A stretch of DNA of 64,000 nt from Planococcus shixiaomingii (GTDB lineage Bacteria; Bacillota; Bacilli; Bacillales_A; Planococcaceae). Each line of letters begins with the position of its first letter. Position 1 is the stretch's first letter. The notes under the pieces are model-generated. The model was not told the DNA's origin. It worked only from the letters and a program-made list of their open reading frames with translations, and did no database searches. This document shows positions 1 through 64,000 of the stretch, in pieces. Position numbers and translations under genes: made by a program. The DNA lies in the NCBI RefSeq assembly GCF_030413615.1, contig NZ_CP129236.1, forward strand, positions 1,534,001 through 1,598,000, read 5' to 3'.

Positions 1-942
1 TCGAAACCTGATACTGACGTAACTGACGAAGAAATTGAAAACTTGTTGAAAGAAAACCAAGACCGTTTTGCTGAACTTGTAGTAAAAGAAGACGATGCAA
101 TTGTCCAAGGCGACACTGCTGTAATCGACTTTGAAGGTTTTGTAGACGGAGAAGCGTTTGAAGGCGGACAAGGAAGCGACTATTCTCTTGAAATCGGCTC
201 TAACTCTTTCATCCCTGGCTTTGAAGAGCAATTGGTCGGCGTAAAAGCTGGAGAAGAAAAAGACGTTGAAGTCACTTTCCCAGAAGAATACCACGCTGCT
301 GAACTTGCTGGAAAAGCTGCAACGTTCAAAGTGAAAGTAAATGAAGTGAAAGGCAAAGAACTTCCTGAAATGGACGATGACTTTGCAAAAGAAATCGATC
401 CAGAAGTATCAAGCCTTGACGAACTTCGCACAAAAATGAAAGAAAACTTAGTTGCAGAAAAAGCGACAGCTTCTGAAACAGCTCTTCGTGACGAGCTAGT
501 TCAAAAAGCAGCTGCTAACGCAACTATCGATCTTCCACATGCAATGATCCATACTGAAATGGACCGCATGATGCAAGACTTTGAACAACGTTTGACTCAG
601 CAAGGCATGAACCTTGACCTTTACTACCAATTCTCAGGCCAAGACGAAGAAGCTCTTCGCGGCCAAATGCATGGTGATGCTGAAACTCGCGTCCGCATTT
701 CATTGACGCTTGAAGCGATCGCTGCTGCTGAGAACATTGAAGTAACTTCTGAAGACATCAACAAAGAACTTGAGAAAATGGCTGGACAATTCAACATGGA
801 CGTTGAAGCGATCAAAACCGCTCTAGGCGGAACTGAAATGCTTGAAAACGACATCCGTATGCAAAACACAGTTGAGTTCTTAGTTCAAAACGCTAAATTC
901 GTTGAGAACACAGACGCAGCTGCAGACGCAGACGCTGAATAA
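1..942 (+). CDS. tig: Trigger factor, 5'-truncated by the window edge
   Basis: Ribosome-associated chaperone and peptidyl-prolyl isomerase that shields nascent chains at the exit tunnel. The reading frame is open from base 1, so the N-terminal ribosome-binding domain lies mostly outside the window. Visible are the end of that domain, the FKBP-type PPIase domain ([20 protein letters not shown], then a PGFEEQL stretch) and the helical C-terminal chaperone arms, ending in an acidic Ala/Asp tail. An intrinsic terminator follows and clpX comes next, as in Bacillus. An internal ATG at base 43 is only a Met inside the protein, not the start. Identification is by family recognition and synteny. Confidence 0.95.
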
Positions 943-968
943 TAAAACCACATAAGCAACATCAGTAG

Positions 969-996
969 AACAAGGCGTGGAGACTCGCCTTGTTTT
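969..996 (+). terminator. Intrinsic terminator after tig
   Basis: Inverted repeat aacaaggcg / cgccttgtt (969-977 and 986-994) with an 8-nt loop, running into TTTT. It separates tig from clpX transcription. Confidence 0.8.
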
Positions 997-1064
997 ACTC
1001 TACATAGAAAAAAGTGCATAGCAGAAGCATAATAGCCTGAATCTTATTAGTTGCTGAAATTAAT

Positions 1065-1082
1065 ATAATCTTGTAAGATTAT
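1065..1082. promoter_or_regulatory. Perfect palindrome overlapping a TATAAT box upstream of clpX
   Basis: ATAATCTT-GT-AAGATTAT is a perfect 8-bp inverted repeat with a 2-bp centre, and it overlaps a candidate -10 hexamer TATAAT (1064-1069), about 20 bp upstream of the clpX start. No good -35 is visible. It could be an operator or a small hairpin in the 5' UTR. The CtsR heptad GGTCAAA was not seen. Confidence 0.4.
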
Positions 1083-1104
1083 GGCTTGAATAGGGGTGAA
1101 TACA

Positions 1105-2376
1105 TTGTTCAAATTCAATGACGAAAAAGACCATTTAAAATGTTCTTTCTGTGGTAAACCACAAGAACAGGTTCGTAAACTGGTTGCAGGGCCAGGTGTT
1201 TATATTTGTGACGAATGTATTGAGCTGTGTACGGAAATCGTAGAAGAAGAGCTTGGTACAGAAGAAGAAGTGGAATTCAAAGAAGTTCCAAAGCCAAAAG
1301 AAATCCTAAACATTCTTAATGGATATGTGATCGGGCAGGAAAAAGCGAAAAAGTCGCTGGCTGTTGCGGTATACAACCACTATAAACGCGTTAACTCAAA
1401 CAGCAAAATTGACGACGTCGAGTTGTCAAAATCCAATATTGTTTTAATCGGACCAACAGGAAGCGGTAAAACATTGCTTGCCCAAACATTGGCTCGTATT
1501 TTGAACGTGCCTTTCGCGATTGCAGATGCTACTTCATTAACTGAAGCAGGATATGTTGGGGAAGACGTTGAAAACATTCTATTGAAATTGATCCAAGCAG
1601 CGGACTATGATGTGGAACGTGCGGAAAAAGGCATCATCTATATCGATGAAATCGATAAAGTGGCCCGTAAATCCGAAAACCCATCGATTACGCGCGATGT
1701 TTCAGGTGAAGGCGTTCAACAAGCTTTGTTGAAAATTTTGGAAGGTACTACTGCAAGTGTGCCACCGCAGGGCGGACGCAAGCATCCACACCAAGAGTTT
1801 ATCCAAATTGATACAACAAACGTTTTGTTCATCGTCGGTGGAGCTTTTGATGGTGTAGATCAAATCATCAAACGCCGCCTCGGCAACAAAATCATCGGTT
1901 TTGGAGCAGATCCGAACAAAGAAGAACTGGATGAGAAATCATTGCTTAGCCAATTGATTCCTGAAGATTTGCTGAAATTCGGATTAATCCCTGAATTTAT
2001 CGGCCGTCTGCCGGTATTGGCAAACCTTGAACAGTTGGATGAAAACGCGCTTGTTCAGATTCTGACTGAACCAAAAAATGCTTTGATCAAACAGTACCAG
2101 AAAATGATGGAATTGGATGATGTGGAATTGTCGTTCGAAGATGAGGCTCTTGTGGAAATTGCTAAATTGGCAATTGAACGCAAAACAGGTGCTCGTGGAC
2201 TACGTTCAATCATCGAAAACATCATGCTTGAAGTGATGTTCGACTTGCCGTCTCGTGAAGACATCGTTGAATGCATCATTACAAAAGAAACAGTCACAGA
2301 CAATGTACAGCCGAAACTGATCTTAAAAGATGGTTCGGAATATGTTGGCGATAATAACGAAAAAACATCCGCTTAA
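1105..2376 (+). CDS. clpX: ATP-dependent Clp protease ATP-binding subunit ClpX
   Basis: AAA+ unfoldase that feeds substrates to ClpP. The N-terminal zinc-binding domain has two CxxC pairs (CSFC at residues 13-16, then CDEC). The AAA+ module has Walker A GPTGSGKT, Walker [10 protein letters not shown] and the [19 protein letters not shown] segment, with IGRLPV and TGARGLRSI further on. TTG at 1105 is chosen as start: it gives the canonical MFKFN N-terminus and is preceded by AGGGGTG at good spacing. An in-frame GTG at 1096 lies inside that ribosome binding site. Length is about 423 aa, normal for the family. It lies between tig and lonA; the lonB gene that B. subtilis has here is missing. Confidence 0.97.
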
Positions 2377-2520
2377 TGCAGCACTGGAATCAAGAGGAAA
2401 AGTTTCTTTTGATTCGGCAGTGGATCATTCTAGCCACTCCAAATAGTGGATGTATGATTTACTAATGGAGTAAAAGCAGGAGTTTTCTGCCCGTGAGAGC
2501 GGGATAAAAAGGATGATACG

Positions 2521-2570
2521 GGCTGACTTTGATCGTGCACATCCGCGCGTTCAAAAGTCAGCCTTTTTTT
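2521..2570 (+). terminator. Intrinsic terminator after clpX
   Basis: A long stem ggctgactttga / tcaaaagtcagcc (2521-2532, 2551-2563; one bulged A) is followed by seven T. The rest of the 278-bp gap between clpX and lonA shows no gene, only the lonA promoter candidate. This is where lonB sits in B. subtilis. Confidence 0.8.
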
Positions 2571-2594
2571 AACGTTACAACCGGTAAGTGAAAG

Positions 2595-2623
2595 TTGTAA
2601 CCCAATCAATGTTATAAGATAAT
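2595..2623 (+). promoter_or_regulatory. Candidate SigA promoter for lonA
   Basis: TTGTAA, a 17-bp spacer and GATAAT, ending about 30 bp before the lonA start. The spacing is good and the hexamers are moderate matches. Confidence 0.45.
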
Positions 2624-2654
2624 TATAGAAACTAAACCGAAGGTGGCTTTCAGC

Positions 2655-4982
2655 ATGGCTAAAAGAAAAGTAACAAAACGTGTCCCGCTTCTGCCGCTGC
2701 GTGGACTTCTCGTGTTCCCAACCATGGTACTGCATATTGACGTTGGCCGTGAACGTTCAGTAGCCGCTTTAGAGCATGCACTGCTTGAAGACAATATTGT
2801 TTTTCTGGCAACACAAAAAGAAATGAGCACAGAAGAGCCTGGCAAAAACGACATACAGAAAGTCGGAACGCTTGCGTACGTGAAGCAAATGCTGAAATTG
2901 CCGAATGGCACGATCCGCGTTCTTGTGGAAGGCTTGGAACGAGGCCAGTGGAAGAACTACGATGAAGAAGAAAACTACTCAGTGGTTGAAGTGACTTCTT
3001 ACCCCGACGAAAGTGAGCGCGACGCGGAACAAGATGCGTTGATGCGCTTGTTGCTGGAGCATTTTGAAAAATATGCAAAAGCTTCTAAAAAAGTGACGAC
3101 TGAGACCTATAACACGGTTGCGGACATCGAAGAGCCTGGCCGCTTAGCGGATATGGTCGCTTCTCATTTGCCGCTTAAACTGGCGGGCAAACAAGAGATT
3201 CTTGAAACATTTGATGTTAGCCAGCGTCTGGAGATGCTTATTGCGCGTTTGCACAGTGAACAAGAAGTTGTTGATTTGGAGAAACGCATCAACCAGCGTG
3301 TAAAAAAAGCGATGGAGCAAACGCAGAAAGAATTTTATTTGCGCGAGCAGATGAAGGCGATCCAAACGGAACTCGGTGACAAAGACGGTAAGTCCGGAGA
3401 AATCGTCGATTTGAAAAAACGCATCGAAGAAGCCGGCATGCCGGAATCAACCGAGAAAGCCGCGTTAAAAGAACTGGACCGCTACGAAAAATTGCCTTCA
3501 GCATCAGCAGAAAGCGGCATTATCCGCACGTATATCGAGTGGCTTGTGACGGTTCCATGGTCGCAGTCAACAGAAGACCGATTGGATATTAAACACGCAG
3601 AAGCAGTGCTTGAACGAGATCATGACGGTTTGGAAAGCGTTAAAGAGCGCGTTCTTGAATATTTGGCTGTCCAGCAAATGACCAATTCGCTTAGAGGGCC
3701 AATCCTTTGTTTAGTAGGACCTCCTGGCGTCGGGAAAACGTCGTTGGCAAAATCCATTGCAGAATCGCTTGATCGCAATTTTGTCCGCGTATCCCTGGGT
3801 GGCGTACGCGATGAATCGGAAATCCGCGGACATCGCCGGACATACATCGGAGCTATGCCGGGCCGCATCATTCAAGGCATGAAACGGGCAGGAACGATCA
3901 ATCCGGTCTTCTTGCTCGATGAAATCGATAAAATGTCGAATGACTTCCGTGGCGATCCTTCATCGGCAATGCTTGAAGTGCTCGATCCGGAACAGAACAA
4001 CTCGTTCAGCGACCATTATATAGAAGAGCCTTACGATTTATCGAATGTTCTCTTCATTGCTACTGCAAACGATTTAAGTTCGATTCCAGGTCCGCTCCGC
4101 GACCGGATGGAAGTTATTACGATTGCCGGCTATACAGAAGCCGAAAAGCAAATGATTGCGAAAAATCACTTGGCTCCGAAACAGCTGAAAGAGCACGGGT
4201 TGACTGAAGAGCAATTGCAATTTGAAGATGCAGCTCTTATGGCAGTTGTCCGTTACTATACCCGGGAAGCTGGAGTGCGGGGACTAGAGCGCCAAATTGC
4301 CTCAATTTGCCGGAAAGTAACAAAACAAATCGTTTCGGGCGATAAACAGCAAGTGATTGTGACGGCTGAAGCTGTCGAAGAATATTTAGGCAAACGCAAA
4401 TTCCGCTATGGCATGGCAGAAACAGAAAACCAAGTTGGAGTGGCAACAGGCCTTGCTTACACGACGGTAGGCGGAGACACGCTTCAAATCGAAGTGTCGT
4501 TGTCCCGTGGTTCAGGAAAACTTCATTTGACCGGGAAACTGGGCGATGTTATGAAAGAGTCAGCGCAAACTGCTTTATCGTTCGTAAGAGCGAAAGCTGA
4601 GTCGCTGGGAATCGATCCGAATTTCCACGAGTTCCAAGATATCCATATTCACGTGCCAGAAGGCGCTGTTCCAAAAGATGGCCCTTCAGCAGGTATTACG
4701 ATTGCAACAGCGTTAGTGTCAGCATTGACAAAACGCCCGATCCGCCGTGAAGTCGGCATGACCGGTGAAATTACGTTGCGCGGACGCGTGCTGCCGATTG
4801 GCGGCGTGAAAGAAAAGACGCTTAGCGCACACCGCGCTGGGCTTACAACCATCATCTTGCCAATCGACAACGAACGAGATATCGAAGATATTCCAGAAAC
4901 CGTCCGTGAAGAATTGACGTTCAAACTCGTTTCTCTGGCGGATGAAGCTTTAGAAATCGCACTAGAAGGAGAAACACAATGA
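2655..4982 (+). CDS. lonA: ATP-dependent protease LonA
   Basis: Soluble AAA+ serine protease that degrades damaged and regulatory proteins. Order: N-terminal substrate-binding domain ([20 protein letters not shown]), coiled linker, AAA+ with Walker A GPPGVGKT near residue 356 and Walker [10 protein letters not shown], then the protease domain with catalytic Ser in PKDGPSAG (about residue 678) and Lys in GGVKEK (about 718). ATG 2655 is the start because GAAGGTGG lies 8-10 bp upstream; an upstream in-frame GTG (2643) falls inside that site. 775 aa, typical of LonA. Its stop overlaps the ysxC start by 4 bp (ATGA), so the two are translationally coupled. Confidence 0.97.
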
Positions 4983-5560
4983 TTGTCCATAATGTAGAAC
5001 TTGTTATCAGCGCCGTCCGCCCGGATCAGTATCCGGAAGACGGCTTGCCAGAATTTGCGCTAGCCGGCCGTTCCAACGTCGGAAAGTCGTCATTTATCAA
5101 CAAAATGATCGGCCGCAAAAGCATGGCGCGCATTTCCTCCAAGCCGGGGAAAACGCAAACGTTGAACTTTTATAAAATCGAAGAACAGTTGTTTTATGTC
5201 GATGTGCCGGGTTACGGCTATGCGAAAGTCTCCAAGACGGAACGCGAAGCATGGGGCAAAATGATCGAACGCTACATTACCGGCCGCGAGCAATTAAAAG
5301 CGGTCATTCAAATCGTCGATCTTCGCCATCCGCCAAGCCGCGACGATATCAACATGTATGACTTCATGAAGCATTACAACATTCCGTGCATTATCATTGC
5401 CACAAAAGCGGATAAAATTCCAAAAGGCAAGTGGGACAAGCACAAGAAAATTGTCCGCGAAACGCTGGATATGGACAAGAGCGATCCATTGATTGTCTTT
5501 TCATCCGAAACCGGCCTTGGAAAAGACGCTGCTTGGGCAGAAATCGAAAAAAGAATGTAA
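4979..5560 (+). CDS. ysxC: Ribosome biogenesis GTP-binding protein YsxC/EngB
   Basis: TRAFAC-class GTPase needed for maturation of the 50S subunit. G1 is [10 protein letters not shown]3 is DVPGYG and G4 is TKADK; 193 aa, normal for YihA/EngB proteins. ATG overlaps the lonA stop by 4 bp. A strong terminator follows, so lonA-ysxC is probably one transcript. The hem operon follows after about 1 kb without genes. Confidence 0.96.
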
Positions 5561-5572
5561 GTGCATTTGTAG

Positions 5573-5615
5573 CTGCAGACCAACTCGTTTCTACGAGTTG
5601 GTCTGCAGTTTTTTT
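5573..5615 (+). terminator. Strong intrinsic terminator after ysxC
   Basis: A perfect 16-bp stem (5573-5588 and 5593-5608) with a TTCT loop, followed by a run of T. It ends lonA-ysxC transcription. Confidence 0.9.
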
Positions 5616-5641
5616 ATGGATATTTGTACTGAGGTAAAGCG

Positions 5642-5766
5642 GAAGATATCGCTTTAGGCGGACGCTTTCCGCGGGCGTGGCCTCAGCCGCTTCCTTCGCT
5701 TCGCTCAGTCCAGGGTCTTCGACTCACGCTTGGCCCGCTGGAGTCGCCGCCTTTCGCTCTATCTTC
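5642..5766 (-). repeat. GC-rich palindromic repeat element, copy 1
   Basis: A 125-bp GC-rich block whose ends are imperfect inverted repeats: gaagata...ggcgg at the left and ccgcc...tatcttc at the right. Read on the minus strand it carries the core phrases ggcggcgactccagcggg and cccgcggaaagcgtccgc, which recur in the element at 37275-37398. On that strand the terminal stem is interrupted by an opposed GA/GA pair. It resembles the dispersed 'gcgg-aaagcgtccgc' intergenic repeats common in Bacillales genomes (from memory, not searched). No coding capacity. Confidence 0.75.
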
Positions 5767-6153
5767 TAAGTTGCAAAGGGTAGAGCTATTGACTGTTTTT
5801 AGATACTTATTATCGCTGCCATATTACAGGAATTTATGTCACTCATTATTAGTTAGTTAAGTCACTTCACTGCCATTGGCAAATACATAATAAATAACGA
5901 CAAATCCTACAAAAAAGCTATGATATGTAGATTTATCTTTCTTATTCAAATAAGAATCTATACATATATTTATAGCTGAATTCTTATTTATTATTAATAC
6001 CTCTTACAATGAAAAGAAGAAGGCATTTGTGTGGAAGAAGTTCCTTCTTCGAAAAAATACCTTATGAGACCTCAGCGGACGAAAAGAGAGAGGATACTTT
6101 TCAGTTAAGAACAACGCTATTTTCATTATCTTAAAAGATAGCTAATCCCTTTA
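5767..6153. other. AT-rich gene-free stretch
   Basis: No open reading frame with a ribosome binding site, no tRNA-like fold and no clear promoter were seen on either strand. The sequence is AT-rich and lies between two repeat elements. B. subtilis has the small gene ysxD between ysxC and hemA; no trace of it was recognised here. Confidence 0.5.
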
Positions 6154-6309
6154 TGGATATGAAGCAAAACAGAGGAAACTCCTGCGGGATTTCGGCGCGA
6201 GCCCGCGGAAATAAAACATGTGCTCCTGTTTCTGTATCGCTGCGCTAGCTTCGATACATGAAAGAGCGTTGCAGCTTTACACGCTTCGCAGCTGTTTTGC
6301 GGAATATCC
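6154..6309 (+). repeat. GC-rich palindromic repeat element, copy 2
   Basis: A 156-bp element bounded by 18-bp inverted repeats: ggatatgaagcaaaacag (6154-6171) and ctgttttgcggaatatcc (6292-6309), matching at 15 of 18 positions, with the mismatches forming a GAA/GGA internal loop. Inside it carries aggaaactcctgcggga and gcgagcccgcggaaa, shared with the elements at 17511 and 50146. No coding capacity. Confidence 0.75.
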
Positions 6310-6521
6310 AAACTGCTTATTAACAATGCTAACAACACTAAAAAGTTCTTCTTAATACATAGCAGTAAAACTTTCAATCAAAACAAATAACACACATGCC
6401 TACAATAATAAAACTCCTTCCAAAAGAACTAATTGCACATGCATAAAACCCCTAAGTTCTCTCACTATTTCGACTAAGAGCAATATCCTTGTTGTTCCAC
6501 AAATGCTTTGGTAAAATTACA

Positions 6522-6536
6522 TTATAATAATTCTAA
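6522..6536. promoter_or_regulatory. PerR box upstream of hemA
   Basis: TTATAATAATTCTAA matches the PerR consensus TTATAATnATTATAA at all but one defined position. It lies 105 bp upstream of hemA and contains a TATAAT hexamer, so bound PerR would cover a -10. PerR repression of hemAXCDBL is established in B. subtilis. A further -10-like TATACT at 6595-6600 has no convincing -35. Apart from this, 6310-6640 shows no feature. Confidence 0.75.
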
Positions 6537-6640
6537 AGAAGCGTGTTTTCATCGCTTGTTCACAATTGAAATGCTTACAAACTAACAAAAGTGGTATACT
6601 AATAGACATGAAATATGGAACGTGAAAGGTGATTTGACCC

Positions 6641-8014
6641 ATGCATACATTAGTGGTTGGGGTAAACTATCGCTCTGCACCTGTTGAGATCCGGGAAAAG
6701 CTTTCATTTATTGAAACCGAACTTCCGAATGCGATGCAAGCGCTAAAAGAAGAAAAAAGCATATTGGAAAATGTCATCGTCTCGACATGCAACCGTACAG
6801 AGATTTATGCGGTGGTCGATCAGCTTCACACTGGACGCTATTATGTGAAGCATTTCTTGGCGGAGTATTTTGATATTCCGCAAGAGGCATTTTCGCAATA
6901 TTTATTTGTGCATGAAAAAGATGAGGCTGTTGAGCATTTATTCCGCGTAACAGCTGGCATCGATTCGATGGTGCTGGGCGAAACCCAAATTCTTGGGCAA
7001 GTCAGAAACAGTTTTCTTGCCGGGCAGCAAAACGGCACAACTGGAACGGTATTTAACCAATTGTTCAAACAAGCGATCACGCTTGCGAAAAAAGCCCATT
7101 CGGAAACAGCGATCGGCGAAAATGCCGTATCGGTTTCATATGCGGCGGTTGAACTTGGGAAGAAAATTTTCGGCACGTTGAAAAACAAACATGTCGTTAT
7201 TTTAGGTGCGGGTAAAATGGGCGAACTTGCGATCAAGAACTTGCAGGGGAGCGGAGCCAATCAAGTAACGGTCATTAACCGTACATATGAAAAAGCGGAA
7301 ATCTTGGCTGACAAATTCGGCGGCCGGGCCAAATCGATGAATGAATTGCAATGCGCGCTATTGGATGCGGACATTTTGATTTCTTCGACTGGTGCAACGG
7401 ATTTTGTCATTGACCTTGAATTGATGCAGCATATCGAAAAAATCCGCAAAGGCAAGCCGTTGTTCATGGTGGACATTGCAGTGCCACGCGATATCGATCC
7501 GCGTGTTGGCGAATTGGCGAATGTCTTCTTGTACGACATTGATGACATGCAGGGAATTGTTGAAGCGAACTTGGCAGACCGTGAACGCGCAGCTAATGAA
7601 ATCATGGTAATGATTGACCAGGAATCGGCACTCTTTAACGAGTGGCTGACAACGCTTGGAGTTGTTCCTGTAATTTCTGCGCTTCGCAAAAAAGCGTTGA
7701 CGATTCAGGAAGAGACGATGGCCAGCATTGAAAACAAAATGCCGGATCTGACTGACCGAGAAAAGAAAATACTGAACAAGCACACCAAATCGATCATCAA
7801 CCAATTGTTGAAAGAACCGATTCTGCAAGCGAAGGAAATGGCCGGTGCGCCAAAATCCCGCGAGCAGCTGGAATTGTTCCAGCAAATCTTCGGAATCGAA
7901 GATGAGGTCGAAGAGGAATTTGAAAAACATACGAAAGCTATCCAGCTAAAAGCGGAAGCGGCGGCTGAAGAGAAAAAGAATTCTCAACAAGAAACTCCCA
8001 AATATTCATTTTAA
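6641..8014 (+). CDS. hemA: Glutamyl-tRNA reductase
   Basis: Reduces the glutamate on glutamyl-tRNA with NADPH to glutamate-1-semialdehyde, the first committed step of C5 tetrapyrrole synthesis. Catalytic Cys50 is in VSTCNRTE. The substrate region includes [19 protein letters not shown], the Rossmann NADPH domain has [10 protein letters not shown], and a C-terminal dimerisation helix follows. 457 aa, typical. ATG 6641 is preceded by GAAAGGTGAT. First gene of hemAXCDBL, whose transcription is probably PerR- and haem-linked. The highly charged Lys/Glu-rich C-terminal tail is common in Firmicutes HemA. Confidence 0.97.
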
Positions 8015-8098
8015 GCTTTCTGACAGAGGCGTTTTCGAATCTATATGTTAAAATGTAGAGACGAAACGCCTTTAACTATGGAAACGAAGGGGAATAGG

Positions 8099-8929
8099 AT
8101 GGCTGATATAACAATGGCAAGGCTGCACGAAGCTATGGTTATTCTATACGCTGTCAGCCTTGTTTTTTATTTTATCGATTATTTATATAAAGAGAAAAGA
8201 GCCAGCCAGATTGCCATGGCGCTGCTTGGCGTCGTTTGGGTCATGCAGACGGTCTTTTTGGTGTTTTACATAATTGAAACCCAGAGATTTCCGATACTGA
8301 CTTTGTTTGAAGGCATTTATTTTTACGCCTGGCTGCTAGTGACGTTATCGATTGTTTTGCGGTTCTTTTACAAGTTTGATTTTGCGGTCTTTTTCATCAA
8401 CATTATCGGATTTATTTTTATGACCATCCATACGTTTGCGCCAGTCCAAATCGAACGTTCTCCGATAGGGGAAGCGCTTGTTTCGGAACTGTTGTTGATT
8501 CACATTACATTTGCGATTTTATCGTATGCGGCACTTTCGCTGTCTTTCGTTTTTTCAGCGCTGCATATGATTTTATACAGGTTGTTGAAAAAGAAGAAGT
8601 GGACCCAGCAGCTGAGCAATATGCCGTCGCTCGGGCAAACTGAAAAAGGCATGACCATTTCCATTCTGGTCGGCATTACATTATTATTCGTGTCGCTTAT
8701 TCTCGGCCTTCAATGGGCTTACATTTCACTCGAAGAATTTTCGCTGCTGGATATAAAAATCATCGGTTCGTTTGTTTTGCTGGTCGTCTACAGCTTGATC
8801 TTGTTCCGCCACAGAGGCGGCGCGTTGAACGGGATGAATTACGCAAGAGTCCATATCTATGCATTTTTGTTGTTGTTGATCAATTTCTTTTTAGGAAGCC
8901 GGTTATCTGAATTCCATTTTTGGTATTAA
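8099..8929 (+). CDS. hemX: HemX, cytochrome c assembly-like membrane protein
   Basis: Integral membrane protein of the CcsA/HemX type with about eight predicted helices. In B. subtilis HemX lowers HemA abundance. ATG 8099 (MADITMARLHEAM) is chosen because AAGGGG lies just upstream and it matches the known N-terminus; an in-frame ATG at 8045 lacks a binding site and would add unrelated residues. Recognisable stretches are FPILTLFEGIYFYAW, VSELLLIHITFAILSYAALS and the end SRLSEFHFWY. 276 aa. It lies between hemA and hemC, as in Bacillus. Biochemical function in haem synthesis is regulatory, not enzymatic. Confidence 0.93.
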   Translation: MADITMARLHEAMVILYAVSLVFYFIDYLYKEKRASQIAMALLGVVWVMQTVFLVFYIIETQRFPILTLFEGIYFYAWLLVTLSIVLRFFYKFDFAVFFINIIGFIFMTIHTFAPVQIERSPIGEALVSELLLIHITFAILSYAALSLSFVFSALHMILYRLLKKKKWTQQLSNMPSLGQTEKGMTISILVGITLLFVSLILGLQWAYISLEEFSLLDIKIIGSFVLLVVYSLILFRHRGGALNGMNYARVHIYAFLLLLINFFLGSRLSEFHFWY

Positions 8930-8946
8930 AGAAAGGTAGGATTTAA

Positions 8947-9876
8947 TTGAGAAAAATTATCGTAGGTTCAAGAAGAAGCAAGTTGGCTTTAACCCAAACG
9001 GGTCAATTTATCGATAAAATGAAAGCGGCTGGAGCGCCGTTTGAGTTTGAAGTAAAAGAAATTGTCACAAAAGGCGACCGCATTTTGGATGTGACGCTTT
9101 CGAAAGTTGGAGGCAAAGGCTTGTTTGTTAAAGAAATTCAGCAGGCGCTATACGACCGTGAAATCGACTTTGCTGTCCACAGCATGAAAGACATGCCATC
9201 TGTTTTGCCGGAAGGCTTGGTTATCGGCTGTATCCCGGAACGTGAAGATCCCCGCGATGCGTTCATTTCAAATAACCACGTTAAATTCATGGACCTTCCT
9301 GTAGGCGCGGTCGTTGGCACAAGCAGTTTGCGCCGCAGTTCTCAATTATTGCTAATGCGTCCTGACATTGATATCCAATGGATTCGCGGCAATATCGATA
9401 CGCGTTTGGAGAAATTAAAAAATGGCGAGTTTGATGCCATAATTTTGGCTGCAGCAGGGTTGAAGCGCATGGGCTGGAAAGACGACATCGTTACGGAATT
9501 CCTTGAAGTGGATGAATGCCTGCCGGCAATTGGCCAAGGCGCTCTAGCGATCGAGTGCCGTGATGATGATGCGGAATTGCTTGCGGAACTGGCGAAAGTC
9601 AATGACGAAAACACAGCACTTGCGGTTACGACAGAACGCAAATTCCTGCGCGATATGGACGGCAGCTGCCAAGTGCCGATTGCGGGTTATGCAACGGTAT
9701 CTAATGGCGACATTTCGTTCACCGGCTTGATTTCATCTCCAGACTCTCTTGAAGTGTACAAAGAATCCATCGTTGGCCGTGACCCAATCGAAGCGGGACG
9801 TGTCGTAGCAGAACGGATCAGTTCACAAGGCGGTTATGACTTGATCCAAAAAGTTAAAGCCGAGAACCATGTCTGA
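8947..9876 (+). CDS. hemC: Porphobilinogen deaminase (hydroxymethylbilane synthase)
   Basis: Polymerises four porphobilinogen molecules to hydroxymethylbilane using a covalently bound dipyrromethane cofactor. The cofactor Cys is C241 in DGSCQVPI. Other family motifs are [12 protein letters not shown] at the N-terminus, [15 protein letters not shown] and [11 protein letters not shown]. The start is TTG, 8 bp after GAAAGGTAGG. 309 aa. It overlaps hemD by 8 bp. Confidence 0.97.
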
Positions 9877-10561
9877 CCCAAACTTCCCGCTGCAAGGCGA
9901 GACCATTATTTTTACCGGGTCTACCGAGCCTGTTGAGGCGATAGAGAGAGTTGAAGAGTTGGGCGGCAAGGCGGTGTATTTGCCGCTGATCGAAACGGCG
10001 ACCCGCCAGTCGGAACTGCCTGATTTCAGCGCTTATGAATGGCTCATTTTCACTAGCCGAAACAGTGCGGAAGCCTTTTGTTTGCTCCATGCCCCAGTCG
10101 ACAGCAAAATTGCTGCGGTTGGAGAAAAAACCGCTGAAGTGCTGGAGCAGAACGGCTATTCGATTAGCTTCATGCCGAGCATCTATAGCGCAGATCGGTT
10201 CATAGAAGAATTTCCACAAGTGGTGGGAGAGGCGCGTTGCCTGTTCATCAAAGGATCGCTCGCTAAAAACACCATTGCATCAATGGCGATGCCCGTCGAT
10301 GAATGGGTCATATACGAAACCACGCTAAACATTGAGAATGCAAAAAAACTGACGGCCATGAAAAACGCCGTCGTTCTTTTTGCCAGCCCTTCTGCGGTCT
10401 CGGCGTACCGGGAAGCAGGAGGCGATTGGCAGGAAATTAAAGTAGCCGCTATCGGCCACGTTACCCAAAACGCCATCCTTCAAAACGATGGCCATGTCGA
10501 TTTTATTCCTGAAAAATATACGATACTAGATGCACTTAATGAAATTGTGAAGGGAAGTTGA
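9869..10561 (+). CDS. hemD: Uroporphyrinogen-III synthase
   Basis: Closes hydroxymethylbilane to uroporphyrinogen III with inversion of ring D. HemD proteins are poorly conserved in sequence. Here the two-lobed pattern is visible: [10 protein letters not shown] and VGEKTAEVL in the first half, and [12 protein letters not shown] and AIGHVTQ in the second. 230 aa, slightly short for the family. The start overlaps hemC by 8 bp and has only a weak ribosome binding site, so coupling with hemC is likely. Its place between hemC and hemB supports the call. Confidence 0.92.
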
Positions 10562-10565
10562 ATTA

Positions 10566-11546
10566 ATGAATGAATTGAAATTTGACCGCCACCGCCGTTT
10601 GCGCGGTTCCGCAAACCTCCGTTCGATGGTTCGCGAAACAAGCTTGCATAAAGAGGATTTTATTTATCCGTTATTTGTAGTAGAAGGCGAAAATGTTAAG
10701 GAAGAAATTTCTTCTATGCCAGGCGTTTTCCATTTTTCATTGGACCGTTTAGGCGAAGAATTGGATGAGGTGGTGTCACTTGGCATTCCTTCCATCATAT
10801 TTTTTGGTGTACCGAATGAAAAAGATGCAGTTGGAACACAGGCGTACCATGACCACGGCATCACGCAAGAAGCGATCCGTTTTGCAAAAGAACGCCATCC
10901 GGACCTTGTTGTCATTGCGGATACGTGCCTTTGCCAATACACAGACCACGGCCATTGCGGCGTGATCGAAAATGGCGTCATCTTAAACGACAAGTCGCTC
11001 GATTTATTGGCTCGCACCGCTGTTTCCCAAGCGAAGGCAGGAGCTGATATCATCGCACCGTCGAACATGATGGACGGATTTGTGGCAGCGATCCGCTTTG
11101 GCCTTGACCAAGCAGGATTTGAAAATGTGCCGATCATGTCTTACGGCGTGAAATATGCGTCCGCTTATTACGGCCCGTTCCGTGAAGCTGCACACTCTAC
11201 ACCGCAGTTCGGCGACCGCAAAACGTACCAGATGGATCCGGCGAACCGCTTGGAAGCACTTCGTGAAGCCGCTTCTGATATCGAAGAAGGCGCGGATTTC
11301 ATGATCGTTAAACCGGCTCTTTCCTACTTGGACATCATCCGTGAAGTCCGCGACAACTACGACTTGCCGATCGTCGCTTATAACGTGTCTGGCGAATACG
11401 CCATGGTTAAAGCGGCAGCGATCAACGGCTGGGTAGATGAGAAGAAAATGGTTCTTGAAACGTTATTGAGCATGAAACGCGCAGGCGCGGATATCGTCAT
11501 GACGTATCATGCTAAAGATGCCGCACGCTGGTTGGAGGAGAAATAA
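10566..11546 (+). CDS. hemB: Delta-aminolevulinic acid dehydratase (porphobilinogen synthase)
   Basis: Condenses two 5-aminolevulinate molecules to porphobilinogen. The metal-site cysteines are present in [14 protein letters not shown], so this is the Zn-dependent type. Schiff-base lysines lie in [15 protein letters not shown] and [12 protein letters not shown]. 326 aa. ATG follows GGGAAGTTGAATTA; its stop is directly abutted by the hemL ATG. Confidence 0.97.
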
Positions 11547-12833
11547 ATGGGATACGAAAAATCGATTGCAGCATTCGCTGAAGCGAAAGAATTGATGCCA
11601 GGAGGCGTCAACTCACCGGTACGCGCATTTAAATCGGTCAACATGGATCCGATTTTCATGGCTTCCGGAAGCGGCGCCACTATTACCGACATTGACGGCA
11701 ATACGTATATCGACTATGTGTTGTCTTGGGGTCCACTAATACTCGGCCACTCACACCCTGAAGTGGTCAAAGCGATTCAGGAAGTAGCTGTTTCCGGTAC
11801 TTCATTCGGAGCACCGACGCTGCTTGAAAACGAATTGGCAAAACTCGTCATGGAACGCGTGCCGTCGATTGAAATGGTGCGCATGGTTTCTTCTGGCACG
11901 GAAGCGACAATGAGCGCGCTGCGTGTAGCTCGCGGCTACACCGGCCGCAGCAAAATCTTGAAATTCGAAGGCTGTTACCACGGCCATGCGGATAGCTTGC
12001 TGATCAAAGCCGGTTCAGGCGTTGCGACACTCGGCTTGCCTGATTCACCGGGAGTGCCGGAATCGGTAGCGAAAAACACCATTACAGTTCCTTATAACGA
12101 TTTGGAAAGCGTACGTATGGCGTTCAAGGAATTCGGAGACGACCTTGCAGCAGTCATCGTTGAACCGGTTGCCGGCAACATGGGTGTTGTTCCTCCGAAC
12201 CCTGGTTTCTTGCAGGAACTGCGCAACTTGACGACTGAAAACGGCACAGTGTTGATCTTCGATGAAGTCATGACCGGTTTCCGTGTCGGCTACAACTGCG
12301 CGCAAGGCCATTTCGGCGTTACGCCGGATATGACGTGCCTTGGCAAAGTGATCGGCGGCGGACTTCCTGTCGGCGCATTCGGGGGCAAACGCGAAATCAT
12401 GGAACACGTGGCACCGAGCGGTTCGATTTACCAGGCAGGCACGTTGTCCGGCAATCCGCTTGCCATGACGGCTGGCTTTGAAACGTTGTCCCGCCTTGAT
12501 GAAAGCTCGTATGAAACATTCGTTAAGCGCGGCGACCAGCTTGAAAAAGGCTTCCGCGAGGCGGCAGAGAAATACAACATCCCGCACACTGTTAACCGCG
12601 CGGGCTCGATGATCGGCTTCTTCTTCACAAACGAACCTGTCGTCAATTTTGAAACAGCAAAAACTTCTGACACGGCGCTGTTTGCCGATTATTACCGCTT
12701 GATGGCGGAAGAAGGCATTTTCCTGCCGCCTTCCCAGTTCGAGGGTATGTTCTTATCGACAGCCCATACAGAAGAACACATCGCCAAAACCGTCGAAGCT
12801 TTCCACACCGTCTTCGCAAAATTGGCACGCTAA
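11547..12833 (+). CDS. hemL: Glutamate-1-semialdehyde 2,1-aminomutase
   Basis: PLP enzyme that converts glutamate-1-semialdehyde to 5-aminolevulinate. Signature stretches are the N-terminal [15 protein letters not shown], the substrate/PLP segment [29 protein letters not shown] and the PLP lysine K267 in [15 protein letters not shown]. 428 aa. It starts on the base after the hemB stop, with GGAGGAGAAATA as ribosome binding site. Last gene of the hem operon, followed by a strong terminator. B. subtilis has spoVID and ysxE next; here a phased repeat array occupies the site. Confidence 0.97.
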
Positions 12834-12846
12834 TAAAACAGGAATT

Positions 12847-12880
12847 GCCGGAACGTCTCACGGAGACGTTCCGGCTTTTT
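12847..12880 (+). terminator. Intrinsic terminator of the hem operon
   Basis: A perfect 13-bp stem gccggaacgtctc / gagacgttccggc (12847-12859, 12863-12875) with an ACG loop, followed by five T. Confidence 0.92.
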
Positions 12881-12908
12881 GTCTATGAGTATAGGAAATG
12901 GAGCTAAC

Positions 12909-13000
12909 GCTCATAGGTAGTGGGATATCGCTCATAGCCAAACTGCTAGCGCTCATAGAAGCAGGAGAAGCGCTCATAGAAAAGCAAAAAGCGCTCATAG
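12909..13000 (-). repeat. Phased 21-bp repeat array A (GCTCATAG x5)
   Basis: The octamer GCTCATAG starts at 12909, 12930, 12951, 12972 and 12993, exactly 21 bp apart each time. Spacers are variable and purine-rich. A degenerate version (gagtatag) begins at 12887. On the minus strand the motif reads CTATGAGC, the same as array D at 43013. The array starts about 30 bp after the hem operon terminator; the remaining sequence up to 13105 shows no other feature. Confidence 0.9.
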
Positions 13001-13105
13001 GCTAAAAATCAAATACGCAATCAACGCCGAAAAGCTGTTATCCTCATCTTTTTCAGGTAAAATAACGGTATAAAAGTATTTCGTTAAACGAAAGTTGGAA
13101 CGCCT

Positions 13106-14149
13106 TTGAAGGTATTTTTGAAAACAGCTGGGATTGCGTTTGCGTCAGGCTGGCTTTTTTATGAAGTGGGCATGTTTTTGCCGTGGCTGCTCGGCCCAAT
13201 GTTTGTCTTATTGCTGTTAAATCAATTCACCGCCATCAAGCTGCATTGGCCGAAAATTTTGCGGACAACCGGCTTGGTGCTGCTCGGTGTACAAATCGGC
13301 TCTTCATTTACAAAAGACGCGGTTGTCTTAATGTGGTTTGATTTGCCGTATATGGCGTTTATGACGTTCACAATTGTGGCGCTGTCCTTGCTGCTCGGCT
13401 TATTATTCAAGCGGATGGCTAATGAAAGCCTGGCGACGAGCTTGTTGGGTTCCATCCCGGGTGGCTTGTCGCAAATGGTGGTCATTGCAGAAGAAGTGGA
13501 TTCGGCCAATGTCACTGTTGTCACGATGATGCAGACGATTCGCATTTTCATGGTCGTCTCAATCGTGCCGTTTTTTGCTGTCTTTTTAGTTGGCAGGGAG
13601 GCGAGTGAACTGACGCAGCAAACGTTTCTCTTTTCCTGGATGCCATTTCTTGCCGTTATCTTTGCTGGGCTCGGCGTTTATTGGCTCATGAAAAAAATTG
13701 GTTTTCCAGCCGCTGAAGTGCTGGCGCCAATATTCACGATGGCACTTGTCCAAACGGTTACCGGCCAGTACTTGATCCAAATGCCGTATTGGCTGGTAGC
13801 ACTAGCGCAAGTGTTTATTGGTGCCAATCTCGGTTTGCAGATGGAGCAAGTGCGGGAGAAGATGAACTGGCGCATGGGCATGGCGATTGTCGTCAACAAT
13901 GTCCTGTTGATCGGTTTTTCGGTTCTCATCGCTTATTTGCTGGCTGTCTGGCTGCCGGAATACATTTTCCTCGACTTCTTCCTGAGTGCTGCACCCGGCG
14001 GCATGGCGGAAATGGCGATTACCGCACTCGCTGCTGGAGCGGATGTCGCGCTCATCACCAGCTTTCATTTGTTCCGGCTATTCTTCATTTTGCTGATGGC
14101 CGCACCTATTATTGCATTTGTGGTAAAAAAACTTGACGCTAAAACCTAA
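13106..14149 (+). CDS. AbrB-family integral membrane protein (putative transporter)
   Basis: A 347-aa hydrophobic protein with about nine to ten predicted membrane segments and an internal duplication: LGSIPGGLSQMVVIAEE in the first half and FFLSAAPGGMAEMAITAL in the second. This duplicated PGG-containing pattern is the hallmark of the 'membrane AbrB duplication' family, which is unrelated to the AbrB transcription factor. Some members are annotated as ammonia monooxygenase, without good basis. Transport of an unknown substrate is inference. The start is TTG 13106 after a weak binding site (AAGTTGGA). The promoter of the downstream T-box overlaps the 3' end of this gene. Confidence 0.88.
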   Translation: MKVFLKTAGIAFASGWLFYEVGMFLPWLLGPMFVLLLLNQFTAIKLHWPKILRTTGLVLLGVQIGSSFTKDAVVLMWFDLPYMAFMTFTIVALSLLLGLLFKRMANESLATSLLGSIPGGLSQMVVIAEEVDSANVTVVTMMQTIRIFMVVSIVPFFAVFLVGREASELTQQTFLFSWMPFLAVIFAGLGVYWLMKKIGFPAAEVLAPIFTMALVQTVTGQYLIQMPYWLVALAQVFIGANLGLQMEQVREKMNWRMGMAIVVNNVLLIGFSVLIAYLLAVWLPEYIFLDFFLSAAPGGMAEMAITALAAGADVALITSFHLFRLFFILLMAAPIIAFVVKKLDAKT

Positions 14150-14162
14150 TATTGAGTACAAT
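14133..14162 (+). promoter_or_regulatory. Promoter of the valS T-box leader
   Basis: TTGACG, an 18-bp spacer and TACAAT. The -35 lies inside the last codons of the upstream gene. Confidence 0.7.
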
Positions 14163-14167
14163 AAACC

Positions 14168-14420
14168 TAATTATATATCGATGCGTTGAAGAGGATAGTA
14201 GAATGTGCGTACATTGTAGAGAGAAGGCCGCTTGGTGAAAGGCTTTCATGGACTAGCATTTGAATGTCACCTCTGAGCAGTTTCTGTGAAATGCGAGTAG
14301 CGGAAACCGGATGCGAAATCCGTTATCGAACTTGAGAGCCAGACGCTTTTTTAGGTCTGTGTATAAAGGTGGTACCGCGAACAAACTCCTTCGTCCTTTA
14401 AAGACGACGGGAGTTTTTTT
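14168..14420 (+). promoter_or_regulatory. T-box leader (tRNA-Val sensing) upstream of valS
   Basis: Conserved T-box AAAGGTGGTACCGCG at 14365-14379 is followed by the terminator arm aactccttcgtcc (from about 14384) and its partner gacgacgggagtt ending in seven T. The stem I region precedes it, with GAATGTCACC at 14262-14271; GTC at 14266-14268 is the likely specifier, a valine codon, matching the downstream valyl-tRNA synthetase. Binding of uncharged tRNA-Val would stabilise the antiterminator through the GGTG/UUCC-type pairing. Length and order of elements are standard for Firmicutes T-boxes. Confidence 0.95.
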
Positions 14421-14499
14421 ATTTGCTGGATCTAGGTAATATCGCCTAGTAAAGCAACTGATAGCGTCGCAAACCACTATCAAAAAGGAGGAATTTTCA

Positions 14500-17136
<2,637 letters not shown>

Positions 17137-17143
17137 TAAAGTT

Positions 17144-17176
17144 AACCCGCTTTCCAGAGATGGAAAGCGGGTTTTT
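17144..17176 (+). terminator. Intrinsic terminator after valS
   Basis: A perfect 13-bp stem aacccgctttcca / tggaaagcgggtt (17144-17156, 17161-17173), loop GAGA, followed by T. Confidence 0.9.
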
Positions 17177-17196
17177 CTCTGGCTGGAAAAAATTTC

Positions 17197-17310
17197 TTCA
17201 TGAAGTTTTTCGGCTCTTACATGAACTAAACGAATTCCTACACGCATTTACAAAGTTCTTACCTGCACTCCTGAAGTTTCTACCGACGTTTCCATCGTTT
17301 CTACATGAAA
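17197..17310 (+). repeat. Phased 21-bp repeat array B (TTCTACnnGCA-type x6)
   Basis: The core triplet (TCA once, then TAC) begins at 17197, 17218, 17239, 17260, 17281 and 17302, each 21 bp apart. Units include TACATGAA, TACACGCA, TACCTGCACT and TACCGACGTT, each preceded by pyrimidine-rich TTC/TTT. Because 21 is a multiple of 3, one frame translates into a Phe/Leu heptad pattern; this looks like a by-product of the period. The same unit variants occur in array C at 19242, on the other side of the tetR-SMR genes. Confidence 0.9.
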
Positions 17311-17330
17311 AAGTGCCTCAGCCATTCCAT

Positions 17331-17743
17331 CTATATAAGTTGAACTTAAGAATTATCATTTCATATACCGCTTCGGCCGCTTTGGGCATGGCTCCCGCCA
17401 TGAGCCGATAAGAACACTCGTCTCATTGCTTCGCCTAGCCCCTGACGCGCCGCTGCTGGATAAGCTCATTGAAAACAGGAAACCTTAGACATTTCTGCTG
17501 TACTATCTCAGATATGAAGCAAAACAGCGGAGACGCCTGCGGGATGGCGAGACAGCCGAGACCCCGCAGGGAATGAGTTGTGCAAACGTTATTTTTGCAC
17601 GACTCATTTGCGACGAAGCTAGCGCAGCGATGCAGGAGCACCGGTTTTCCGAAGCGACTGAGGAGGCTTGGCGCTCGCCCGCGGCAAGCGTAGCCGGTTT
17701 GCAGAATATCGGCTATAAAAGATTATTGGTTCAACTTATATAG
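17331..17743. repeat. 15-bp perfect inverted repeat enclosing 383 bp
   Basis: CTATATAAGTTGAAC at 17331-17345 is exactly inverted at 17729-17743. The enclosed sequence has no gene. It holds a GC-rich segment at about 17370-17465 (including cgcctagcccctgacgcgcc, which resembles a widespread Bacillales intergenic repeat) and the palindromic element at 17511-17710. It may be a non-autonomous mobile element or the scar of one. No target-site duplication was recognised (cat / aaa outside the arms). Confidence 0.55.
17511..17710 (+). repeat. GC-rich palindromic repeat element, copy 3
   Basis: A 200-bp element starting gatatgaagcaaaacag and ending gtttgcagaatatc, so the ends pair (gatat/atatc and gcaaa/tttgc) around a GAA/AGA internal loop. 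The core phrase cgcctgcgggatggcgag, then ccccgcaggg, matches the other copies. An internal hairpin gagttgtgcaaa / tttgcacgactc lies at about 17567-17610. No coding capacity. Confidence 0.75.
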
Positions 17744-17752
17744 TTTTAATCT

Positions 17753-17800
17753 TTGACATCAGAAAGCAGAGTTGCTATATTTAACTGACGAACGGTCGGA
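17753..17800 (+). promoter_or_regulatory. Promoter and probable operator of the tetR-SMR operon
   Basis: Consensus SigA promoter TTGACA, 17-bp spacer, TATATT (17753-17781). Just downstream, ctgacgaacggtcgg (about 17785-17799) is a partial dyad with GAC and GTC half-sites, the usual position and style for an autoregulatory TetR-family operator. Promoter confidence is high; operator assignment is inference. Confidence 0.7.
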
Positions 17801-17811
17801 AGGGTGAGGGC

Positions 17812-18393
17812 ATGACGTTACAACAACTTAAAGAAGCGGCACTGCACCGCTTTGCAGAACATGGCTATGATGGAACGTCAATGGCGCATATTGCCGAGGA
17901 TGTCGGCATCAAAAAGCAATCGATTTACACCCATTTCAAAGGAAAAGATGAACTTTTTCTGCAAGTGTGCAATGAAGTTGTGGAAAATGAATTGAAATCT
18001 GTCATCGATTTTATTGAGCAAAACCAAACCCGCTCAATCGAAGGCTTTCTGTACGATTTTCTTGTACACCATAAAGTGCGGTATGAACAAAATGCCGACA
18101 CGAAGTTTTGGCTGCGCATTTCGTTCTTCCCGCCAGCTCATCTTCACGGGGAAGTCATGAAAAACGTATATAGCTATCTAGACAAGATGGAAGAACTGCT
18201 GGAACCGCTTATGGAAAAAGCGGTAAGCGAACATCAGATTGATGAAACGATCGATGTGAAGCTGGCGACCGCCGCTTTTTTAGGCGTCCTCGACGGCGTG
18301 TTTGTGGAAATGCTTTACGGCGGGCCTGAACGAACGAATAAAAGATTGGATGCATCCTGGCATTTTTATTGGCGCGGAGTTTCAAAGGAATAA
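17812..18393 (+). CDS. TetR/AcrR-family transcriptional regulator
   Basis: A 193-aa one-component repressor. The N-terminal helix-turn-helix reads FAEHGYDGTSMAHIAEDVGI, then the recognition helix KKQSIYTHFKGKDELF, characteristic of the family. The C-terminal ligand-binding part is divergent. It is followed 22 bp later by a pair of small multidrug resistance genes, so it most likely represses its own operon and responds to a compound that pair exports. The arrangement parallels B. subtilis yvdT-yvdS-yvdR (recalled, not searched). ATG follows GAAGGGTGAGGG. Confidence 0.92.
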   Translation: MTLQQLKEAALHRFAEHGYDGTSMAHIAEDVGIKKQSIYTHFKGKDELFLQVCNEVVENELKSVIDFIEQNQTRSIEGFLYDFLVHHKVRYEQNADTKFWLRISFFPPAHLHGEVMKNVYSYLDKMEELLEPLMEKAVSEHQIDETIDVKLATAAFLGVLDGVFVEMLYGGPERTNKRLDASWHFYWRGVSKE

Positions 18394-18415
18394 TAAGAGT
18401 TGTGGAGGAAAAGAT

Positions 18416-18757
18416 ATGAATATGCATTGGATGCTGGTCATTGTTGCAGGCATTATTGAGATATTATGGGCTGTCGGTTTGAAGTATGCCTCGAGCTGGA
18501 TGGCATGGGTAGCCGTCGCAGTTCTAATTTACATCTCATTCGTGGTGCTGCTGAAAGCATTGGAAAAAGTGCCGGTCGCCACAGCGTATGCGGTATTTAC
18601 GGGTATCGGGACAGCAGGGACAGTCGTTGTGGAAATGATCGTCTTTGGAGAACCATTCAGTTGGACGAAGGTATTTTTCATCAGCTTATTGCTGGCGGGC
18701 GTACTCGGGTTAAAGCTGGTCACTGCAGATCCCGACAAGAAAGAAGAGGTAGTGTAA
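18416..18757 (+). CDS. Small multidrug resistance (SMR) protein, first subunit
   Basis: A 113-aa protein with four predicted membrane helices. The essential membrane-embedded acidic residue is E15 in GIIEILWAVGLK, the standard SMR position. The start at ATG 18416 follows GTGGAGGAAAAGAT; longer in-frame extensions run back into tetR and are not supported. It carries a charged tail (DPDKKEE), typical of the longer member of paired SMRs. One base separates its stop from the next SMR gene, implying a heterodimeric exporter of small cations such as guanidinium or quaternary ammonium compounds (substrate is inference). Confidence 0.93.
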   Translation: MNMHWMLVIVAGIIEILWAVGLKYASSWMAWVAVAVLIYISFVVLLKALEKVPVATAYAVFTGIGTAGTVVVEMIVFGEPFSWTKVFFISLLLAGVLGLKLVTADPDKKEEVV

Positions 18758-18758
18758 T

Positions 18759-19073
18759 ATGGCTTGGATTTATTTAATATTAGCGGGCTGTTTTGAAGTG
18801 TTAGGGGTAATCGGCATGAATCGGGTTGTCAAATACAAGACGCTTAGCTCCTATATCATTTTGGTCGGGGGATTCGTTGTTAGTTTCAGCTTGCTGGGAC
18901 TAGCGATGAAAACATTGCCGATGGGCTTATCCTATGCGGTCTGGACCGGCATCGGCACAGTAGGCGGAACTCTTGTCGGCATGTTCATCTACGGCGAATC
19001 AAAAGACTGGAAGCGAATAGCTTTTATCGCCATGATCGTATCAGCCGTCATCGGACTGAAATTGACTTCTTAA
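18759..19073 (+). CDS. SMR protein, second subunit
   Basis: A 104-aa, four-helix SMR protein; E13 in LAGCFEVLGVIGM is the proton/substrate-coupling glutamate. The motif GLSYAVWTGIGTVGG in helix 3 is typical. It begins 1 bp after the first SMR gene, which strongly suggests a paired SMR (EbrAB/YkkCD/YvdRS-like) with opposite subunit topologies. A terminator ends the tetR-SMR-SMR transcript. No ykkC-type guanidine riboswitch precedes the operon. Confidence 0.94.
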   Translation: MAWIYLILAGCFEVLGVIGMNRVVKYKTLSSYIILVGGFVVSFSLLGLAMKTLPMGLSYAVWTGIGTVGGTLVGMFIYGESKDWKRIAFIAMIVSAVIGLKLTS

Positions 19074-19082
19074 TAAAACAGC

Positions 19083-19119
19083 AAAGCGCTCCTGAATAAA
19101 GATTCAGGAGCGCTTTTTT
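19083..19119 (+). terminator. Intrinsic terminator of the tetR-SMR operon
   Basis: A perfect 15-bp stem aaagcgctcctgaat / attcaggagcgcttt (19083-19097, 19102-19116) with an AAAG loop and trailing T. Confidence 0.92.
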
Positions 19120-19204
19120 ATTCGCCGATTTTCACAATCGGCTTAATCGCAACGCCTTTTTTGAAATCCTCAAACGCCTCGTTGATTTGCTCGAAATTAA
19201 GGAA
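19118..19204 (-). pseudogene. Remnant of the 3' end of a Zn-dependent alcohol dehydrogenase-like gene
   Basis: On the minus strand an open stretch of about 28 codons ends INEAFEDFKKGVAIKPIVKIGE followed by TAA. This resembles the last residues of medium-chain NAD(P)-dependent alcohol dehydrogenases, where a DINEAFEDFKKG-type helix precedes the final beta-strand. Nothing upstream (19205 and beyond) continues the family, and array C begins about 38 bp further. It is probably all that is left of a deleted gene. Assignment rests on motif memory only. Confidence 0.5.
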
Positions 19205-19241
19205 GCGAAATAGGCCGCAATGTGTGCTGATAAAAATTCTT

Positions 19242-19355
19242 TACAAGCACTCTTTTCATTTCTACCGACGTTATTTCATTTCTTACCCGCACTAACCAAA
19301 CTTCTACACGCACTATCAAGATTTCTACCGAAGCTAGAGCGACTTTTACATAAAA
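19242..19355 (+). repeat. Phased 21-bp repeat array C (TTCTACnnGCACT-type x6)
   Basis: TAC begins at 19242, 19263, 19284, 19305, 19326 and 19347, always 21 bp apart. Units are TACAAGCACT, TACCGACGTT, TACCCGCACT, TACACGCACT, TACCGAAGCT and TACATAAAAA. Two unit variants are shared with array B, and orientation is the same, so B and C are direct-repeat arrays bracketing the tetR-SMR module. One frame translates to a Phe/Leu heptad pattern, probably meaningless. Confidence 0.9.
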
Positions 19356-19388
19356 AAGAAGCAATCCGCCTAAGCGGATTGCTTCCTA

Positions 19389-20180
19389 TTACAAATCCTT
19401 CTTCCGAAACGGTGAACGCTTCTTAAGTTCCGCCAGATGATTCACCAGCAATTCTGCGATATTCTCATCATGCGTCTTATAAAACGACCGGGCACCGACA
19501 GGATCTTCAATTTCATTGAATAAATGCCGGCCATCCGGAAGCAACAAGAAATCGATGCCGATGTAATCGCTGTTCAATGCGCGGGCAATGCGCAATACGT
19601 CTTTTATCTGGGCGGCTGTAACCGTGAATTTTTCTGCCGAACCGCCGAGCGAATAGTTGGCTTTAAAATCACTATCAGAACTTCGTCTTACGGCTCCCAC
19701 TACTTCATCCCCGATTACATAAACCCGCACATCGGCGACATGTTCAACAACGGGCTGATAAATCATGTCTGACTTAAAATGAGGAACTTCCGCATCCGAC
19801 GGCACAAATGCCACTTCAGCACCACCATGGCCATCGACGGTTTTCGCAACATACGGAAAGTCCAGCGCCTCGCGAAATGTCGGAACAGCAGGAACTCCCA
19901 GCATCAAAAACAACTGAAACGCCTGCCATTTGTCATTCGCAATGCGGTTGACTTCAGCCCGGTTCACCAAATAAATGCCCCGGTCTTCCAAGAACCGCGC
20001 CGCTTTTGGCCGCCGTGTCCGAAATAGCACAAGAGAATCCACCAGCTTGTCCGCTAAACGCTCCAAACCGGATTCCGACCAGTCATCCCACAAAACCAAT
20101 TCGAAATCGCCGAACTTTTGCAACTCCCGGATAAACCCGCTGTTCCGTTGCGCGTCTTCCGTTTCATACAATAAAATCAT
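19389..20180 (-). CDS. ATP-grasp family ligase (second of a pair)
   Basis: A 263-aa protein of the RimK/glutathione-synthase-like ATP-grasp fold. The ATP-grasp core is visible from about residue 85: NDKWQAFQLFLMLGVPAVPT, VAKTVDGHGGAEVAFV (the glycine-rich lid), then DVRVYVIGDEVVGAVRR and IGIDFLLLPDGRHLFNEIED. The last acidic cluster is NEIEDPVGARSF instead of the usual NEVN-type metal site, so chemistry may differ. Such enzymes form amide bonds by acyl-phosphate chemistry; the substrate is unknown. It starts inside the stop of the preceding ATP-grasp gene (4-bp overlap) with GGAGG upstream, so both are co-translated. Confidence 0.82.
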   Translation of the reverse strand: MILLYETEDAQRNSGFIRELQKFGDFELVLWDDWSESGLERLADKLVDSLVLFRTRRPKAARFLEDRGIYLVNRAEVNRIANDKWQAFQLFLMLGVPAVPTFREALDFPYVAKTVDGHGGAEVAFVPSDAEVPHFKSDMIYQPVVEHVADVRVYVIGDEVVGAVRRSSDSDFKANYSLGGSAEKFTVTAAQIKDVLRIARALNSDYIGIDFLLLPDGRHLFNEIEDPVGARSFYKTHDENIAELLVNHLAELKKRSPFRKKDL

Positions 20181-21040
20181 CGCAAGTCCTCCAATATATA
20201 GGAAATCATTGCATCCGCTACATTAATGCCCGTGACATTTAAAATATTGCGGATATGGGCAGCAGCATTCACTTCACAAATGAGCGGTTCTTCGTTTTCG
20301 CCAAATAGCAAGTCGACTCCAGCGAAAATGGCACCGAGCGCATGCGCCGCTTTTATTGCCAATTGTTCCTGTGCGTTGTTCAGTTGAATAGGGGAAGCCT
20401 GGCCACCGTTTGTGATGTTCGCCCGGAAGTCCGTTTCCGAATGGCGATACATCGCTGCGACAATTTCTCCCCCGACGATGTTAACTCGGATGTCGCGCCC
20501 TTCGCTAGTCCGAATAAACTCCTGAAAGACAAAATCGATGCCGCGCAGTTCTTCCACTTTTTCGTAGAAAGCTGCTTCGTGTTCTATCAAGTACACTTTC
20601 ATACCGAATGAACCGTGGCCTTCTTTAATGATCATCGGAAAGCCGAGCTTCTCGATCACACGCTCGAAATAGCCGGACTCCAATATGGAGAAGTTCGGAT
20701 ACACTTTTGGTGCGACAATCGTTTGCGGCATTGGCAAACCGAGAGCGGCTAATTGGATATATTGTGTGGCTTTGTTGTCGCACAGGTCAATGATTGCCGG
20801 ATCGTTGTAAACAGGAACGCCGCGGCTTTTCAGAAAATAGCCGAGCAAAATGTCTTTGTCGAGCAACACGGCAAAGTCAGGCAGCTCTAGTTCGGATGAT
20901 AAGTCCATCATCGTTTCGTAATTTTTCATCAGTTTAGCTGTCACACCCGCGCGTTCGGCCGCGTCAGCCACCAGTCTTGCTTGATCCGCAAATTTATCGG
21001 AGACCAAACTGCCGTTATAAATCACCCAACATGTTGTCAT
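20177..21040 (-). CDS. RimK-like ATP-grasp ligase (first of a pair)
   Basis: A 287-aa ATP-grasp protein. An N-terminal pre-ATP-grasp domain (about 1-95) is followed by NDPAIIDLCDNKATQYIQLA, KLGFPMIIKEGHGSFGMKVYL (P-loop-like lid), RDIRVNIVGGEIVAAMYRH and LICEVNAAAHIRNI with the EVN metal ligands. The closest familiar families are RimK, LysX and related alpha-L-glutamate ligases. It is divergently transcribed from folC, itself an amide ligase that adds glutamate, but no functional link is shown. ATG 21040 (minus) follows GGTGGAG. Confidence 0.85.
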   Translation of the reverse strand: MTTCWVIYNGSLVSDKFADQARLVADAAERAGVTAKLMKNYETMMDLSSELELPDFAVLLDKDILLGYFLKSRGVPVYNDPAIIDLCDNKATQYIQLAALGLPMPQTIVAPKVYPNFSILESGYFERVIEKLGFPMIIKEGHGSFGMKVYLIEHEAAFYEKVEELRGIDFVFQEFIRTSEGRDIRVNIVGGEIVAAMYRHSETDFRANITNGGQASPIQLNNAQEQLAIKAAHALGAIFAGVDLLFGENEEPLICEVNAAAHIRNILNVTGINVADAMISYILEDLR

Positions 21041-21109
21041 TTCTACTCCACCTTCATGCTATAATTATGCTTAAATTGTAGCATGTTTCATGTGGAAGGA
21101 AGATATGGA

Positions 21110-22303
21110 ATGATAAAAGGACTCGATCACTATGTATTTAAATGGAAAATTAATACTAATTCAGAAATTATACCCGGTTTGAAAGCCATCTCTTCTGCTT
21201 TAGAAGAGTTGGGCAATCCACACCAACAGGGCAAGTTTGTGCATATCGCAGGAACCAATGGCAAAGGGTCTACGGCCACGTTACTTGCCGGAATTTTGCG
21301 TGCCCATGGCATGACGGTTGGGAATTTTTACTCGCCGGCTATAGAAGATGTCCACGATCAAATACAAATAGATGGCATGCCTATTTCACCTGCAGAAATG
21401 GATGTCATCATGGAACACCTCAAAGCCATAAATACTCCACTCACCGAATTTGAATTGCTGACAGCGGCCGCTTTTTTAGCTTTCGCAAAATGGGCTCCAG
21501 ACGTGACGATTATTGAAGCCGGAATGGGGGGGAGATTTGACAGCACAAACGTCATCGACCCGGTTGTATCCATCATAACTTCGATCGCCCTCGACCATAC
21601 CAATTTCCTCGGAGAGACCATTGAAGACATTGCTTGGCATAAAGCAGGCATCATCAAAAAATGGAAACCGGCCGTCATCGGAAACTTGCCTGAACCAGCG
21701 AAGAAGGTCGTGTATGAAACTGCCGCCAGTTTGCATGCCGAAGTGATCGAACCCCAAAAGCCAGTGGAAGCATCCTTGAAACTGAAAGGCAAACACCAGC
21801 GGTACAATGCAGCCCTCGCAGTTGAAGCAGCAAAAGAAATTTTGCTGTTGGCATTTGATGAAGCAAAAGCGGAGGCCGGGCTGGCCGATGCTGGCATCCC
21901 GAACCGTTTTGAAGAGATCTATCCGAATGTGATTTTTGATGGCGCTCATAATACCCAGAGTATCCAAGCTCTTGTTGAAACGATCAAAGAAACATATCCA
22001 GATAAAAAAATTCACATTGTCATGGGTATATTAAAAGATAAAAATTACATAACGATATTACGTCAACTTGAAGGGGTTAGTGACCACTTTACGTTTATCG
22101 ACTTTGAAAATCCACGTGCTTTACCGGCTAAAAATTTATTTGAAGAAAATATAAGTAAAATAAAGACAATTCAGAACATGTATGATATATTACCTGTACA
22201 AGAAGAAAATGAAGTGACAATAGTCACGGGTTCGCTTTATTTATTGTCTCAGTTGCGTGAAAAAAAGGTTCCTTTGTTTCAAAACTATAAATCTAATTTA
22301 TAG
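21110..22303 (+). CDS. folC: Folylpolyglutamate synthase / dihydrofolate synthase
   Basis: Mur-ligase-type enzyme that adds glutamate to dihydropteroate and folates. The P-loop is in HIAGTNGKGSTATLLAG; other landmarks are YSPAIEDVHDQIQIDG, EAGMGGRFDSTNV and SIALDHTNFLG. The C-terminal ligase part contains IFDGAHNTQSI. ATG 21110 is chosen because GTGGAAGGAAG lies upstream; the in-frame ATG at 21083 has no binding site. 397 aa, shorter than B. subtilis FolC but with the essential motifs. B. subtilis has valS-folC adjacent. Confidence 0.94.
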   Translation: MIKGLDHYVFKWKINTNSEIIPGLKAISSALEELGNPHQQGKFVHIAGTNGKGSTATLLAGILRAHGMTVGNFYSPAIEDVHDQIQIDGMPISPAEMDVIMEHLKAINTPLTEFELLTAAAFLAFAKWAPDVTIIEAGMGGRFDSTNVIDPVVSIITSIALDHTNFLGETIEDIAWHKAGIIKKWKPAVIGNLPEPAKKVVYETAASLHAEVIEPQKPVEASLKLKGKHQRYNAALAVEAAKEILLLAFDEAKAEAGLADAGIPNRFEEIYPNVIFDGAHNTQSIQALVETIKETYPDKKIHIVMGILKDKNYITILRQLEGVSDHFTFIDFENPRALPAKNLFEENISKIKTIQNMYDILPVQEENEVTIVTGSLYLLSQLREKKVPLFQNYKSNL

Positions 22304-22351
22304 GCGAGTTAGTAAACCAACAGTGCGTTTTTAATTAAGGGAGAAGATGCC

Positions 22352-24055
22352 ATGCCGGTCACTAAAAAGAAAAAAATAGTTCTTTGGTCTCTATGGTTGC
22401 TAATATTTCCTGTTGGTTTGTTTCTCGTTAACGAAGCATTTCCAGCACCGGAAGCGGATAAATGGAATTTATTGGCATTTGCGTTGTTTTTTATTATTAC
22501 CTGCTTAATGCCAATGAAAATCAATGGAGCTTCTACGTATTTGGTACAATGGGCTACCATTGCCGTATTCTTGAAATACGGAATATTGGCTGAAATCCTT
22601 TTTTCACAACTGACAGTCATGATCGTTATTTTAAGAAGTCGCACTTCAGAACCGTTGTCATTCCGTATTCCTTTCAATTCCTTGATGTTTTTCACTACCT
22701 CTCTGTTAGCTGGACTCGCATATTTTGCGGCAGGCGGTCAGATTGGGTCACTGGATTTAGTACATATCACCGTCTATGGCTTCGTCTTCCAATTTACTTC
22801 ATTCTTAGCCAATCAATTGATCTTATACCTATACGATAAATTTACCGGTGCCAATCCAAAGTTCTTCTCTATTGATGTCATCTGGGATTTTTCCATCACG
22901 ATATTGGTTTTCCCTTACGCATTAGCAATATATATTGCGGAATCATATGTCGGCATTCCAGCGCTATTATTGTTGGGCATTCCATTCTTTATCATGACCG
23001 CCATCATGAAAATGTATAACAGTTCCGAGAAAATTAACGTAGATCTGAAAAAAGCGGGCGAAATTGGACACCAGCTAGCAGGAAGGCTTTCTACTGATGA
23101 GGTGCTCGATACTTTTGTTTCACAAGTGGCAGATCTTTTCAAAGCCGATTATGCCTATGTGGTAGATTATCGAGATAATCAATTGCAGATGCTTAGAATG
23201 TTTGAGAACGGTGAATTGTTGGCTAACAACGTCCCACCAGTCCGTTATAACAAAGGAATCGGTGGTAAAGTCATTACCACTAATATGGCAGTTATATACG
23301 ACCGCAAGTCTGAATGGAAAGATATGGTGACGGGACATCTTCCTATTGACTCTGAAAGTATTATGGCTACCCCAATTGCCCGCAACAATAAAATAGAAGG
23401 CGTCTTGATTCTTGGGGCACGCCATAAATACGCGTTCAACCGCCATCAACTTCAAATCATGGATATTTTGAGCACTTATTTTGCCGTTTCTTTAGAAAAA
23501 GCGGGCTATGTCCAGCGCGCAATTGCCATTAGCGAACGGTGCGGCTTGACGAAGTTATACAATTATCGTTACCTCGATGCTAAACTCGAAAAAAGCATGG
23601 AGAAAGTAAACGCAGGAGAATTAGACACACTTTCTCTCGTAATGATGGATATTGACCGGTTTAAAGGTATCAATGACCAATACGGGCACCAAAGTGGCAA
23701 TGACATTCTAATCCAACTGGCGCGGATTATTGAAGAAGAAGTTGGTGAAGAAGGTACGGTCGCCCGTTACGGCGGCGAAGAATTTGTTGTTTTGCTTCCG
23801 AATTACGGCAAAGATTTGGCGTTGCTGTTTGCTGAAACGTTGCGGAAGCGGATTGAAAGCCACGCTTTCCAGATCATCAACGATTTGGACCATGAGCGCA
23901 GCATGCTGGATGTTCAAATTACCCTTAGTATTGGTGTATCAACTGCACCAGATGATAGCGACGATGGCATGGCGCTTATTCGCAACGCGGACAGAGCCTT
24001 GTATATCGGGGCGAAACAAGCTGGGCGCAATAAGGTAGCGGCGTATGCAAAATAA
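22352..24055 (+). CDS. Membrane diguanylate cyclase with GAF sensor domain
   Basis: A 567-aa protein predicted to make cyclic di-GMP. Residues about 8-215 hold six or so hydrophobic helices; a linker and a GAF-like domain follow at about 235-385 (GIGGKVITTNMAVIYD, then ATPIARNNKIEGVLILGA). The GGDEF domain spans about 400-567, with active-site GGEEF at 474-478, DIDRFKGINDQYGHQSGN and a terminal RADRALYIGAKQAGRN-type stretch. The RxxD product-inhibition I-site is absent upstream of GGEEF, so feedback inhibition there is unlikely. It lies just before the type IV pilus locus, whose PilB carries an MshEN-type N-terminus. It has its own terminator. ATG follows AAGGGAGAAGATGCC. Confidence 0.93.
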   Translation: MPVTKKKKIVLWSLWLLIFPVGLFLVNEAFPAPEADKWNLLAFALFFIITCLMPMKINGASTYLVQWATIAVFLKYGILAEILFSQLTVMIVILRSRTSEPLSFRIPFNSLMFFTTSLLAGLAYFAAGGQIGSLDLVHITVYGFVFQFTSFLANQLILYLYDKFTGANPKFFSIDVIWDFSITILVFPYALAIYIAESYVGIPALLLLGIPFFIMTAIMKMYNSSEKINVDLKKAGEIGHQLAGRLSTDEVLDTFVSQVADLFKADYAYVVDYRDNQLQMLRMFENGELLANNVPPVRYNKGIGGKVITTNMAVIYDRKSEWKDMVTGHLPIDSESIMATPIARNNKIEGVLILGARHKYAFNRHQLQIMDILSTYFAVSLEKAGYVQRAIAISERCGLTKLYNYRYLDAKLEKSMEKVNAGELDTLSLVMMDIDRFKGINDQYGHQSGNDILIQLARIIEEEVGEEGTVARYGGEEFVVLLPNYGKDLALLFAETLRKRIESHAFQIINDLDHERSMLDVQITLSIGVSTAPDDSDDGMALIRNADRALYIGAKQAGRNKVAAYAK

Positions 24056-24096
24056 GGCTGTAAGAGGGAAACAATTCCTTCTTACAGCCTTTTTTC
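24054..24096 (+). terminator. Intrinsic terminator after the diguanylate cyclase gene
   Basis: Stem aaggctgtaag / cttacagcctt (24054-24064, 24081-24091), extended inward by aggaa-type pairing, then T-rich. The rest of the gap to 24276 is AT-rich; no clear promoter or c-di-GMP riboswitch was recognised in it. Confidence 0.8.
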
Positions 24097-24276
24097 CTAT
24101 GCAGGAAAAAAGATATATTAAAAAAGTAATAAAAAGTATAGATTTTCATATAAATAAACGGTGCAGAAATGGAATTAAAGTGCAATAATAGCCTTAGGAT
24201 AAAATTTGGACCATTTGCATCTTTAATAGGTAATTATAGGAATCTATTCAGTACTTAAATATGTGGGAGGACTGTC

Positions 24277-24909
24277 ATGAAACCCGCCACCAATGAAAAA
24301 GGATTAACCCTCGTCGAAGTGCTAGCAGCATTGGTCATTCTCGGAATTATGTTCGTCGGCATCATGACAATATTCCCACAAATGACTCTTTTTAACGCCA
24401 GGACTGAAACCAAATTGGATACCATGAATTTGGCTCGTCTGGAGATGGCTAAAATTACGACAGCCGATAAATGGGAGAAGATTCTAGTAACGAGCCCGAC
24501 TGACCCCACTTCATTAGAACCCCAATTTCTATCTAAACAAAAGATTGAAACCGAATTAAGCTCGATCCAGTATGGTAAAAATGTTGCCGGTTCGATAGAG
24601 GCTTCTCCTTATTCGTCCACTTCTTTTGTTCGTTATCAAAAAGAAGATGCAGCGAAAGGACTTCGCTATGAAGCGGACATCTATTTGAAATGCGAGCCGT
24701 TTTTATTAAAAGTGTCATCATCGCAAGGGCCAAATGCCAAAGTAGAATGTGCTATGGATGACCGGATTAAATTGTATAAAGTCCACTTGAAGGTTTTCAG
24801 TAAGAAGAATTCGAGAAATGGGACTTATCAAATGAGCAGTGAAACCTATTCTTTTATTCGTTATACCGCGAAAAAGCCTCTTGCTACTACAACACCTGGG
24901 GGTGGATAA
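24277..24909 (+). CDS. Type IV pilin-like minor pilin
   Basis: A 210-aa protein with a class III signal: NEKG|LTLVEVLAALVILGIMF, where cleavage by PilD after G9 leaves Leu at +1 and Glu at +5. A hydrophobic helix and a variable globular part follow, ending in a Thr/Gly-rich tail. The two Cys near residues 146 and 168 could form a disulfide. First gene of the pilus operon; the neighbouring pilin-like gene starts 1 bp later. Probably a pseudopilin priming pilus assembly (by analogy with PilV/GspI). ATG follows GGGAGGACTGTC. Confidence 0.88.
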   Translation: MKPATNEKGLTLVEVLAALVILGIMFVGIMTIFPQMTLFNARTETKLDTMNLARLEMAKITTADKWEKILVTSPTDPTSLEPQFLSKQKIETELSSIQYGKNVAGSIEASPYSSTSFVRYQKEDAAKGLRYEADIYLKCEPFLLKVSSSQGPNAKVECAMDDRIKLYKVHLKVFSKKNSRNGTYQMSSETYSFIRYTAKKPLATTTPGGG

Positions 24910-24910
24910 C

Positions 24911-25387
24911 TTGAAATTGAATCAGAAAGGCATCACTTTAATTGAATTATTGGCGTCTTTAGCGCTTGTATCAATCATCGCTGCAATTGCTTGGACAGCT
25001 CTTACAACCGGCTTTAAGCATACGGCTGCAGAAACAAGCAAGACTCAATTGCAGCAGGAAGCTAATCTTGTCATAACCAGAATCACCAACGAACACCGTA
25101 AAAATGATCATTATTATCTTCAAATGTACGCCGGGAAATTGGAAATCAAAACCTGCAAAGATGTGCCGCCATCCAGCGTAACTTGCGGTGGATTTGTTAA
25201 ATTGACAGATGGAAATTACTCATACAGCGGGTCTATAAATGGCATTGACTTTAGTTCATGGGATAAAACAGTGAAAATTGATCCGAAAAAAACGAACGTG
25301 AATTTCATTTTAAAAGTTGCAGATCCTGCCAAACCCACTAGGTCGGTTGAAATTCACACCACCTTGACCAGAATTTTAACCAGCTGA
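24911..25387 (+). CDS. Type IV pilin-like minor pilin
   Basis: A 158-aa prepilin-like protein. TTG 24911 is chosen: GGGGGTGG precedes it and it gives the short leader NQKG|ITLIELLASLALVSIIAA with Glu at +5; a longer in-frame ATG (24839) runs inside the previous gene. Two Cys (KTCKDV and VTCGGF) may pair. It begins 1 bp after the preceding pilin gene. By size and order it resembles PilW/GspJ-type minor pilins. Confidence 0.87.
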   Translation: MKLNQKGITLIELLASLALVSIIAAIAWTALTTGFKHTAAETSKTQLQQEANLVITRITNEHRKNDHYYLQMYAGKLEIKTCKDVPPSSVTCGGFVKLTDGNYSYSGSINGIDFSSWDKTVKIDPKKTNVNFILKVADPAKPTRSVEIHTTLTRILTS

Positions 25388-25407
25388 ATAAGAGGGGGCA
25401 TTTACAC

Positions 25408-26910
25408 ATGAAATATATTAAAAATGAGAGGGCATACGCGTTGCTCATCGTTTTATTAATAGTTGTGTTGATATTGAGCATTTCAGCGACGTTTATGGCC
25501 GGGTCCCTTAATAATGCCAAACAGGAAAAAAGTGTTGATGTCTCCAATCAGTCTGTAGCTGCTGCGGAAATGGGCGTATTGTATTATTCGACCGATTTCG
25601 AAAGAGCGCTCGATCAGATTAAACAAGAAGTTCTTGATCAAACAAGACTAGAGTTGAACTTGATAGTCGAATGCCTGAAATCAAGCAATAAAGCAGCGTG
25701 TGACACAGCGGCAGAGAGAACCGCTTGGGAAAAAGACATAGATCTCAGAATGAAAAAACAATATGTCCAAAAGATTTTAATCAAACTTAATGAATTGATC
25801 AAAATAAATGGCGTCGCAACAGAACCTTTCACAGCAACTAAATCAAGCTATGCGGCAGAATCATGGAAGCTGATTGATGTAACCTATACAGCTTCGGAAT
25901 TAACCACTGTAGACAGCAACTTGGTTAAACGAATAGTTGATGCAGGGAAACTGAAAATAACTGCCAACGTGATTGGGCAAGCTGCAAGCTCTCCTAAAAA
26001 CTTAACTACATTATTCACAGTTAATATTCCGGCTACATTTTTGAATCCTGGTGAAGTTTATAATGTCGACCAAGAAATTATTGCCATTAATGAAGATGCA
26101 AAATACCAAGACATTTTCAAGACGCAGACCCCTACTAAATCGTGCAGTACATTACTTGCAGAAGTAGTTGCGAATAATGCACGTGCCCCTTTTGAATGTT
26201 TATTGACAGGCACTCAAAAATTATCGGATTTTGTAGCGCAAGTAAATTTAGCTAGACTGAATCCAAAAGATTTTTGGGTCCACGTTGAAGACTTTCAAAA
26301 CAATGTCTGTTCTTCAAACTGCAACTCGCTGGACTTTTTAGGTACTAATGTTGTCGTAAAAGCGACCGATACCGGTGCCTCTAATAATATGAATAATATG
26401 GTGAACGGGAACTTGGTCATAAACGGGACTTTGAGTGCATCGCAAAACCTGAATAACTTAGGAAAAAACTTATCAAAACAGACGATTGTTTTGAAAGAAA
26501 TTAATATCGGGGGAAATATTAAAAATCTGTATTACACCAATCTAATGGTTCTAGGCAAAGATACCGGAACAGATTCACGGCTTAATGTTGTCGGTCAATT
26601 TCAAATTGATAACTATTCGAATTTGTGCATGGATATCGACAGAATATCTGCTGCCGATTTAGATGTTTTGGCTTCTAAAATAGAAGTGACGAATAGTGGG
26701 CAAATTATTTACTATTCGGTTGATCCCAACAAGACATTTGCTTTAAAGGGTCTTAATGCTGCCTATCGGACCGAGATGTTTGTTAAAAGAAGCAGCAGTT
26801 ACTCTAATTTTTTGTTGAATTGCGGTATTACAATGAAAAGCACTCAATCGGTGCCCATCTCTTCTCCAATTGTCATTGACACAGACTTTGATTTTGAAGT
26901 GGGCTACTAA
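25408..26910 (+). CDS. Large PilX-like pilus protein, Cys-rich
   Basis: A 500-aa protein whose N-terminus NERAYALLIVLLIVVLILSI resembles the PilX type of atypical pilin N-termini: a charged residue, then a hydrophobic helix, without the canonical Gly/Glu+5 pair. The ectodomain has eight Cys (ECLKSSNKAACD, KSCSTLL, FECLL, NVCSSNCNS, LCMDID, NCGIT) and a C-terminal part rich in Asn and beta-type repeats (NGNLVINGTL, IGGNIKNLYYTN), suggesting a beta-solenoid-like or bactofilin-like fold. It is probably a tip or adhesin subunit; that role is inference. ATG follows AGAGGGGGCA. Confidence 0.78.
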   Translation: MKYIKNERAYALLIVLLIVVLILSISATFMAGSLNNAKQEKSVDVSNQSVAAAEMGVLYYSTDFERALDQIKQEVLDQTRLELNLIVECLKSSNKAACDTAAERTAWEKDIDLRMKKQYVQKILIKLNELIKINGVATEPFTATKSSYAAESWKLIDVTYTASELTTVDSNLVKRIVDAGKLKITANVIGQAASSPKNLTTLFTVNIPATFLNPGEVYNVDQEIIAINEDAKYQDIFKTQTPTKSCSTLLAEVVANNARAPFECLLTGTQKLSDFVAQVNLARLNPKDFWVHVEDFQNNVCSSNCNSLDFLGTNVVVKATDTGASNNMNNMVNGNLVINGTLSASQNLNNLGKNLSKQTIVLKEINIGGNIKNLYYTNLMVLGKDTGTDSRLNVVGQFQIDNYSNLCMDIDRISAADLDVLASKIEVTNSGQIIYYSVDPNKTFALKGLNAAYRTEMFVKRSSSYSNFLLNCGITMKSTQSVPISSPIVIDTDFDFEVGY

Positions 26911-26951
26911 TAGATTTACAGATCTTTTTCACAACAATTAGGAGGTCAATT

Positions 26952-27614
26952 ATGATCCGTATATTTTTTCTTCTCATCATTGCAGGGATCGTTTTGGGGC
27001 TAGTTTATTTTCAGTTTAAGTCCATTTCGTTGGCCCGAAAGATGACAATGGCAGGAGGGGCGGTCGCTGCTGCTGTTATTGGTCTGTTAATGCAGTCTAT
27101 TTTTGCTTGGTACCTGTCCGTACTAGCTATTGTCGCGATTTCACTGCTGGCGTCGCTAGTTTACATGAAGATAGTGGAAAAAGAAGAAAGCGAGAATTTG
27201 CGTTTGGCCGAAGAACGGAAAGTTAAAAGGCAAACACTAATTCCAGCTGCAGCCGAAGGGCAAGTTAAGGGAGAAGCTCATATCGAAAAATCCAAAAACA
27301 TAAAAGTACGAGAAACGATTCAGCAACAAGAAACGATCAAAGTGCAAGAAACAATCAAAGTACGTGAAACGATTCAAGAACCGGAAACGATCCAAGTTCG
27401 CGAAACCATTCCAGTAAGCGAGCCGAAAAAAGAGCAGGAAAGCATCAATGGGCGCGAAACAATCCAAGAACCGGAAACAATTGCAGTCCGAGAAACTATA
27501 CAAGTGAGAGAAACTACAAAAGAACCGGAACGGGAATTAGAGACGGTACCTGCTAAACCAGCTGGAATGCAGTCGATTCAGCCTGTCGGGAAGGAGCGTT
27601 CACGTGGACAATAA
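26952..27614 (+). CDS. Membrane protein with hexapeptide (xxRETI/xxPETI) repeats
   Basis: A 220-aa protein of no recognised family. It has two to three hydrophobic helices at about 1-20, 32-52 and 53-72, then a hydrophilic tail from about residue 115 built of six-residue repeats: VRETIQ, QQETIK, VQETIK, VRETIQ, EPETIQ and variants, roughly twelve units. The tail is highly charged and likely extended or coiled. It sits between the PilX-like gene and the VanW-like gene and overlaps the latter by 11 bp, so it is in the pilus operon. ATG follows TTAGGAGGTCAAT. Function unknown. Confidence 0.75.
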   Translation: MIRIFFLLIIAGIVLGLVYFQFKSISLARKMTMAGGAVAAAVIGLLMQSIFAWYLSVLAIVAISLLASLVYMKIVEKEESENLRLAEERKVKRQTLIPAAAEGQVKGEAHIEKSKNIKVRETIQQQETIKVQETIKVRETIQEPETIQVRETIPVSEPKKEQESINGRETIQEPETIAVRETIQVRETTKEPERELETVPAKPAGMQSIQPVGKERSRGQ

Positions 27615-29181
27615 ACTATTCGGCCGGACCTTCATCGTGATTTTAACGTCTGCTTTGCTCTTTTTCGGTGCTGCTAACGCAGGGGCCTTAGCGGTCGATA
27701 AGTGGGTTTTTCCATCCCAGAAATTTGGCGAGAACACGTATATCGGCACAACTGACGTCTCCGGTATGGCCTTAGCGGACGCAAAGATGCTCTTTGCCGG
27801 GCAAACGAAAGCGTGGCGCTCAACTGCAGAACTGCACGTGACGTATCAGGATGCCACGGCGGAATACCCGCTAGACACCGCGGAGATTTTATTGGATGAA
27901 ACGATAAGCCAAGCGCAAACGGGTGCACAAAACCCCTTTGTCTATCACTTGCCATCTGAGACGACAAGCGCTTTTTTAGCTCAGCAATTTCCGGTTGCAG
28001 CTTTTACAGAAGCTGACATTGCAGCCGTTAAAGCTAAACTTGAACAAAGCTTAGCTGCTGGACAAACAATAACTAACGTCATGATAGGCGATGACACGTT
28101 GCAATTAGAAAAGCAAATCGTGTCGGAAGTTTCTTTTCCTCATAACTTAACTAATGCTGGAATCGATGAAGTGCTTACAGCTTTACAAGGCCTTGAAATT
28201 CCAGCAGGTGCCCAATTCTCGTTTTTGGAGTTCATTAGCGAATTGAACTTGAACGAAGTGACGGATGCGGAGTTGACGGAAATTGCCTCAGCTATTTATA
28301 CCGCAGTTTTGAAAACGAACTTCTCAGTCGAAGAACGCAGCATCGGAAACGCAGTACCCGAACTGATACCGGTTGGGCAAGAAGCTGCGATCAACCGCAC
28401 TCTCGGAATTGACCTTGTGTTTACCAATCCAAATGCCAGCTCGTTCCAATTGGACGTTGCAATAGAAGGCCAGTCGCTCGCAGTTTCATTGAGCGGCTAT
28501 CCACTCGTTTATACGTACGCGATCCAAACAGGAAGCGAAGAAAAAGTGAAACCGCGATTGATCAAGCAATTTAGCGCTTTTGTCTCCTATGACAAAGAAG
28601 TAGAAGAAGATGGTGCGGAAGGGGTTCGCATTGAAGTGCTGCGTTCCATACTGGCTGACGGCAAAGAACTTGAAGTGCAGGCAATCTCCACTGATTTTTA
28701 TCCGCCAGTCCACCGTGTGGAAGTTTATCCCTTGAAGGCGGCTGCATCTGAATCTGCTCCAACCCTTACGCCGAAGCCAGGCGAAGCTGGATTTGTTGAT
28801 GCGAATGGTGATGGGATCCATGACACTCCAGCAGCAAGCACAACAGTTCCGCTTCCTGGACAACCAGGTTATGTCGACGCAAACGGCGATGGGATCCATG
28901 ACGTACCGACTACCGCTACGCCAGTACCGCAACCGGGGCAGCCAGGCTTTGTAGACACCAATGGAGATGGAAACCATGACAATCCAGCAGCAGGCGCAAC
29001 AGTTCCACTCCCTGGACAACCAGGTTATGTGGATGCAAACGGCGACGGCGTCCACGACGTTGAAGTTCCTAATACTCAGCCTGCTGCTCCCGCAACGGAC
29101 ACACCTGCAAAAGATAAAACAACTAAAGATGAAACCGATGAGCCTGTATACGACAAGGGCGGAAATTTAGTCAATCCTTAA
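27604..29181 (+). CDS. Secreted VanW-like protein with DxNxDG calcium-binding-type repeats
   Basis: A 525-aa exported or anchored protein. An N-terminal hydrophobic segment (about 8-32) acts as signal or anchor. Residues about 35-160 resemble the YoaR-type domain that precedes VanW. About 190-310 resemble a VanW domain (IPAGAQFSFLEFI, then ASAIYTAVLKTNF, RSIGNAVPELIPVGQEA), but the usual GGGxCQVS motif is missing. From about 395 there are four repeats of the form GQPGYVDANGDGIHD, each with a DxNxDG calcium-loop motif like those of dockerins and thrombospondin type 3 repeats. GTG start 27604 follows GGGAAGGAGCG. Surface adhesin or wall-linked pilus accessory is inference. Confidence 0.75.
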   Translation: MDNKLFGRTFIVILTSALLFFGAANAGALAVDKWVFPSQKFGENTYIGTTDVSGMALADAKMLFAGQTKAWRSTAELHVTYQDATAEYPLDTAEILLDETISQAQTGAQNPFVYHLPSETTSAFLAQQFPVAAFTEADIAAVKAKLEQSLAAGQTITNVMIGDDTLQLEKQIVSEVSFPHNLTNAGIDEVLTALQGLEIPAGAQFSFLEFISELNLNEVTDAELTEIASAIYTAVLKTNFSVEERSIGNAVPELIPVGQEAAINRTLGIDLVFTNPNASSFQLDVAIEGQSLAVSLSGYPLVYTYAIQTGSEEKVKPRLIKQFSAFVSYDKEVEEDGAEGVRIEVLRSILADGKELEVQAISTDFYPPVHRVEVYPLKAAASESAPTLTPKPGEAGFVDANGDGIHDTPAASTTVPLPGQPGYVDANGDGIHDVPTTATPVPQPGQPGFVDTNGDGNHDNPAAGATVPLPGQPGYVDANGDGVHDVEVPNTQPAAPATDTPAKDKTTKDETDEPVYDKGGNLVNP

Positions 29182-29204
29182 CCGGTTTTTGAGGAGGGAA
29201 TAGC

Positions 29205-30860
29205 TTGGCAAGAACACGCAAAAGATTGGGCGATATTTTAATAGAGTTGGATTTGATTACTGAAGAAGAACTTCAAGGGACGCTTGACGGAAAACAATCG
29301 GACATGAAGTTAGGGGACGCGCTCGTGCAGCGCGGCCTCATTACGGAAATGCAATTGATCGAAACGCTGGAAGTTCAGTTGGGCATTCCGCACGTATCGC
29401 TGTTCCGCTATCCATTCGATGCGAATTTGTTCAATGTCGTACCAAAAGAATTCGCGAAACGGAAATTGCTGGTGCCATTGAAAGCGGAAGGCGACCGCCT
29501 GTTTATCGCCATGACCGACCCGACCGATTTTATTACGATAGATGATTTGCGGTTGACAACTGGCTTCCAGATCGAACCTGCAATTGCCTCAAAAGAAGAT
29601 ATTGTAAAAACAATTGCCAAGTATTACGAAGAGGAATCGTACGACGAGCTGCTCGTTGGAATGCCGCAAGAAACCGTCCAGCAGGAAGACTTGAATGACT
29701 TGGATGCGCCAATCGTCCGGCTGGTCAATCAGATTTTGTCCAATGCCGTGTCGCTAAAAGCGAGTGATGTGCATTTTGATCCGCACGAAAACAAAATTCT
29801 CGTCCGCTATCGTATTGACGGCACGCTCCGGACCGAACGGATTTTGCCGAGATCGATGCAGCAAATGATAACGGCGCGCATCAAAATTTTAGCGAATCTG
29901 GACATTACCGAAAACCGGGTGCCGCAAGATGGCCGGATTAAAACAAGTGTCGACTTCCGAGCCATTGATTTACGGGTAAGTTCGCTGCCGACTGTTTTTG
30001 GTGAAAAAATCGTTATGAGGATTTTGGATTTAAGCAATAACTTGACTGATATTTCAAAGCTTGGCTTTAATCCGATAAACATGGAACGCTTTATGAAAGA
30101 AATTGATAAACCAAACGGCATCGTCCTGATTTCCGGGCCGACCGGTTCCGGGAAATCATCAACGCTTTACGCCGCACTCAATAAGTTGAACAGCGAAGAA
30201 GTCAACATCATCACAGTAGAAGATCCGGTGGAATACCAGCTTGAAGGCATCAACCAAATCCAAGTGAATACCAATGTCGGCCTGTCTTTTGCGGCCGGTC
30301 TCCGGTCCATCTTGCGGCAAGACCCGGATATCGTCATGGTGGGGGAAATCCGCGATAAAGAAACCGCAGAAATTTCAATACGGGCTTCTTTGACTGGCCA
30401 CTTAGTGTTAAGCACTATCCATACCAATGATTCGATTGCTTCCATCAACCGCTTGATGGATATGGGCGTCGAACCGTTCTTGGTAACGGCTTCTTTGAAC
30501 GCAGTCATAGCGCAGCGGCTGATCCGCAAAGTTTGCCGCGATTGCCGGGAAAACCATCCAGCAACTGTCCGTGAACAAGAAATTTTTGAAAAACGCGGCT
30601 TGACGATCGATATCATTGCACGAGGCAAAGGTTGTCCGCAATGCAATATGAGCGGTTACCGAGGACGCATGGCGATCCACGAAGTGCTAGTGGTGGATGA
30701 AGCAATCAAGAGCGTCATTAACCGGGGAGGCACGGCAGCCGAAATTCGCGAAATCGCTGTTAAAAACAACACCATTTTTTTGATAGACGATGGCTTACTA
30801 AAAGTGAAGGAGGGCATGACAACGACCGAAGAAGTTCTTCGCGTTGCCATGATAGACTAA
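29205..30860 (+). CDS. pilB: Type IV pilus assembly ATPase PilB with MshEN-type N-terminus
   Basis: A 551-aa hexameric ATPase of the GspE/PilB family that powers pilus extension. The N-terminus carries two tandem MshEN-like motifs: R7-L-G-x-x-L...Q31 and K35-L-G-x-x-L...Q58. This is the c-di-GMP-binding signature known from MshE. The ATPase core has Walker A GPTGSGKS (about 312-319), an Asp box (ITVEDPVEYQ), Walker B GEIRDKETAEI and a His box (TGHLVLSTIHTND). Zinc-type cysteines CRDC and CPQC follow. The start is TTG after GAGGAGGGAATAGC. pilT follows after 2 bp. Confidence 0.95.
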   Translation: MARTRKRLGDILIELDLITEEELQGTLDGKQSDMKLGDALVQRGLITEMQLIETLEVQLGIPHVSLFRYPFDANLFNVVPKEFAKRKLLVPLKAEGDRLFIAMTDPTDFITIDDLRLTTGFQIEPAIASKEDIVKTIAKYYEEESYDELLVGMPQETVQQEDLNDLDAPIVRLVNQILSNAVSLKASDVHFDPHENKILVRYRIDGTLRTERILPRSMQQMITARIKILANLDITENRVPQDGRIKTSVDFRAIDLRVSSLPTVFGEKIVMRILDLSNNLTDISKLGFNPINMERFMKEIDKPNGIVLISGPTGSGKSSTLYAALNKLNSEEVNIITVEDPVEYQLEGINQIQVNTNVGLSFAAGLRSILRQDPDIVMVGEIRDKETAEISIRASLTGHLVLSTIHTNDSIASINRLMDMGVEPFLVTASLNAVIAQRLIRKVCRDCRENHPATVREQEIFEKRGLTIDIIARGKGCPQCNMSGYRGRMAIHEVLVVDEAIKSVINRGGTAAEIREIAVKNNTIFLIDDGLLKVKEGMTTTEEVLRVAMID

Positions 30861-30862
30861 CC

Positions 30863-31903
30863 ATGCCAACAACTTTTATCGATAAAGTGCTGACAGCAGC
30901 ACGGGAATTGAATGTCTCGGATATTCATATGACTACCGGCATTCCGCCGGTTTTCCGCATGCACGGCACGTTGAAGCAATACGGGGAAGAAAAATTGACG
31001 CCAGACATAACGAAAGAAATCGGACGGGTCTTGATGCCGGAATCGCTGTGGGATACGTTTCTGGAAAAAGGCGAGATGGATTATTCTTATTCCATTCCCG
31101 GAGTTGCACGGTTCCGTGTTAATTCGTTTCACCAGCGCGGTTCCATTTCGCATGCTTTTCGGACAATCCCGACACATATACCGACCATAGAAGATTTAAA
31201 TATGCCTGATATATTGAAGAAACTGGCCGAAACCCACCAAGGGTTAATCTTAGTGACCGGTCCGACGGGTTCTGGGAAATCCACAACACTTGCAGCTATG
31301 ATCCGCTACATAAACGAAAACATGACTAAACATATCATTACGCTGGAAGATCCGATTGAATATATGCATAAACACGGCATGTCGGTCATCGACCAGCGCG
31401 AGGTCGGCTTTGATACGAATTCATTCGCCAACGGTTTGCGGGCGGCATTGCGCCAAGATCCCGACGTAATCCTGGTAGGGGAGATGCGCGACTTGGAGAC
31501 GATCACGACAGCCATAACGGCCGCTGAAACGGGTCACTTGGTCATGGGGACGCTCCATACATCGAGTGCCGCTTCTACCGTAGAACGGATCATTGATGTT
31601 TTCCCGCCAGAGCAGCATGCCCAAATCCGGACTCAGCTTGGAGGTATTTTAAAAGGCGTAATTTCGCAGCGTTTGTTGCCGACAGCAGACGGCAAAGGCC
31701 GTGTAGCCGCAACCGAAATCATGATTCACAATACGGCCATCGCCAACTTGATCCGCACAGAAAAAGTGCACCAAATTCCAAACGTCATTTTGACGAACCG
31801 GGCAGCGGGCATGCACTTGATGTCCACATCCGTACAAGAGCTCCTGAAAAAAGGGAAAATCACTCGCCAAGTAGCTCAGCCTTATTTAGAAGGAGAGGAA
31901 TAA
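30863..31903 (+). CDS. pilT: Twitching motility/retraction ATPase PilT
   Basis: A 346-aa ATPase that disassembles pili at their base. Walker A is GPTGSGKST (about 133-141), the Asp box is ITLEDPIEYMH, Walker B is LVGEMRDLETI and the His box is TGHLVMGTLHT. The PilT-specific C-terminal motif AIANLIRTEKVHQIPN corresponds to AIRNLIRE. Its presence distinguishes a dynamic type IV pilus from a Com pseudopilus or type II secretion system, which lack a retraction ATPase. It starts 2 bp after pilB and ends 1 bp before pilC. Confidence 0.96.
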   Translation: MPTTFIDKVLTAARELNVSDIHMTTGIPPVFRMHGTLKQYGEEKLTPDITKEIGRVLMPESLWDTFLEKGEMDYSYSIPGVARFRVNSFHQRGSISHAFRTIPTHIPTIEDLNMPDILKKLAETHQGLILVTGPTGSGKSTTLAAMIRYINENMTKHIITLEDPIEYMHKHGMSVIDQREVGFDTNSFANGLRAALRQDPDVILVGEMRDLETITTAITAAETGHLVMGTLHTSSAASTVERIIDVFPPEQHAQIRTQLGGILKGVISQRLLPTADGKGRVAATEIMIHNTAIANLIRTEKVHQIPNVILTNRAAGMHLMSTSVQELLKKGKITRQVAQPYLEGEE

Positions 31904-31904
31904 A

Positions 31905-33116
31905 GTGGCTCGCTTTAAATACGAAGGGCGTGACAAGAAGAAGATAAGGTCCGGCATTACAGTAGCGAATAACCGCCGTGAAGCGATTGAGAAATTGCGG
32001 GATGAAGGCATACGCGTCATCGATATACGTGAAATGGAAGCAACCGGATTGCAGAAAGAAATCCAATTCGGAAATCCGGTAAAACGAGATCAATTCATCA
32101 TGTTTTTGCGCCAGTTCTCCACGTTGATGCGGGCCGGGGTGACAATTGTTGACTCCGTAAAAATCTTGTCTCAACAAGTCGAATCAAAAGCCTTAAGAAA
32201 AACCTTAAGGGAAGTGGATGACGAGTTGCGAAAAGGGAATTCCTTGTCCTATTCATTTTCCAAATATCCGAAAATTTTTGAGCCGTTGACAATCAATTTG
32301 ATTCGCGCTGGTGAATTATCTGGGAATATCGATGAGTCGTTAGATCGCTTAGCCACGCATTACGACAAAGCCTATCAGACGAGGCAGAAAGTTATTTCGG
32401 CAATGTCGTATCCAGTGGTCGTGGGCATTTTGGCGATCGGTGTTGTAATTTTTCTTCTTTCATCGATTGTGCCGATGTTTGCGGATATGTTTGAAGGCAT
32501 GGGCGGGGAATTGCCTCTGATTACACAAGTGGTAATGATGGCTAGTGATTTTGTTAAAGTTTACTGGTACCTCTTAATTCTATTTGGTCTTTTAATATTT
32601 GGCACGATCTGGTTGATGAAGCGCAATGCTAAAGGAAGATTTATCCTTGATACATTGCTTTTACGAATTCCGATTTTCGGTAAAATCTTGAAAAAGTCCG
32701 CTCTCGCCAGATTGACCCGTACATTGAGTTCATTGTTCTCTAGTTCAGTGCCCATTTTGCAAGCCATGACGATGACAGAAAAAGTAGTAGGCAATGAAGT
32801 CATGTCAAAAGTGATTCTTGCATCGCGGGATTCGTTGGAACGGGGCGGTTCTTTAACTGAGCCGATGAAAAATCACTGGGCGTTTCCCCCGCTTATTCCT
32901 CATATGATTTCCATCGGAGAGCAGACAGGATCGCTCGATCATATGCTTGCTAAAGTAGCGGAATTTTACGAGAAAGAAGTGGAAGCGGAAACGGACCGGT
33001 TGAAGGCTTTAATCGAACCTTTGATGATAGTAGCGCTAGCAACATTAGTTGGGACTATAGTTCTAGCTATCATGATGCCTATGTTTGAAATGTTCCAAAA
33101 TGTAGATAAAATGTAG
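31905..33116 (+). CDS. pilC: Type IV pilus inner-membrane platform protein PilC
   Basis: A 403-aa polytopic protein of the GspF/PilC family. Two repeated cytoplasmic F domains (RQFSTLMRAGVTIVDSVKIL and LTRTLSSLFSSSVPILQAMT) are separated by a membrane hairpin, with a last membrane segment near the C-terminus (MIVALATLVGTIVLAIMMPM). It links the PilB/PilT motors to the PilM-N-O complex. The start is GTG 31905 after AAGGAGAGGAATAAA. Confidence 0.95.
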   Translation: MARFKYEGRDKKKIRSGITVANNRREAIEKLRDEGIRVIDIREMEATGLQKEIQFGNPVKRDQFIMFLRQFSTLMRAGVTIVDSVKILSQQVESKALRKTLREVDDELRKGNSLSYSFSKYPKIFEPLTINLIRAGELSGNIDESLDRLATHYDKAYQTRQKVISAMSYPVVVGILAIGVVIFLLSSIVPMFADMFEGMGGELPLITQVVMMASDFVKVYWYLLILFGLLIFGTIWLMKRNAKGRFILDTLLLRIPIFGKILKKSALARLTRTLSSLFSSSVPILQAMTMTEKVVGNEVMSKVILASRDSLERGGSLTEPMKNHWAFPPLIPHMISIGEQTGSLDHMLAKVAEFYEKEVEAETDRLKALIEPLMIVALATLVGTIVLAIMMPMFEMFQNVDKM

Positions 33117-33169
33117 GTAAAATTATCAAAAATAAAAGAAAAAATTTCTAAAAATACTGAAAAAATCTA

Positions 33170-33197
33170 TTGTTTAATTTGAGACTATTGATATAAT
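33170..33197 (+). promoter_or_regulatory. Candidate promoter for the major pilin gene
   Basis: TTGTTT, a 16-bp spacer and TATAAT, about 55 bp before the pilin start. The 135-bp gap between pilC and the pilin gene is AT-rich and otherwise empty. A separate promoter would allow high pilin levels within the operon. Confidence 0.5.
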
Positions 33198-33251
33198 AAA
33201 ACTGTACTCATCGTGGTACTAAACTGATAAGACAAACAAGGGGGAAATGAG

Positions 33252-33725
33252 ATGAAGAAATACCTTCAGAAAAAGTTAAACGACCAAAAAGGGATGACGT
33301 TGATCGAGCTATTGGCAGTTATCGTTATCATTGCGATTATTGCGGCAATTGCTATTCCGGCGATTGGGAATGTAATAGAAAATAGCCGTGTTGGGTCTGC
33401 TAAATCAGATGCTTTAAATACAATTGCTGCTGCAAATTTATACTATGCAGACAATCCGACTGTTACAGGAAATGTTAAAATTTCGGATTTGGCTAAAGGG
33501 TACTTGGAAGATGCTGCTTCATTTAAAGCTGATACAGCTGCATATGTTACCCCAGCAGGTCTTATTGATGGAGTAGCTACCATTAGCGGAGTTGTATTAA
33601 CATTTGATGAAGCAAACAAAACAGCAATTAATTCGTTGTCTAATAATTCCGACAAAGGAACGGTAACTACTGCGGGTACTACTGCTAATGGAATTCAAGG
33701 ATCAGTAACAGTAACTAATAGATAA
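33252..33725 (+). CDS. Major type IV pilin
   Basis: A 157-aa prepilin with a 14-residue leader ending NDQKG|MTLIELLAVIVIIAIIA; Glu is at +5 and the mature N-terminal residue is Met. The long hydrophobic helix ends AIPAIGN. The globular part is small, Ala/Thr-rich and lacks Cys, unlike the disulfide-closed pilins of Gram-negatives. It has its own promoter candidate and a strong binding site (AAGGGGGAAATGAG). By position and similarity to ComGC/PilA it is most likely the main pilus subunit. Confidence 0.9.
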   Translation: MKKYLQKKLNDQKGMTLIELLAVIVIIAIIAAIAIPAIGNVIENSRVGSAKSDALNTIAAANLYYADNPTVTGNVKISDLAKGYLEDAASFKADTAAYVTPAGLIDGVATISGVVLTFDEANKTAINSLSNNSDKGTVTTAGTTANGIQGSVTVTNR

Positions 33726-33751
33726 TACTTTAATTTATAGGAGCTGAAAAA

Positions 33752-34690
33752 ATGGCCTTATCGTTTTTATCGAGAAAAGCGCGAGTCGCGACAATTACTA
33801 TAGAAGAAGACGCGATTCGCTATGTCGACTTGAAATCCCATTCACCACTTCAATTATGCGATGCGGAAGAGCTTGCTCTGCCGAACGGTATCATTGAAGA
33901 CGGGAAAATCGTCGATGCAGAAGCGCTGGAATCGGTACTCGATGAGGCTGTCAATCAGTGGGGTCTCTCTAAGAAGTCAGTCCGATTCCTCGCCCCTGAC
34001 GAATTCGTTATTATCCGCAAAGTACCTTACCCCGAAGATGTTGCAGTCGATGAATTGAAAGGCCACTTTTTCATTGAAATCGGCTCGACGCTTTACTTGC
34101 CTTTTGAAGATCCCGTGTTCGATGTGGTGCCTTACCATATGGATACCGAACAACCGGAAGTACTCATCATCGCTTCCAAAGAATCGGTCATCAGCGATTA
34201 TGAAAGTGCATTGGACCGCGTGAAGCTGAAAGCGCTCGTTGCCGATATCACGCCGCTCGCTTTATACCGCTTAGCTTACCTGCAGCATGACTTCACACTA
34301 GACGAACACGTCATGCTTATCGATTTGCAGTCGAAAAAAATGACGGTGTCCATTTTCCATGAGCATTTCCCACTCTTTATGCGGCCGGTCGATTTGGATG
34401 ATGGCCTTTCCATTTCTAAAAATCCAAATGCTGTGATGGAAATTATAGAAGAAGAAGCCGAGAAATTGGCCAACTTTTACCGTTACAATATGAATGGCGG
34501 CAATGCAGGCATCACCAAAGTAATTTGCAATGGCGAATATAGCGACTGGAAGACATTTCAAGCCCGCTTAGAAGAGCGTTTTTCATTGCCGGTGCTTCCG
34601 GTCGTTCTTGAAGAAATTCCTTCCGAGAATTCGGCAGCAGTTCCGGGCCGTTTCAACCGCGCCATTGGCCTTGCGCTGAAAGAGGTGTAA
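33752..34690 (+). CDS. pilM: Type IV pilus assembly protein PilM
   Basis: A 312-aa cytoplasmic actin-like ATPase fold protein. The N-terminal phosphate-binding strand pattern IEEDAIRYVDLKSH and the VMLIDLQSKKMTVSIF segment fit the PilM/FtsA-like family. PilM binds the cytoplasmic N-terminus of PilN, coupling motor and alignment complex. pilN follows after 6 bp and supports the call. Sequence is divergent, so the symbol rests partly on synteny with pilN and pilO. Confidence 0.87.
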   Translation: MALSFLSRKARVATITIEEDAIRYVDLKSHSPLQLCDAEELALPNGIIEDGKIVDAEALESVLDEAVNQWGLSKKSVRFLAPDEFVIIRKVPYPEDVAVDELKGHFFIEIGSTLYLPFEDPVFDVVPYHMDTEQPEVLIIASKESVISDYESALDRVKLKALVADITPLALYRLAYLQHDFTLDEHVMLIDLQSKKMTVSIFHEHFPLFMRPVDLDDGLSISKNPNAVMEIIEEEAEKLANFYRYNMNGGNAGITKVICNGEYSDWKTFQARLEERFSLPVLPVVLEEIPSENSAAVPGRFNRAIGLALKEV

Positions 34691-34696
34691 ACGAAT

Positions 34697-35446
34697 ATGT
34701 TAGTAGATATTAACTTATTGCCGCAGAAAGAGCGGGATCGCCCCGCCTCTATCGTTGCGGCCATTTCCATTTTATTGTTAGCAGTCATTATTTGGAGCAT
34801 TTTCGCATTTTTAGCGGGCTCTCATGAAAAAGAACAAATCATCCTGGCTGCTGAATCCGCAGAAGTGGCAGCCCAACAAGCAGCAATTCGCCAGCAGCTC
34901 GAAGCCAAACAGGGCTTGAATGAAGAACAGCAACTAAAAGTGACGGTTGACTGGGCAGAAAACTATCAATTCGATACGCTTCCCTTGCTCGCTGACCTTG
35001 TCTCAAAATTGCCGGAACGCGGTTTTTTTGACAGTTTCTCGTATACCGGTATGGACCAAGCTATTTTAACGGTGCAGTTTGATACTGCCCGCGAAGCAGC
35101 CTATTACTTAGCTCAGTTAAAAACATCTGAACTGCTGGAATCGGCCACACTCGATTCGGTGACTAAACAAGATTTAGAAACTGAAGCAACTGAAGATGAA
35201 ACGGCAGAAGAGGATGTTGTAACTGAAAATCCCCGTTACCTTGCCACCTACACGTTAGTGTTTGTTGATGCGCGAATCCCTGCTGAAACAGTCGAAGGAG
35301 CTCCGGTCGTTGAACCGGCACAACCAGCTGCTGAAGAGCCTGTACCTGCGGAGGAAACGCCGGCTCAGCCTGAAGCAGAAGTTGACGTGGAAGTTAATAC
35401 CGAAACCGAGACGGCTCCAACAGAAACGGAGGCGGATGGGCAATGA
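34697..35446 (+). CDS. pilN: Type IV pilus assembly protein PilN
   Basis: A 249-aa bitopic membrane protein. The hallmark N-terminus VDINLLPQKE is the PilM-binding peptide; a membrane helix lies at about 18-41, then a coiled coil (EKEQIILAAESAEVAAQQ) and a ferredoxin-like extracytoplasmic domain. The C-terminal third is an acidic, Pro/Glu-rich linker, unusual for PilN and probably disordered. pilO begins inside its stop codon (4-bp overlap). Confidence 0.9.
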   Translation: MLVDINLLPQKERDRPASIVAAISILLLAVIIWSIFAFLAGSHEKEQIILAAESAEVAAQQAAIRQQLEAKQGLNEEQQLKVTVDWAENYQFDTLPLLADLVSKLPERGFFDSFSYTGMDQAILTVQFDTAREAAYYLAQLKTSELLESATLDSVTKQDLETEATEDETAEEDVVTENPRYLATYTLVFVDARIPAETVEGAPVVEPAQPAAEEPVPAEETPAQPEAEVDVEVNTETETAPTETEADGQ

Positions 35447-36411
35447 GCAGCATGACGAAACGGCAAAAAGAAATTGCCTTAATTGCATTGGCGGTCGTAT
35501 TTCTGTTAGCACTGGCAGCATATTCATATTTTTCGGTGTACGCTCCTGCAAAGGCTGCACGGCTGCAGGCGGAACAAACGCTCAGTTCGGAACGCGACGT
35601 TTTAATGGCACTGCAGACACAATTGAAAGAAGTGCCTGAAGGTGAAAAGATTTCCACGAGTGAACTGCAGCAAAAAGTTTCAGTGGAACCCTTGTCTGAA
35701 CTGATCATCCTGCAAATCGAACAAGCTGAACTGATTTCCAATTCGCTTGTGAAAGACATTGCGATTGCCGAAGCGCCGGTTGTATTGCCGGTTCCTGTAG
35801 AAGGGCTTGAGAACTTGCAGGCCGTCCAGACGACGGTTGCGATTGAAGTTCCTGATTACAATAGCATCACAACATTCATCAAAGAAATTGAAGCGATGGA
35901 ACGTATTATGATTGTCGATTCAATCGATTTTGGCGCAAATAAAGAAGTGACAGCTGCCGATCAGGAACGAGAATTAGTAGAGGTTACTGTAGCGTTTTCC
36001 GCCTATTTCCGTCCCGACTTGATCGCTTTAGCAGATACACTTCCGAAGGTTGATGCTCCGGCACCAGCACGGAAAAGCAATCCGCTGCCGCAAAATGATG
36101 GTACGAAATTTGCGGACCAAGAAGAGATAGAAGAGGCTCCTTCCAATGAAGCGGAAGTGGATGTTGACGTAAACGTCAATGTGAAAGATGATGCTTCTGC
36201 TTCTAAAGCTGCTACCGAAACAGTTAACCCAAATGTAGCGGGCATCAATACCACACCAAAGCATAAAGTGATAAAAGGCGATACACTGTTTTCCATCGCC
36301 ATCAAATACTACAACACGAAAGACGGGATGGCTTGGATTCAGCGAGCAAACAACATGAGGGACGCAAAGGTCATGATCGGCCAGACCTTGACCATTCCAA
36401 AACGTCCTTAA
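35443..36411 (+). CDS. pilO: PilO-like pilus alignment protein fused to a C-terminal LysM domain
   Basis: A 322-aa protein. A membrane helix at about 12-29 and a coiled coil are followed by a PilO-like ferredoxin domain (VAIEVPDYNSITTFIKEIE, about 130-195). A Pro/Asp/Lys-rich linker (about 200-270) follows, then a LysM domain from about 275 to the end (HKVIKGDTLFSIAIKYYN, VMIGQTLTIPKR). LysM binds peptidoglycan GlcNAc. Placed outside the membrane by PilO topology, it would tether the PilM-N-O platform to the cell wall. Overlaps pilN by 4 bp. Confidence 0.9.
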   Translation: MSSMTKRQKEIALIALAVVFLLALAAYSYFSVYAPAKAARLQAEQTLSSERDVLMALQTQLKEVPEGEKISTSELQQKVSVEPLSELIILQIEQAELISNSLVKDIAIAEAPVVLPVPVEGLENLQAVQTTVAIEVPDYNSITTFIKEIEAMERIMIVDSIDFGANKEVTAADQERELVEVTVAFSAYFRPDLIALADTLPKVDAPAPARKSNPLPQNDGTKFADQEEIEEAPSNEAEVDVDVNVNVKDDASASKAATETVNPNVAGINTTPKHKVIKGDTLFSIAIKYYNTKDGMAWIQRANNMRDAKVMIGQTLTIPKRP

Positions 36412-36413
36412 GG

Positions 36414-36443
36414 AGAGAAATCACTTTGATTTCTCTTTTTTTT
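36414..36443 (+). terminator. Intrinsic terminator after pilO
   Basis: Perfect 10-bp stem agagaaatca / tgatttctct (36414-36423, 36427-36436) and a T run. It ends or attenuates the pilus operon before pilD, whose start is only about 35 bp further. Confidence 0.8.
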
Positions 36444-36476
36444 CAATAAAAATTCTATTAGTAAGTGAGGGTTACT

Positions 36477-37232
36477 ATGACAATTACATATGCAGTTTTC
36501 TTTTTTATTTTCGGGCTCGTCTTCGGCTCGTTCTTCAACGTCGTCGGATTGCGCGTACCGAAAAAAGAGTCGATCGCTTATCCACCGTCTCACTGCACAA
36601 ATTGCAACCGCCAATTGACGGCGATCGATTTGGTGCCGGTCTTATCGTTTTTATTTTTAAAAGGAAAATGCCGGACATGCGGATCGAAAATCCATTGGGT
36701 TTATCCGCTGATGGAATTTATCACGGGCGCGTTGTTCACGTTATCGTTTTTGCATTTCGGCTTTACGCCGGAACTGGTCATCGCGATTTTATTCGTCTCG
36801 CTGCTCGTCATCATCACTGTGTCGGACATTGCGTATATGCTTATACCGGATAAAGTGCTGCTGCCGTTTGCGGCCTTGCTGCTCGCGCTGCGCTTTATCA
36901 TCCCGCTCGACACTTGGTGGGACAGCTTGCTCGGTGCGGTGGTCGGATTTTCGCTGCTGTTCTTGATTGCGGTTGTGTCAAAAGGCGGCATGGGAGGCGG
37001 CGACATCAAATTATTTTTCGCTATCGGCCTAGTCGTCGGAACAATGGGAACCTTGATGACTTTATTCTTCGCTTCCATTATTGGAGCGGTCGTGGGCATC
37101 ATCCAGCTGCGCATCACCAAGCAAGGGCGCAAGACACCGATTCCGTTCGGCCCGTCGATTGCGGTCGGAGCGTTGATCGTTTATTTCTACGGCTTTGGTA
37201 TTTTAGACTGGTATATGAGTTTTATGGGATGA
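36477..37232 (+). CDS. pilD: Type IV prepilin peptidase PilD/ComC
   Basis: A 251-aa polytopic aspartic peptidase and N-methyltransferase that processes the prepilins of this locus. The N-terminal zinc-type motif CTNC...CRTC is present. Catalytic aspartates lie in SDIAYMLIPDK and GGGDIKLF. ATG 36477 follows GTGAGGGTT; the in-frame GTG at 36465 overlaps that site. It is the positional counterpart of B. subtilis comC, next to folC and maf. Confidence 0.95.
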   Translation: MTITYAVFFFIFGLVFGSFFNVVGLRVPKKESIAYPPSHCTNCNRQLTAIDLVPVLSFLFLKGKCRTCGSKIHWVYPLMEFITGALFTLSFLHFGFTPELVIAILFVSLLVIITVSDIAYMLIPDKVLLPFAALLLALRFIIPLDTWWDSLLGAVVGFSLLFLIAVVSKGGMGGGDIKLFFAIGLVVGTMGTLMTLFFASIIGAVVGIIQLRITKQGRKTPIPFGPSIAVGALIVYFYGFGILDWYMSFMG

Positions 37233-37274
37233 AGCCTTGGCTTTGTCCTTTTTTAGTATTGAAGAAGAAACATA

Positions 37275-37398
37275 GATGAAAGAGTGGAGAGCGGCGACTC
37301 CAGCGGGGAAAGCGGGCCAAGCAAGACCCCGCAAGGCGATAGCCTGAGGAGGCTTGCGGACCGCCCCGCGGAAAGCGTCCGCTCGGAGCGAATTCATC
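37275..37398 (+). repeat. GC-rich palindromic repeat element, copy 4
   Basis: A 124-bp element from gatgaaagagtgg to gagcgaattcatc. The outer arms gatgaa/ttcatc and gagcgg/ccgctc pair around an AGA/GAA internal loop. It shares ggcgactccagcggg, ctgaggaggct and ccgcggaaagcgtccgc with copy 1 (minus strand of 5642-5766) and with copies 2, 3 and 5 in part. It occupies the place of spoIIB in B. subtilis. Confidence 0.78.
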
Positions 37399-37583
37399 CA
37401 AACAATTTTTTTAATTAAAATATTTTTTTAAAACCGGACAGCTGATCACTTTCCGGGAATCACACCGTCCAAATTTCATTTTTAAAATTGCTATAGCCAC
37501 CAAAACTCATTTTCTCGTTTTTCTATACAATTTTCAGCCCGTAGGAATTTAGGTATGATGTTAGAAAAAGGAGGAGTTAGTTT
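37399..37583. other. AT-rich spacer before maf
   Basis: No gene was recognised. A weak promoter candidate for maf (TTTTCA, 17 bp, TATGAT) ends near 37559, and a strong binding site AAAAGGAGGAG lies just before the maf start. Confidence 0.4.
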
Positions 37584-38192
37584 ATGAAGTTTATTGCCAA
37601 CCAACCAATCGTACTTGCATCCCAGTCGCCGCGCCGGCAGGAGCTGCTGCGCTCGCTCGGACTTGATTTTGAAGTGGTCCCAAGCCAGAAGGATGAACCG
37701 CATCCAGCAGCGTTCCATACAGCCATGGGTTATGTTATCGAGTGCGCAGCCCAAAAAGCGCGTGAGGTAGCGAAGAAGCATAAGGATTCAGTTGTCATCG
37801 GATCGGACACGATCGTTGTCCTAGATGGCGAAATTTTGTTGAAACCGAAAACAAAAGAAGAAGCGCAAACTTATTTGCGGAAACTGTCCGGAAAGACGCA
37901 TGATGTCATTACGTCAATTACGGTTGTCCACGGCGCAAGCGAATTATCATTCCACGAACTGGCGAAAGTGACGTTCTATGATCTGTCTGAGGATTGGATC
38001 GAAGCGTATACGGCTACGGATGACCCGTACGATAAAGCAGGCGCATACGGCATCCAGACGGCGTCTGGCATCTTCGTGAAGAAAATCGACGGCGACTATA
38101 ACACGGTGGTCGGGCTGCCGCTCGCAAGCCTTGCGCAAAAGCTGTCGCGAGCAGGTTACATTCGCTTGGAAAAGAGCCGGATTGAATGCTGA
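37584..38192 (+). CDS. maf: Maf-family nucleoside triphosphate pyrophosphatase
   Basis: House-cleaning enzyme that hydrolyses dTTP/UTP and modified nucleotides to monophosphates. The N-terminal motif is LASQSPRRQELLRSLG; the catalytic Asp is in VVIGSDTIVVLDGEILLKP, followed by the family RKLSGKTHDVIT and YDKAGAYGIQ. 202 aa. It overlaps radC by 7 bp. Confidence 0.96.
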   Translation: MKFIANQPIVLASQSPRRQELLRSLGLDFEVVPSQKDEPHPAAFHTAMGYVIECAAQKAREVAKKHKDSVVIGSDTIVVLDGEILLKPKTKEEAQTYLRKLSGKTHDVITSITVVHGASELSFHELAKVTFYDLSEDWIEAYTATDDPYDKAGAYGIQTASGIFVKKIDGDYNTVVGLPLASLAQKLSRAGYIRLEKSRIEC

Positions 38193-38878
38193 CGGAACAG
38201 TCGCTGATGATCCGGGATGTTCATGTTGCCGACCGTCCGCGCGAGCGGCTGGTCAACCAAGGGCCAAACAGTTTATCGAACCAGGAACTGATTGCCATTT
38301 TGCTGCGCACCGGCACAAAACAGGAGTCGGTGCTCTTTTTAGCCAACCGGGTGCTGACCTATTTTGAACAAATCCAGCAAATGAAAGACGCGACGATTGA
38401 AGAAATGACTTCCATTAAAGGCATCGGCCAAGCGAAAGCGGTGCAGCTTCTTGCTGCCGTGGAACTTGGCCGCCGCCTATCCTCGAAACAGACAGACGTG
38501 AAATATACCATCCGTTCCCCAAAAGATGCCGCCTCTTATTTGATGGCGGATATGACTTCCTTGAAGCAAGAACATTTTGTCGTGTTGTTTTTGAACATAA
38601 AAAACCAAGTGATGCACAGGCAGACAATATTTGTCGGAAGCTTGAACGCCTCGATCGTCCATCCGCGCGAAATTTTCCGTGAAGCCGTCAGGAGGTCCGC
38701 CGCCTCGATCGTCTGCGCCCATAATCACCCCTCTGGGAATCCAGCCCCATCTCCGGAAGATATCGACGTTACTAAGCGTTTAATGGAAGCAGGCAGCATC
38801 ATAGGCATTGAACTTTTGGACCATGTCATCATAGGGGACCATCAATTCACATCTTTGAAAGAAAAGGGATATATGTAG
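38186..38878 (+). CDS. radC: RadC family JAB-domain protein
   Basis: A 230-aa protein with an N-terminal helix-hairpin-helix part (SIKGIGQAKAVQLLAAVELGRR) and a C-terminal MPN/JAB metal-binding domain. The JAMM-type site is AHNHPSGNPAPSPEDID. The family is widespread; its role in repair is doubtful. The start at 38186 overlaps maf; ATG 38207 is an alternative giving a seven-residue shorter protein. Confidence 0.93.
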   Translation: MLTEQSLMIRDVHVADRPRERLVNQGPNSLSNQELIAILLRTGTKQESVLFLANRVLTYFEQIQQMKDATIEEMTSIKGIGQAKAVQLLAAVELGRRLSSKQTDVKYTIRSPKDAASYLMADMTSLKQEHFVVLFLNIKNQVMHRQTIFVGSLNASIVHPREIFREAVRRSAASIVCAHNHPSGNPAPSPEDIDVTKRLMEAGSIIGIELLDHVIIGDHQFTSLKEKGYM

Positions 38879-38968
38879 TACTGTTTATTTCTCTTCTTAT
38901 CGTCTATAATGAGAAGTATTGTGTAAACTCTATGGCTTAATAGGCATATAAAGAAGGGAAGAATTTAC

Positions 38969-39997
38969 GTGTTTGGAATTGGATCGAAAGACGTCGGGAT
39001 TGATTTAGGTACTGCGAATACATTAGTTTTCATCAAAAATAAGGGGATTGTTCTTCGCGAACCGTCCGTTGTAGCTAAAAATACAAATACAGGCGAAATT
39101 GTTGCAGTCGGAAACGACGCACGCAACATGATCGGCCGTACACCAGGATCGATCGTGGCTATCCGCCCGATGAAAGATGGCGTTATCGCTGACTACGATA
39201 CAACTACTGCCATGATTCAATATTATTTAAAAGAAGCAATGAAAGCGTCCGGTGGCACTTGGAAAAAGCCGAGCGTTATGATTTGTGTACCATATGGCAT
39301 TACGTCTGTGGAGCAGCGTGCTATCATTGATGCAGCTCGCCAAGCGGGTGCACGTGAAGCATTTACAATTGAAGAGCCATTTGCGGCGGCAATTGGAGCG
39401 AATTTGCCTGTTTGGGAACCTATGGGCAGCATGGTCGTCGATATTGGTGGCGGAACAACGGAAGTTGCCGTTATTTCACTTGGAGGAATCGTGACAAGCG
39501 AATCGATTCGAGTGGCAGGCGATGCAATGGATATCGCGATTACACAATATATCCGAAAAGTGTATAATTTGACGATCGGTGAACGTACAGCGGAAGCAAT
39601 TAAAATTGAAATCGGTGCTGCAAGCGTTGTAACGGATGCCGAGAAAAAATTAAAAATGGATATCCGTGGCCGTGATTTATTGACAGGGTTGCCGAAAACG
39701 ATTGAAATTACATGTGAAGAAATTGCAGAAGCGTTAAAAGAAGCGGTCGCTGCAATCGTTGAAGGCGTCAAAAAGACACTTGAAACGACTCCACCGGAAT
39801 TGTCTTCTGACGTAATGGAGCGCGGGATCGTCCTTACAGGCGGCGGTGCTTTATTGAAAAACTTGGATAAAGTAATCGCGGCAGAAACGATGATGCCTGT
39901 CATTATCGCGGAAGATCCTTTAGACTGTGTTGCAATCGGTACCGGCAAAGCTCTGGACAACATTGACCAAATTCGTCGCCTGCAATCTACTAAATAG
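38969..39997 (+). CDS. mreB: Rod-shape determining protein MreB
   Basis: Bacterial actin that guides the elongasome and lateral wall synthesis. Actin-fold motifs are [10 protein letters not shown] (phosphate 1), [15 protein letters not shown] (phosphate 2) and [11 protein letters not shown] (adenosine). 342 aa. GTG start follows GAAGGGAAGAATTTAC. It leads an mreBCD-minCD run as in Bacillus. Confidence 0.97.
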
Positions 39998-40011
39998 GGA
40001 GGATTGCCGTA

Positions 40012-40914
40012 ATGCCACAGCTTTTTTCAAACAAGCGGCTTATTTTGCTGCTGTTGGGCGTCATCCTTCTCGTTGCATTAATTTCGTATTCTCTCCGGGA
40101 CCGCGACAATGTGTCGCCTCCGGAGCAAGTCATAAAAGATGCAGTGGGAGTCGGGCAATCGATCTTTTCAGGTCCTGCCCATTTTGTAACTGGAATTTTT
40201 GATAATGTTGATTCACTCTTGAATACATACAAGGAAAATCAGCACTTGAAAGCGCGTCTTGAAGAATTTGCCAGTGTGCAAGCCGAAGTGAAGGACTTGC
40301 GCTCGGAAAACGACCAACTTAAAGAAATCGTTGGCAAAGAAGAAGATTTGCGCAGCTATAACCCGATCCACGCAACCGTTATTGCGCGGAACCCGGACCA
40401 ATGGGAAGAAAAAATCATTTTGAACAAAGGCACATCAAGTGGCGTTAAACCAGATATGGCAGTCATGACAGCATCAGGCTTGATCGGCAAAGTCACATTG
40501 ACGACGCCGTTCACGTCGACTGTTGAACTGGTTTCGACCCAGAATCCGAATTACCGTGTCTCAGCGATGGTTGTTGGCGGCAAGAAAGAAGTCTTTGGAT
40601 TGATTGAAGGCTATGATTCGGAGCGCAGGGAACTGTTGCTGAAACGCGTGGATGCGGATATCGACTTGAAGGAAGGCCAGCAAGTCATCTCAAGTGGACT
40701 TGGCGGCATTTTCCCGAAAGGCATTTTAATCGGTAAAATCACGGAAGTGACCATCGATGAGTTCGGACTGACAAAGCTTGCTTATATTAAGCCTGCTGCG
40801 GACTTCTCACTTTTAAATCACGTTATAATTGCAGATCGGACTGCTCCTGAAGTTGACGGGGAAGACAATGGCGAAATTGAGGATACGACGGGAACCGAGG
40901 ATGATGGCTCATGA
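40012..40914 (+). CDS. mreC: Rod-shape determining protein MreC
   Basis: A 300-aa bitopic membrane protein organising the elongasome outside the membrane. An N-terminal membrane helix (about 9-27) is followed by a coiled coil (NQHLKARLEEFASVQAEVKD) and the two beta-barrel domain (NKGTSSGVKPDMAV, GLGGIFPKGILIGK). The acidic C-terminal tail is variable in the family. It overlaps mreD by 4 bp. Confidence 0.95.
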   Translation: MPQLFSNKRLILLLLGVILLVALISYSLRDRDNVSPPEQVIKDAVGVGQSIFSGPAHFVTGIFDNVDSLLNTYKENQHLKARLEEFASVQAEVKDLRSENDQLKEIVGKEEDLRSYNPIHATVIARNPDQWEEKIILNKGTSSGVKPDMAVMTASGLIGKVTLTTPFTSTVELVSTQNPNYRVSAMVVGGKKEVFGLIEGYDSERRELLLKRVDADIDLKEGQQVISSGLGGIFPKGILIGKITEVTIDEFGLTKLAYIKPAADFSLLNHVIIADRTAPEVDGEDNGEIEDTTGTEDDGS

Positions 40915-41441
40915 TCCGCTATTGGATTCCGTTGATCAGTGTCGTCTTGTTTTTCATGGAACCGATTTTCGGCCTGTTTTCGCCGCTCAAACTTGATGGG
41001 GAATTTTTCTATATCGTGCCCCGGTTCCTTATCATGTTTTTGATATTTGTTGCGGTTTATTATGATTTGAAGCATGCTGTTTATTATGGATTATTTTTCG
41101 GGCTCTTGTATGATGTGTTTTTCATTGATATTATTGGGTTATATTCTTTTTTATATCCAGCGGTCTGTTTGATTGCCGGATATATCGTGAAGTCAATACA
41201 CCGCAATTTAGTGGTGACTACGGTCATGACCTTAGCTCTGACGGCTATATTTGAGTTTGTCTTATATCAATTTTTTAAATTAATTTCACTTGTCTCCATG
41301 CCAATGGATGTGTTTTTGCACACCCGCTTAATGCCGACCATGATAGCAAATTCGCTTTTCTTGCTGATGCTCGGTTGGATATTTAAAACAGTTATTGATG
41401 CTCGATTGATCGAGCGGGAAAAAAACCCAAGGTTATCTTAA
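40911..41441 (+). CDS. mreD: Rod-shape determining protein MreD
   Basis: A 176-aa hydrophobic protein with five to six membrane helices. MreD proteins vary in sequence; position after mreC with an ATGA overlap, size and the GLFFGLLYDVFFIDIIGLYS stretch support the call. It partners MreC in the elongasome. Confidence 0.92.
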   Translation: MIRYWIPLISVVLFFMEPIFGLFSPLKLDGEFFYIVPRFLIMFLIFVAVYYDLKHAVYYGLFFGLLYDVFFIDIIGLYSFLYPAVCLIAGYIVKSIHRNLVVTTVMTLALTAIFEFVLYQFFKLISLVSMPMDVFLHTRLMPTMIANSLFLLMLGWIFKTVIDARLIEREKNPRLS

Positions 41442-41463
41442 TGAAAGCGCAGGTGTACCATTT

Positions 41464-42129
41464 TTGAAGAATCTTGTTTATATTAAAGGGACGAAACAAG
41501 GGCTCGTGCTGCAGCTTGACGACCAGTGTGCTTACACCGATCTGCTGACAGAGCTGCAGGCAAAGGTATCGGACCCTGCGCTGGATGGCAGTGCTGAAGT
41601 GCAAGTAAATCTCGGGTACCGTTATTGCACTGAAGCTCAGCAAAAAGAAATCGTTGCGACCGTTCAAAGCAATACGCATTTGCGGGTGTCGAAAATGACA
41701 AGCGACGTGATTACCGTTGAAGAAAGCAACCGCCGCATTCAAGAGCGCCAATCCGAAACGTATGTCGGAATTGTCCGCTCTGGCCAAATCGTTAAAGCTG
41801 ACGGCGACCTGGTTGTCGTCGGAGATGTTAACCCGAACGGCAAGGTGGTTGCGGGAGGCAATATTTACGTACTCGGCCGGTTGAAAGGGCAAGCCCACGC
41901 CGGAGCCAATGGCAACCTCCAAGCGGTCATTGCCGCTTCTTGGCTGGAAGCCACTCACCTAAAGATTCATGAAACCTTGGAAATCATGACCGATGAACTG
42001 ACAGTGTTGTCGGAGCAGCCGGAAATGGAATGCGCTTATTTACATAACAATGGCCATATCATTATTGACCGCTTGCAGGAATTACGGTATATACGGCCGG
42101 AAATTTCAACGTTTAAAGGAGGAAGCTAA
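41464..42129 (+). CDS. minC: Septum site-determining protein MinC
   Basis: FtsZ polymerisation inhibitor, activated by MinD at the membrane. N-terminal domain about 1-100; the C-terminal right-handed beta-helix carries RSGQIVKADGDLVVVGDVNP, GGNIYVLGRLKG and AHAGANGN. 221 aa. TTG start with AGGTG about 10 bp upstream. minD starts 1 bp after the minC stop. Confidence 0.95.
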   Translation: MKNLVYIKGTKQGLVLQLDDQCAYTDLLTELQAKVSDPALDGSAEVQVNLGYRYCTEAQQKEIVATVQSNTHLRVSKMTSDVITVEESNRRIQERQSETYVGIVRSGQIVKADGDLVVVGDVNPNGKVVAGGNIYVLGRLKGQAHAGANGNLQAVIAASWLEATHLKIHETLEIMTDELTVLSEQPEMECAYLHNNGHIIIDRLQELRYIRPEISTFKGGS

Positions 42130-42130
42130 T

Positions 42131-42931
42131 GTGGGAGAAGCAATAGTTGTTACATCAGGAAAGGGAGGCGTCGGTAAAACGACGACGACCGCTAATCTCG
42201 GCACTGCATTGGCTCTTCAGGGAAAAAAAGTATGCTTGATCGATACAGATATAGGTTTGCGGAATTTAGACGTGATTCTAGGGCTCGAAAACCGGATCAT
42301 CTACGATTTGGTAGACGTCCTGGAAGGCCGTTGCAAAGTCCACCAGGCGCTAGTGAAAGACAAGCGCTTTGAAGATATGCTGTATTTATTGCCGGCTGCG
42401 CAAACAACCGATAAAAACGCCATCAATCCCGAACAGATGAAGGCGCTGGTGACGGAATTGAAAGAGCAATACGATTTCGTTATCATCGATTGTCCTGCAG
42501 GCATTGAGCAAGGCTACAAAAACGCGGTTGCCGGCGCAGACCGTGCAATCGTCGTGACGACTCCGGAAATTTCGGCTGTGCGCGATGCAGACCGCATCAT
42601 CGGTCTTCTTGAACTGGAAGAAAACATCGCTCCGCCAAAACTGATCATCAATCGGATCCGTCCGCATTTGATGAAAGCTGGCGAAGCGCTTGATATTAAC
42701 GAAATCACGACGCATTTGTCGATCGACCTTCTCGGAATCATCGCTGACGACGAGAGCGTCATCTCCAGCTCGAACCGTGGAGAGCCGATCGTCATGGACC
42801 CGCAAAACCGTGCCGCACTCGGTTACCGCAACATTGCGCGTAGGCTGCTCGGAGAATCCGTGCCGCTTATGACAATGGAAAAGCAAAACCAAGGCGTGTT
42901 TTCAAAAATAAAAGCGATTTTTTCAAAATAA
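42131..42931 (+). CDS. minD: Septum site-determining protein MinD
   Basis: A 266-aa deviant Walker A ATPase that recruits MinC to the membrane. GTG 42131 is the start (GEAIVVTSGKGGVGKTTTTA), with AAAGGAGGAAGC upstream; longer in-frame forms run into minC. The switch motif is IIDCPAGIEQGY. A C-terminal amphipathic membrane-targeting helix (GVFSKIKAIFSK) is intact. B. subtilis has spoIVFA/FB next; here there is a terminator and a phased array. Confidence 0.97.
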   Translation: MGEAIVVTSGKGGVGKTTTTANLGTALALQGKKVCLIDTDIGLRNLDVILGLENRIIYDLVDVLEGRCKVHQALVKDKRFEDMLYLLPAAQTTDKNAINPEQMKALVTELKEQYDFVIIDCPAGIEQGYKNAVAGADRAIVVTTPEISAVRDADRIIGLLELEENIAPPKLIINRIRPHLMKAGEALDINEITTHLSIDLLGIIADDESVISSSNRGEPIVMDPQNRAALGYRNIARRLLGESVPLMTMEKQNQGVFSKIKAIFSK

Positions 42932-42939
42932 ATGATCGA

Positions 42940-42968
42940 GCTCCCGCAGAAATGCGGGGGCTTTTTTA
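42940..42968 (+). terminator. Intrinsic terminator after minD
   Basis: Stem gctcccgca / tgcgggggc (42940-42948, 42953-42961) with a GAAA tetraloop, followed by TTTTTT. Confidence 0.9.
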
Positions 42969-43012
42969 TTTGCGTAATATTATATTGTTTTATGCGGCGT
43001 TCCAGGTTTTTC

Positions 43013-43124
43013 TATGAGCGGTTTCGGGTATTTTATGAGCGAAATCGGCTGTTCTATGAGCAGATATTCCGGTTTTATGAGCGCAAAAGCGGCTCTTATG
43101 ATCACTTTTTCTCTTCCTATGATC
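43013..43124 (+). repeat. Phased 21-bp repeat array D (TATGAGC/TATGATC x6)
   Basis: TATGAGC begins at 43013, 43034, 43055 and 43076 and TATGATC at 43097 and 43118, all exactly 21 bp apart. A degenerate TATGCGG lies at 42991. TATGAGC is the reverse complement of the array A motif. It begins 45 bp after the minD terminator. One frame reads a repeating FYERxxx heptad, which is the reason small ORFs appear here; no separate binding site supports translation. Confidence 0.9.
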
Positions 43125-43174
43125 ACGTAGCCGATATTTCCTTATTGCGATACACCTTTAACTTCAACAAAAGG

Positions 43175-43203
43175 TTGACTCCTCTATCCTGACATGGTAT
43201 TAT
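43175..43203 (+). promoter_or_regulatory. Promoter of the rplU operon
   Basis: TTGACT, a 17-bp spacer and TATTAT, immediately upstream of the L21 leader. Confidence 0.75.
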
Positions 43204-43212
43204 TCTAATGTT

Positions 43213-43312
43213 ATGTTTGTAGCGCACCCGTGCTACAACCGCTCGAATCAGGTCATTAAGCGTTCGCTGCAAAGCGGATCACCTGAATAGGCGAGTCTTA
43301 GTCTAAGAGGAG
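43213..43312 (+). ncRNA. L21 ribosomal protein leader
   Basis: A structured 5' UTR of rplU: hairpin ttgtagc / gctacaa (43217-43238) and a longer arm with atcaggt / acctgaat and cgctcg / cgagtc pairings, ending shortly before the AAGAGGAGGTG ribosome binding site. Position and fold match the Bacillales L21 leader, the autoregulatory element of rplU-ysxB-rpmA. Confidence 0.8.
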
Positions 43313-43322
43313 GTGCAAGGAT

Positions 43323-43631
43323 ATGTACGCAATTATTGAAACTGGTGGTAAACAAATCAAAGTTGAAGCGGGCCAAGAGATCTACGTTGAGAAATTGAAC
43401 GGAGAAGCTGGTGACGTGATCACATTTGACAAAGTTCTATTTGTAGGTGGAGACGATTCTAAAGTAGGTGTTCCTTTTGTTGAAGGAGCTACTGTTTCGG
43501 CAACTGTTGTTAAAAACGGCCGCGCGAAAAAGATTACTGTTTTCAAATACAAAGCGAAAAAGAACTACCGTAAAAAACAAGGTCATCGTCAGCCATACAC
43601 AAAATTGACTGTTGATGCAATCAACCTGTAA
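43323..43631 (+). CDS. rplU: 50S ribosomal protein L21
   Basis: A 102-aa ribosomal protein with the family N-terminus [15 protein letters not shown] and the C-terminal Lys/Arg-rich [17 protein letters not shown]. Strong binding site AAGAGGAGGTG. First gene of rplU-prp-rpmA. Confidence 0.98.
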
Positions 43632-43634
43632 GAA

Positions 43635-44268
<634 letters not shown>

Positions 44269-44280
44269 TAAACAACGAAG

Positions 44281-44306
44281 AGGGCTGCTTTCGCAGTCCT
44301 TTTTAT
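44281..44306 (+). terminator. Intrinsic terminator after rpmA
   Basis: Stem agggctgc / gcagtcct (44281-44288, 44293-44300; one G-T pair) with a TTTC loop, followed by a T-rich run. Confidence 0.8.
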
Positions 44307-44336
44307 TTTTTCTATCAGGAATTTTCGGGGGAAAAT

Positions 44337-44345
44337 TGGTATACT
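44337..44345 (+). promoter_or_regulatory. Extended -10 candidate for spo0B-obg
   Basis: TTGGTATACT provides an extended -10 (TG-n-TATACT), about 30 bp before the spo0B start. No strong -35 was seen. Confidence 0.4.
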
Positions 44346-44375
44346 GAGAAGAGAAGCTGAAATGGGACGTGACGT

Positions 44376-44891
44376 ATGGAAGATACGCTGACAATGGCAC
44401 AATCGCTTCGGCATGCGCGCCATGATTTCTTGAATGAATTACAATTGATCAAAATGAATTTGGACCTTGGCCGGATCGAACGGGCACAAGCGATAATTCG
44501 TTCGCATGCTGAAGCGGCTGTGCATGCAAGCCGCTTAGCGGCGCTCAAGCTGCCAAAGACAGAAGAATGGCTGCTCGTTTTCAAGTGGCGTTTTCCTGAA
44601 TTTCAAGTTCAGCTGGATTGTGCGGCTGTTAAAGCACCGCAAAAGTTGGATTCAGAATTTGCGGAGGTGCTTGAGACGGTTGTACAAGCGATTAGAAAGC
44701 AGATGGATCCGGCAGTGGAATATCAATGCCGAATTCGTGTTGCGGCGGATAACTCTGTATTTACGGTAGCATTGGATTTGAACGGGAACTGGGCAGATTT
44801 CGATATTCCGCCAGTCTCGGAAGTACAGGTACGAAAAGAGTGCAGCGAAGACAGGACGATTTTTACTGTCTATGCACAGATGGAGGGATAA
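44376..44891 (+). CDS. spo0B: Spo0B-like phosphotransferase
   Basis: A 171-aa protein with an N-terminal helical hairpin carrying the phospho-accepting His in [19 protein letters not shown], closely like the histidine region of B. subtilis Spo0B, and a degenerate GHKL-like C-terminal domain. In B. subtilis it transfers phosphate from Spo0F to Spo0A. It sits directly upstream of obg, as there. Every other sporulation gene of this neighbourhood is missing, so its present role may not be sporulation. Start ATG 44376 has only a weak binding site. Confidence 0.85.
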
Positions 44892-44892
44892 T

Positions 44893-46182
44893 ATGTTTGT
44901 CGATCACGTAAAAGTTTATGTTAGAGGTGGAGACGGCGGAGATGGAATGGTAGCATTTCGCCGCGAGAAATATGTACCGAACGGCGGGCCAGCCGGCGGA
45001 GACGGAGGAAAAGGCGGAAATATCGTCTTTGTCGTTGAAGAAGGCTTGCGGACGCTGATGGATTTCCGTTACAAACGGATTTTTAAAGCGGAGCGCGGTA
45101 CGCACGGAATGAGCAAAAACCAGCACGGGGCAAAAGCGCAAGATACATTCATCAAAGTTCCACCTGGCACGGTTGTAAAAGATGCCGATACCGGCGAAAC
45201 GATTGCTGACTTGGTTGAACACGGCCAATCGGCTATTATTGCTCGCGGTGGGCGCGGCGGACGCGGTAACTCGCGCTTTGCCACTCCAGCGAACCCGGCT
45301 CCGGAATTATCGGAAAAAGGGGAACCAGGATTTGAACGCAACGTCATCTTGGAACTGAAAGTGTTGGCGGATGCCGGCCTTGTCGGATTCCCAAGTGTCG
45401 GAAAATCGACGTTATTGTCTGTTGTGTCAGCAGCAAAACCAAAAATTGCTGAATATCACTTTACGACAATCGTGCCGAATCTCGGTATGGTTGAAACTGA
45501 AGACCAGCGCAGTTTCGTTATGGCAGATTTGCCAGGTTTGATTGAAGGCGCGCATGCAGGCGTCGGGCTCGGGCATCAATTCCTGCGCCACATCGAACGG
45601 ACACGCGTTATCGTCCATGTGATCGATATGTCCGCAATGGAAGGCCGCGATCCGTACGACGATTATTTGACGATCAACGAAGAGTTGAAGCAGTACAACA
45701 TGCGTTTGACAGAACGTCCGCAACTGATTGTGGCAAACAAAATGGATATGCCGGGAGCGGATGAGAACTTAGAGAAATTCCGTGAAAAAGTAGGGGAAGA
45801 CGCACGCATTTTCCCGATTTCCGCACTTTCTCGCCAAGGCTTGAGCAATTTGTTGTTCGCGATAGCGGATCTATTGGAAGTCACATCAGAATTCCCATTG
45901 ATCGACGAAGAGGCAGACGAGTCGGAAAGCACAGTTCTTTACAAACACGAAACGGATGCAGATGGATTCAGCATTACGCGTGAATCGGATGGAGCATTCG
46001 TCTTGAGCGGCTATGCAATTGAACGCTTGTTCAAAATGACGGACTTCTCACGTGAAGATTCAATTCGCCGATTTGCCCGCCAGATGCGCGGCATGGGAAT
46101 TGATGATGCTTTGCGTGAACGCGGCGCTGAAAATGGCGACACGGTTCGCTTGCTTGAATTCGAATTCGAATTTATGGACTAA
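44893..46182 (+). CDS. obg: Obg family GTPase
   Basis: A 429-aa essential GTPase acting in 50S assembly and stress response. The glycine-rich Obg fold is at 1-158 ([31 protein letters not shown]); the G domain has G1 [10 protein letters not shown]3 DLPGLIEGA and G4 NKMD; a C-terminal OCT domain closes it. ATG 44893 follows GATGGAGGGATA and begins 1 bp after spo0B; longer in-frame starts overlap spo0B without support. Confidence 0.97.
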
Positions 46183-46232
46183 GCCGGAAAAAAACCGGTT
46201 AGCGAAGGTATATTTATCTGGAGGTTGCGTGA

Positions 46233-46685
46233 ATGAAGAATATCTCGGAACAACGGTTTTATTTGGTGCGTGAAGATGTTTTGACGGAAGCGATGCAGAA
46301 AACGCTTGAAGTGAAAAAATTGCTCCAGCGGGACCGCATGTCGATTTTGGACGCCGTGGCGCAGACCGGCCTTTCACGCAGCGCTTTTTATAAATATCGG
46401 GATGCGGTGTTTCCGTTCCATTCCATTGTCAAAGAACGGATTTTGACCGTTTTTCTTCAATTGGAAGACCGGGCGGGGACACTGGCAACCCTCCTTCAAT
46501 CAGTCGCGGAAGCGCGCTGCAATATTTTGACGATCCATCAGACGATCCCGATTCAAGGGCGCGCGAATGTGACGCTTTCATTGGACGTGACGGCGATGGA
46601 GATAGACTTGGAAACGTTTTTGCAGCAACTCAAAAAACTCGATTTTGTCGAGTCGGCTGATGTTGTTTCAAGCGGTTCCTATTAA
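46233..46685 (+). CDS. pheB: ACT domain-containing protein (ThrR/PheB)
   Basis: A 150-aa protein with an N-terminal helix-turn-helix-like segment (MSILDAVAQTGLSRSAFYKY, about 36-56) and a C-terminal ACT domain (VFLQLEDRAGTLATLLQSVA). The B. subtilis homologue next to pheA is called PheB/YszB and was later named ThrR, a repressor of threonine genes. Start follows CTGGAGGTTGCGTGA. Co-directional with obg and pheA. Confidence 0.92.
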   Translation: MKNISEQRFYLVREDVLTEAMQKTLEVKKLLQRDRMSILDAVAQTGLSRSAFYKYRDAVFPFHSIVKERILTVFLQLEDRAGTLATLLQSVAEARCNILTIHQTIPIQGRANVTLSLDVTAMEIDLETFLQQLKKLDFVESADVVSSGSY

Positions 46686-46701
46686 ATAAAGGCGGGATTG
46701 T

Positions 46702-47565
46702 ATGACTGAAAAAACAAGGCAACACCAGATTTCTTTCTTAGGTCCAGAGGCGTCGTTCACGCATTTGGCCGCTTTAAAAGTTTTCCCGGACAGCTCCTTG
46801 GTTCCTTTTACTACAATTCCTGAATGCATAGAAGCAGTGGCGGAAGGCCGTGTCGATTACGCGGTCGTGCCACTGGAAAATGCGTTGGAAGGATCAGTGC
46901 CGCTAACGATCGATTATTTGTTCCATGAAGCTCAGCTGTTTGTAACGGCAGAAGTGTTGTCACCGATTGAGCAGCATTTGTTGGTGCATCCTGAAAACCG
47001 TGGCGTGGAATCGTTTGAAGCGATTTATTCGCATCCGCATGCACTTGCGCAATGCCATAAGTTTTTATTTTATACATACCGCAGCACGCCGCTTGAACAA
47101 TTCAGTTCTACAGCGGCTGCCGCCAAGATGGTCAGTGAATTGCCGGAACGCCCAATAGCCGCCATCGGCAATGAATTCTCGGCGGAAAAATACGGGCTCG
47201 ACATTTTGCACCGGGACATCCACGATTTCCACTTTAACCACACGCGCTTTTTCGTGTTGTCAAAGAAGGATCACAAACTGAATGTCGCGGGTCATGACGA
47301 GGTAATTAAAACGACGCTGATGATTTCGCTTCCGGAAGATGATCATTCCGGGGTGCTTCATCAAGTGCTTTCGGTCTTCGCGTGGCGCAAGTTGAACTTG
47401 AGCAAAATCGAGTCGCGTCCGTTGAAAACCGGCCTTGGCAATTACTTTTTCATTGTCGACGTGTTGGCAGATGAAAGCGCGCCGATGATGAAAGGCGCGT
47501 TTGAGGAATTGGCAGCAATCGGCTGCAGTGTGAAGACGCTCGGTTCGTATTATACGTATAAATGA
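46702..47565 (+). CDS. pheA: Prephenate dehydratase
   Basis: Converts prephenate to phenylpyruvate in phenylalanine synthesis. Catalytic domain about 1-185 with FLGPEASFTHLAALKVF, VPLENALEGSV and the NHTRFFVL substrate segment; a C-terminal ACT domain with the ESRPLK phenylalanine-binding motif suggests feedback inhibition. 287 aa. A terminator follows. Confidence 0.96.
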   Translation: MTEKTRQHQISFLGPEASFTHLAALKVFPDSSLVPFTTIPECIEAVAEGRVDYAVVPLENALEGSVPLTIDYLFHEAQLFVTAEVLSPIEQHLLVHPENRGVESFEAIYSHPHALAQCHKFLFYTYRSTPLEQFSSTAAAAKMVSELPERPIAAIGNEFSAEKYGLDILHRDIHDFHFNHTRFFVLSKKDHKLNVAGHDEVIKTTLMISLPEDDHSGVLHQVLSVFAWRKLNLSKIESRPLKTGLGNYFFIVDVLADESAPMMKGAFEELAAIGCSVKTLGSYYTYK

Positions 47566-47569
47566 TAGA

Positions 47570-47604
47570 AAGTCCCTCGGCGCATTGCGTTGAGGGACTT
47601 TTTT
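47570..47604 (+). terminator. Intrinsic terminator after pheA
   Basis: Stem aagtccctc / gagggactt (47570-47578, 47592-47600) with an additional inner cgca/tgcg pairing, followed by T. Confidence 0.88.
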
Positions 47605-47623
47605 GCGGTTGGATTTGGCGGAG

Positions 47624-47753
47624 CGCAAGTAAATACTCGGGAACGCAAGTAAACGTCGAGAAGCGCAAGTAAATCTAAAGTAACGCAAGTAAATCCGTGT
47701 TACCGCAAGAAAAAGCTGCGGAACGCAAGTAACCTTTTTTTATCGCAAGTAAA
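47624..47753 (-). repeat. Phased 20-bp repeat array E (CGCAAGTAA x7)
   Basis: CGCAAGT (once CGCAAGA) begins at 47624, 47644, 47664, 47684, 47704, 47724 and 47744: seven units, exactly 20 bp apart. Most read CGCAAGTAA. On the minus strand the motif is TTACTTGCG, fitting the TAYnnGCr pattern of arrays B, C and D. A 20-bp period keeps no reading frame. It lies between the pheA terminator and the niaR terminator, in the place where B. subtilis carries other genes only beyond niaR. Confidence 0.9.
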
Positions 47754-47776
47754 CGCACCGCACCATTCATTCCTAA

Positions 47777-47811
47777 AAGAAAAACCAGAACCCGCTTAGC
47801 GGATTCTGGTC
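47777..47811 (-). terminator. Intrinsic terminator of niaR
   Basis: On the minus strand, stem accagaatccgc / gcgggttctggt followed by TTTTTCTTTT. It lies within a few bases of the niaR stop. Confidence 0.8.
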
Positions 47812-47814
47812 TTG

Positions 47815-48348
47815 TTATTCGGTCTCTTCCAATAAAAACCCGTTCTCCCGCATAGCGCGTATCGCTTCTTCAAGCATGGCGACGTTCGGTGCGGTGATCG
47901 TGTGAAGGTGATAGCCGCCGGTGAGCTCCAGCAAGTAGCTGGCGCCTGTATCCCGGACACGCTGCATAAAGCGTTCGACGTCTTGTTCAGTGGAAACATG
48001 GATGCCGGCCGTCAATTCGCCGTAGACCGGATGCTCGACGGTGACATCTTTGACGGTGACGCCCGCATTCACCAACACTTTCAACTCGCGTTCGGTGTCT
48101 TCTTTTTTATGCAGGCAGGCGATCGAGCGACTGATGTCTCCAGCGGCTTGGCTATTCATATACAGATAGCCTTGGCTCGTCGCAATGATCGGTTCGCCTT
48201 TCGCTTTCAAGAGCGTCATATCGCTGACGATGACTTGGCGCGAGACACTTGCAAAAGCGGCCAGTTCACTGCCGGTAAGCGGATTCGAAGATGTTTTTAT
48301 TTTTTCTAACAAGATTTGGCGGCGGTCTTCGCCGTATAATTTTTTCAT
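47815..48348 (-). CDS. niaR: NiaR (YrxA) transcriptional repressor of NAD biosynthesis
   Basis: A 177-aa nicotinate-responsive repressor. The N-terminal HTH_11 winged helix reads NPLTGSELAAFASVSRQVIV; the C-terminal 3H domain carries three conserved His (VEHPVYGEL, GIHVST, GGYHLHTI). In B. subtilis it lies divergent from nifS-nadBCA, its targets. Here those genes are missing and ruvA follows divergently. The nad genes may be elsewhere. Start follows GAGGGCTCCCA on the minus strand. Confidence 0.93.
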   Translation of the reverse strand: MKKLYGEDRRQILLEKIKTSSNPLTGSELAAFASVSRQVIVSDMTLLKAKGEPIIATSQGYLYMNSQAAGDISRSIACLHKKEDTERELKVLVNAGVTVKDVTVEHPVYGELTAGIHVSTEQDVERFMQRVRDTGASYLLELTGGYHLHTITAPNVAMLEEAIRAMRENGFLLEETE

Positions 48349-48415
48349 TGGGAGCCCTCGCTTATTTGAATGATAATATTTATTTTAACATGGAGCTTTT
48401 ACTAGCGGGTTTATT

Positions 48416-48444
48416 TCGTCTAATGCGAACAAATATGCTATAAT
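48416..48444 (+). promoter_or_regulatory. Candidate promoter of ruvAB
   Basis: Extended -10 TG-c-TATAAT (48436-48444) with a weak -35 TCGTCT at 17 bp. About 30 bp upstream of the ruvA start. No damage-inducible LexA box (GAAC-n4-GTTC) was seen near it, although cgaac occurs at 48425. Confidence 0.5.
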
Positions 48445-48473
48445 CAATAGGTTGAATTGAAGGGGAGACTTAC

Positions 48474-49070
48474 ATGTACGATTACATAAAAGGGACAGTC
48501 ACACGTGTGACACCCGAATACTTGGTTGTTGAACAGCAAGGAATCGGCTGGCAGATTTTTGCGCCGAATCCGTATTCGTTTGGAACGGAAGAACTGCAAG
48601 TGTTTTTGCACCACCACGTGCGTGAAGACGCACAGCTGTTGTTCGGTTTTCCGACGCTTGAACAGCGCGAACTTTTCCGCAAGCTCATTTCGGTATCCGG
48701 CATCGGGCCAAAAGGGGCGCTTGCGATTTTAGCCAGCGGTCAGCCGCAGCACGTCATCGAGGCGATTGAGCGGGAAGATGAAACGTATTTGGTGAAATTC
48801 CCGGGAGTCGGCAAAAAGACGGCGCGCCAGATGATCTTGGATTTGAAAGGCAAGCTGACCGAATTTTTCGGGGAGCAGTTGGAATCCAATGTGACCGATG
48901 GCTTGTTCTCGCATGATGAGACTGAGCTTGAAGAAGCGATGTTGGCGCTCGCGGCGCTCGGTTATTCAGAGCGCGAAATCGCCAAAGTGAAACCGAAATT
49001 AAAAGACTTGGATTTGGATACAGAAGGCTATATGAAAAAAGCGTTGCAGCTGTTATTGAAATTAACCTAA
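48474..49070 (+). CDS. ruvA: Holliday junction branch migration protein RuvA
   Basis: A 198-aa tetrameric junction-binding protein. OB-fold N-terminus ([20 protein letters not shown]), two helix-hairpin-helix motifs ([13 protein letters not shown] and [16 protein letters not shown]) and a C-terminal RuvB-contacting domain ([16 protein letters not shown]). Start follows GAAGGGGAGACTTAC. Coupled with ruvB. Confidence 0.97.
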
Positions 49071-49089
49071 GAAAAAGGAGGCGGACAGC

Positions 49090-50088
49090 ATGGAAGAACG
49101 GGTCATTGGAGGCGAAGTTTCTGAGTTTGATGAACGCTTTGAACAATCGCTGCGCCCACAATTTTTGTCTCAGTATATTGGGCAGCATAAAGTAAAACAC
49201 AATTTGGAAATTTTCATCGAAGCGGCGAAAATGCGCGAAGAAAGCCTAGACCATGTATTGCTATACGGACCTCCTGGACTTGGTAAAACAACGCTTGCAG
49301 CGGTTATTGCCAACGAAATGGGTGTCAATGTCAAAATGACGAGCGGCCCGGCTATCGAACGCCCCGGGGATTTGGCGGCGATTGTCTCTTCGCTGGAACC
49401 AGGAGATGTGCTCTTTATTGACGAAATCCACCGTTTGAACCGCTCTATTGAGGAAGTGCTGTATCCGGCAATGGAGGATTTCTCTTTGGATATTGTCGTT
49501 GGCAAAGGACCGACAGCCAGATCGGTGCGACTTGATTTGCCGCCGTTCACATTGATCGGTGCAACGACGCGCGCTGGTGCTTTATCGGCGCCGCTGCGTG
49601 ACCGTTTCGGCGTCCATTCGCGGCTTGACTATTACGACACGGAAGCATTGACTGAAATCGTCGTGCGCAGTTCAAAGCTGTTTGAGGCGGACATCGACCC
49701 GAACGCTGCTGTGGAAATTGCTCGGCGCTCACGCGGAACACCCCGTATTGCCAACCGTCTGTTGAAGCGGGTCCGCGATTATGCCCAGGTCCGCGGCACA
49801 GGCTCCATTACGATGGACATGGCGAGCCAGGCGCTGGAAATGCTTCAAGTGGATCCGCTCGGACTGGATCATATCGACCATAAATTGCTGACCGGCATGA
49901 TCCAACGTTTCCGCGGCGGTCCGGTCGGTTTGGATACGATTGCCGCGAGCATCGGGGAAGAATCGACGACCATTGAAGACGTCTATGAACCGTATCTCTT
50001 GCAGATCGGCTTTATCCAGCGCACCCCAAGAGGCCGCGTCGTGACCGCATCTGCTTATGAGCACTTCGGAATGGAAATTCCTGAATGA
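49090..50088 (+). CDS. ruvB: Holliday junction branch migration ATPase RuvB
   Basis: A 332-aa AAA+ helicase driving branch migration with RuvA. Walker A is [11 protein letters not shown], Walker [12 protein letters not shown], sensor [10 protein letters not shown] and arginine finger region PLRDRFG; winged-helix domain at the end. Start follows AAAAAGGAGGCGGACAGC. Confidence 0.98.
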
Positions 50089-50145
50089 AATTAATTGAAA
50101 TAAAGTTGAGATAACAATCTTTTTTAATATCTTGTCGCTTCTTAG

Positions 50146-50265
50146 GTATGGAGAAAATCAGAGGAGACTCCCGCGGAAAAGCGAAGTGCTGAAATCCACT
50201 CGGGCAATTAGCCCGAGTTAGTTCGGTGCGAGCCCGCAGGAAAGCGGATCTGATTTGCGGAATAC
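50146..50265 (+). repeat. GC-rich palindromic repeat element, copy 5
   Basis: A 120-bp element from gtatggagaaaatcag to ctgatttgcggaatac. The arms pair (gtat/atac, aaatcag/ctgattt) around a GGA/GGA internal loop. Core phrases gaggagactcccgcggaaa and gcgagcccgcaggaaagcg match copies 2 and 3. A perfect internal hairpin ctcgggc-aatta-gcccgag lies at 50199-50217. It fills most of the ruvB-queA gap; the rest shows no feature. Confidence 0.78.
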
Positions 50266-50309
50266 AAATACCACTAACTATAAAAGCCTAAAACAAAGGA
50301 AGAATTCGA

Positions 50310-52500
<2,191 letters not shown>

Positions 52501-52540
52501 GTTCGACAAAATAGAGAAAGCGAAAGGGGGAAAATAAACA

Positions 52541-52816
52541 ATGGATACGATAGTAGCTTTATCACCTTTACTGTTAATGTTCGTGTTAATGTGGTTTTTC
52601 ATCATCCGTCCTGCCCAAAAACGCCAAAAACAAACAGCGCAAATGCAGTCTTCAATCAAGCGTGGAGACCGCATCGTGACGATCGGCGGCCTTCACGGCG
52701 AAGTCGATGCAGTCGATGACACAACTGTTTATTTGAGAGTTTCTGATGGCACACGCCTGCAATTCGAACGTCAAGCAATTGCCCGCGTAGTAGAATCAGC
52801 AAAAACAGGTCTATAA
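52541..52816 (+). CDS. yajC: Preprotein translocase subunit YajC
   Basis: A 91-aa single-span membrane protein of the Sec accessory complex SecDF-YajC. The N-terminal membrane helix (LSPLLLMFVLMWFFIIRPAQ) is followed by KRQKQTAQMQSSIKRGDRI, typical. secDF lies 0.5 kb downstream. A terminator follows. Confidence 0.95.
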   Translation: MDTIVALSPLLLMFVLMWFFIIRPAQKRQKQTAQMQSSIKRGDRIVTIGGLHGEVDAVDDTTVYLRVSDGTRLQFERQAIARVVESAKTGL

Positions 52817-52823
52817 TAAAGCT

Positions 52824-52850
52824 CGCCTTCCTCGTTGAAGGCGTTTTTTT
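52824..52850 (+). terminator. Intrinsic terminator after yajC
   Basis: Stem cgccttc / gaaggcg (52824-52830, 52837-52843), followed by seven T. Confidence 0.85.
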
Positions 52851-52886
52851 ATTTAAAAAAATTTTTGGAAAATTATAGGGTCGGTG

Positions 52887-52915
52887 TTCACCATTCTCCC
52901 ACTTTCGTCTACAAT
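52887..52915 (+). promoter_or_regulatory. Promoter of comN
   Basis: TTCACC, a 17-bp spacer and TACAAT, about 30 bp before the start. Confidence 0.6.
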
Positions 52916-52946
52916 AGAATAAGAATCGCTGAGAGGAGAAAACAGC

Positions 52947-53255
52947 ATGTTGAAGTACACAGACCAGTACGATACCGTATTGCCAGCATTAGAAAGCAAG
53001 ATGGAAGAGTTCCGTTATTTTGGATATGATACTTTTTCAACTGAAGATTTGTGGCAATATTGTGTAAAGAAAAAATGGCGAAAAAAAGATGTCGGCGAAA
53101 TGCGCCTGCATGAAATGGTCAGTGACATTATGGAAATGACCGCTTCGGATTTCGTCGCATACCATCAAGTAGAAGGACTTAGAGGCGATAACTGGTTTTC
53201 CGATATGAAACATGAAGACTTAGAACAGCTCTTGCGGCCGTCTTCAAAGAAATAA
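52947..53255 (+). CDS. comN: Post-transcriptional regulator ComN (YrzD-like)
   Basis: A 102-aa soluble protein, all-helical in appearance, with FSTEDLWQYCVKKKWRKKD, EMRLHEMVSDIMEMTASDFV and a Ser/Lys tail. It matches the ComN/YrzD family, which in B. subtilis affects comEA mRNA through its 5' leader. Located between yajC and secDF, as in Bacillus but without spoVB. ATG follows GAGAGGAGAAAACAGC. Confidence 0.88.
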   Translation: MLKYTDQYDTVLPALESKMEEFRYFGYDTFSTEDLWQYCVKKKWRKKDVGEMRLHEMVSDIMEMTASDFVAYHQVEGLRGDNWFSDMKHEDLEQLLRPSSKK

Positions 53256-53262
53256 GGAAAGT

Positions 53263-53291
53263 TTGACACCTGAAAGCACCTGTTTCATAAT
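53263..53291 (+). promoter_or_regulatory. Promoter of secDF
   Basis: Consensus TTGACA, a 17-bp spacer and CATAAT, about 40 bp before the secDF start and just after comN. Confidence 0.75.
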
Positions 53292-53331
53292 GATAGTGCT
53301 GTGTTTTACATACTGAGGGGGAAAGTTATAT

Positions 53332-55608
53332 ATGAAAGCAAGAGGTCGCATCATTGCCTTTTTATTACTAGTGGTTGCCTTGTTTGGGATGATAGGAACT
53401 ACATCAATGCCGATTGCCAAAGACATAAAATTAGGACTGGATCTACAAGGCGGTTTTGAAGTTCTTTATCAAGTAGAAGCTCTTGAAAATGGACAGAAAA
53501 TTACTCAAGACGTCTTAGCGGACACGGCGGATGCCTTGATGAACCGCATCAACGTGCTCGGAGTCAGTGAACCGGTCATCTCCATCGAAGGCGATGATCG
53601 GATCCGGGTCCAGCTTGCTGGTGTCGAAGACCAGGCATCTGCCCGAGAACTCTTGTCAACCGAAGCAAATTTAACGTTCAGAGATGCTAATGACAAGGTC
53701 ATGCTGGCAGGGAATGACTTGAAACAAGGCGGGGCAGCTGCGACGTTTGGCCAAGATGGCCAGCCGATCGTAACGCTTGAATTGAACGATCCTGGCAAGT
53801 TTGCTGAAGTAACCCAGGAAATCTCGCAAATTCCACCACCTGATAATGTGCTCGTCATCTGGCTGGATTTTGAAGAAGGCGTCGATTCCTATCAGGAAGA
53901 ACGCTTGAAGCCAAATCCGAAATTCGTATCCGACCCACGGGTATCCCAGCGCATCAATTCGCCTTCTGTAGAAATTTCGGGTGCGTTTACGGTGGAAGAA
54001 ACACAGAACTTAGCAGGTATTTTAAATGCTGGAGCTCTTCCGGTAAGTTTAGAGGAAATTTCTTCAACATCTGTTGGAGCTCAGTTCGGTGAAGAAGCAC
54101 TGGATAAAACGATAGTGGCGGCAGCGGTAGGTACCGCGCTTGTCCTAATATTCATGCTCGTTTATTACCGCTTGCCTGGCTTGATTGCTGCAATCACGTT
54201 AGCTGTATTTGTATATTTGACTTTGGTAACTTTCGAATGGATTGGCGGCGTGCTTACTTTGCCGGGGATTGCAGCTGTCGTTCTTGGAGTCGGGATGGCG
54301 GTTGATGCCAATATCATCACTGCTGAACGAATCCGTGAAGAATTGCGTATAGGGCGTTCTGTGAAAGAATCGTTCCATGCTGGAGCGAAATCATCGTTCT
54401 CAGCCATTTTCGACGCCAATATTACAACACTGATCGCTGCAACTGTCTTGTTTTTCTACGGAACAAGTGCGGTTAAAGGGTTTGCTACACTTTCAATCAT
54501 TTCGATTTTAATTAGTTTCTTGACAGCTGTTTGGGGATCACGGGTTCTTTTGGGCTTGTTGGTCGACAGTGGAATACTGGACGGCAAAGTCGGATTGTTC
54601 GGATTGCGTAAATCGCTTGTCCACAAACCGGAAGAAAACTTGGAAATTCTCGATTTGTCGACACGCTTTGACCGGTTTGATTTTGCCGGCAACCGCAATA
54701 AGTTTTTCTTGATTTCGCTTGTTACGATTATTGCCGGAATGGCGGTTATTGGAATCTTCCGGTTGAACTTGGGGATCGATTTCGCGAGCGGTACCCGCGT
54801 TGAAATAACGTCGGATTCCGCGTTGACGCAAGATCAAGTGGAAACGTTCTTGGATGAAAATGGTTTTCCTACAGATGATGTCGTCATTTCCGGGGATGCT
54901 TCCAATATCGGAGTGACAAACTATGTGGAAGAATTCAGCCAGCAACAAATCAATGATTTGAAAGCGGCGGCTACTGAAGAATTTGGAAGCGACGCAAATA
55001 TCTCTACTATATCGCCGACAGTTGGCGAAGAATTGGTGAAAAACGCGATAACGGCCCTAGCTTTGGCATCGATCGGCATCATCATTTATGTAGCATTCCG
55101 CTTTGAATGGCGAATGGGTGTTGCATCGATTGTCGCCTTGCTGCACGATGTGTTCTTCATCATCGCTGCATTCAGCTTGCTTCGCATGGAAGTCGACATC
55201 AACTTCGTTGCTGCCGTTCTGACCATTGTCGGGTATTCCCTCAACGATACGATCGTTACATTTGACCGTATCCGCGAAAACTTAAGAAGTATGAAGAAAG
55301 TCGATTCAGAAGAACAGCTGGCGATCATCGTGAACAAATCGCTTCGCCAAACGCTCGCTCGTTCCGTCAATACTGTTTTGGCCGTTGTTTTTGTAGTAGT
55401 GGCGCTCTTGGTGTTTGGTGCTCCTTCTATCTACAACTTCTCGTTCGCTTTATTGATCGGTTTGATTGCCGGTACGTATTCGTCGATTTTCATCGCTGCA
55501 CAGTTATGGCTAGTGCTGAAAAAACGCGAACTGCGCAAAAAAGGCCCAATCGATATCGAGAAAAAAGAACAAGAATCCAAATGGGGTTCTGACGAGCCGG
55601 TCGTTTAA
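53332..55608 (+). CDS. secDF: Fused protein translocase SecDF
   Basis: A 758-aa RND-type protein with about twelve membrane helices that uses the proton gradient to assist Sec export. The SecD half has DIKLGLDLQGGFEVLYQVE, the large P1 domain, then GVGMAVDANIITAERIREEL. The SecF half begins near residue 455 (NLGIDFASGTRVEI) with LTIVGYSLNDTIVTFDRIRE. Fusion is normal in Bacillales. Bases 54910-55105 are the source type of the decayed copy found at 55926-56129. Confidence 0.97.
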   Translation: MKARGRIIAFLLLVVALFGMIGTTSMPIAKDIKLGLDLQGGFEVLYQVEALENGQKITQDVLADTADALMNRINVLGVSEPVISIEGDDRIRVQLAGVEDQASARELLSTEANLTFRDANDKVMLAGNDLKQGGAAATFGQDGQPIVTLELNDPGKFAEVTQEISQIPPPDNVLVIWLDFEEGVDSYQEERLKPNPKFVSDPRVSQRINSPSVEISGAFTVEETQNLAGILNAGALPVSLEEISSTSVGAQFGEEALDKTIVAAAVGTALVLIFMLVYYRLPGLIAAITLAVFVYLTLVTFEWIGGVLTLPGIAAVVLGVGMAVDANIITAERIREELRIGRSVKESFHAGAKSSFSAIFDANITTLIAATVLFFYGTSAVKGFATLSIISILISFLTAVWGSRVLLGLLVDSGILDGKVGLFGLRKSLVHKPEENLEILDLSTRFDRFDFAGNRNKFFLISLVTIIAGMAVIGIFRLNLGIDFASGTRVEITSDSALTQDQVETFLDENGFPTDDVVISGDASNIGVTNYVEEFSQQQINDLKAAATEEFGSDANISTISPTVGEELVKNAITALALASIGIIIYVAFRFEWRMGVASIVALLHDVFFIIAAFSLLRMEVDINFVAAVLTIVGYSLNDTIVTFDRIRENLRSMKKVDSEEQLAIIVNKSLRQTLARSVNTVLAVVFVVVALLVFGAPSIYNFSFALLIGLIAGTYSSIFIAAQLWLVLKKRELRKKGPIDIEKKEQESKWGSDEPVV

Positions 55609-55678
55609 AGAGAAACTTCACCCACTGTTAGCGGCAGTTATTCTTTCGCTTGCAGCAGCGGGATAAGTTTATATAAGA

Positions 55679-55722
55679 AATGGAACAGGGTATTATATCT
55701 ATGACCTTGTTCCATTTTTTTA
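55679..55722 (+). terminator. Stem-loop between secDF and lapA copy 1
   Basis: Stem aatggaacagggt / accttgttccatt (55679-55691, 55704-55716), followed by T. The same stem-loop, with a few changes, lies before lapA copy 2 (56167-56210), so it was duplicated with the gene. It is close to the lapA binding site and may also attenuate. Confidence 0.82.
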
Positions 55723-55746
55723 TTTAAACGGAGGGAGTTGTCCAGC

Positions 55747-55974
55747 ATGAATTATCAAGGAATTGCTGTACTTAGCTTCATTTTTGCGGTGATTATTGCT
55801 GTATTTGCCGTTGCTAACGTCGACCCTGTAATGGTAAATTACATTTTCGGGGAAGCCCGGTGGCCGCTCATCCTTGTGATTCTTGGCTCGGCTGTTTTAG
55901 GTTTTCTTCTAGCGACGCTTCTCTCGATGTGGAGAAATATATCCAGACGCCGATCGAAGAAATCAAAGACTTGA
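55747..55974 (+). CDS. LapA-like membrane protein, copy 1, 3'-truncated
   Basis: A 75-aa protein of the LapA/DUF1049 family with two membrane helices. Residues 1-56 align closely with copy 2 (FAVANVDPVMVNYIFGEARW and WPLILVILGSAVLGFLL). After GFLLA the similarity ends: the last about 18 residues are encoded by a decayed secDF fragment read out of frame, and the cytoplasmic coiled-coil tail of copy 2 is missing. ATG 55747 follows ACGGAGGGAGTTGTC. Possibly expressed; function doubtful. Confidence 0.8.
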   Translation: MNYQGIAVLSFIFAVIIAVFAVANVDPVMVNYIFGEARWPLILVILGSAVLGFLLATLLSMWRNISRRRSKKSKT

Positions 55975-56129
55975 AAGCAGCGGTGAAGGAAGAGTGCAGC
56001 CATCCCATCAATATTGCTATTGTTTCGCCGTCCTTAGGGTAGGAAATAGTGAAGAATGCTATTTAGGCACTTAGTCTTGCTGCCATAGACATCATCATTT
56101 ACATTGCGTTCCGATTGAGTGGCACTTAA
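55926..56129 (+). pseudogene. Decayed secDF fragment from a tandem duplication
   Basis: In one frame the sequence reads VEKYIQTPIEEIKDLKAAV, then KEECSHPINIAIVSPSLG, stop, EIVKNAI, stop, ALSLAAIDIIIYIAFRLSG. This parallels intact SecDF: VEEFSQ, QQINDLKAAATEEFG, SDANISTISPTVGEELVKNA, ITALALASIGIIIYVAFRF. Two in-frame stops and a 3-codon insertion show decay; the remaining 3' part of secDF is deleted. It follows lapA copy 1 and precedes a second copy of the secDF-lapA intergenic stem-loop, so the duplicated unit was secDF-3' plus lapA. Confidence 0.88.
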
Positions 56130-56166
56130 TCTCCAGCTTGCAGAATCGGGAAAAGTTTATATAGCA

Positions 56167-56210
56167 AATGGAACAGGGTATAGTATTTATGACCTTGTTC
56201 CATTTTTTTT
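56167..56210 (+). terminator. Stem-loop before lapA copy 2
   Basis: Stem aatggaacagggt / accttgttccatt, followed by T8; near-identical to the one at 55679-55722, with differences only in the loop and flanks. Confidence 0.82.
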
Positions 56211-56234
56211 ATTAAACGAAAGGAGATGTACAAG

Positions 56235-56579
56235 ATGAAATACCAATGGCTCGCCATATTAAGTTTGGTTTTTGCAGTAATTATCGCTATTTTTGCGGTT
56301 GCCAACGTAGATCCAGTACCAGTAAACTACATTTTCGGGCAAGCTCAATGGCCATTAATTCTTGTAATTCTTATCTCAGCTCTATTAGGTTTTCTGCTTA
56401 GCGGTACAGTGGCTATCATCCGCACTTTCACTTTGCAGCGAAAAGTAAAAGCGCTTCAGAAAGAAATTGCTGTTAAAGAATCGTTGATCGCCACTCAGCA
56501 AAACGAAATTGCCGAATACCAGAAGGCTGATGTCACTCCTGAAGCCATGGTCGTAACGAACGAAAACAACCGGATGTAA
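56235..56579 (+). CDS. LapA family membrane protein, copy 2
   Basis: A 114-aa protein: two membrane helices (about 5-23 and 42-62, with FAVANVDPVPVNYIFGQAQW between) and a cytoplasmic coiled coil (KVKALQKEIAVKESLIATQQ). LapA/DUF1049 proteins are linked to lipopolysaccharide assembly in Gram-negatives; the role in Firmicutes is unknown. ATG 56235 is chosen because AAAGGAG lies upstream at normal spacing; an in-frame ATG at 56226 overlaps that site. This is the full-length copy of the duplicated pair. Confidence 0.9.
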   Translation: MKYQWLAILSLVFAVIIAIFAVANVDPVPVNYIFGQAQWPLILVILISALLGFLLSGTVAIIRTFTLQRKVKALQKEIAVKESLIATQQNEIAEYQKADVTPEAMVVTNENNRM

Positions 56580-56582
56580 ATG

Positions 56583-56616
56583 AAAAACCTTTCGGCAATA
56601 GCCCGAAAGGTTTTTG
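56583..56616 (+). terminator. Intrinsic terminator after lapA copy 2
   Basis: Stem aaaaacctttcgg / ccgaaaggttttt (56583-56595, 56603-56615). Confidence 0.88.
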
Positions 56617-56663
56617 TCTGCGCATTTTTTCTGTATAATGAACGGGTAAGGAAGTGAGAAGCC

Positions 56664-59006
56664 ATGATTGAATCCAAAAAAAGATGGCGCTTGACAACTC
56701 CGGACAGCGAGTTGGTTGCAGCCATCCAACAAGAATTATCCATATCATCGGTATTGGCTAAAATATTAGTGACCCGCGGCATCACCTCGGCCGAAGAAGC
56801 ACGCAGTTTCATGGACATGGACGAAAGCAAGGTACATAATCCGTATTTGATGAAAGATATGGATGTTGCAGTAGCCCGGATTCGCCAAGCCATTGAAGAA
56901 AATCAAAAAATCATTGTCTACGGTGATTATGACGCAGACGGAGTCTCGAGCACAACGGTCATGCTGACGGTTTTGCAGGATTTAGGGGCAGATGTGTCGT
57001 TTATGATCCCGAATCGTTTTAAACACGGCTACGGCCCGAATAAAGAACTGTTCAAGCAAGCATCGGATGAAGGAGCGAAACTCCTTATAACCGTCGATAA
57101 CGGAATCTCAGGAATCGAAGAAGTGGATTATGCCGTCAGCCTTGGGCTCGATGTCATCATCAGTGACCATCACGATATCGGGGATGTTATGCCGAACGCG
57201 TTGGCCATCATTCATCCGCGGCATCCGGAAGGCAATTACCCATTCGGGGAGCTTGCGGGTGTCGGCGTCGCGTTTAAAATCGCGCACGCCTTGTACGAGG
57301 AAATGCCAGAGCATTTGCTCGAAATGGTAGCGATCGGCACGATTGCCGATTTAGTGCCGCTGCATGATGAGAACCGCTTTCTAGTGAAAGAAGGGCTGGC
57401 TGCGCTGCGTACTTCGCCGCGTGCCGCTATTGAAGCGCTGTGTGAAGTTTCTGGCGTCAAACAGCTCGATATTACAGAAGAGACGATCGGGTTCATGTTC
57501 GGACCGCGCATCAACGCCATTGGCCGGCTGCAGGATGCCGACCCGGCAGTCCAGCTGTTCATGACGGATGATCCGGCTGAAGCGCGGGATTTGGCGAGCA
57601 GCCTGGACCTTCTGAACAAAGAACGGCAAGCCATCGTCAAGCAAATTGCTGACGAAGCGGCTGCGCAAGTTGAAGCGCGTTATCCAGACGGCCCGCCGCG
57701 CGTAATCGTGGTGGCGCAAGAAGGATGGAATCCAGGTGTTGTCGGAATTGTAGCCTCTAAATTGACGGAGAAATACTACCGGCCGTCAATCGTCTTGTGC
57801 TTGAATCCGGAAACCGGAAAAGCGAAAGGTTCAGCGCGCAGCATCGAAGGCTTCCATCTTTATAACGAATTGGCAGCAAACCGCGACATTTTGCCGCATT
57901 TCGGCGGACATCCGATGGCGGCCGGCATGACGCTTGACCTTGCTCATGTCGACGAATTGCGGGAACGCTTGAATAAACAAGCAGAAACGAGCCTGTCGGA
58001 AGAAGATTTGATTCCGGTAGTCGAAATAGACATTCCGGTGCGTTTGGATGAAATTGATATTGCGACCATCGAATCTATGCGTTTTCTTGCCCCCTTTGGC
58101 ATGGGCTTTTCCAAGCCGAAATTTTTCTTGGATGGCGTAAAAGTGTCGTCAATCCGGAAAATCGGCGCGGCCCAAAATCATTTGAAAATGGAGCTCGTCC
58201 AAAATGCCGTGACGCTTGATGCGGTCGGATTTGGCATCGGTTCTGTCGGGGACGAATTGACGCCGGATGTCCAAATTGATATCATCGGCGATTTGCAGAT
58301 CAATGAGTGGAACGGCCGCAAAAAGCCTCAGTTATTGATTGAAGATGTTCGGACCGACGAATGGCAGTTGTTTGATATTCGCGGCATCCGCCAAGTGTCT
58401 CGCTGGTCAAAACTCATACCGGAAAAAGACCAAGTGTTTTTGGCATTCAAACCGGAAACTGCGACTCTTTTTAAATCGATGATCAACGATCCGATTTATG
58501 GAATCGAGACTCTTGAAGCACTGGAAAATCCGAAACACCATCTTGTCTTGCTGGATCTGCCGGATAGTGAAGAGCAGCTGGCCCAAGTTTTGTCAGAATT
58601 AAGACCAAAACGGATTTATGCTCATTTCTATGCGAAAGACTCACAGTATTTTGAACAAATCCCGACGCGGGAACAGTTTGCGTGGCTGTTTTCGTTCATT
58701 AAAAAACGCGGGTCGTTTGATTTTAAAAAGCATTGCGATGAGCTGGCAAAACACAAAGGCTGGACGCGCGAAGCGATATTTTTCATGCTTCAGGTGTTTT
58801 TTGAACTCGGTTTTGTTACACTTAAGAATGGAATTACGGAAGTGGCACAAGCGCCGAGTAAACGTGACTTGTCGGAAGCGCCAATTTACAAACAGCGTGA
58901 ACAGCAAATTGCGCTTGAGCAAAAGCTCTTGTATGCATCCTATAAAGATTTGAAAGAATGGTTCGATACGAAACTATCGGCCAAGGAGGAAAAGATATGG
59001 ATTTAA
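56664..59006 (+). CDS. recJ: Single-stranded-DNA-specific exonuclease RecJ
   Basis: A 5'-3' ssDNA exonuclease of the DHH family in recombination and repair. Motif I is [14 protein letters not shown], motif III the DHH in [11 protein letters not shown], the DHHA1 part has [12 protein letters not shown]. The C-terminal extension after about 565 is Firmicutes-specific. 780 aa. A -10-like TATAAT lies just upstream (about 56634). ATG follows AAGGAAGTGAGAAGCC. It overlaps apt by 10 bp. Confidence 0.96.
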
Positions 59007-59509
59007 AGCAGTACGTAACAATAGTTGAAGATTGGCCAAAACCAGGTATCCGTTTCAAAGACATCACATCATTGATGGACAATGGAAGTGCCTATAAATA
59101 CGCTACGGATCAAATCGTAGAGTATGCAAAAACGGTAAACGCTGAAATCATCGTCGGCCCGGAAGCTCGTGGATTCATCATCGGCTGCCCGGTTGCTTAT
59201 GCGCTTGAAATCGGTTTTGCCCCTGTCCGCAAAGAAGGCAAATTGCCGCGCGAAGTCATTCGTGCCGAATATGGCCTTGAGTATGGAAAAGACGTTTTGA
59301 CTATGCACAAAGACGCCATTAAACCAGGTCAGCGTGTGCTAATAACAGACGATTTATTGGCAACTGGCGGAACTATCGGCGCGACGATCAACTTAGTTGA
59401 GCAGCTTGGCGGCGTTGTAGTTGGCTGTGCCTTCTTAATCGAATTAACTTATTTAGATGGCCGCAAAAACCTTGACGGTTATGATGTAAATACATTGCTG
59501 AAATACTAA
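58997..59509 (+). CDS. apt: Adenine phosphoribosyltransferase
   Basis: Salvages adenine to AMP with PRPP. The PRPP-binding motif is [15 protein letters not shown]; the N-terminus [18 protein letters not shown] and VGPEARGFI are typical. ATG 58997 follows CAAGGAGGAAAAGAT; earlier in-frame codons overlap recJ. 170 aa. In B. subtilis relA follows directly; here two unrelated genes are inserted. Confidence 0.97.
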
Positions 59510-59513
59510 AATA

Positions 59514-59547
59514 TCTTCTTCGTCTTTCGGGGCGAAGGGGTTTTTTT
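59514..59547 (+). terminator. Intrinsic terminator after apt
   Basis: Stem cttcttcgtc / ggcgaagggg-type pairing with G-T pairs, followed by TTTTTTT. Confidence 0.7.
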
Positions 59548-59598
59548 ATACAATGAAGGGTATAAAGAAAGTGAAACTAATGAGGAAGAGGTGGCCGA

Positions 59599-61146
59599 AT
59601 GATTCGATTAGACAAAGACCATGATCCATTGCAAAACAGGCAATTAATCGATGAACTGTTAAACAATCCACTTTCCGTGGACGATACCATGAAAGAAACC
59701 GAAGCGTTCTTCGATGAAATCAAAATCGAGCCGATAGCAAATCCGGTATTGGATCGTCCAAGATCGGTAGCGGAAAAAGCATTGTCATTTTACCGCATGC
59801 CATATTCAATCCCAGATCAAAACGGCTATAAATGGGCAACAAACGGTACGGAGTTGTATCCCGACTGGAAAGTGAAGCTCGACGAGGAATACGAAAACCT
59901 GAAGCAGACCATTACCCGCCATGTGAACGTCACAGATTTCGGTGCAGTCGGCGACGGCAAAACCGATTGCACGGCGGCATTCCAAAAAGCGATCGGCAAA
60001 GGCCGTGTACAAGTATATGTGCCGCCGGGCGTCTACATAGTAAAATTTATAGAACTGCCTTCCTGGACGCGTTTAGTCGGTGCAGGCAAAAGCGAAACGA
60101 CTTTAAAACTGCATTCCGATACTCCAAAACGGCGCAGGTTAATAACAAATTCCAACTACTTGAAGGGCAACCGCAACATTGCCGTTGAAGATTTAAGCAT
60201 GGATTGGAATGTCCATCGCTTGGAAAGTTTAGAGAAAACCGGTTTTGGCGGCAACTTCTCAAGCTGTCTCGTGTTTGCTCAAGTCACCAATGGGTGGGTA
60301 AAAAATGTGGAAGGCATCAATCCGGGTCTGCATTGCTTTGATATCACATCTCCTTTATACAACTATTCAGGAGATGGGTTCCGTGCGCGCGGAGGATGCA
60401 AGTATATTTGGCTGGATAACGTGACGGGCTACGGTTTCGGCGACGATGGCGTAACTACCCACCACAGCGATTACATCTTTGTTTCGAATTCCTTTTTCTG
60501 GGATCCAAGCGGAGCGGCCCACGACAGAGGCGTCGCCAATTCCAATGGCCTTGAAATTGATGATGGCTCACGCCACATCTGGCTCGTTAACAATGCGACA
60601 GCCCGCTGCTTTGGCGGCATCGAAATAAAAGCGCACGGTTCATCATCTGCAGCTTCCGGCGTCCACATTTCAGGGCATTTATCGCTGAATGATAACCGCG
60701 CCTATAATTTCCGCCATATCGGACACCATAAAATGACTGATCCCGAATCGGTATCTGCCTATAACATTACGGCAGAGCGAATCATCGCAATTGCGCCGGT
60801 ATTTTCAGATCTTTACTGGGTGTCGACACCGCGTGCGTTGGTCGTATCCGGCTACCGCAACGTTGTCATCAACCGTTTCTTGTTTGCAGGAGATCCGGAA
60901 TATGATTACCAAGGAAATCCGGCTGTGACGATTCAATTCCGGGCGAATCATGTTTCATTGAATAACGGCGTTGTGAAAGGCTTCAAAAGTTCCAAGTCCG
61001 ACATCTTGGTTTCGGGCGGCGACAATGGCGCCAATAATGTCCGCGTCCGGAATATTGAAAGCATTGATTCGTCAAGTGAAGCCTTATCAGTTGGCGATGA
61101 ATGCATTGACGTACTTGTGGAAAGTGTTACTCAAAAGGAGGCGTAA
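59599..61146 (+). CDS. Pectate-lyase-superfamily (beta-helix) protein
   Basis: A 515-aa protein. After an N-terminal helical part of about 110 residues comes the typical start of Pectate_lyase_3/GH28-like beta-helices: VNVTDFGAVGDGKTDCTAAF, then VYVPPGVYIVKF. Repetitive right-handed helix coils follow (DNVTGYGFGDDGVTTHHSDY, NGLEIDDGSRHIWLVNNATA). No signal peptide or membrane segment is visible, odd for a polysaccharide lyase. Enzymatic activity and substrate are unknown; phage tail-spike and epimerase-like proteins share the fold. It is followed after 2 bp by a DJ-1/PfpI gene, so the two form a small operon inserted between apt and relA. ATG follows GAAGAGGTGGCCGA. Confidence 0.82.
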   Translation: MIRLDKDHDPLQNRQLIDELLNNPLSVDDTMKETEAFFDEIKIEPIANPVLDRPRSVAEKALSFYRMPYSIPDQNGYKWATNGTELYPDWKVKLDEEYENLKQTITRHVNVTDFGAVGDGKTDCTAAFQKAIGKGRVQVYVPPGVYIVKFIELPSWTRLVGAGKSETTLKLHSDTPKRRRLITNSNYLKGNRNIAVEDLSMDWNVHRLESLEKTGFGGNFSSCLVFAQVTNGWVKNVEGINPGLHCFDITSPLYNYSGDGFRARGGCKYIWLDNVTGYGFGDDGVTTHHSDYIFVSNSFFWDPSGAAHDRGVANSNGLEIDDGSRHIWLVNNATARCFGGIEIKAHGSSSAASGVHISGHLSLNDNRAYNFRHIGHHKMTDPESVSAYNITAERIIAIAPVFSDLYWVSTPRALVVSGYRNVVINRFLFAGDPEYDYQGNPAVTIQFRANHVSLNNGVVKGFKSSKSDILVSGGDNGANNVRVRNIESIDSSSEALSVGDECIDVLVESVTQKEA

Positions 61147-61148
61147 GC

Positions 61149-61670
61149 ATGAAATTAACAGGGAAGAAAGTGCTCAGTTTTGTCCATCATGAATTTGAGG
61201 ACCTGGAACTGTGGTACCCGATTTTACGGTTGCGCGAAGAAGGGGCGACCGTCCATCTTGCCGGTGAAGAAGCAAAAACGAAATACATCGGCAAGTACGG
61301 GGTTCCCGCTGAATCCGATTATGGTTATGGCGACATCACTCCGGAACAATATGATGCAATTTTGGTTCCTGGAGGCTGGGCGCCTGATAAAATCCGCCGG
61401 TTCCCGGAAGTCTTGAATATCGTCCAACATATGAATGAAAAAAACAAACCGATCGGCCAAATTTGCCATGCCGGCTGGGTGCTTATTTCTGCAGGCATAT
61501 TAAAAGGCAGAAAAGTGACAAGCACTCCGGGCATAAAAGACGATATGGTCAATGCCGGAGCGGAGTGGTTTGATGAACCCGTCATCGTAGACGGAAACCT
61601 TGTATCAAGCCAGCGCCCACCGGATTTGCCGGATTATATGCGGGAATTCATTAAAGTAATGGAAAAGTGA
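61149..61670 (+). CDS. DJ-1/PfpI family protein
   Basis: A 173-aa protein of the DJ-1/PfpI superfamily. The nucleophile elbow is GQICHAGWVL with Cys at about residue 106; the acidic partner is in HHEFEDLELWYPILRL, and ILVPGGWAPD and GIKDDMVNAGAEW are family stretches. Members act as deglycases, proteases or chaperones; closest type is YraA/YfkM. Start follows AAAAGGAGGCGTAAGC directly after the beta-helix gene stop. Confidence 0.9.
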   Translation: MKLTGKKVLSFVHHEFEDLELWYPILRLREEGATVHLAGEEAKTKYIGKYGVPAESDYGYGDITPEQYDAILVPGGWAPDKIRRFPEVLNIVQHMNEKNKPIGQICHAGWVLISAGILKGRKVTSTPGIKDDMVNAGAEWFDEPVIVDGNLVSSQRPPDLPDYMREFIKVMEK

Positions 61671-61679
61671 TAACAAAGC

Positions 61680-61709
61680 TTTACTTTTTGACCCCTTGTT
61701 TTTTATAAT
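61680..61709 (+). promoter_or_regulatory. Candidate promoter of relA
   Basis: TTTACT, an 18-bp spacer and TATAAT; 44 bp upstream of relA. Confidence 0.55.
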
Positions 61710-61753
61710 ATAAAGATATACTTTTCGAAAAAATAGAAGCAAGGTGGGCAATT

Positions 61754-63946
61754 ATGGCCAAAGATCAAGTTAGGACAGCTGAAGACGTATTCCAAATGGT
61801 TGCCTCTTATATGAATGCCGATCATGTCGAAATGATTAAGCGGGCATACGAAGTTGCGCTAGAAGCCCACGACGGGCAATTCCGCAAATCGGGAGAACCG
61901 TATATCGTGCATCCTGTACAAGTGGCAGGAATTTTGGCGGATCTGCAAATGGACCCTGCAACAGTAGCTGCGGGTTTTTTGCATGACGTTGTAGAAGACA
62001 CACATGTCAGCCGCGAGGACATTGTCCGCGATTTTAACGAAGAAGTGGCTTTGCTGGTAGACGGCGTAACGAAATTGAGCAAAATCAAATACATGTCAAA
62101 AGAAGAGCAGCAGGCGGAAAACCATCGCAAAATGTTCGTTGCGATGGCTCAGGACATCCGGGTCATTTTGATCAAGTTGGCTGACCGGCTGCACAACCTT
62201 CGGACGCTGAAATACCAATCGGTGGAAAAGCAGCGCATCAAAGCAAATGAAACGCTGGAGATTTTTGCGCCGATCGCACACCGGTTGGGGATCAATACGA
62301 TCAAATGGGAGCTTGAAGATACCGCGCTCCGTTATTTGAATCCGCAGCAATATTACCGCATTGTCAACTTGATGAAGAAAAAGCGGACCGAACGGGAAGA
62401 GTACTTGAACAAAGTTATGGGCGAAATTCGGACACAATTGACCGAAGTGGACATCAAAGCGGAACTGTTTGGCCGCCCAAAACACATTTACAGCATTTAC
62501 CGGAAAATGGTCCTGCAAAACAAGCAGTTCAACGAAATCTATGATTTATTGGCTGTCCGGGTTACGGTGGAGACGGTGAAAGATTGTTACGCCGTGCTTG
62601 GCATCATCCACTCCACTTGGAAGCCGATGCCTGGACGCTTCAAGGATTACATTGCCATGCCTAAGCAAAACCTATATCAGTCGCTTCATACGACAGTGAT
62701 TGGGCCGCAGGGCGATCCGCTAGAAGTCCAGATCCGGACAGAAGAAATGCACCGCATCGCTGAATACGGGGTAGCTGCGCATTGGGCTTATAAAGAAGGC
62801 AAGGCCATTGAACGGCCGAAAAGTTCTGTCGATTCGCGCTTGACGTGGTTCCGTGAAATTCTGGATTTCCAGAACGAATCCGACAATGCCGAAGAATTCA
62901 TGGAATCGCTGAAATATGATTTGTTTTCCGATATGGTTTATGTCTTTTCGCCAAAAGGCGATGTGATCGAAATGCCTGCCGGTTCTTGTCCGATTGACTT
63001 TGCTTACCGCGTCCATTCGGAAATTGGCAATAAAACCATCGGCGCAAAAGTTAATGGCAAAATGGTGCCGCTTGATACAGAATTGGTGACTGGCGATATT
63101 GTGGAGATTTTAACATCCAAGCAATCAGTCGGACCAAGCCGTGATTGGCTGAAAATCGCCAAGTCGACCCAAACCAAAAATAAAATCAAGCAATTCTTCA
63201 AAAAGCAGCTGCGCGTCGACAACGTGCAAAAAGGCAAAGAATTGATTGAAAAAGAAATTAAAGCTCAAGAATTCCTCGTGAAAGATGTCTTGACGAACGA
63301 AAATATCAAACGCGTCTGCGATAAATTCAATTTTGCAGGAGAAGACGACATGTATGCGGCGGTCGGCTTTAACGGCATCACCGCCCAGCAAGTGGTCAAC
63401 CGTCTGGCAGAAAAGATGCGCAAAAAACGCGAGCAAGAAGAAGCGCTGGAGAAAATCACCGTTGAAATGAAAACGGCTCAGCCAAAAAAACAAACCGAAT
63501 CGGGCGTCATTGTCAGAGGCATCGACAACGTCATGATCCGTTTATCACGATGCTGCAATCCGGTTCCAGGCGACAGTATTATCGGGTTTATTACAAAAGG
63601 GCGGGGAGTTTCGGTTCACCGCGGCGACTGCCCGAATGTCCAGTCGAATGAGACGGACCGGCTTATTGCGGTAGAATGGGAAAATACGGAGACGATGGAA
63701 AACAAGTCTTACCAAATTGATATTGAAGTCCAAGCATTTGACCGGACCGGTTTGATCAATGAAGTCATGCATATGGTCAGCGAAACGAAGACGACGATCA
63801 CCGCTGTCAGCGGACGGGCGGACAACGATAAAATTGCGACGATCAATTTGACGATCATGATTCCGCATATTTCTTATTTGAACCGGGTGATCGAACGGAT
63901 CAAACAGCTTCCGGATGTCTATTCGGTAACGCGCGTGACAAATTAA
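61754..63946 (+). CDS. relA: Bifunctional (p)ppGpp synthetase/hydrolase RelA/SpoT (Rel)
   Basis: A 730-aa stringent response enzyme. The hydrolase HD domain has HDVVEDT near residue 77 and [10 protein letters not shown]; the synthetase domain has [18 protein letters not shown] and [10 protein letters not shown]; the TGS domain ([14 protein letters not shown]), a zinc-finger-like CCNPVPGD and a C-terminal ACT/RRM domain follow. Both activities look intact. ATG follows AAGGTGGGCAATT. dtd starts 9 bp after its stop, as in Bacillus. Confidence 0.97.
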
Positions 63947-63955
63947 GGAGGCATT

Positions 63956-64000
63956 ATGCGGGTAATTTTACAACGTTCCAAACAAGCTTGCGTCAAAGTT
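63956..64000 (+). CDS. dtd: D-aminoacyl-tRNA deacylase, 3'-truncated by the window edge
   Basis: The first 15 codons read MRVILQRSKQACVKV, matching the N-terminus of Dtd, which hydrolyses D-aminoacyl-tRNAs. AAGGAGG lies 6 bp before ATG 63956. Position after relA is the standard Bacillales order. The rest lies outside the window. Confidence 0.88.
   Translation, partial: MRVILQRSKQACVKV

Follow-up and report, generated by a model that had tools for sequence, protein, structure and literature searches.

Phased 20- and 21-bp repeat arrays in Planococcus as probable recognition sites of zinc-ribbon NERD proteins

Results

Five phased arrays in a 64-kb window

The window (the whole stretch of DNA analysed, 64,000 nucleotides of Planococcus shixiaomingii) contains five arrays of short motifs, which fall into three classes:

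Array 1: 12904..13004, plus strand; class A, CGCTCATAG, 5 clean copies, period 21
Array 2: 17197..17310, minus strand; class B, period 21, downstream of valS
Array 3: 19242..19355, minus strand; class B, period 21, with a minus-strand gene (19389-20180) as right neighbour
Array 4: 43008..43127, minus strand; class A, TATGAGCG and TATGATCAC when read on the plus strand, period 21, upstream of rplU
Array 5: 47619..47756, plus strand; class C, CGCAAGTAAA, 7 copies, period 20, between convergent genes

The initial annotation had described five arrays of 7-9-bp motifs with exact periods of 21, 21, 21, 21 and 20 bp (arrays 1-5), and all of them were present where it had placed them and with these periods. 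Its common motif, TAYnnGCr, describes part of the superfamily, but arrays 2 and 3 mix TACCGACG, TACMYGCA and TACATGAA; the motifs of array 2, read on the plus strand, are CTACMYGCA, CTACCGACG and TTACATGAA. Other arrays of the same genome have GAGTTNCAACTT or TATGATCAC as their motif. In some arrays, spacers were also alike at a higher-order distance of 40 or 42 bp. A place near the terminator of the upstream gene, suggested for all arrays, holds for four of the five but not for array 3: by eye, the hairpin near this array belongs to the minus-strand gene on its right, and ~400 bp on its left resemble a gene remnant.

A detector that presupposes no motif (5 copies, full conservation in 6 or more of 8 columns, periods 9-60) recovered arrays 1, 4 and 5 and one 18-bp repeat (27303-27530), which is coding and unrelated to the arrays. 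In 30 copies of the window simulated by a first-order Markov model, it returned no array. The copies in arrays 2 and 3 are less well conserved, and these arrays were noticed by eye; both are matched by the motif model of NERD2 described below, and array 3 is also recovered by Tandem Repeats Finder. In an 864-kb sample (about one fifth) of this genome, the detector found 25 arrays of period 20 or 21, which extrapolates to ~110 arrays per genome, an undercount because the detector misses arrays 2 and 3. A coding origin was rejected, since 20 is not divisible by 3 and, of 24 arrays sampled, 23 were intergenic and one lay inside a long ORF. These 23 arrays occupied 13 tandem, 8 convergent and 2 divergent gaps, as against 204, 59 and 73, respectively, among all intergenic gaps of 100-900 bp, and the proposed terminator link is therefore mostly a bias towards gene 3' ends.

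Searches with a single motif proved unsuitable as a survey tool because other species use other motifs: the pattern TATGAGCGN{11,15}TATGAGCG had matches in only two of 40 genomes (this one and its relatives), this genome being one of the two. The period of a motif class may also change between 20 and 21 from one species to the next. The idea that the superfamily is confined to Planococcaceae was dropped after an unfiltered scan of 66 named valS loci from Bacillota outside this family (1427 kb) gave seven period-20/21 matches, of which an intergenic filter left one (locus L062).

Arrays accompany genes for zinc-ribbon NERD proteins

Five NERD genes were identified in the genome (PF08378 scores of 50 to 61 bits, cut-off 22.1), including NERD1 at G000:C1:1495988-1496938, ~37 kb upstream of the window, and NERD2 at G000:C1:3.150 Mb. 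Each of the five has arrays with its own motif no more than 450 bp away, on both sides in four cases and only downstream in that of NERD4. Across genomes, an array was present within 450 bp of the genes for 113 of 126 family proteins (39 with both sides), these proteins being the matches to a family model that differ from one another in their last 120 residues, with orthologues counted; 121 have the C4 motif. The corresponding control was 52 of 744 other genes in array-bearing samples. In a separate sample defined by Pfam only, an array accompanied 31 of 39 NERD genes with a zinc ribbon and 1 of 46 without it (Fisher p 1e-14). Where sequences were inspected, motif orientation was identical on both flanks.

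The array-linked proteins consist of an N-terminal PD-(D/E)XK-like NERD domain, followed by a C4 zinc ribbon and a C-terminal segment. In the PD-(D/E)XK-like core, Q75, D77 and K92 are invariant and E90 is present in at least 90% of 49 homologues, and the acid of (D/E)xK is retained in 122 of the 126 family proteins. The four remaining proteins, all of one clade, have Ser in place of the catalytic acid, and clear arrays were found at two of them and a weaker one at a third; therefore, cleavage may not be needed for arrays to be kept. Neither single-sequence nor profile searches of solved structures gave a convincing match to NERD, and the profile found no solved nuclease. Beyond NERD, Pfam searches with two of the proteins gave only sub-threshold matches to zinc-binding-type models; matches of the zinc ribbon to Cas12 models were weak. 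A plasmid or phage origin was rejected, as searches of 72,556 plasmid and 50,697 phage records at E 1e-5 detected no NERD1 homologue; records near this genome were possibly excluded from these collections.

Each NERD paralogue has its own motif class

Motif models built from NERD flanks were used to scan the window, in which the five array intervals make up 1.1% of the length. For NERD1, six of the top 25 matches fell inside arrays 1 and 4, and for NERD2, six of the top 25 fell inside arrays 2 and 3, the other 19 lying outside arrays in both cases:

NERD1 model, array 1: 12949 and 12970, plus strand
NERD1 model, array 4: 43052, 43094 and 43115, minus strand
NERD2 model, array 2: 17236, 17257 and 17278, minus strand
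NERD2 model, array 3: 19260, 19281 and 19302, minus strand

The models of NERD3, NERD4 and NERD5 placed 1, 0 and 1 of their top 25 matches inside arrays. From these sequence matches, arrays 1 and 4 are predicted cognates of NERD1; arrays 2 and 3 were both picked by the NERD2 model, and array 2 is its putative cognate. No cognate of array 5 was found in this genome when L164, a NERD with a similar motif, was used as query, which returned the five known NERD genes and one match at E 0.29. NERD5, which shares period 20 with array 5, was rejected as its partner, having none of its top 25 matches there. Array 5 is thus an orphan array; a similar array occupies the same place in genome G051.

Among 41 representatives of less than 60% identity, motif similarity correlated with protein identity (Mantel r 0.371, reached in 0 of 5000 permutations), and a reverse-complement control gave r 0.028. 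The correlation was about equal for the two protein halves (N-terminal r 0.46, C-terminal r 0.48).

Conservation, turnover and decay

NERD1 is 53-63% identical between genomes, as against 89-91% for the neighbouring gene, and turnover at the same locus is fast for both NERD protein and motif. All six NERD1 orthologues of at least 53% identity have GTGATCATAGAA-type arrays on both sides; the pitch is 21 in three of the genomes and 20 in the other three. Within arrays, the motif is constrained: one pair of orthologous arrays had 0/45 mismatches in the motif and 16/30 in the spacer, and the majority share by column was 0.82-0.98 in the motif, 0.50-0.59 in the core spacer and intermediate at six flanking positions (averages over 21 loci, lowered by the mis-framed L137). 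Stepwise slippage as the sole origin, one of the explanations initially offered, is contradicted by this strong divergence of spacers beside nearly constant motifs.

G051, a genome with NERD1, has intact class A arrays at hemL and rplU; in G053, G001 and G010, none of which has NERD1, these arrays survive as relics or are missing. Contrary to prediction, G001 has kept a class-B NERD (L178), yet its class-B array at valS has decayed. Of 21 genomes in which the rplU-linked NERD was seen, 17 had 2-12 copies of ACCGCACCTCA and the other four, with variant motifs, had none; nine genomes seen without this gene had 0-2 copies, and the reversed-pattern control reached five in one genome. GTGATCATAGA is abundant in G049 (37), G042 (14), G050 (11), G006 (10) and G057 (9), which have no close NERD1 orthologue, and we read these copies as orphans.

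NERD matches numbered 0 to 11 per genome across 24 Planococcus genomes. Array density was not proportional to NERD number: G014 (5 NERDs) had no array in 120 kb and G007 (10 NERDs) had one in 120 kb. Two NERD-less genomes had zero arrays in 340 kb, a result that is weak by itself because density is so uneven among NERD-bearing genomes; density was accordingly rejected as proof of NERD dependence.

Discussion

A coevolving gene-array element and its alternatives

We consider it likely that the arrays are rows of recognition sites for zinc-ribbon NERD paralogues, each NERD gene coevolving with its arrays as a single element. Support for this reading comes from the linkage of arrays to NERD genes, the separate motif of each NERD, the co-divergence of motif and protein, the fixed pitch, the constraint on motifs and the decay observed at two loci. 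The early proposal of helically phased sites for a cooperative DNA-binding protein was right in kind, with period 20 or 21 in 150 of 152 NERD-flank arrays (12-40 permitted); instead of one motif and one protein, there is a family of zinc-ribbon NERDs, each with its own motif. In our model, NERDs would bind their own arrays, each array offering double-stranded sites to one zinc-ribbon paralogue whose copies would sit side by side on one DNA face, two helical turns apart, with a pitch of 20 or 21 bp fixed by the paralogue. There would be arrays beside the NERD gene and solo arrays mostly at gene 3' ends, which would tend to last while the cognate NERD lasts and decay once it is lost. The proteins probably also cut or convert their own arrays: the nuclease may nick or cut at the motif, and repair would copy, homogenise and occasionally spread units, as has been proposed for RAYT and REPs. 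More tentatively, NERDs could be array makers in a second, independently evolved bacterial nuclease-repeat partnership, with a protein-encoded 20-/21-bp ruler and dispersed arrays rewritten genome-wide, motif and pitch following the current NERD allele.

NERDs might instead be cooperative chromosome proteins (gene-end roadblocks, or looping or segregation anchors) with an incidental nuclease fold, their arrays being under host selection. This would fit the constrained motifs among diverged spacers, the fixed helical pitch, the preference for gene 3' ends and avoidance of divergent promoters, the arrays persisting beside Ser-bearing proteins and the absence of NERD1 homologues from the plasmid and phage records at E 1e-5. 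However, essential architecture is hard to reconcile with the patchy presence of NERDs, the fast turnover of protein and motif, orphan arrays and array-free loci, and the acidic catalytic residue is retained nearly throughout, so we regard this role as somewhat unlikely. NERD could also be a homing-endonuclease-like gene that enters pre-existing arrays, solo arrays being its empty targets. Both-side arrays at 39 of 113 array-bearing genes, in the same motif orientation where inspected, agree with homing, as does an M42-peptidase locus at which 17 of 30 genomes have NERD plus arrays and two an array of 4-5 units without NERD. However, eight of the 30 have neither, deletion between flanking arrays would leave array-only sites equally well, and in the rplU-linked group the array usually starts at the NERD stop codon, with no 20/21-bp array found upstream when sought. 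Homing appears unlikely to us.

We think it improbable that NERD nucleases attack foreign DNA while dispersed arrays hold the enzyme as decoys or self tags. Diversified specificities, several paralogues per genome and a weak similarity of the NERD domain to the defence proteins PglW and MAD6 speak for such a function. On the other side, the GAGTTNCAACTT motif occurs at ten places, five of them no more than 15 kb from NERD4, unlike evenly spread self tags, and assignment to a known defence system was rejected after PADLOC and NCBIfam gave weak matches only (best PADLOC E 0.0012). Passive minisatellites, arising by replication slippage with no partner protein, are refuted as the sole cause of the arrays and deserve very little credence. 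The 40- or 42-bp spacer similarity is expected if two units duplicate in tandem, but periods other than 20/21 are nearly absent, motifs hardly change while spacers diverge, and slippage would leave unexplained why arrays lie beside zinc-NERD genes and diverge together with them.

In open-licence papers, covered mostly by title and the start of the abstract, we found no report of NERD associated with repeats or of phased arrays between genes in Planococcaceae, and the gene-array pairing is apparently without a published description. NERD, a widespread domain of unknown function, thereby gains a genomic partner and a candidate DNA target whose motif differs between paralogues; this applies to many Planococcaceae and to some other Bacilli. 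Modelling papers still ask why populations of REP-like sequences persist (PMC8049555), and the coevolving NERD element offers a natural replicate of RAYT-REP with unrelated parts, which would allow shared features to be told from system-specific ones. In addition, dozens of pairs of protein and motif are available as data from which a recognition code might be derived.

Comparison with known systems

Plasmid iterons and par centromeres are 20-22-bp direct repeats in helical phase that are cooperatively bound by one protein; each replicon has a single site, next to its gene for replication or partition. In contrast, NERD arrays are many, dispersed and chromosomal, with variable spacers and a nuclease-like protein. 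As in CRISPR arrays, a short constant part alternates with a variable spacer of fixed length; by repeat layout, however, the constant part is 8-12 bp in a 20-21-bp unit rather than a repeat of ~20 bp or more, and there are ~110 dispersed arrays per genome (extrapolated) whose motif varies by class. Unlike in minisatellites, divergence is uneven along the unit, the motif being conserved and the spacer not. The NERD domain is shared with PglW (weak matches) and with SmdA of Staphylococcus aureus, a membrane protein of cell division whose excerpted description mentions no repeat arrays.

The closest parallel is with REPtrons, in which RAYT (TnpA-REP) is the gene and REP/BIME the repeat. According to published accounts, a nuclease-type gene is flanked by its cognate repeat, which has many solo intergenic copies, and a genome can hold several such classes; the two evolve together, with the gene changing faster than adjacent genes, the number of repeats depends on whether the gene is present, and REPs sometimes cluster near the rayt gene (PMC2817692, PMC8266576). 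NERD arrays likewise show flanking cognate repeats, co-divergence and a repeat number that follows gene presence, with exceptions. However, RAYT is an HUH tyrosine (Y1) transposase, whereas NERD has a PD-(D/E)XK-like core and a zinc ribbon, and REPs are palindromes, inverted around rayt and processed as single-stranded hairpins, whereas NERD repeats are short direct motifs in helical phase. REPs are described as tagged with GTAG/CGTC (PMC3733652); among NERD motifs, GAGTTNCAACTT is nearly palindromic and CCGCACCTC and CGCAAGTAAA are not. By this analogy, the NERD-array partnership would work like RAYT-REP with no homologous part, and thus as a parallel to REPtrons rather than a member.

Phased arrays in the window and in the genome

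Five intergenic arrays, in which a short motif recurs at a constant period of 20 or 21 bp, had been described in the initial annotation, and all were present as described:

12904..13004, array 1, class A
17197..17310, array 2, class B
19242..19355, array 3, class B
43008..43127, array 4, class A
47619..47756, array 5, class C

A motif-blind scan recovered three of them, and none in 30 Markov-generated versions of the window. In 864 kb (the window and 40 additional 20-kb stretches), approximately one fifth of the genome, it detected 25 arrays of period 20 or 21. Several motif classes were represented (TATGAKCR; CTACMYGCA/CTACCGACG/TTACATGAA; CGCAAGTAAA; CGTGCGTATTT; GTGCATATTTT; GAGTTNCAACTT). 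In samples of other genomes (G-numbers), one array was detected in 120 kb of G007 and none in G014 (120 kb), G009 (120 kb, one NERD gene) or two NERD-less genomes (340 kb).

The 400 bp to the left of array 3 (18813-19213) were 76–78% identical to a minus-strand coding sequence of the relatives G053, G001 and G010, which in these genomes continues through the position occupied by the array in the window. The window has no minus-strand ORF of at least 80 aa covering this region, and array 3 seems to lie where a remnant of a gene breaks off. An open reading frame (42932-43192, 86 aa, with repeated Tyr-Glu-Arg by eye) was kept through array 4, so arrays of this kind are open to mis-annotation as small proteins. 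An 18-bp coding repeat (27303-27530, about 6 residues per unit) in a predicted 220-aa protein (26952-27614) had no relation to the arrays.

Each NERD gene of the genome adjoins arrays of its own motif

All five NERD genes of the genome had adjoining arrays, and upstream and downstream arrays of a gene had identical motif orientation.

NERD genes and their flank arrays (positions on contig C1)
NERD1, 1.496 Mb: GTGATCATAGAA on both sides, downstream 2–3 units only
NERD2, 3.150 Mb: GTGCAGGTAGAAA/GTCGGTAGAAA on both sides
NERD3, 3.266 Mb: GTGCATATTTT/GAGCGTATTTT on both sides
NERD4, 3.103 Mb, one in-frame stop: GAGTTACAACTT downstream
NERD5, 3.516 Mb: CGTGCGTATTTT, period 20, on both sides

We scanned the window with motif models derived from these flanks only and kept the top 25 matches per model. 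Six NERD1 matches fell in arrays 1 and 4 and six NERD2 matches in arrays 2 and 3, the other 19 lying elsewhere in each case; the NERD3, NERD4 and NERD5 models placed 1, 0 and 1 matches within arrays, whose combined intervals make up 1.1% of the window. Array 5 was not assigned to a NERD: in this genome, a search using a NERD of similar motif returned the five genes listed above plus a single further match with E 0.29.

Linkage in other genomes

At the rplU locus, an additional gene was present in 21 of 30 loci examined (split into two reading frames in L137; L-numbers denote loci). Its product has a NERD domain (PF08378) and a zinc ribbon, and the stop codon of the gene usually abuts a period-21 array of CCGCACCTC type. 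With valS as bait, the five nearest matches were from Planococcus or Planomicrobium, and an array occupied the gap behind valS in all of these but L031, as it did at 2 of 5 loci from Sporosarcina. L027 and L030 each had their own motif, L028 and L029 shared one, and those of L033 and L035 were similar; the window's motif was absent from all of these valS-gap arrays. A dispersed intergenic hairpin near CGCTTTTCGCTTGCGAAAAGC was also seen in several species, sometimes adjoining arrays (L188, L364, L377, L392, L028, L029).

Linkage was also assessed at 85 new loci, the best matches of three Pfam searches: an array lay within 250 bp of 31 of 39 zinc-ribbon NERDs versus 1 of 46 others, which include L184 despite its zinc NERD and whose sole array-bearing locus, L260, has the second architecture described below. 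Across all loci collected, we then defined a family of 126 proteins that differ in their C-terminal 120 residues and score at least 200 bits with the family model (121 with the C4 motif). An array was found within 450 bp of 113 and on both sides of 39. With periods of 12–40 allowed, 150 of the 152 flank arrays had a pitch fixed at two helical turns (21 in 104 and 20 in 46), the other two having periods of 26 and 36. Among comparison genes in array-bearing samples, arrays occurred at 52 of 744, 47 with period 20 or 21. Zinc NERDs outside the family also had 20/21-bp arrays (G030, 4/4 loci; G135, 2/2; G151, 1/3; G133, 0/1).

Protein and motif diverge together

Many of the 126 proteins are orthologues and non-independent, and we used 41 representatives below 60% identity among the 112 array-bearing ones. 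Motif and protein co-diverged, the mean motif similarity score being 0.80 below 30% protein identity, 1.36 at 30–40%, 2.57 at 40–50% and 6.53 at 50–60% (Mantel r 0.371, 0/5000 permutations; reverse-complement control, r 0.028). For 30 representatives below 65% identity r was 0.50, and the N-terminal (0.46) and C-terminal (0.48) parts were nearly equal, so that neither was favoured as the putative motif reader. The period was common to nearest representatives in 33 of 41 cases (22.8 on shuffling, with 9 of 2000 shuffles as high).

All six NERD1 orthologues (at least 53% identity) had GTGATCATAGAA-type arrays, with period 21 in the window's genome (G000), G051 and G056 and 20 in G007, G005 and G041. 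Within arrays lay 63 of the 67 exact GTGATCATAGA copies of G007, spaced by 20 and sometimes 21 bp. At C1:591306-591458 and in other G007 arrays the two spacings alternate within an array (~20.5 bp). In sense orientation, many motifs consist of a class-specific 4–6-mer, then TA and A/T-rich bases; CCGCACCTC and GAGTTACAAC are exceptions.

Constraint, turnover and decay

Orthologous arrays behind the rplU-linked NERD, with motif and spacer positions assigned by agreement within arrays, showed motif constraint. Motifs were near-constant and spacers diverged in G054-G044 (0/45 motif and 16/30 spacer mismatches) and G054-G040 (1/45 and 23/30), but the close pair G049-G057 had 1/45 and 1/30, and G049-G005 7/45 and 7/30.

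NERD1 was 53–63% identical, versus 89–91% for the product of the adjacent gene, by eye an M42-type peptidase. In 30 genomes, the peptidase locus contained a NERD with arrays in 17 (five degenerate), a 4–5-unit array without NERD in two, a two-unit relic in two and neither in eight; a contig end cuts one. At hemL and rplU, class A arrays were intact in G051, which has NERD1; of three genomes without it, G053 retained a relic and G001 and G010 had none. The corresponding expectation for class B did not hold, as the array behind valS has decayed in G001 although this genome has a class-B NERD.

Motifs were counted in 46 genomes of the genus. ACCGCACCTCA, whose totals include the array adjoining the NERD gene, had 2–12 copies in 17 of 21 genomes in which the rplU-linked NERD was seen and none in G008, G010, G016 and G056, which have variant motifs; the nine genomes seen without it had 0–2 (reversed-pattern control, 0–5). 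Genomes with a NERD1 orthologue had 67 (G007), 53 (G005), 36 (G041), 17 (G051), 8 (G000) and 2 (G056, whose own motif is GTGCTCATAG) copies of GTGATCATAGA. Several without a close orthologue also had copies (G049, 37; G042, 14; G050, 11; G006, 10; G057, 9; G045, 6; G003, 6; G023, 5), and all remaining genomes had 0–3 (control, 0–2). The NERD at the NERD1 slot of G049 now has a CCGCAAACAA array, and the class A arrays of this genome therefore seem to be left over from a previous specificity.

Possible mechanism

Each NERD would bind its own arrays and might cleave them, and units may spread. The acid of the (D/E)xK motif was replaced by Ser in four zinc-NERDs of a single clade; thirteen others had Asp for Glu. 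Clear period-20 arrays were present beside the Ser variants at L335 and L339, a weaker one at L349 and none at L184. Retention of arrays beside such variants suggests that the putative binding may be more important than the putative cutting.

Comparison with known systems

In G176, from another family of Bacilli, there were 13 NERD matches. Second-type NERD genes of this genome were directly followed by tandem arrays of 41–62-bp units at 5 of the 8 loci retrieved (periods: L401, 50; L405, 51; L406, 62; L407, 61; L408, 41), with inverted repeats within the unit in at least two. NERD-array partnerships may have more than one architecture.

The SmdA paper states that bacterial NERD function was unstudied before that work (PMC9040797). 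The nearest known system is RAYT-REP. A study of rayt genes describes cognate REPs on their flanks, coevolution and fast evolution, REP numbers that track rayt presence, and REPs at times clustered near rayt (PMC2817692). The last feature resembles the clustering of GAGTTNCAACTT around NERD4, where 5 of its 10 places lie less than 15 kb from the gene. The two systems have no homologous parts, as far as tested, and NERD arrays would thus work like RAYT-REP rather than be members of it.
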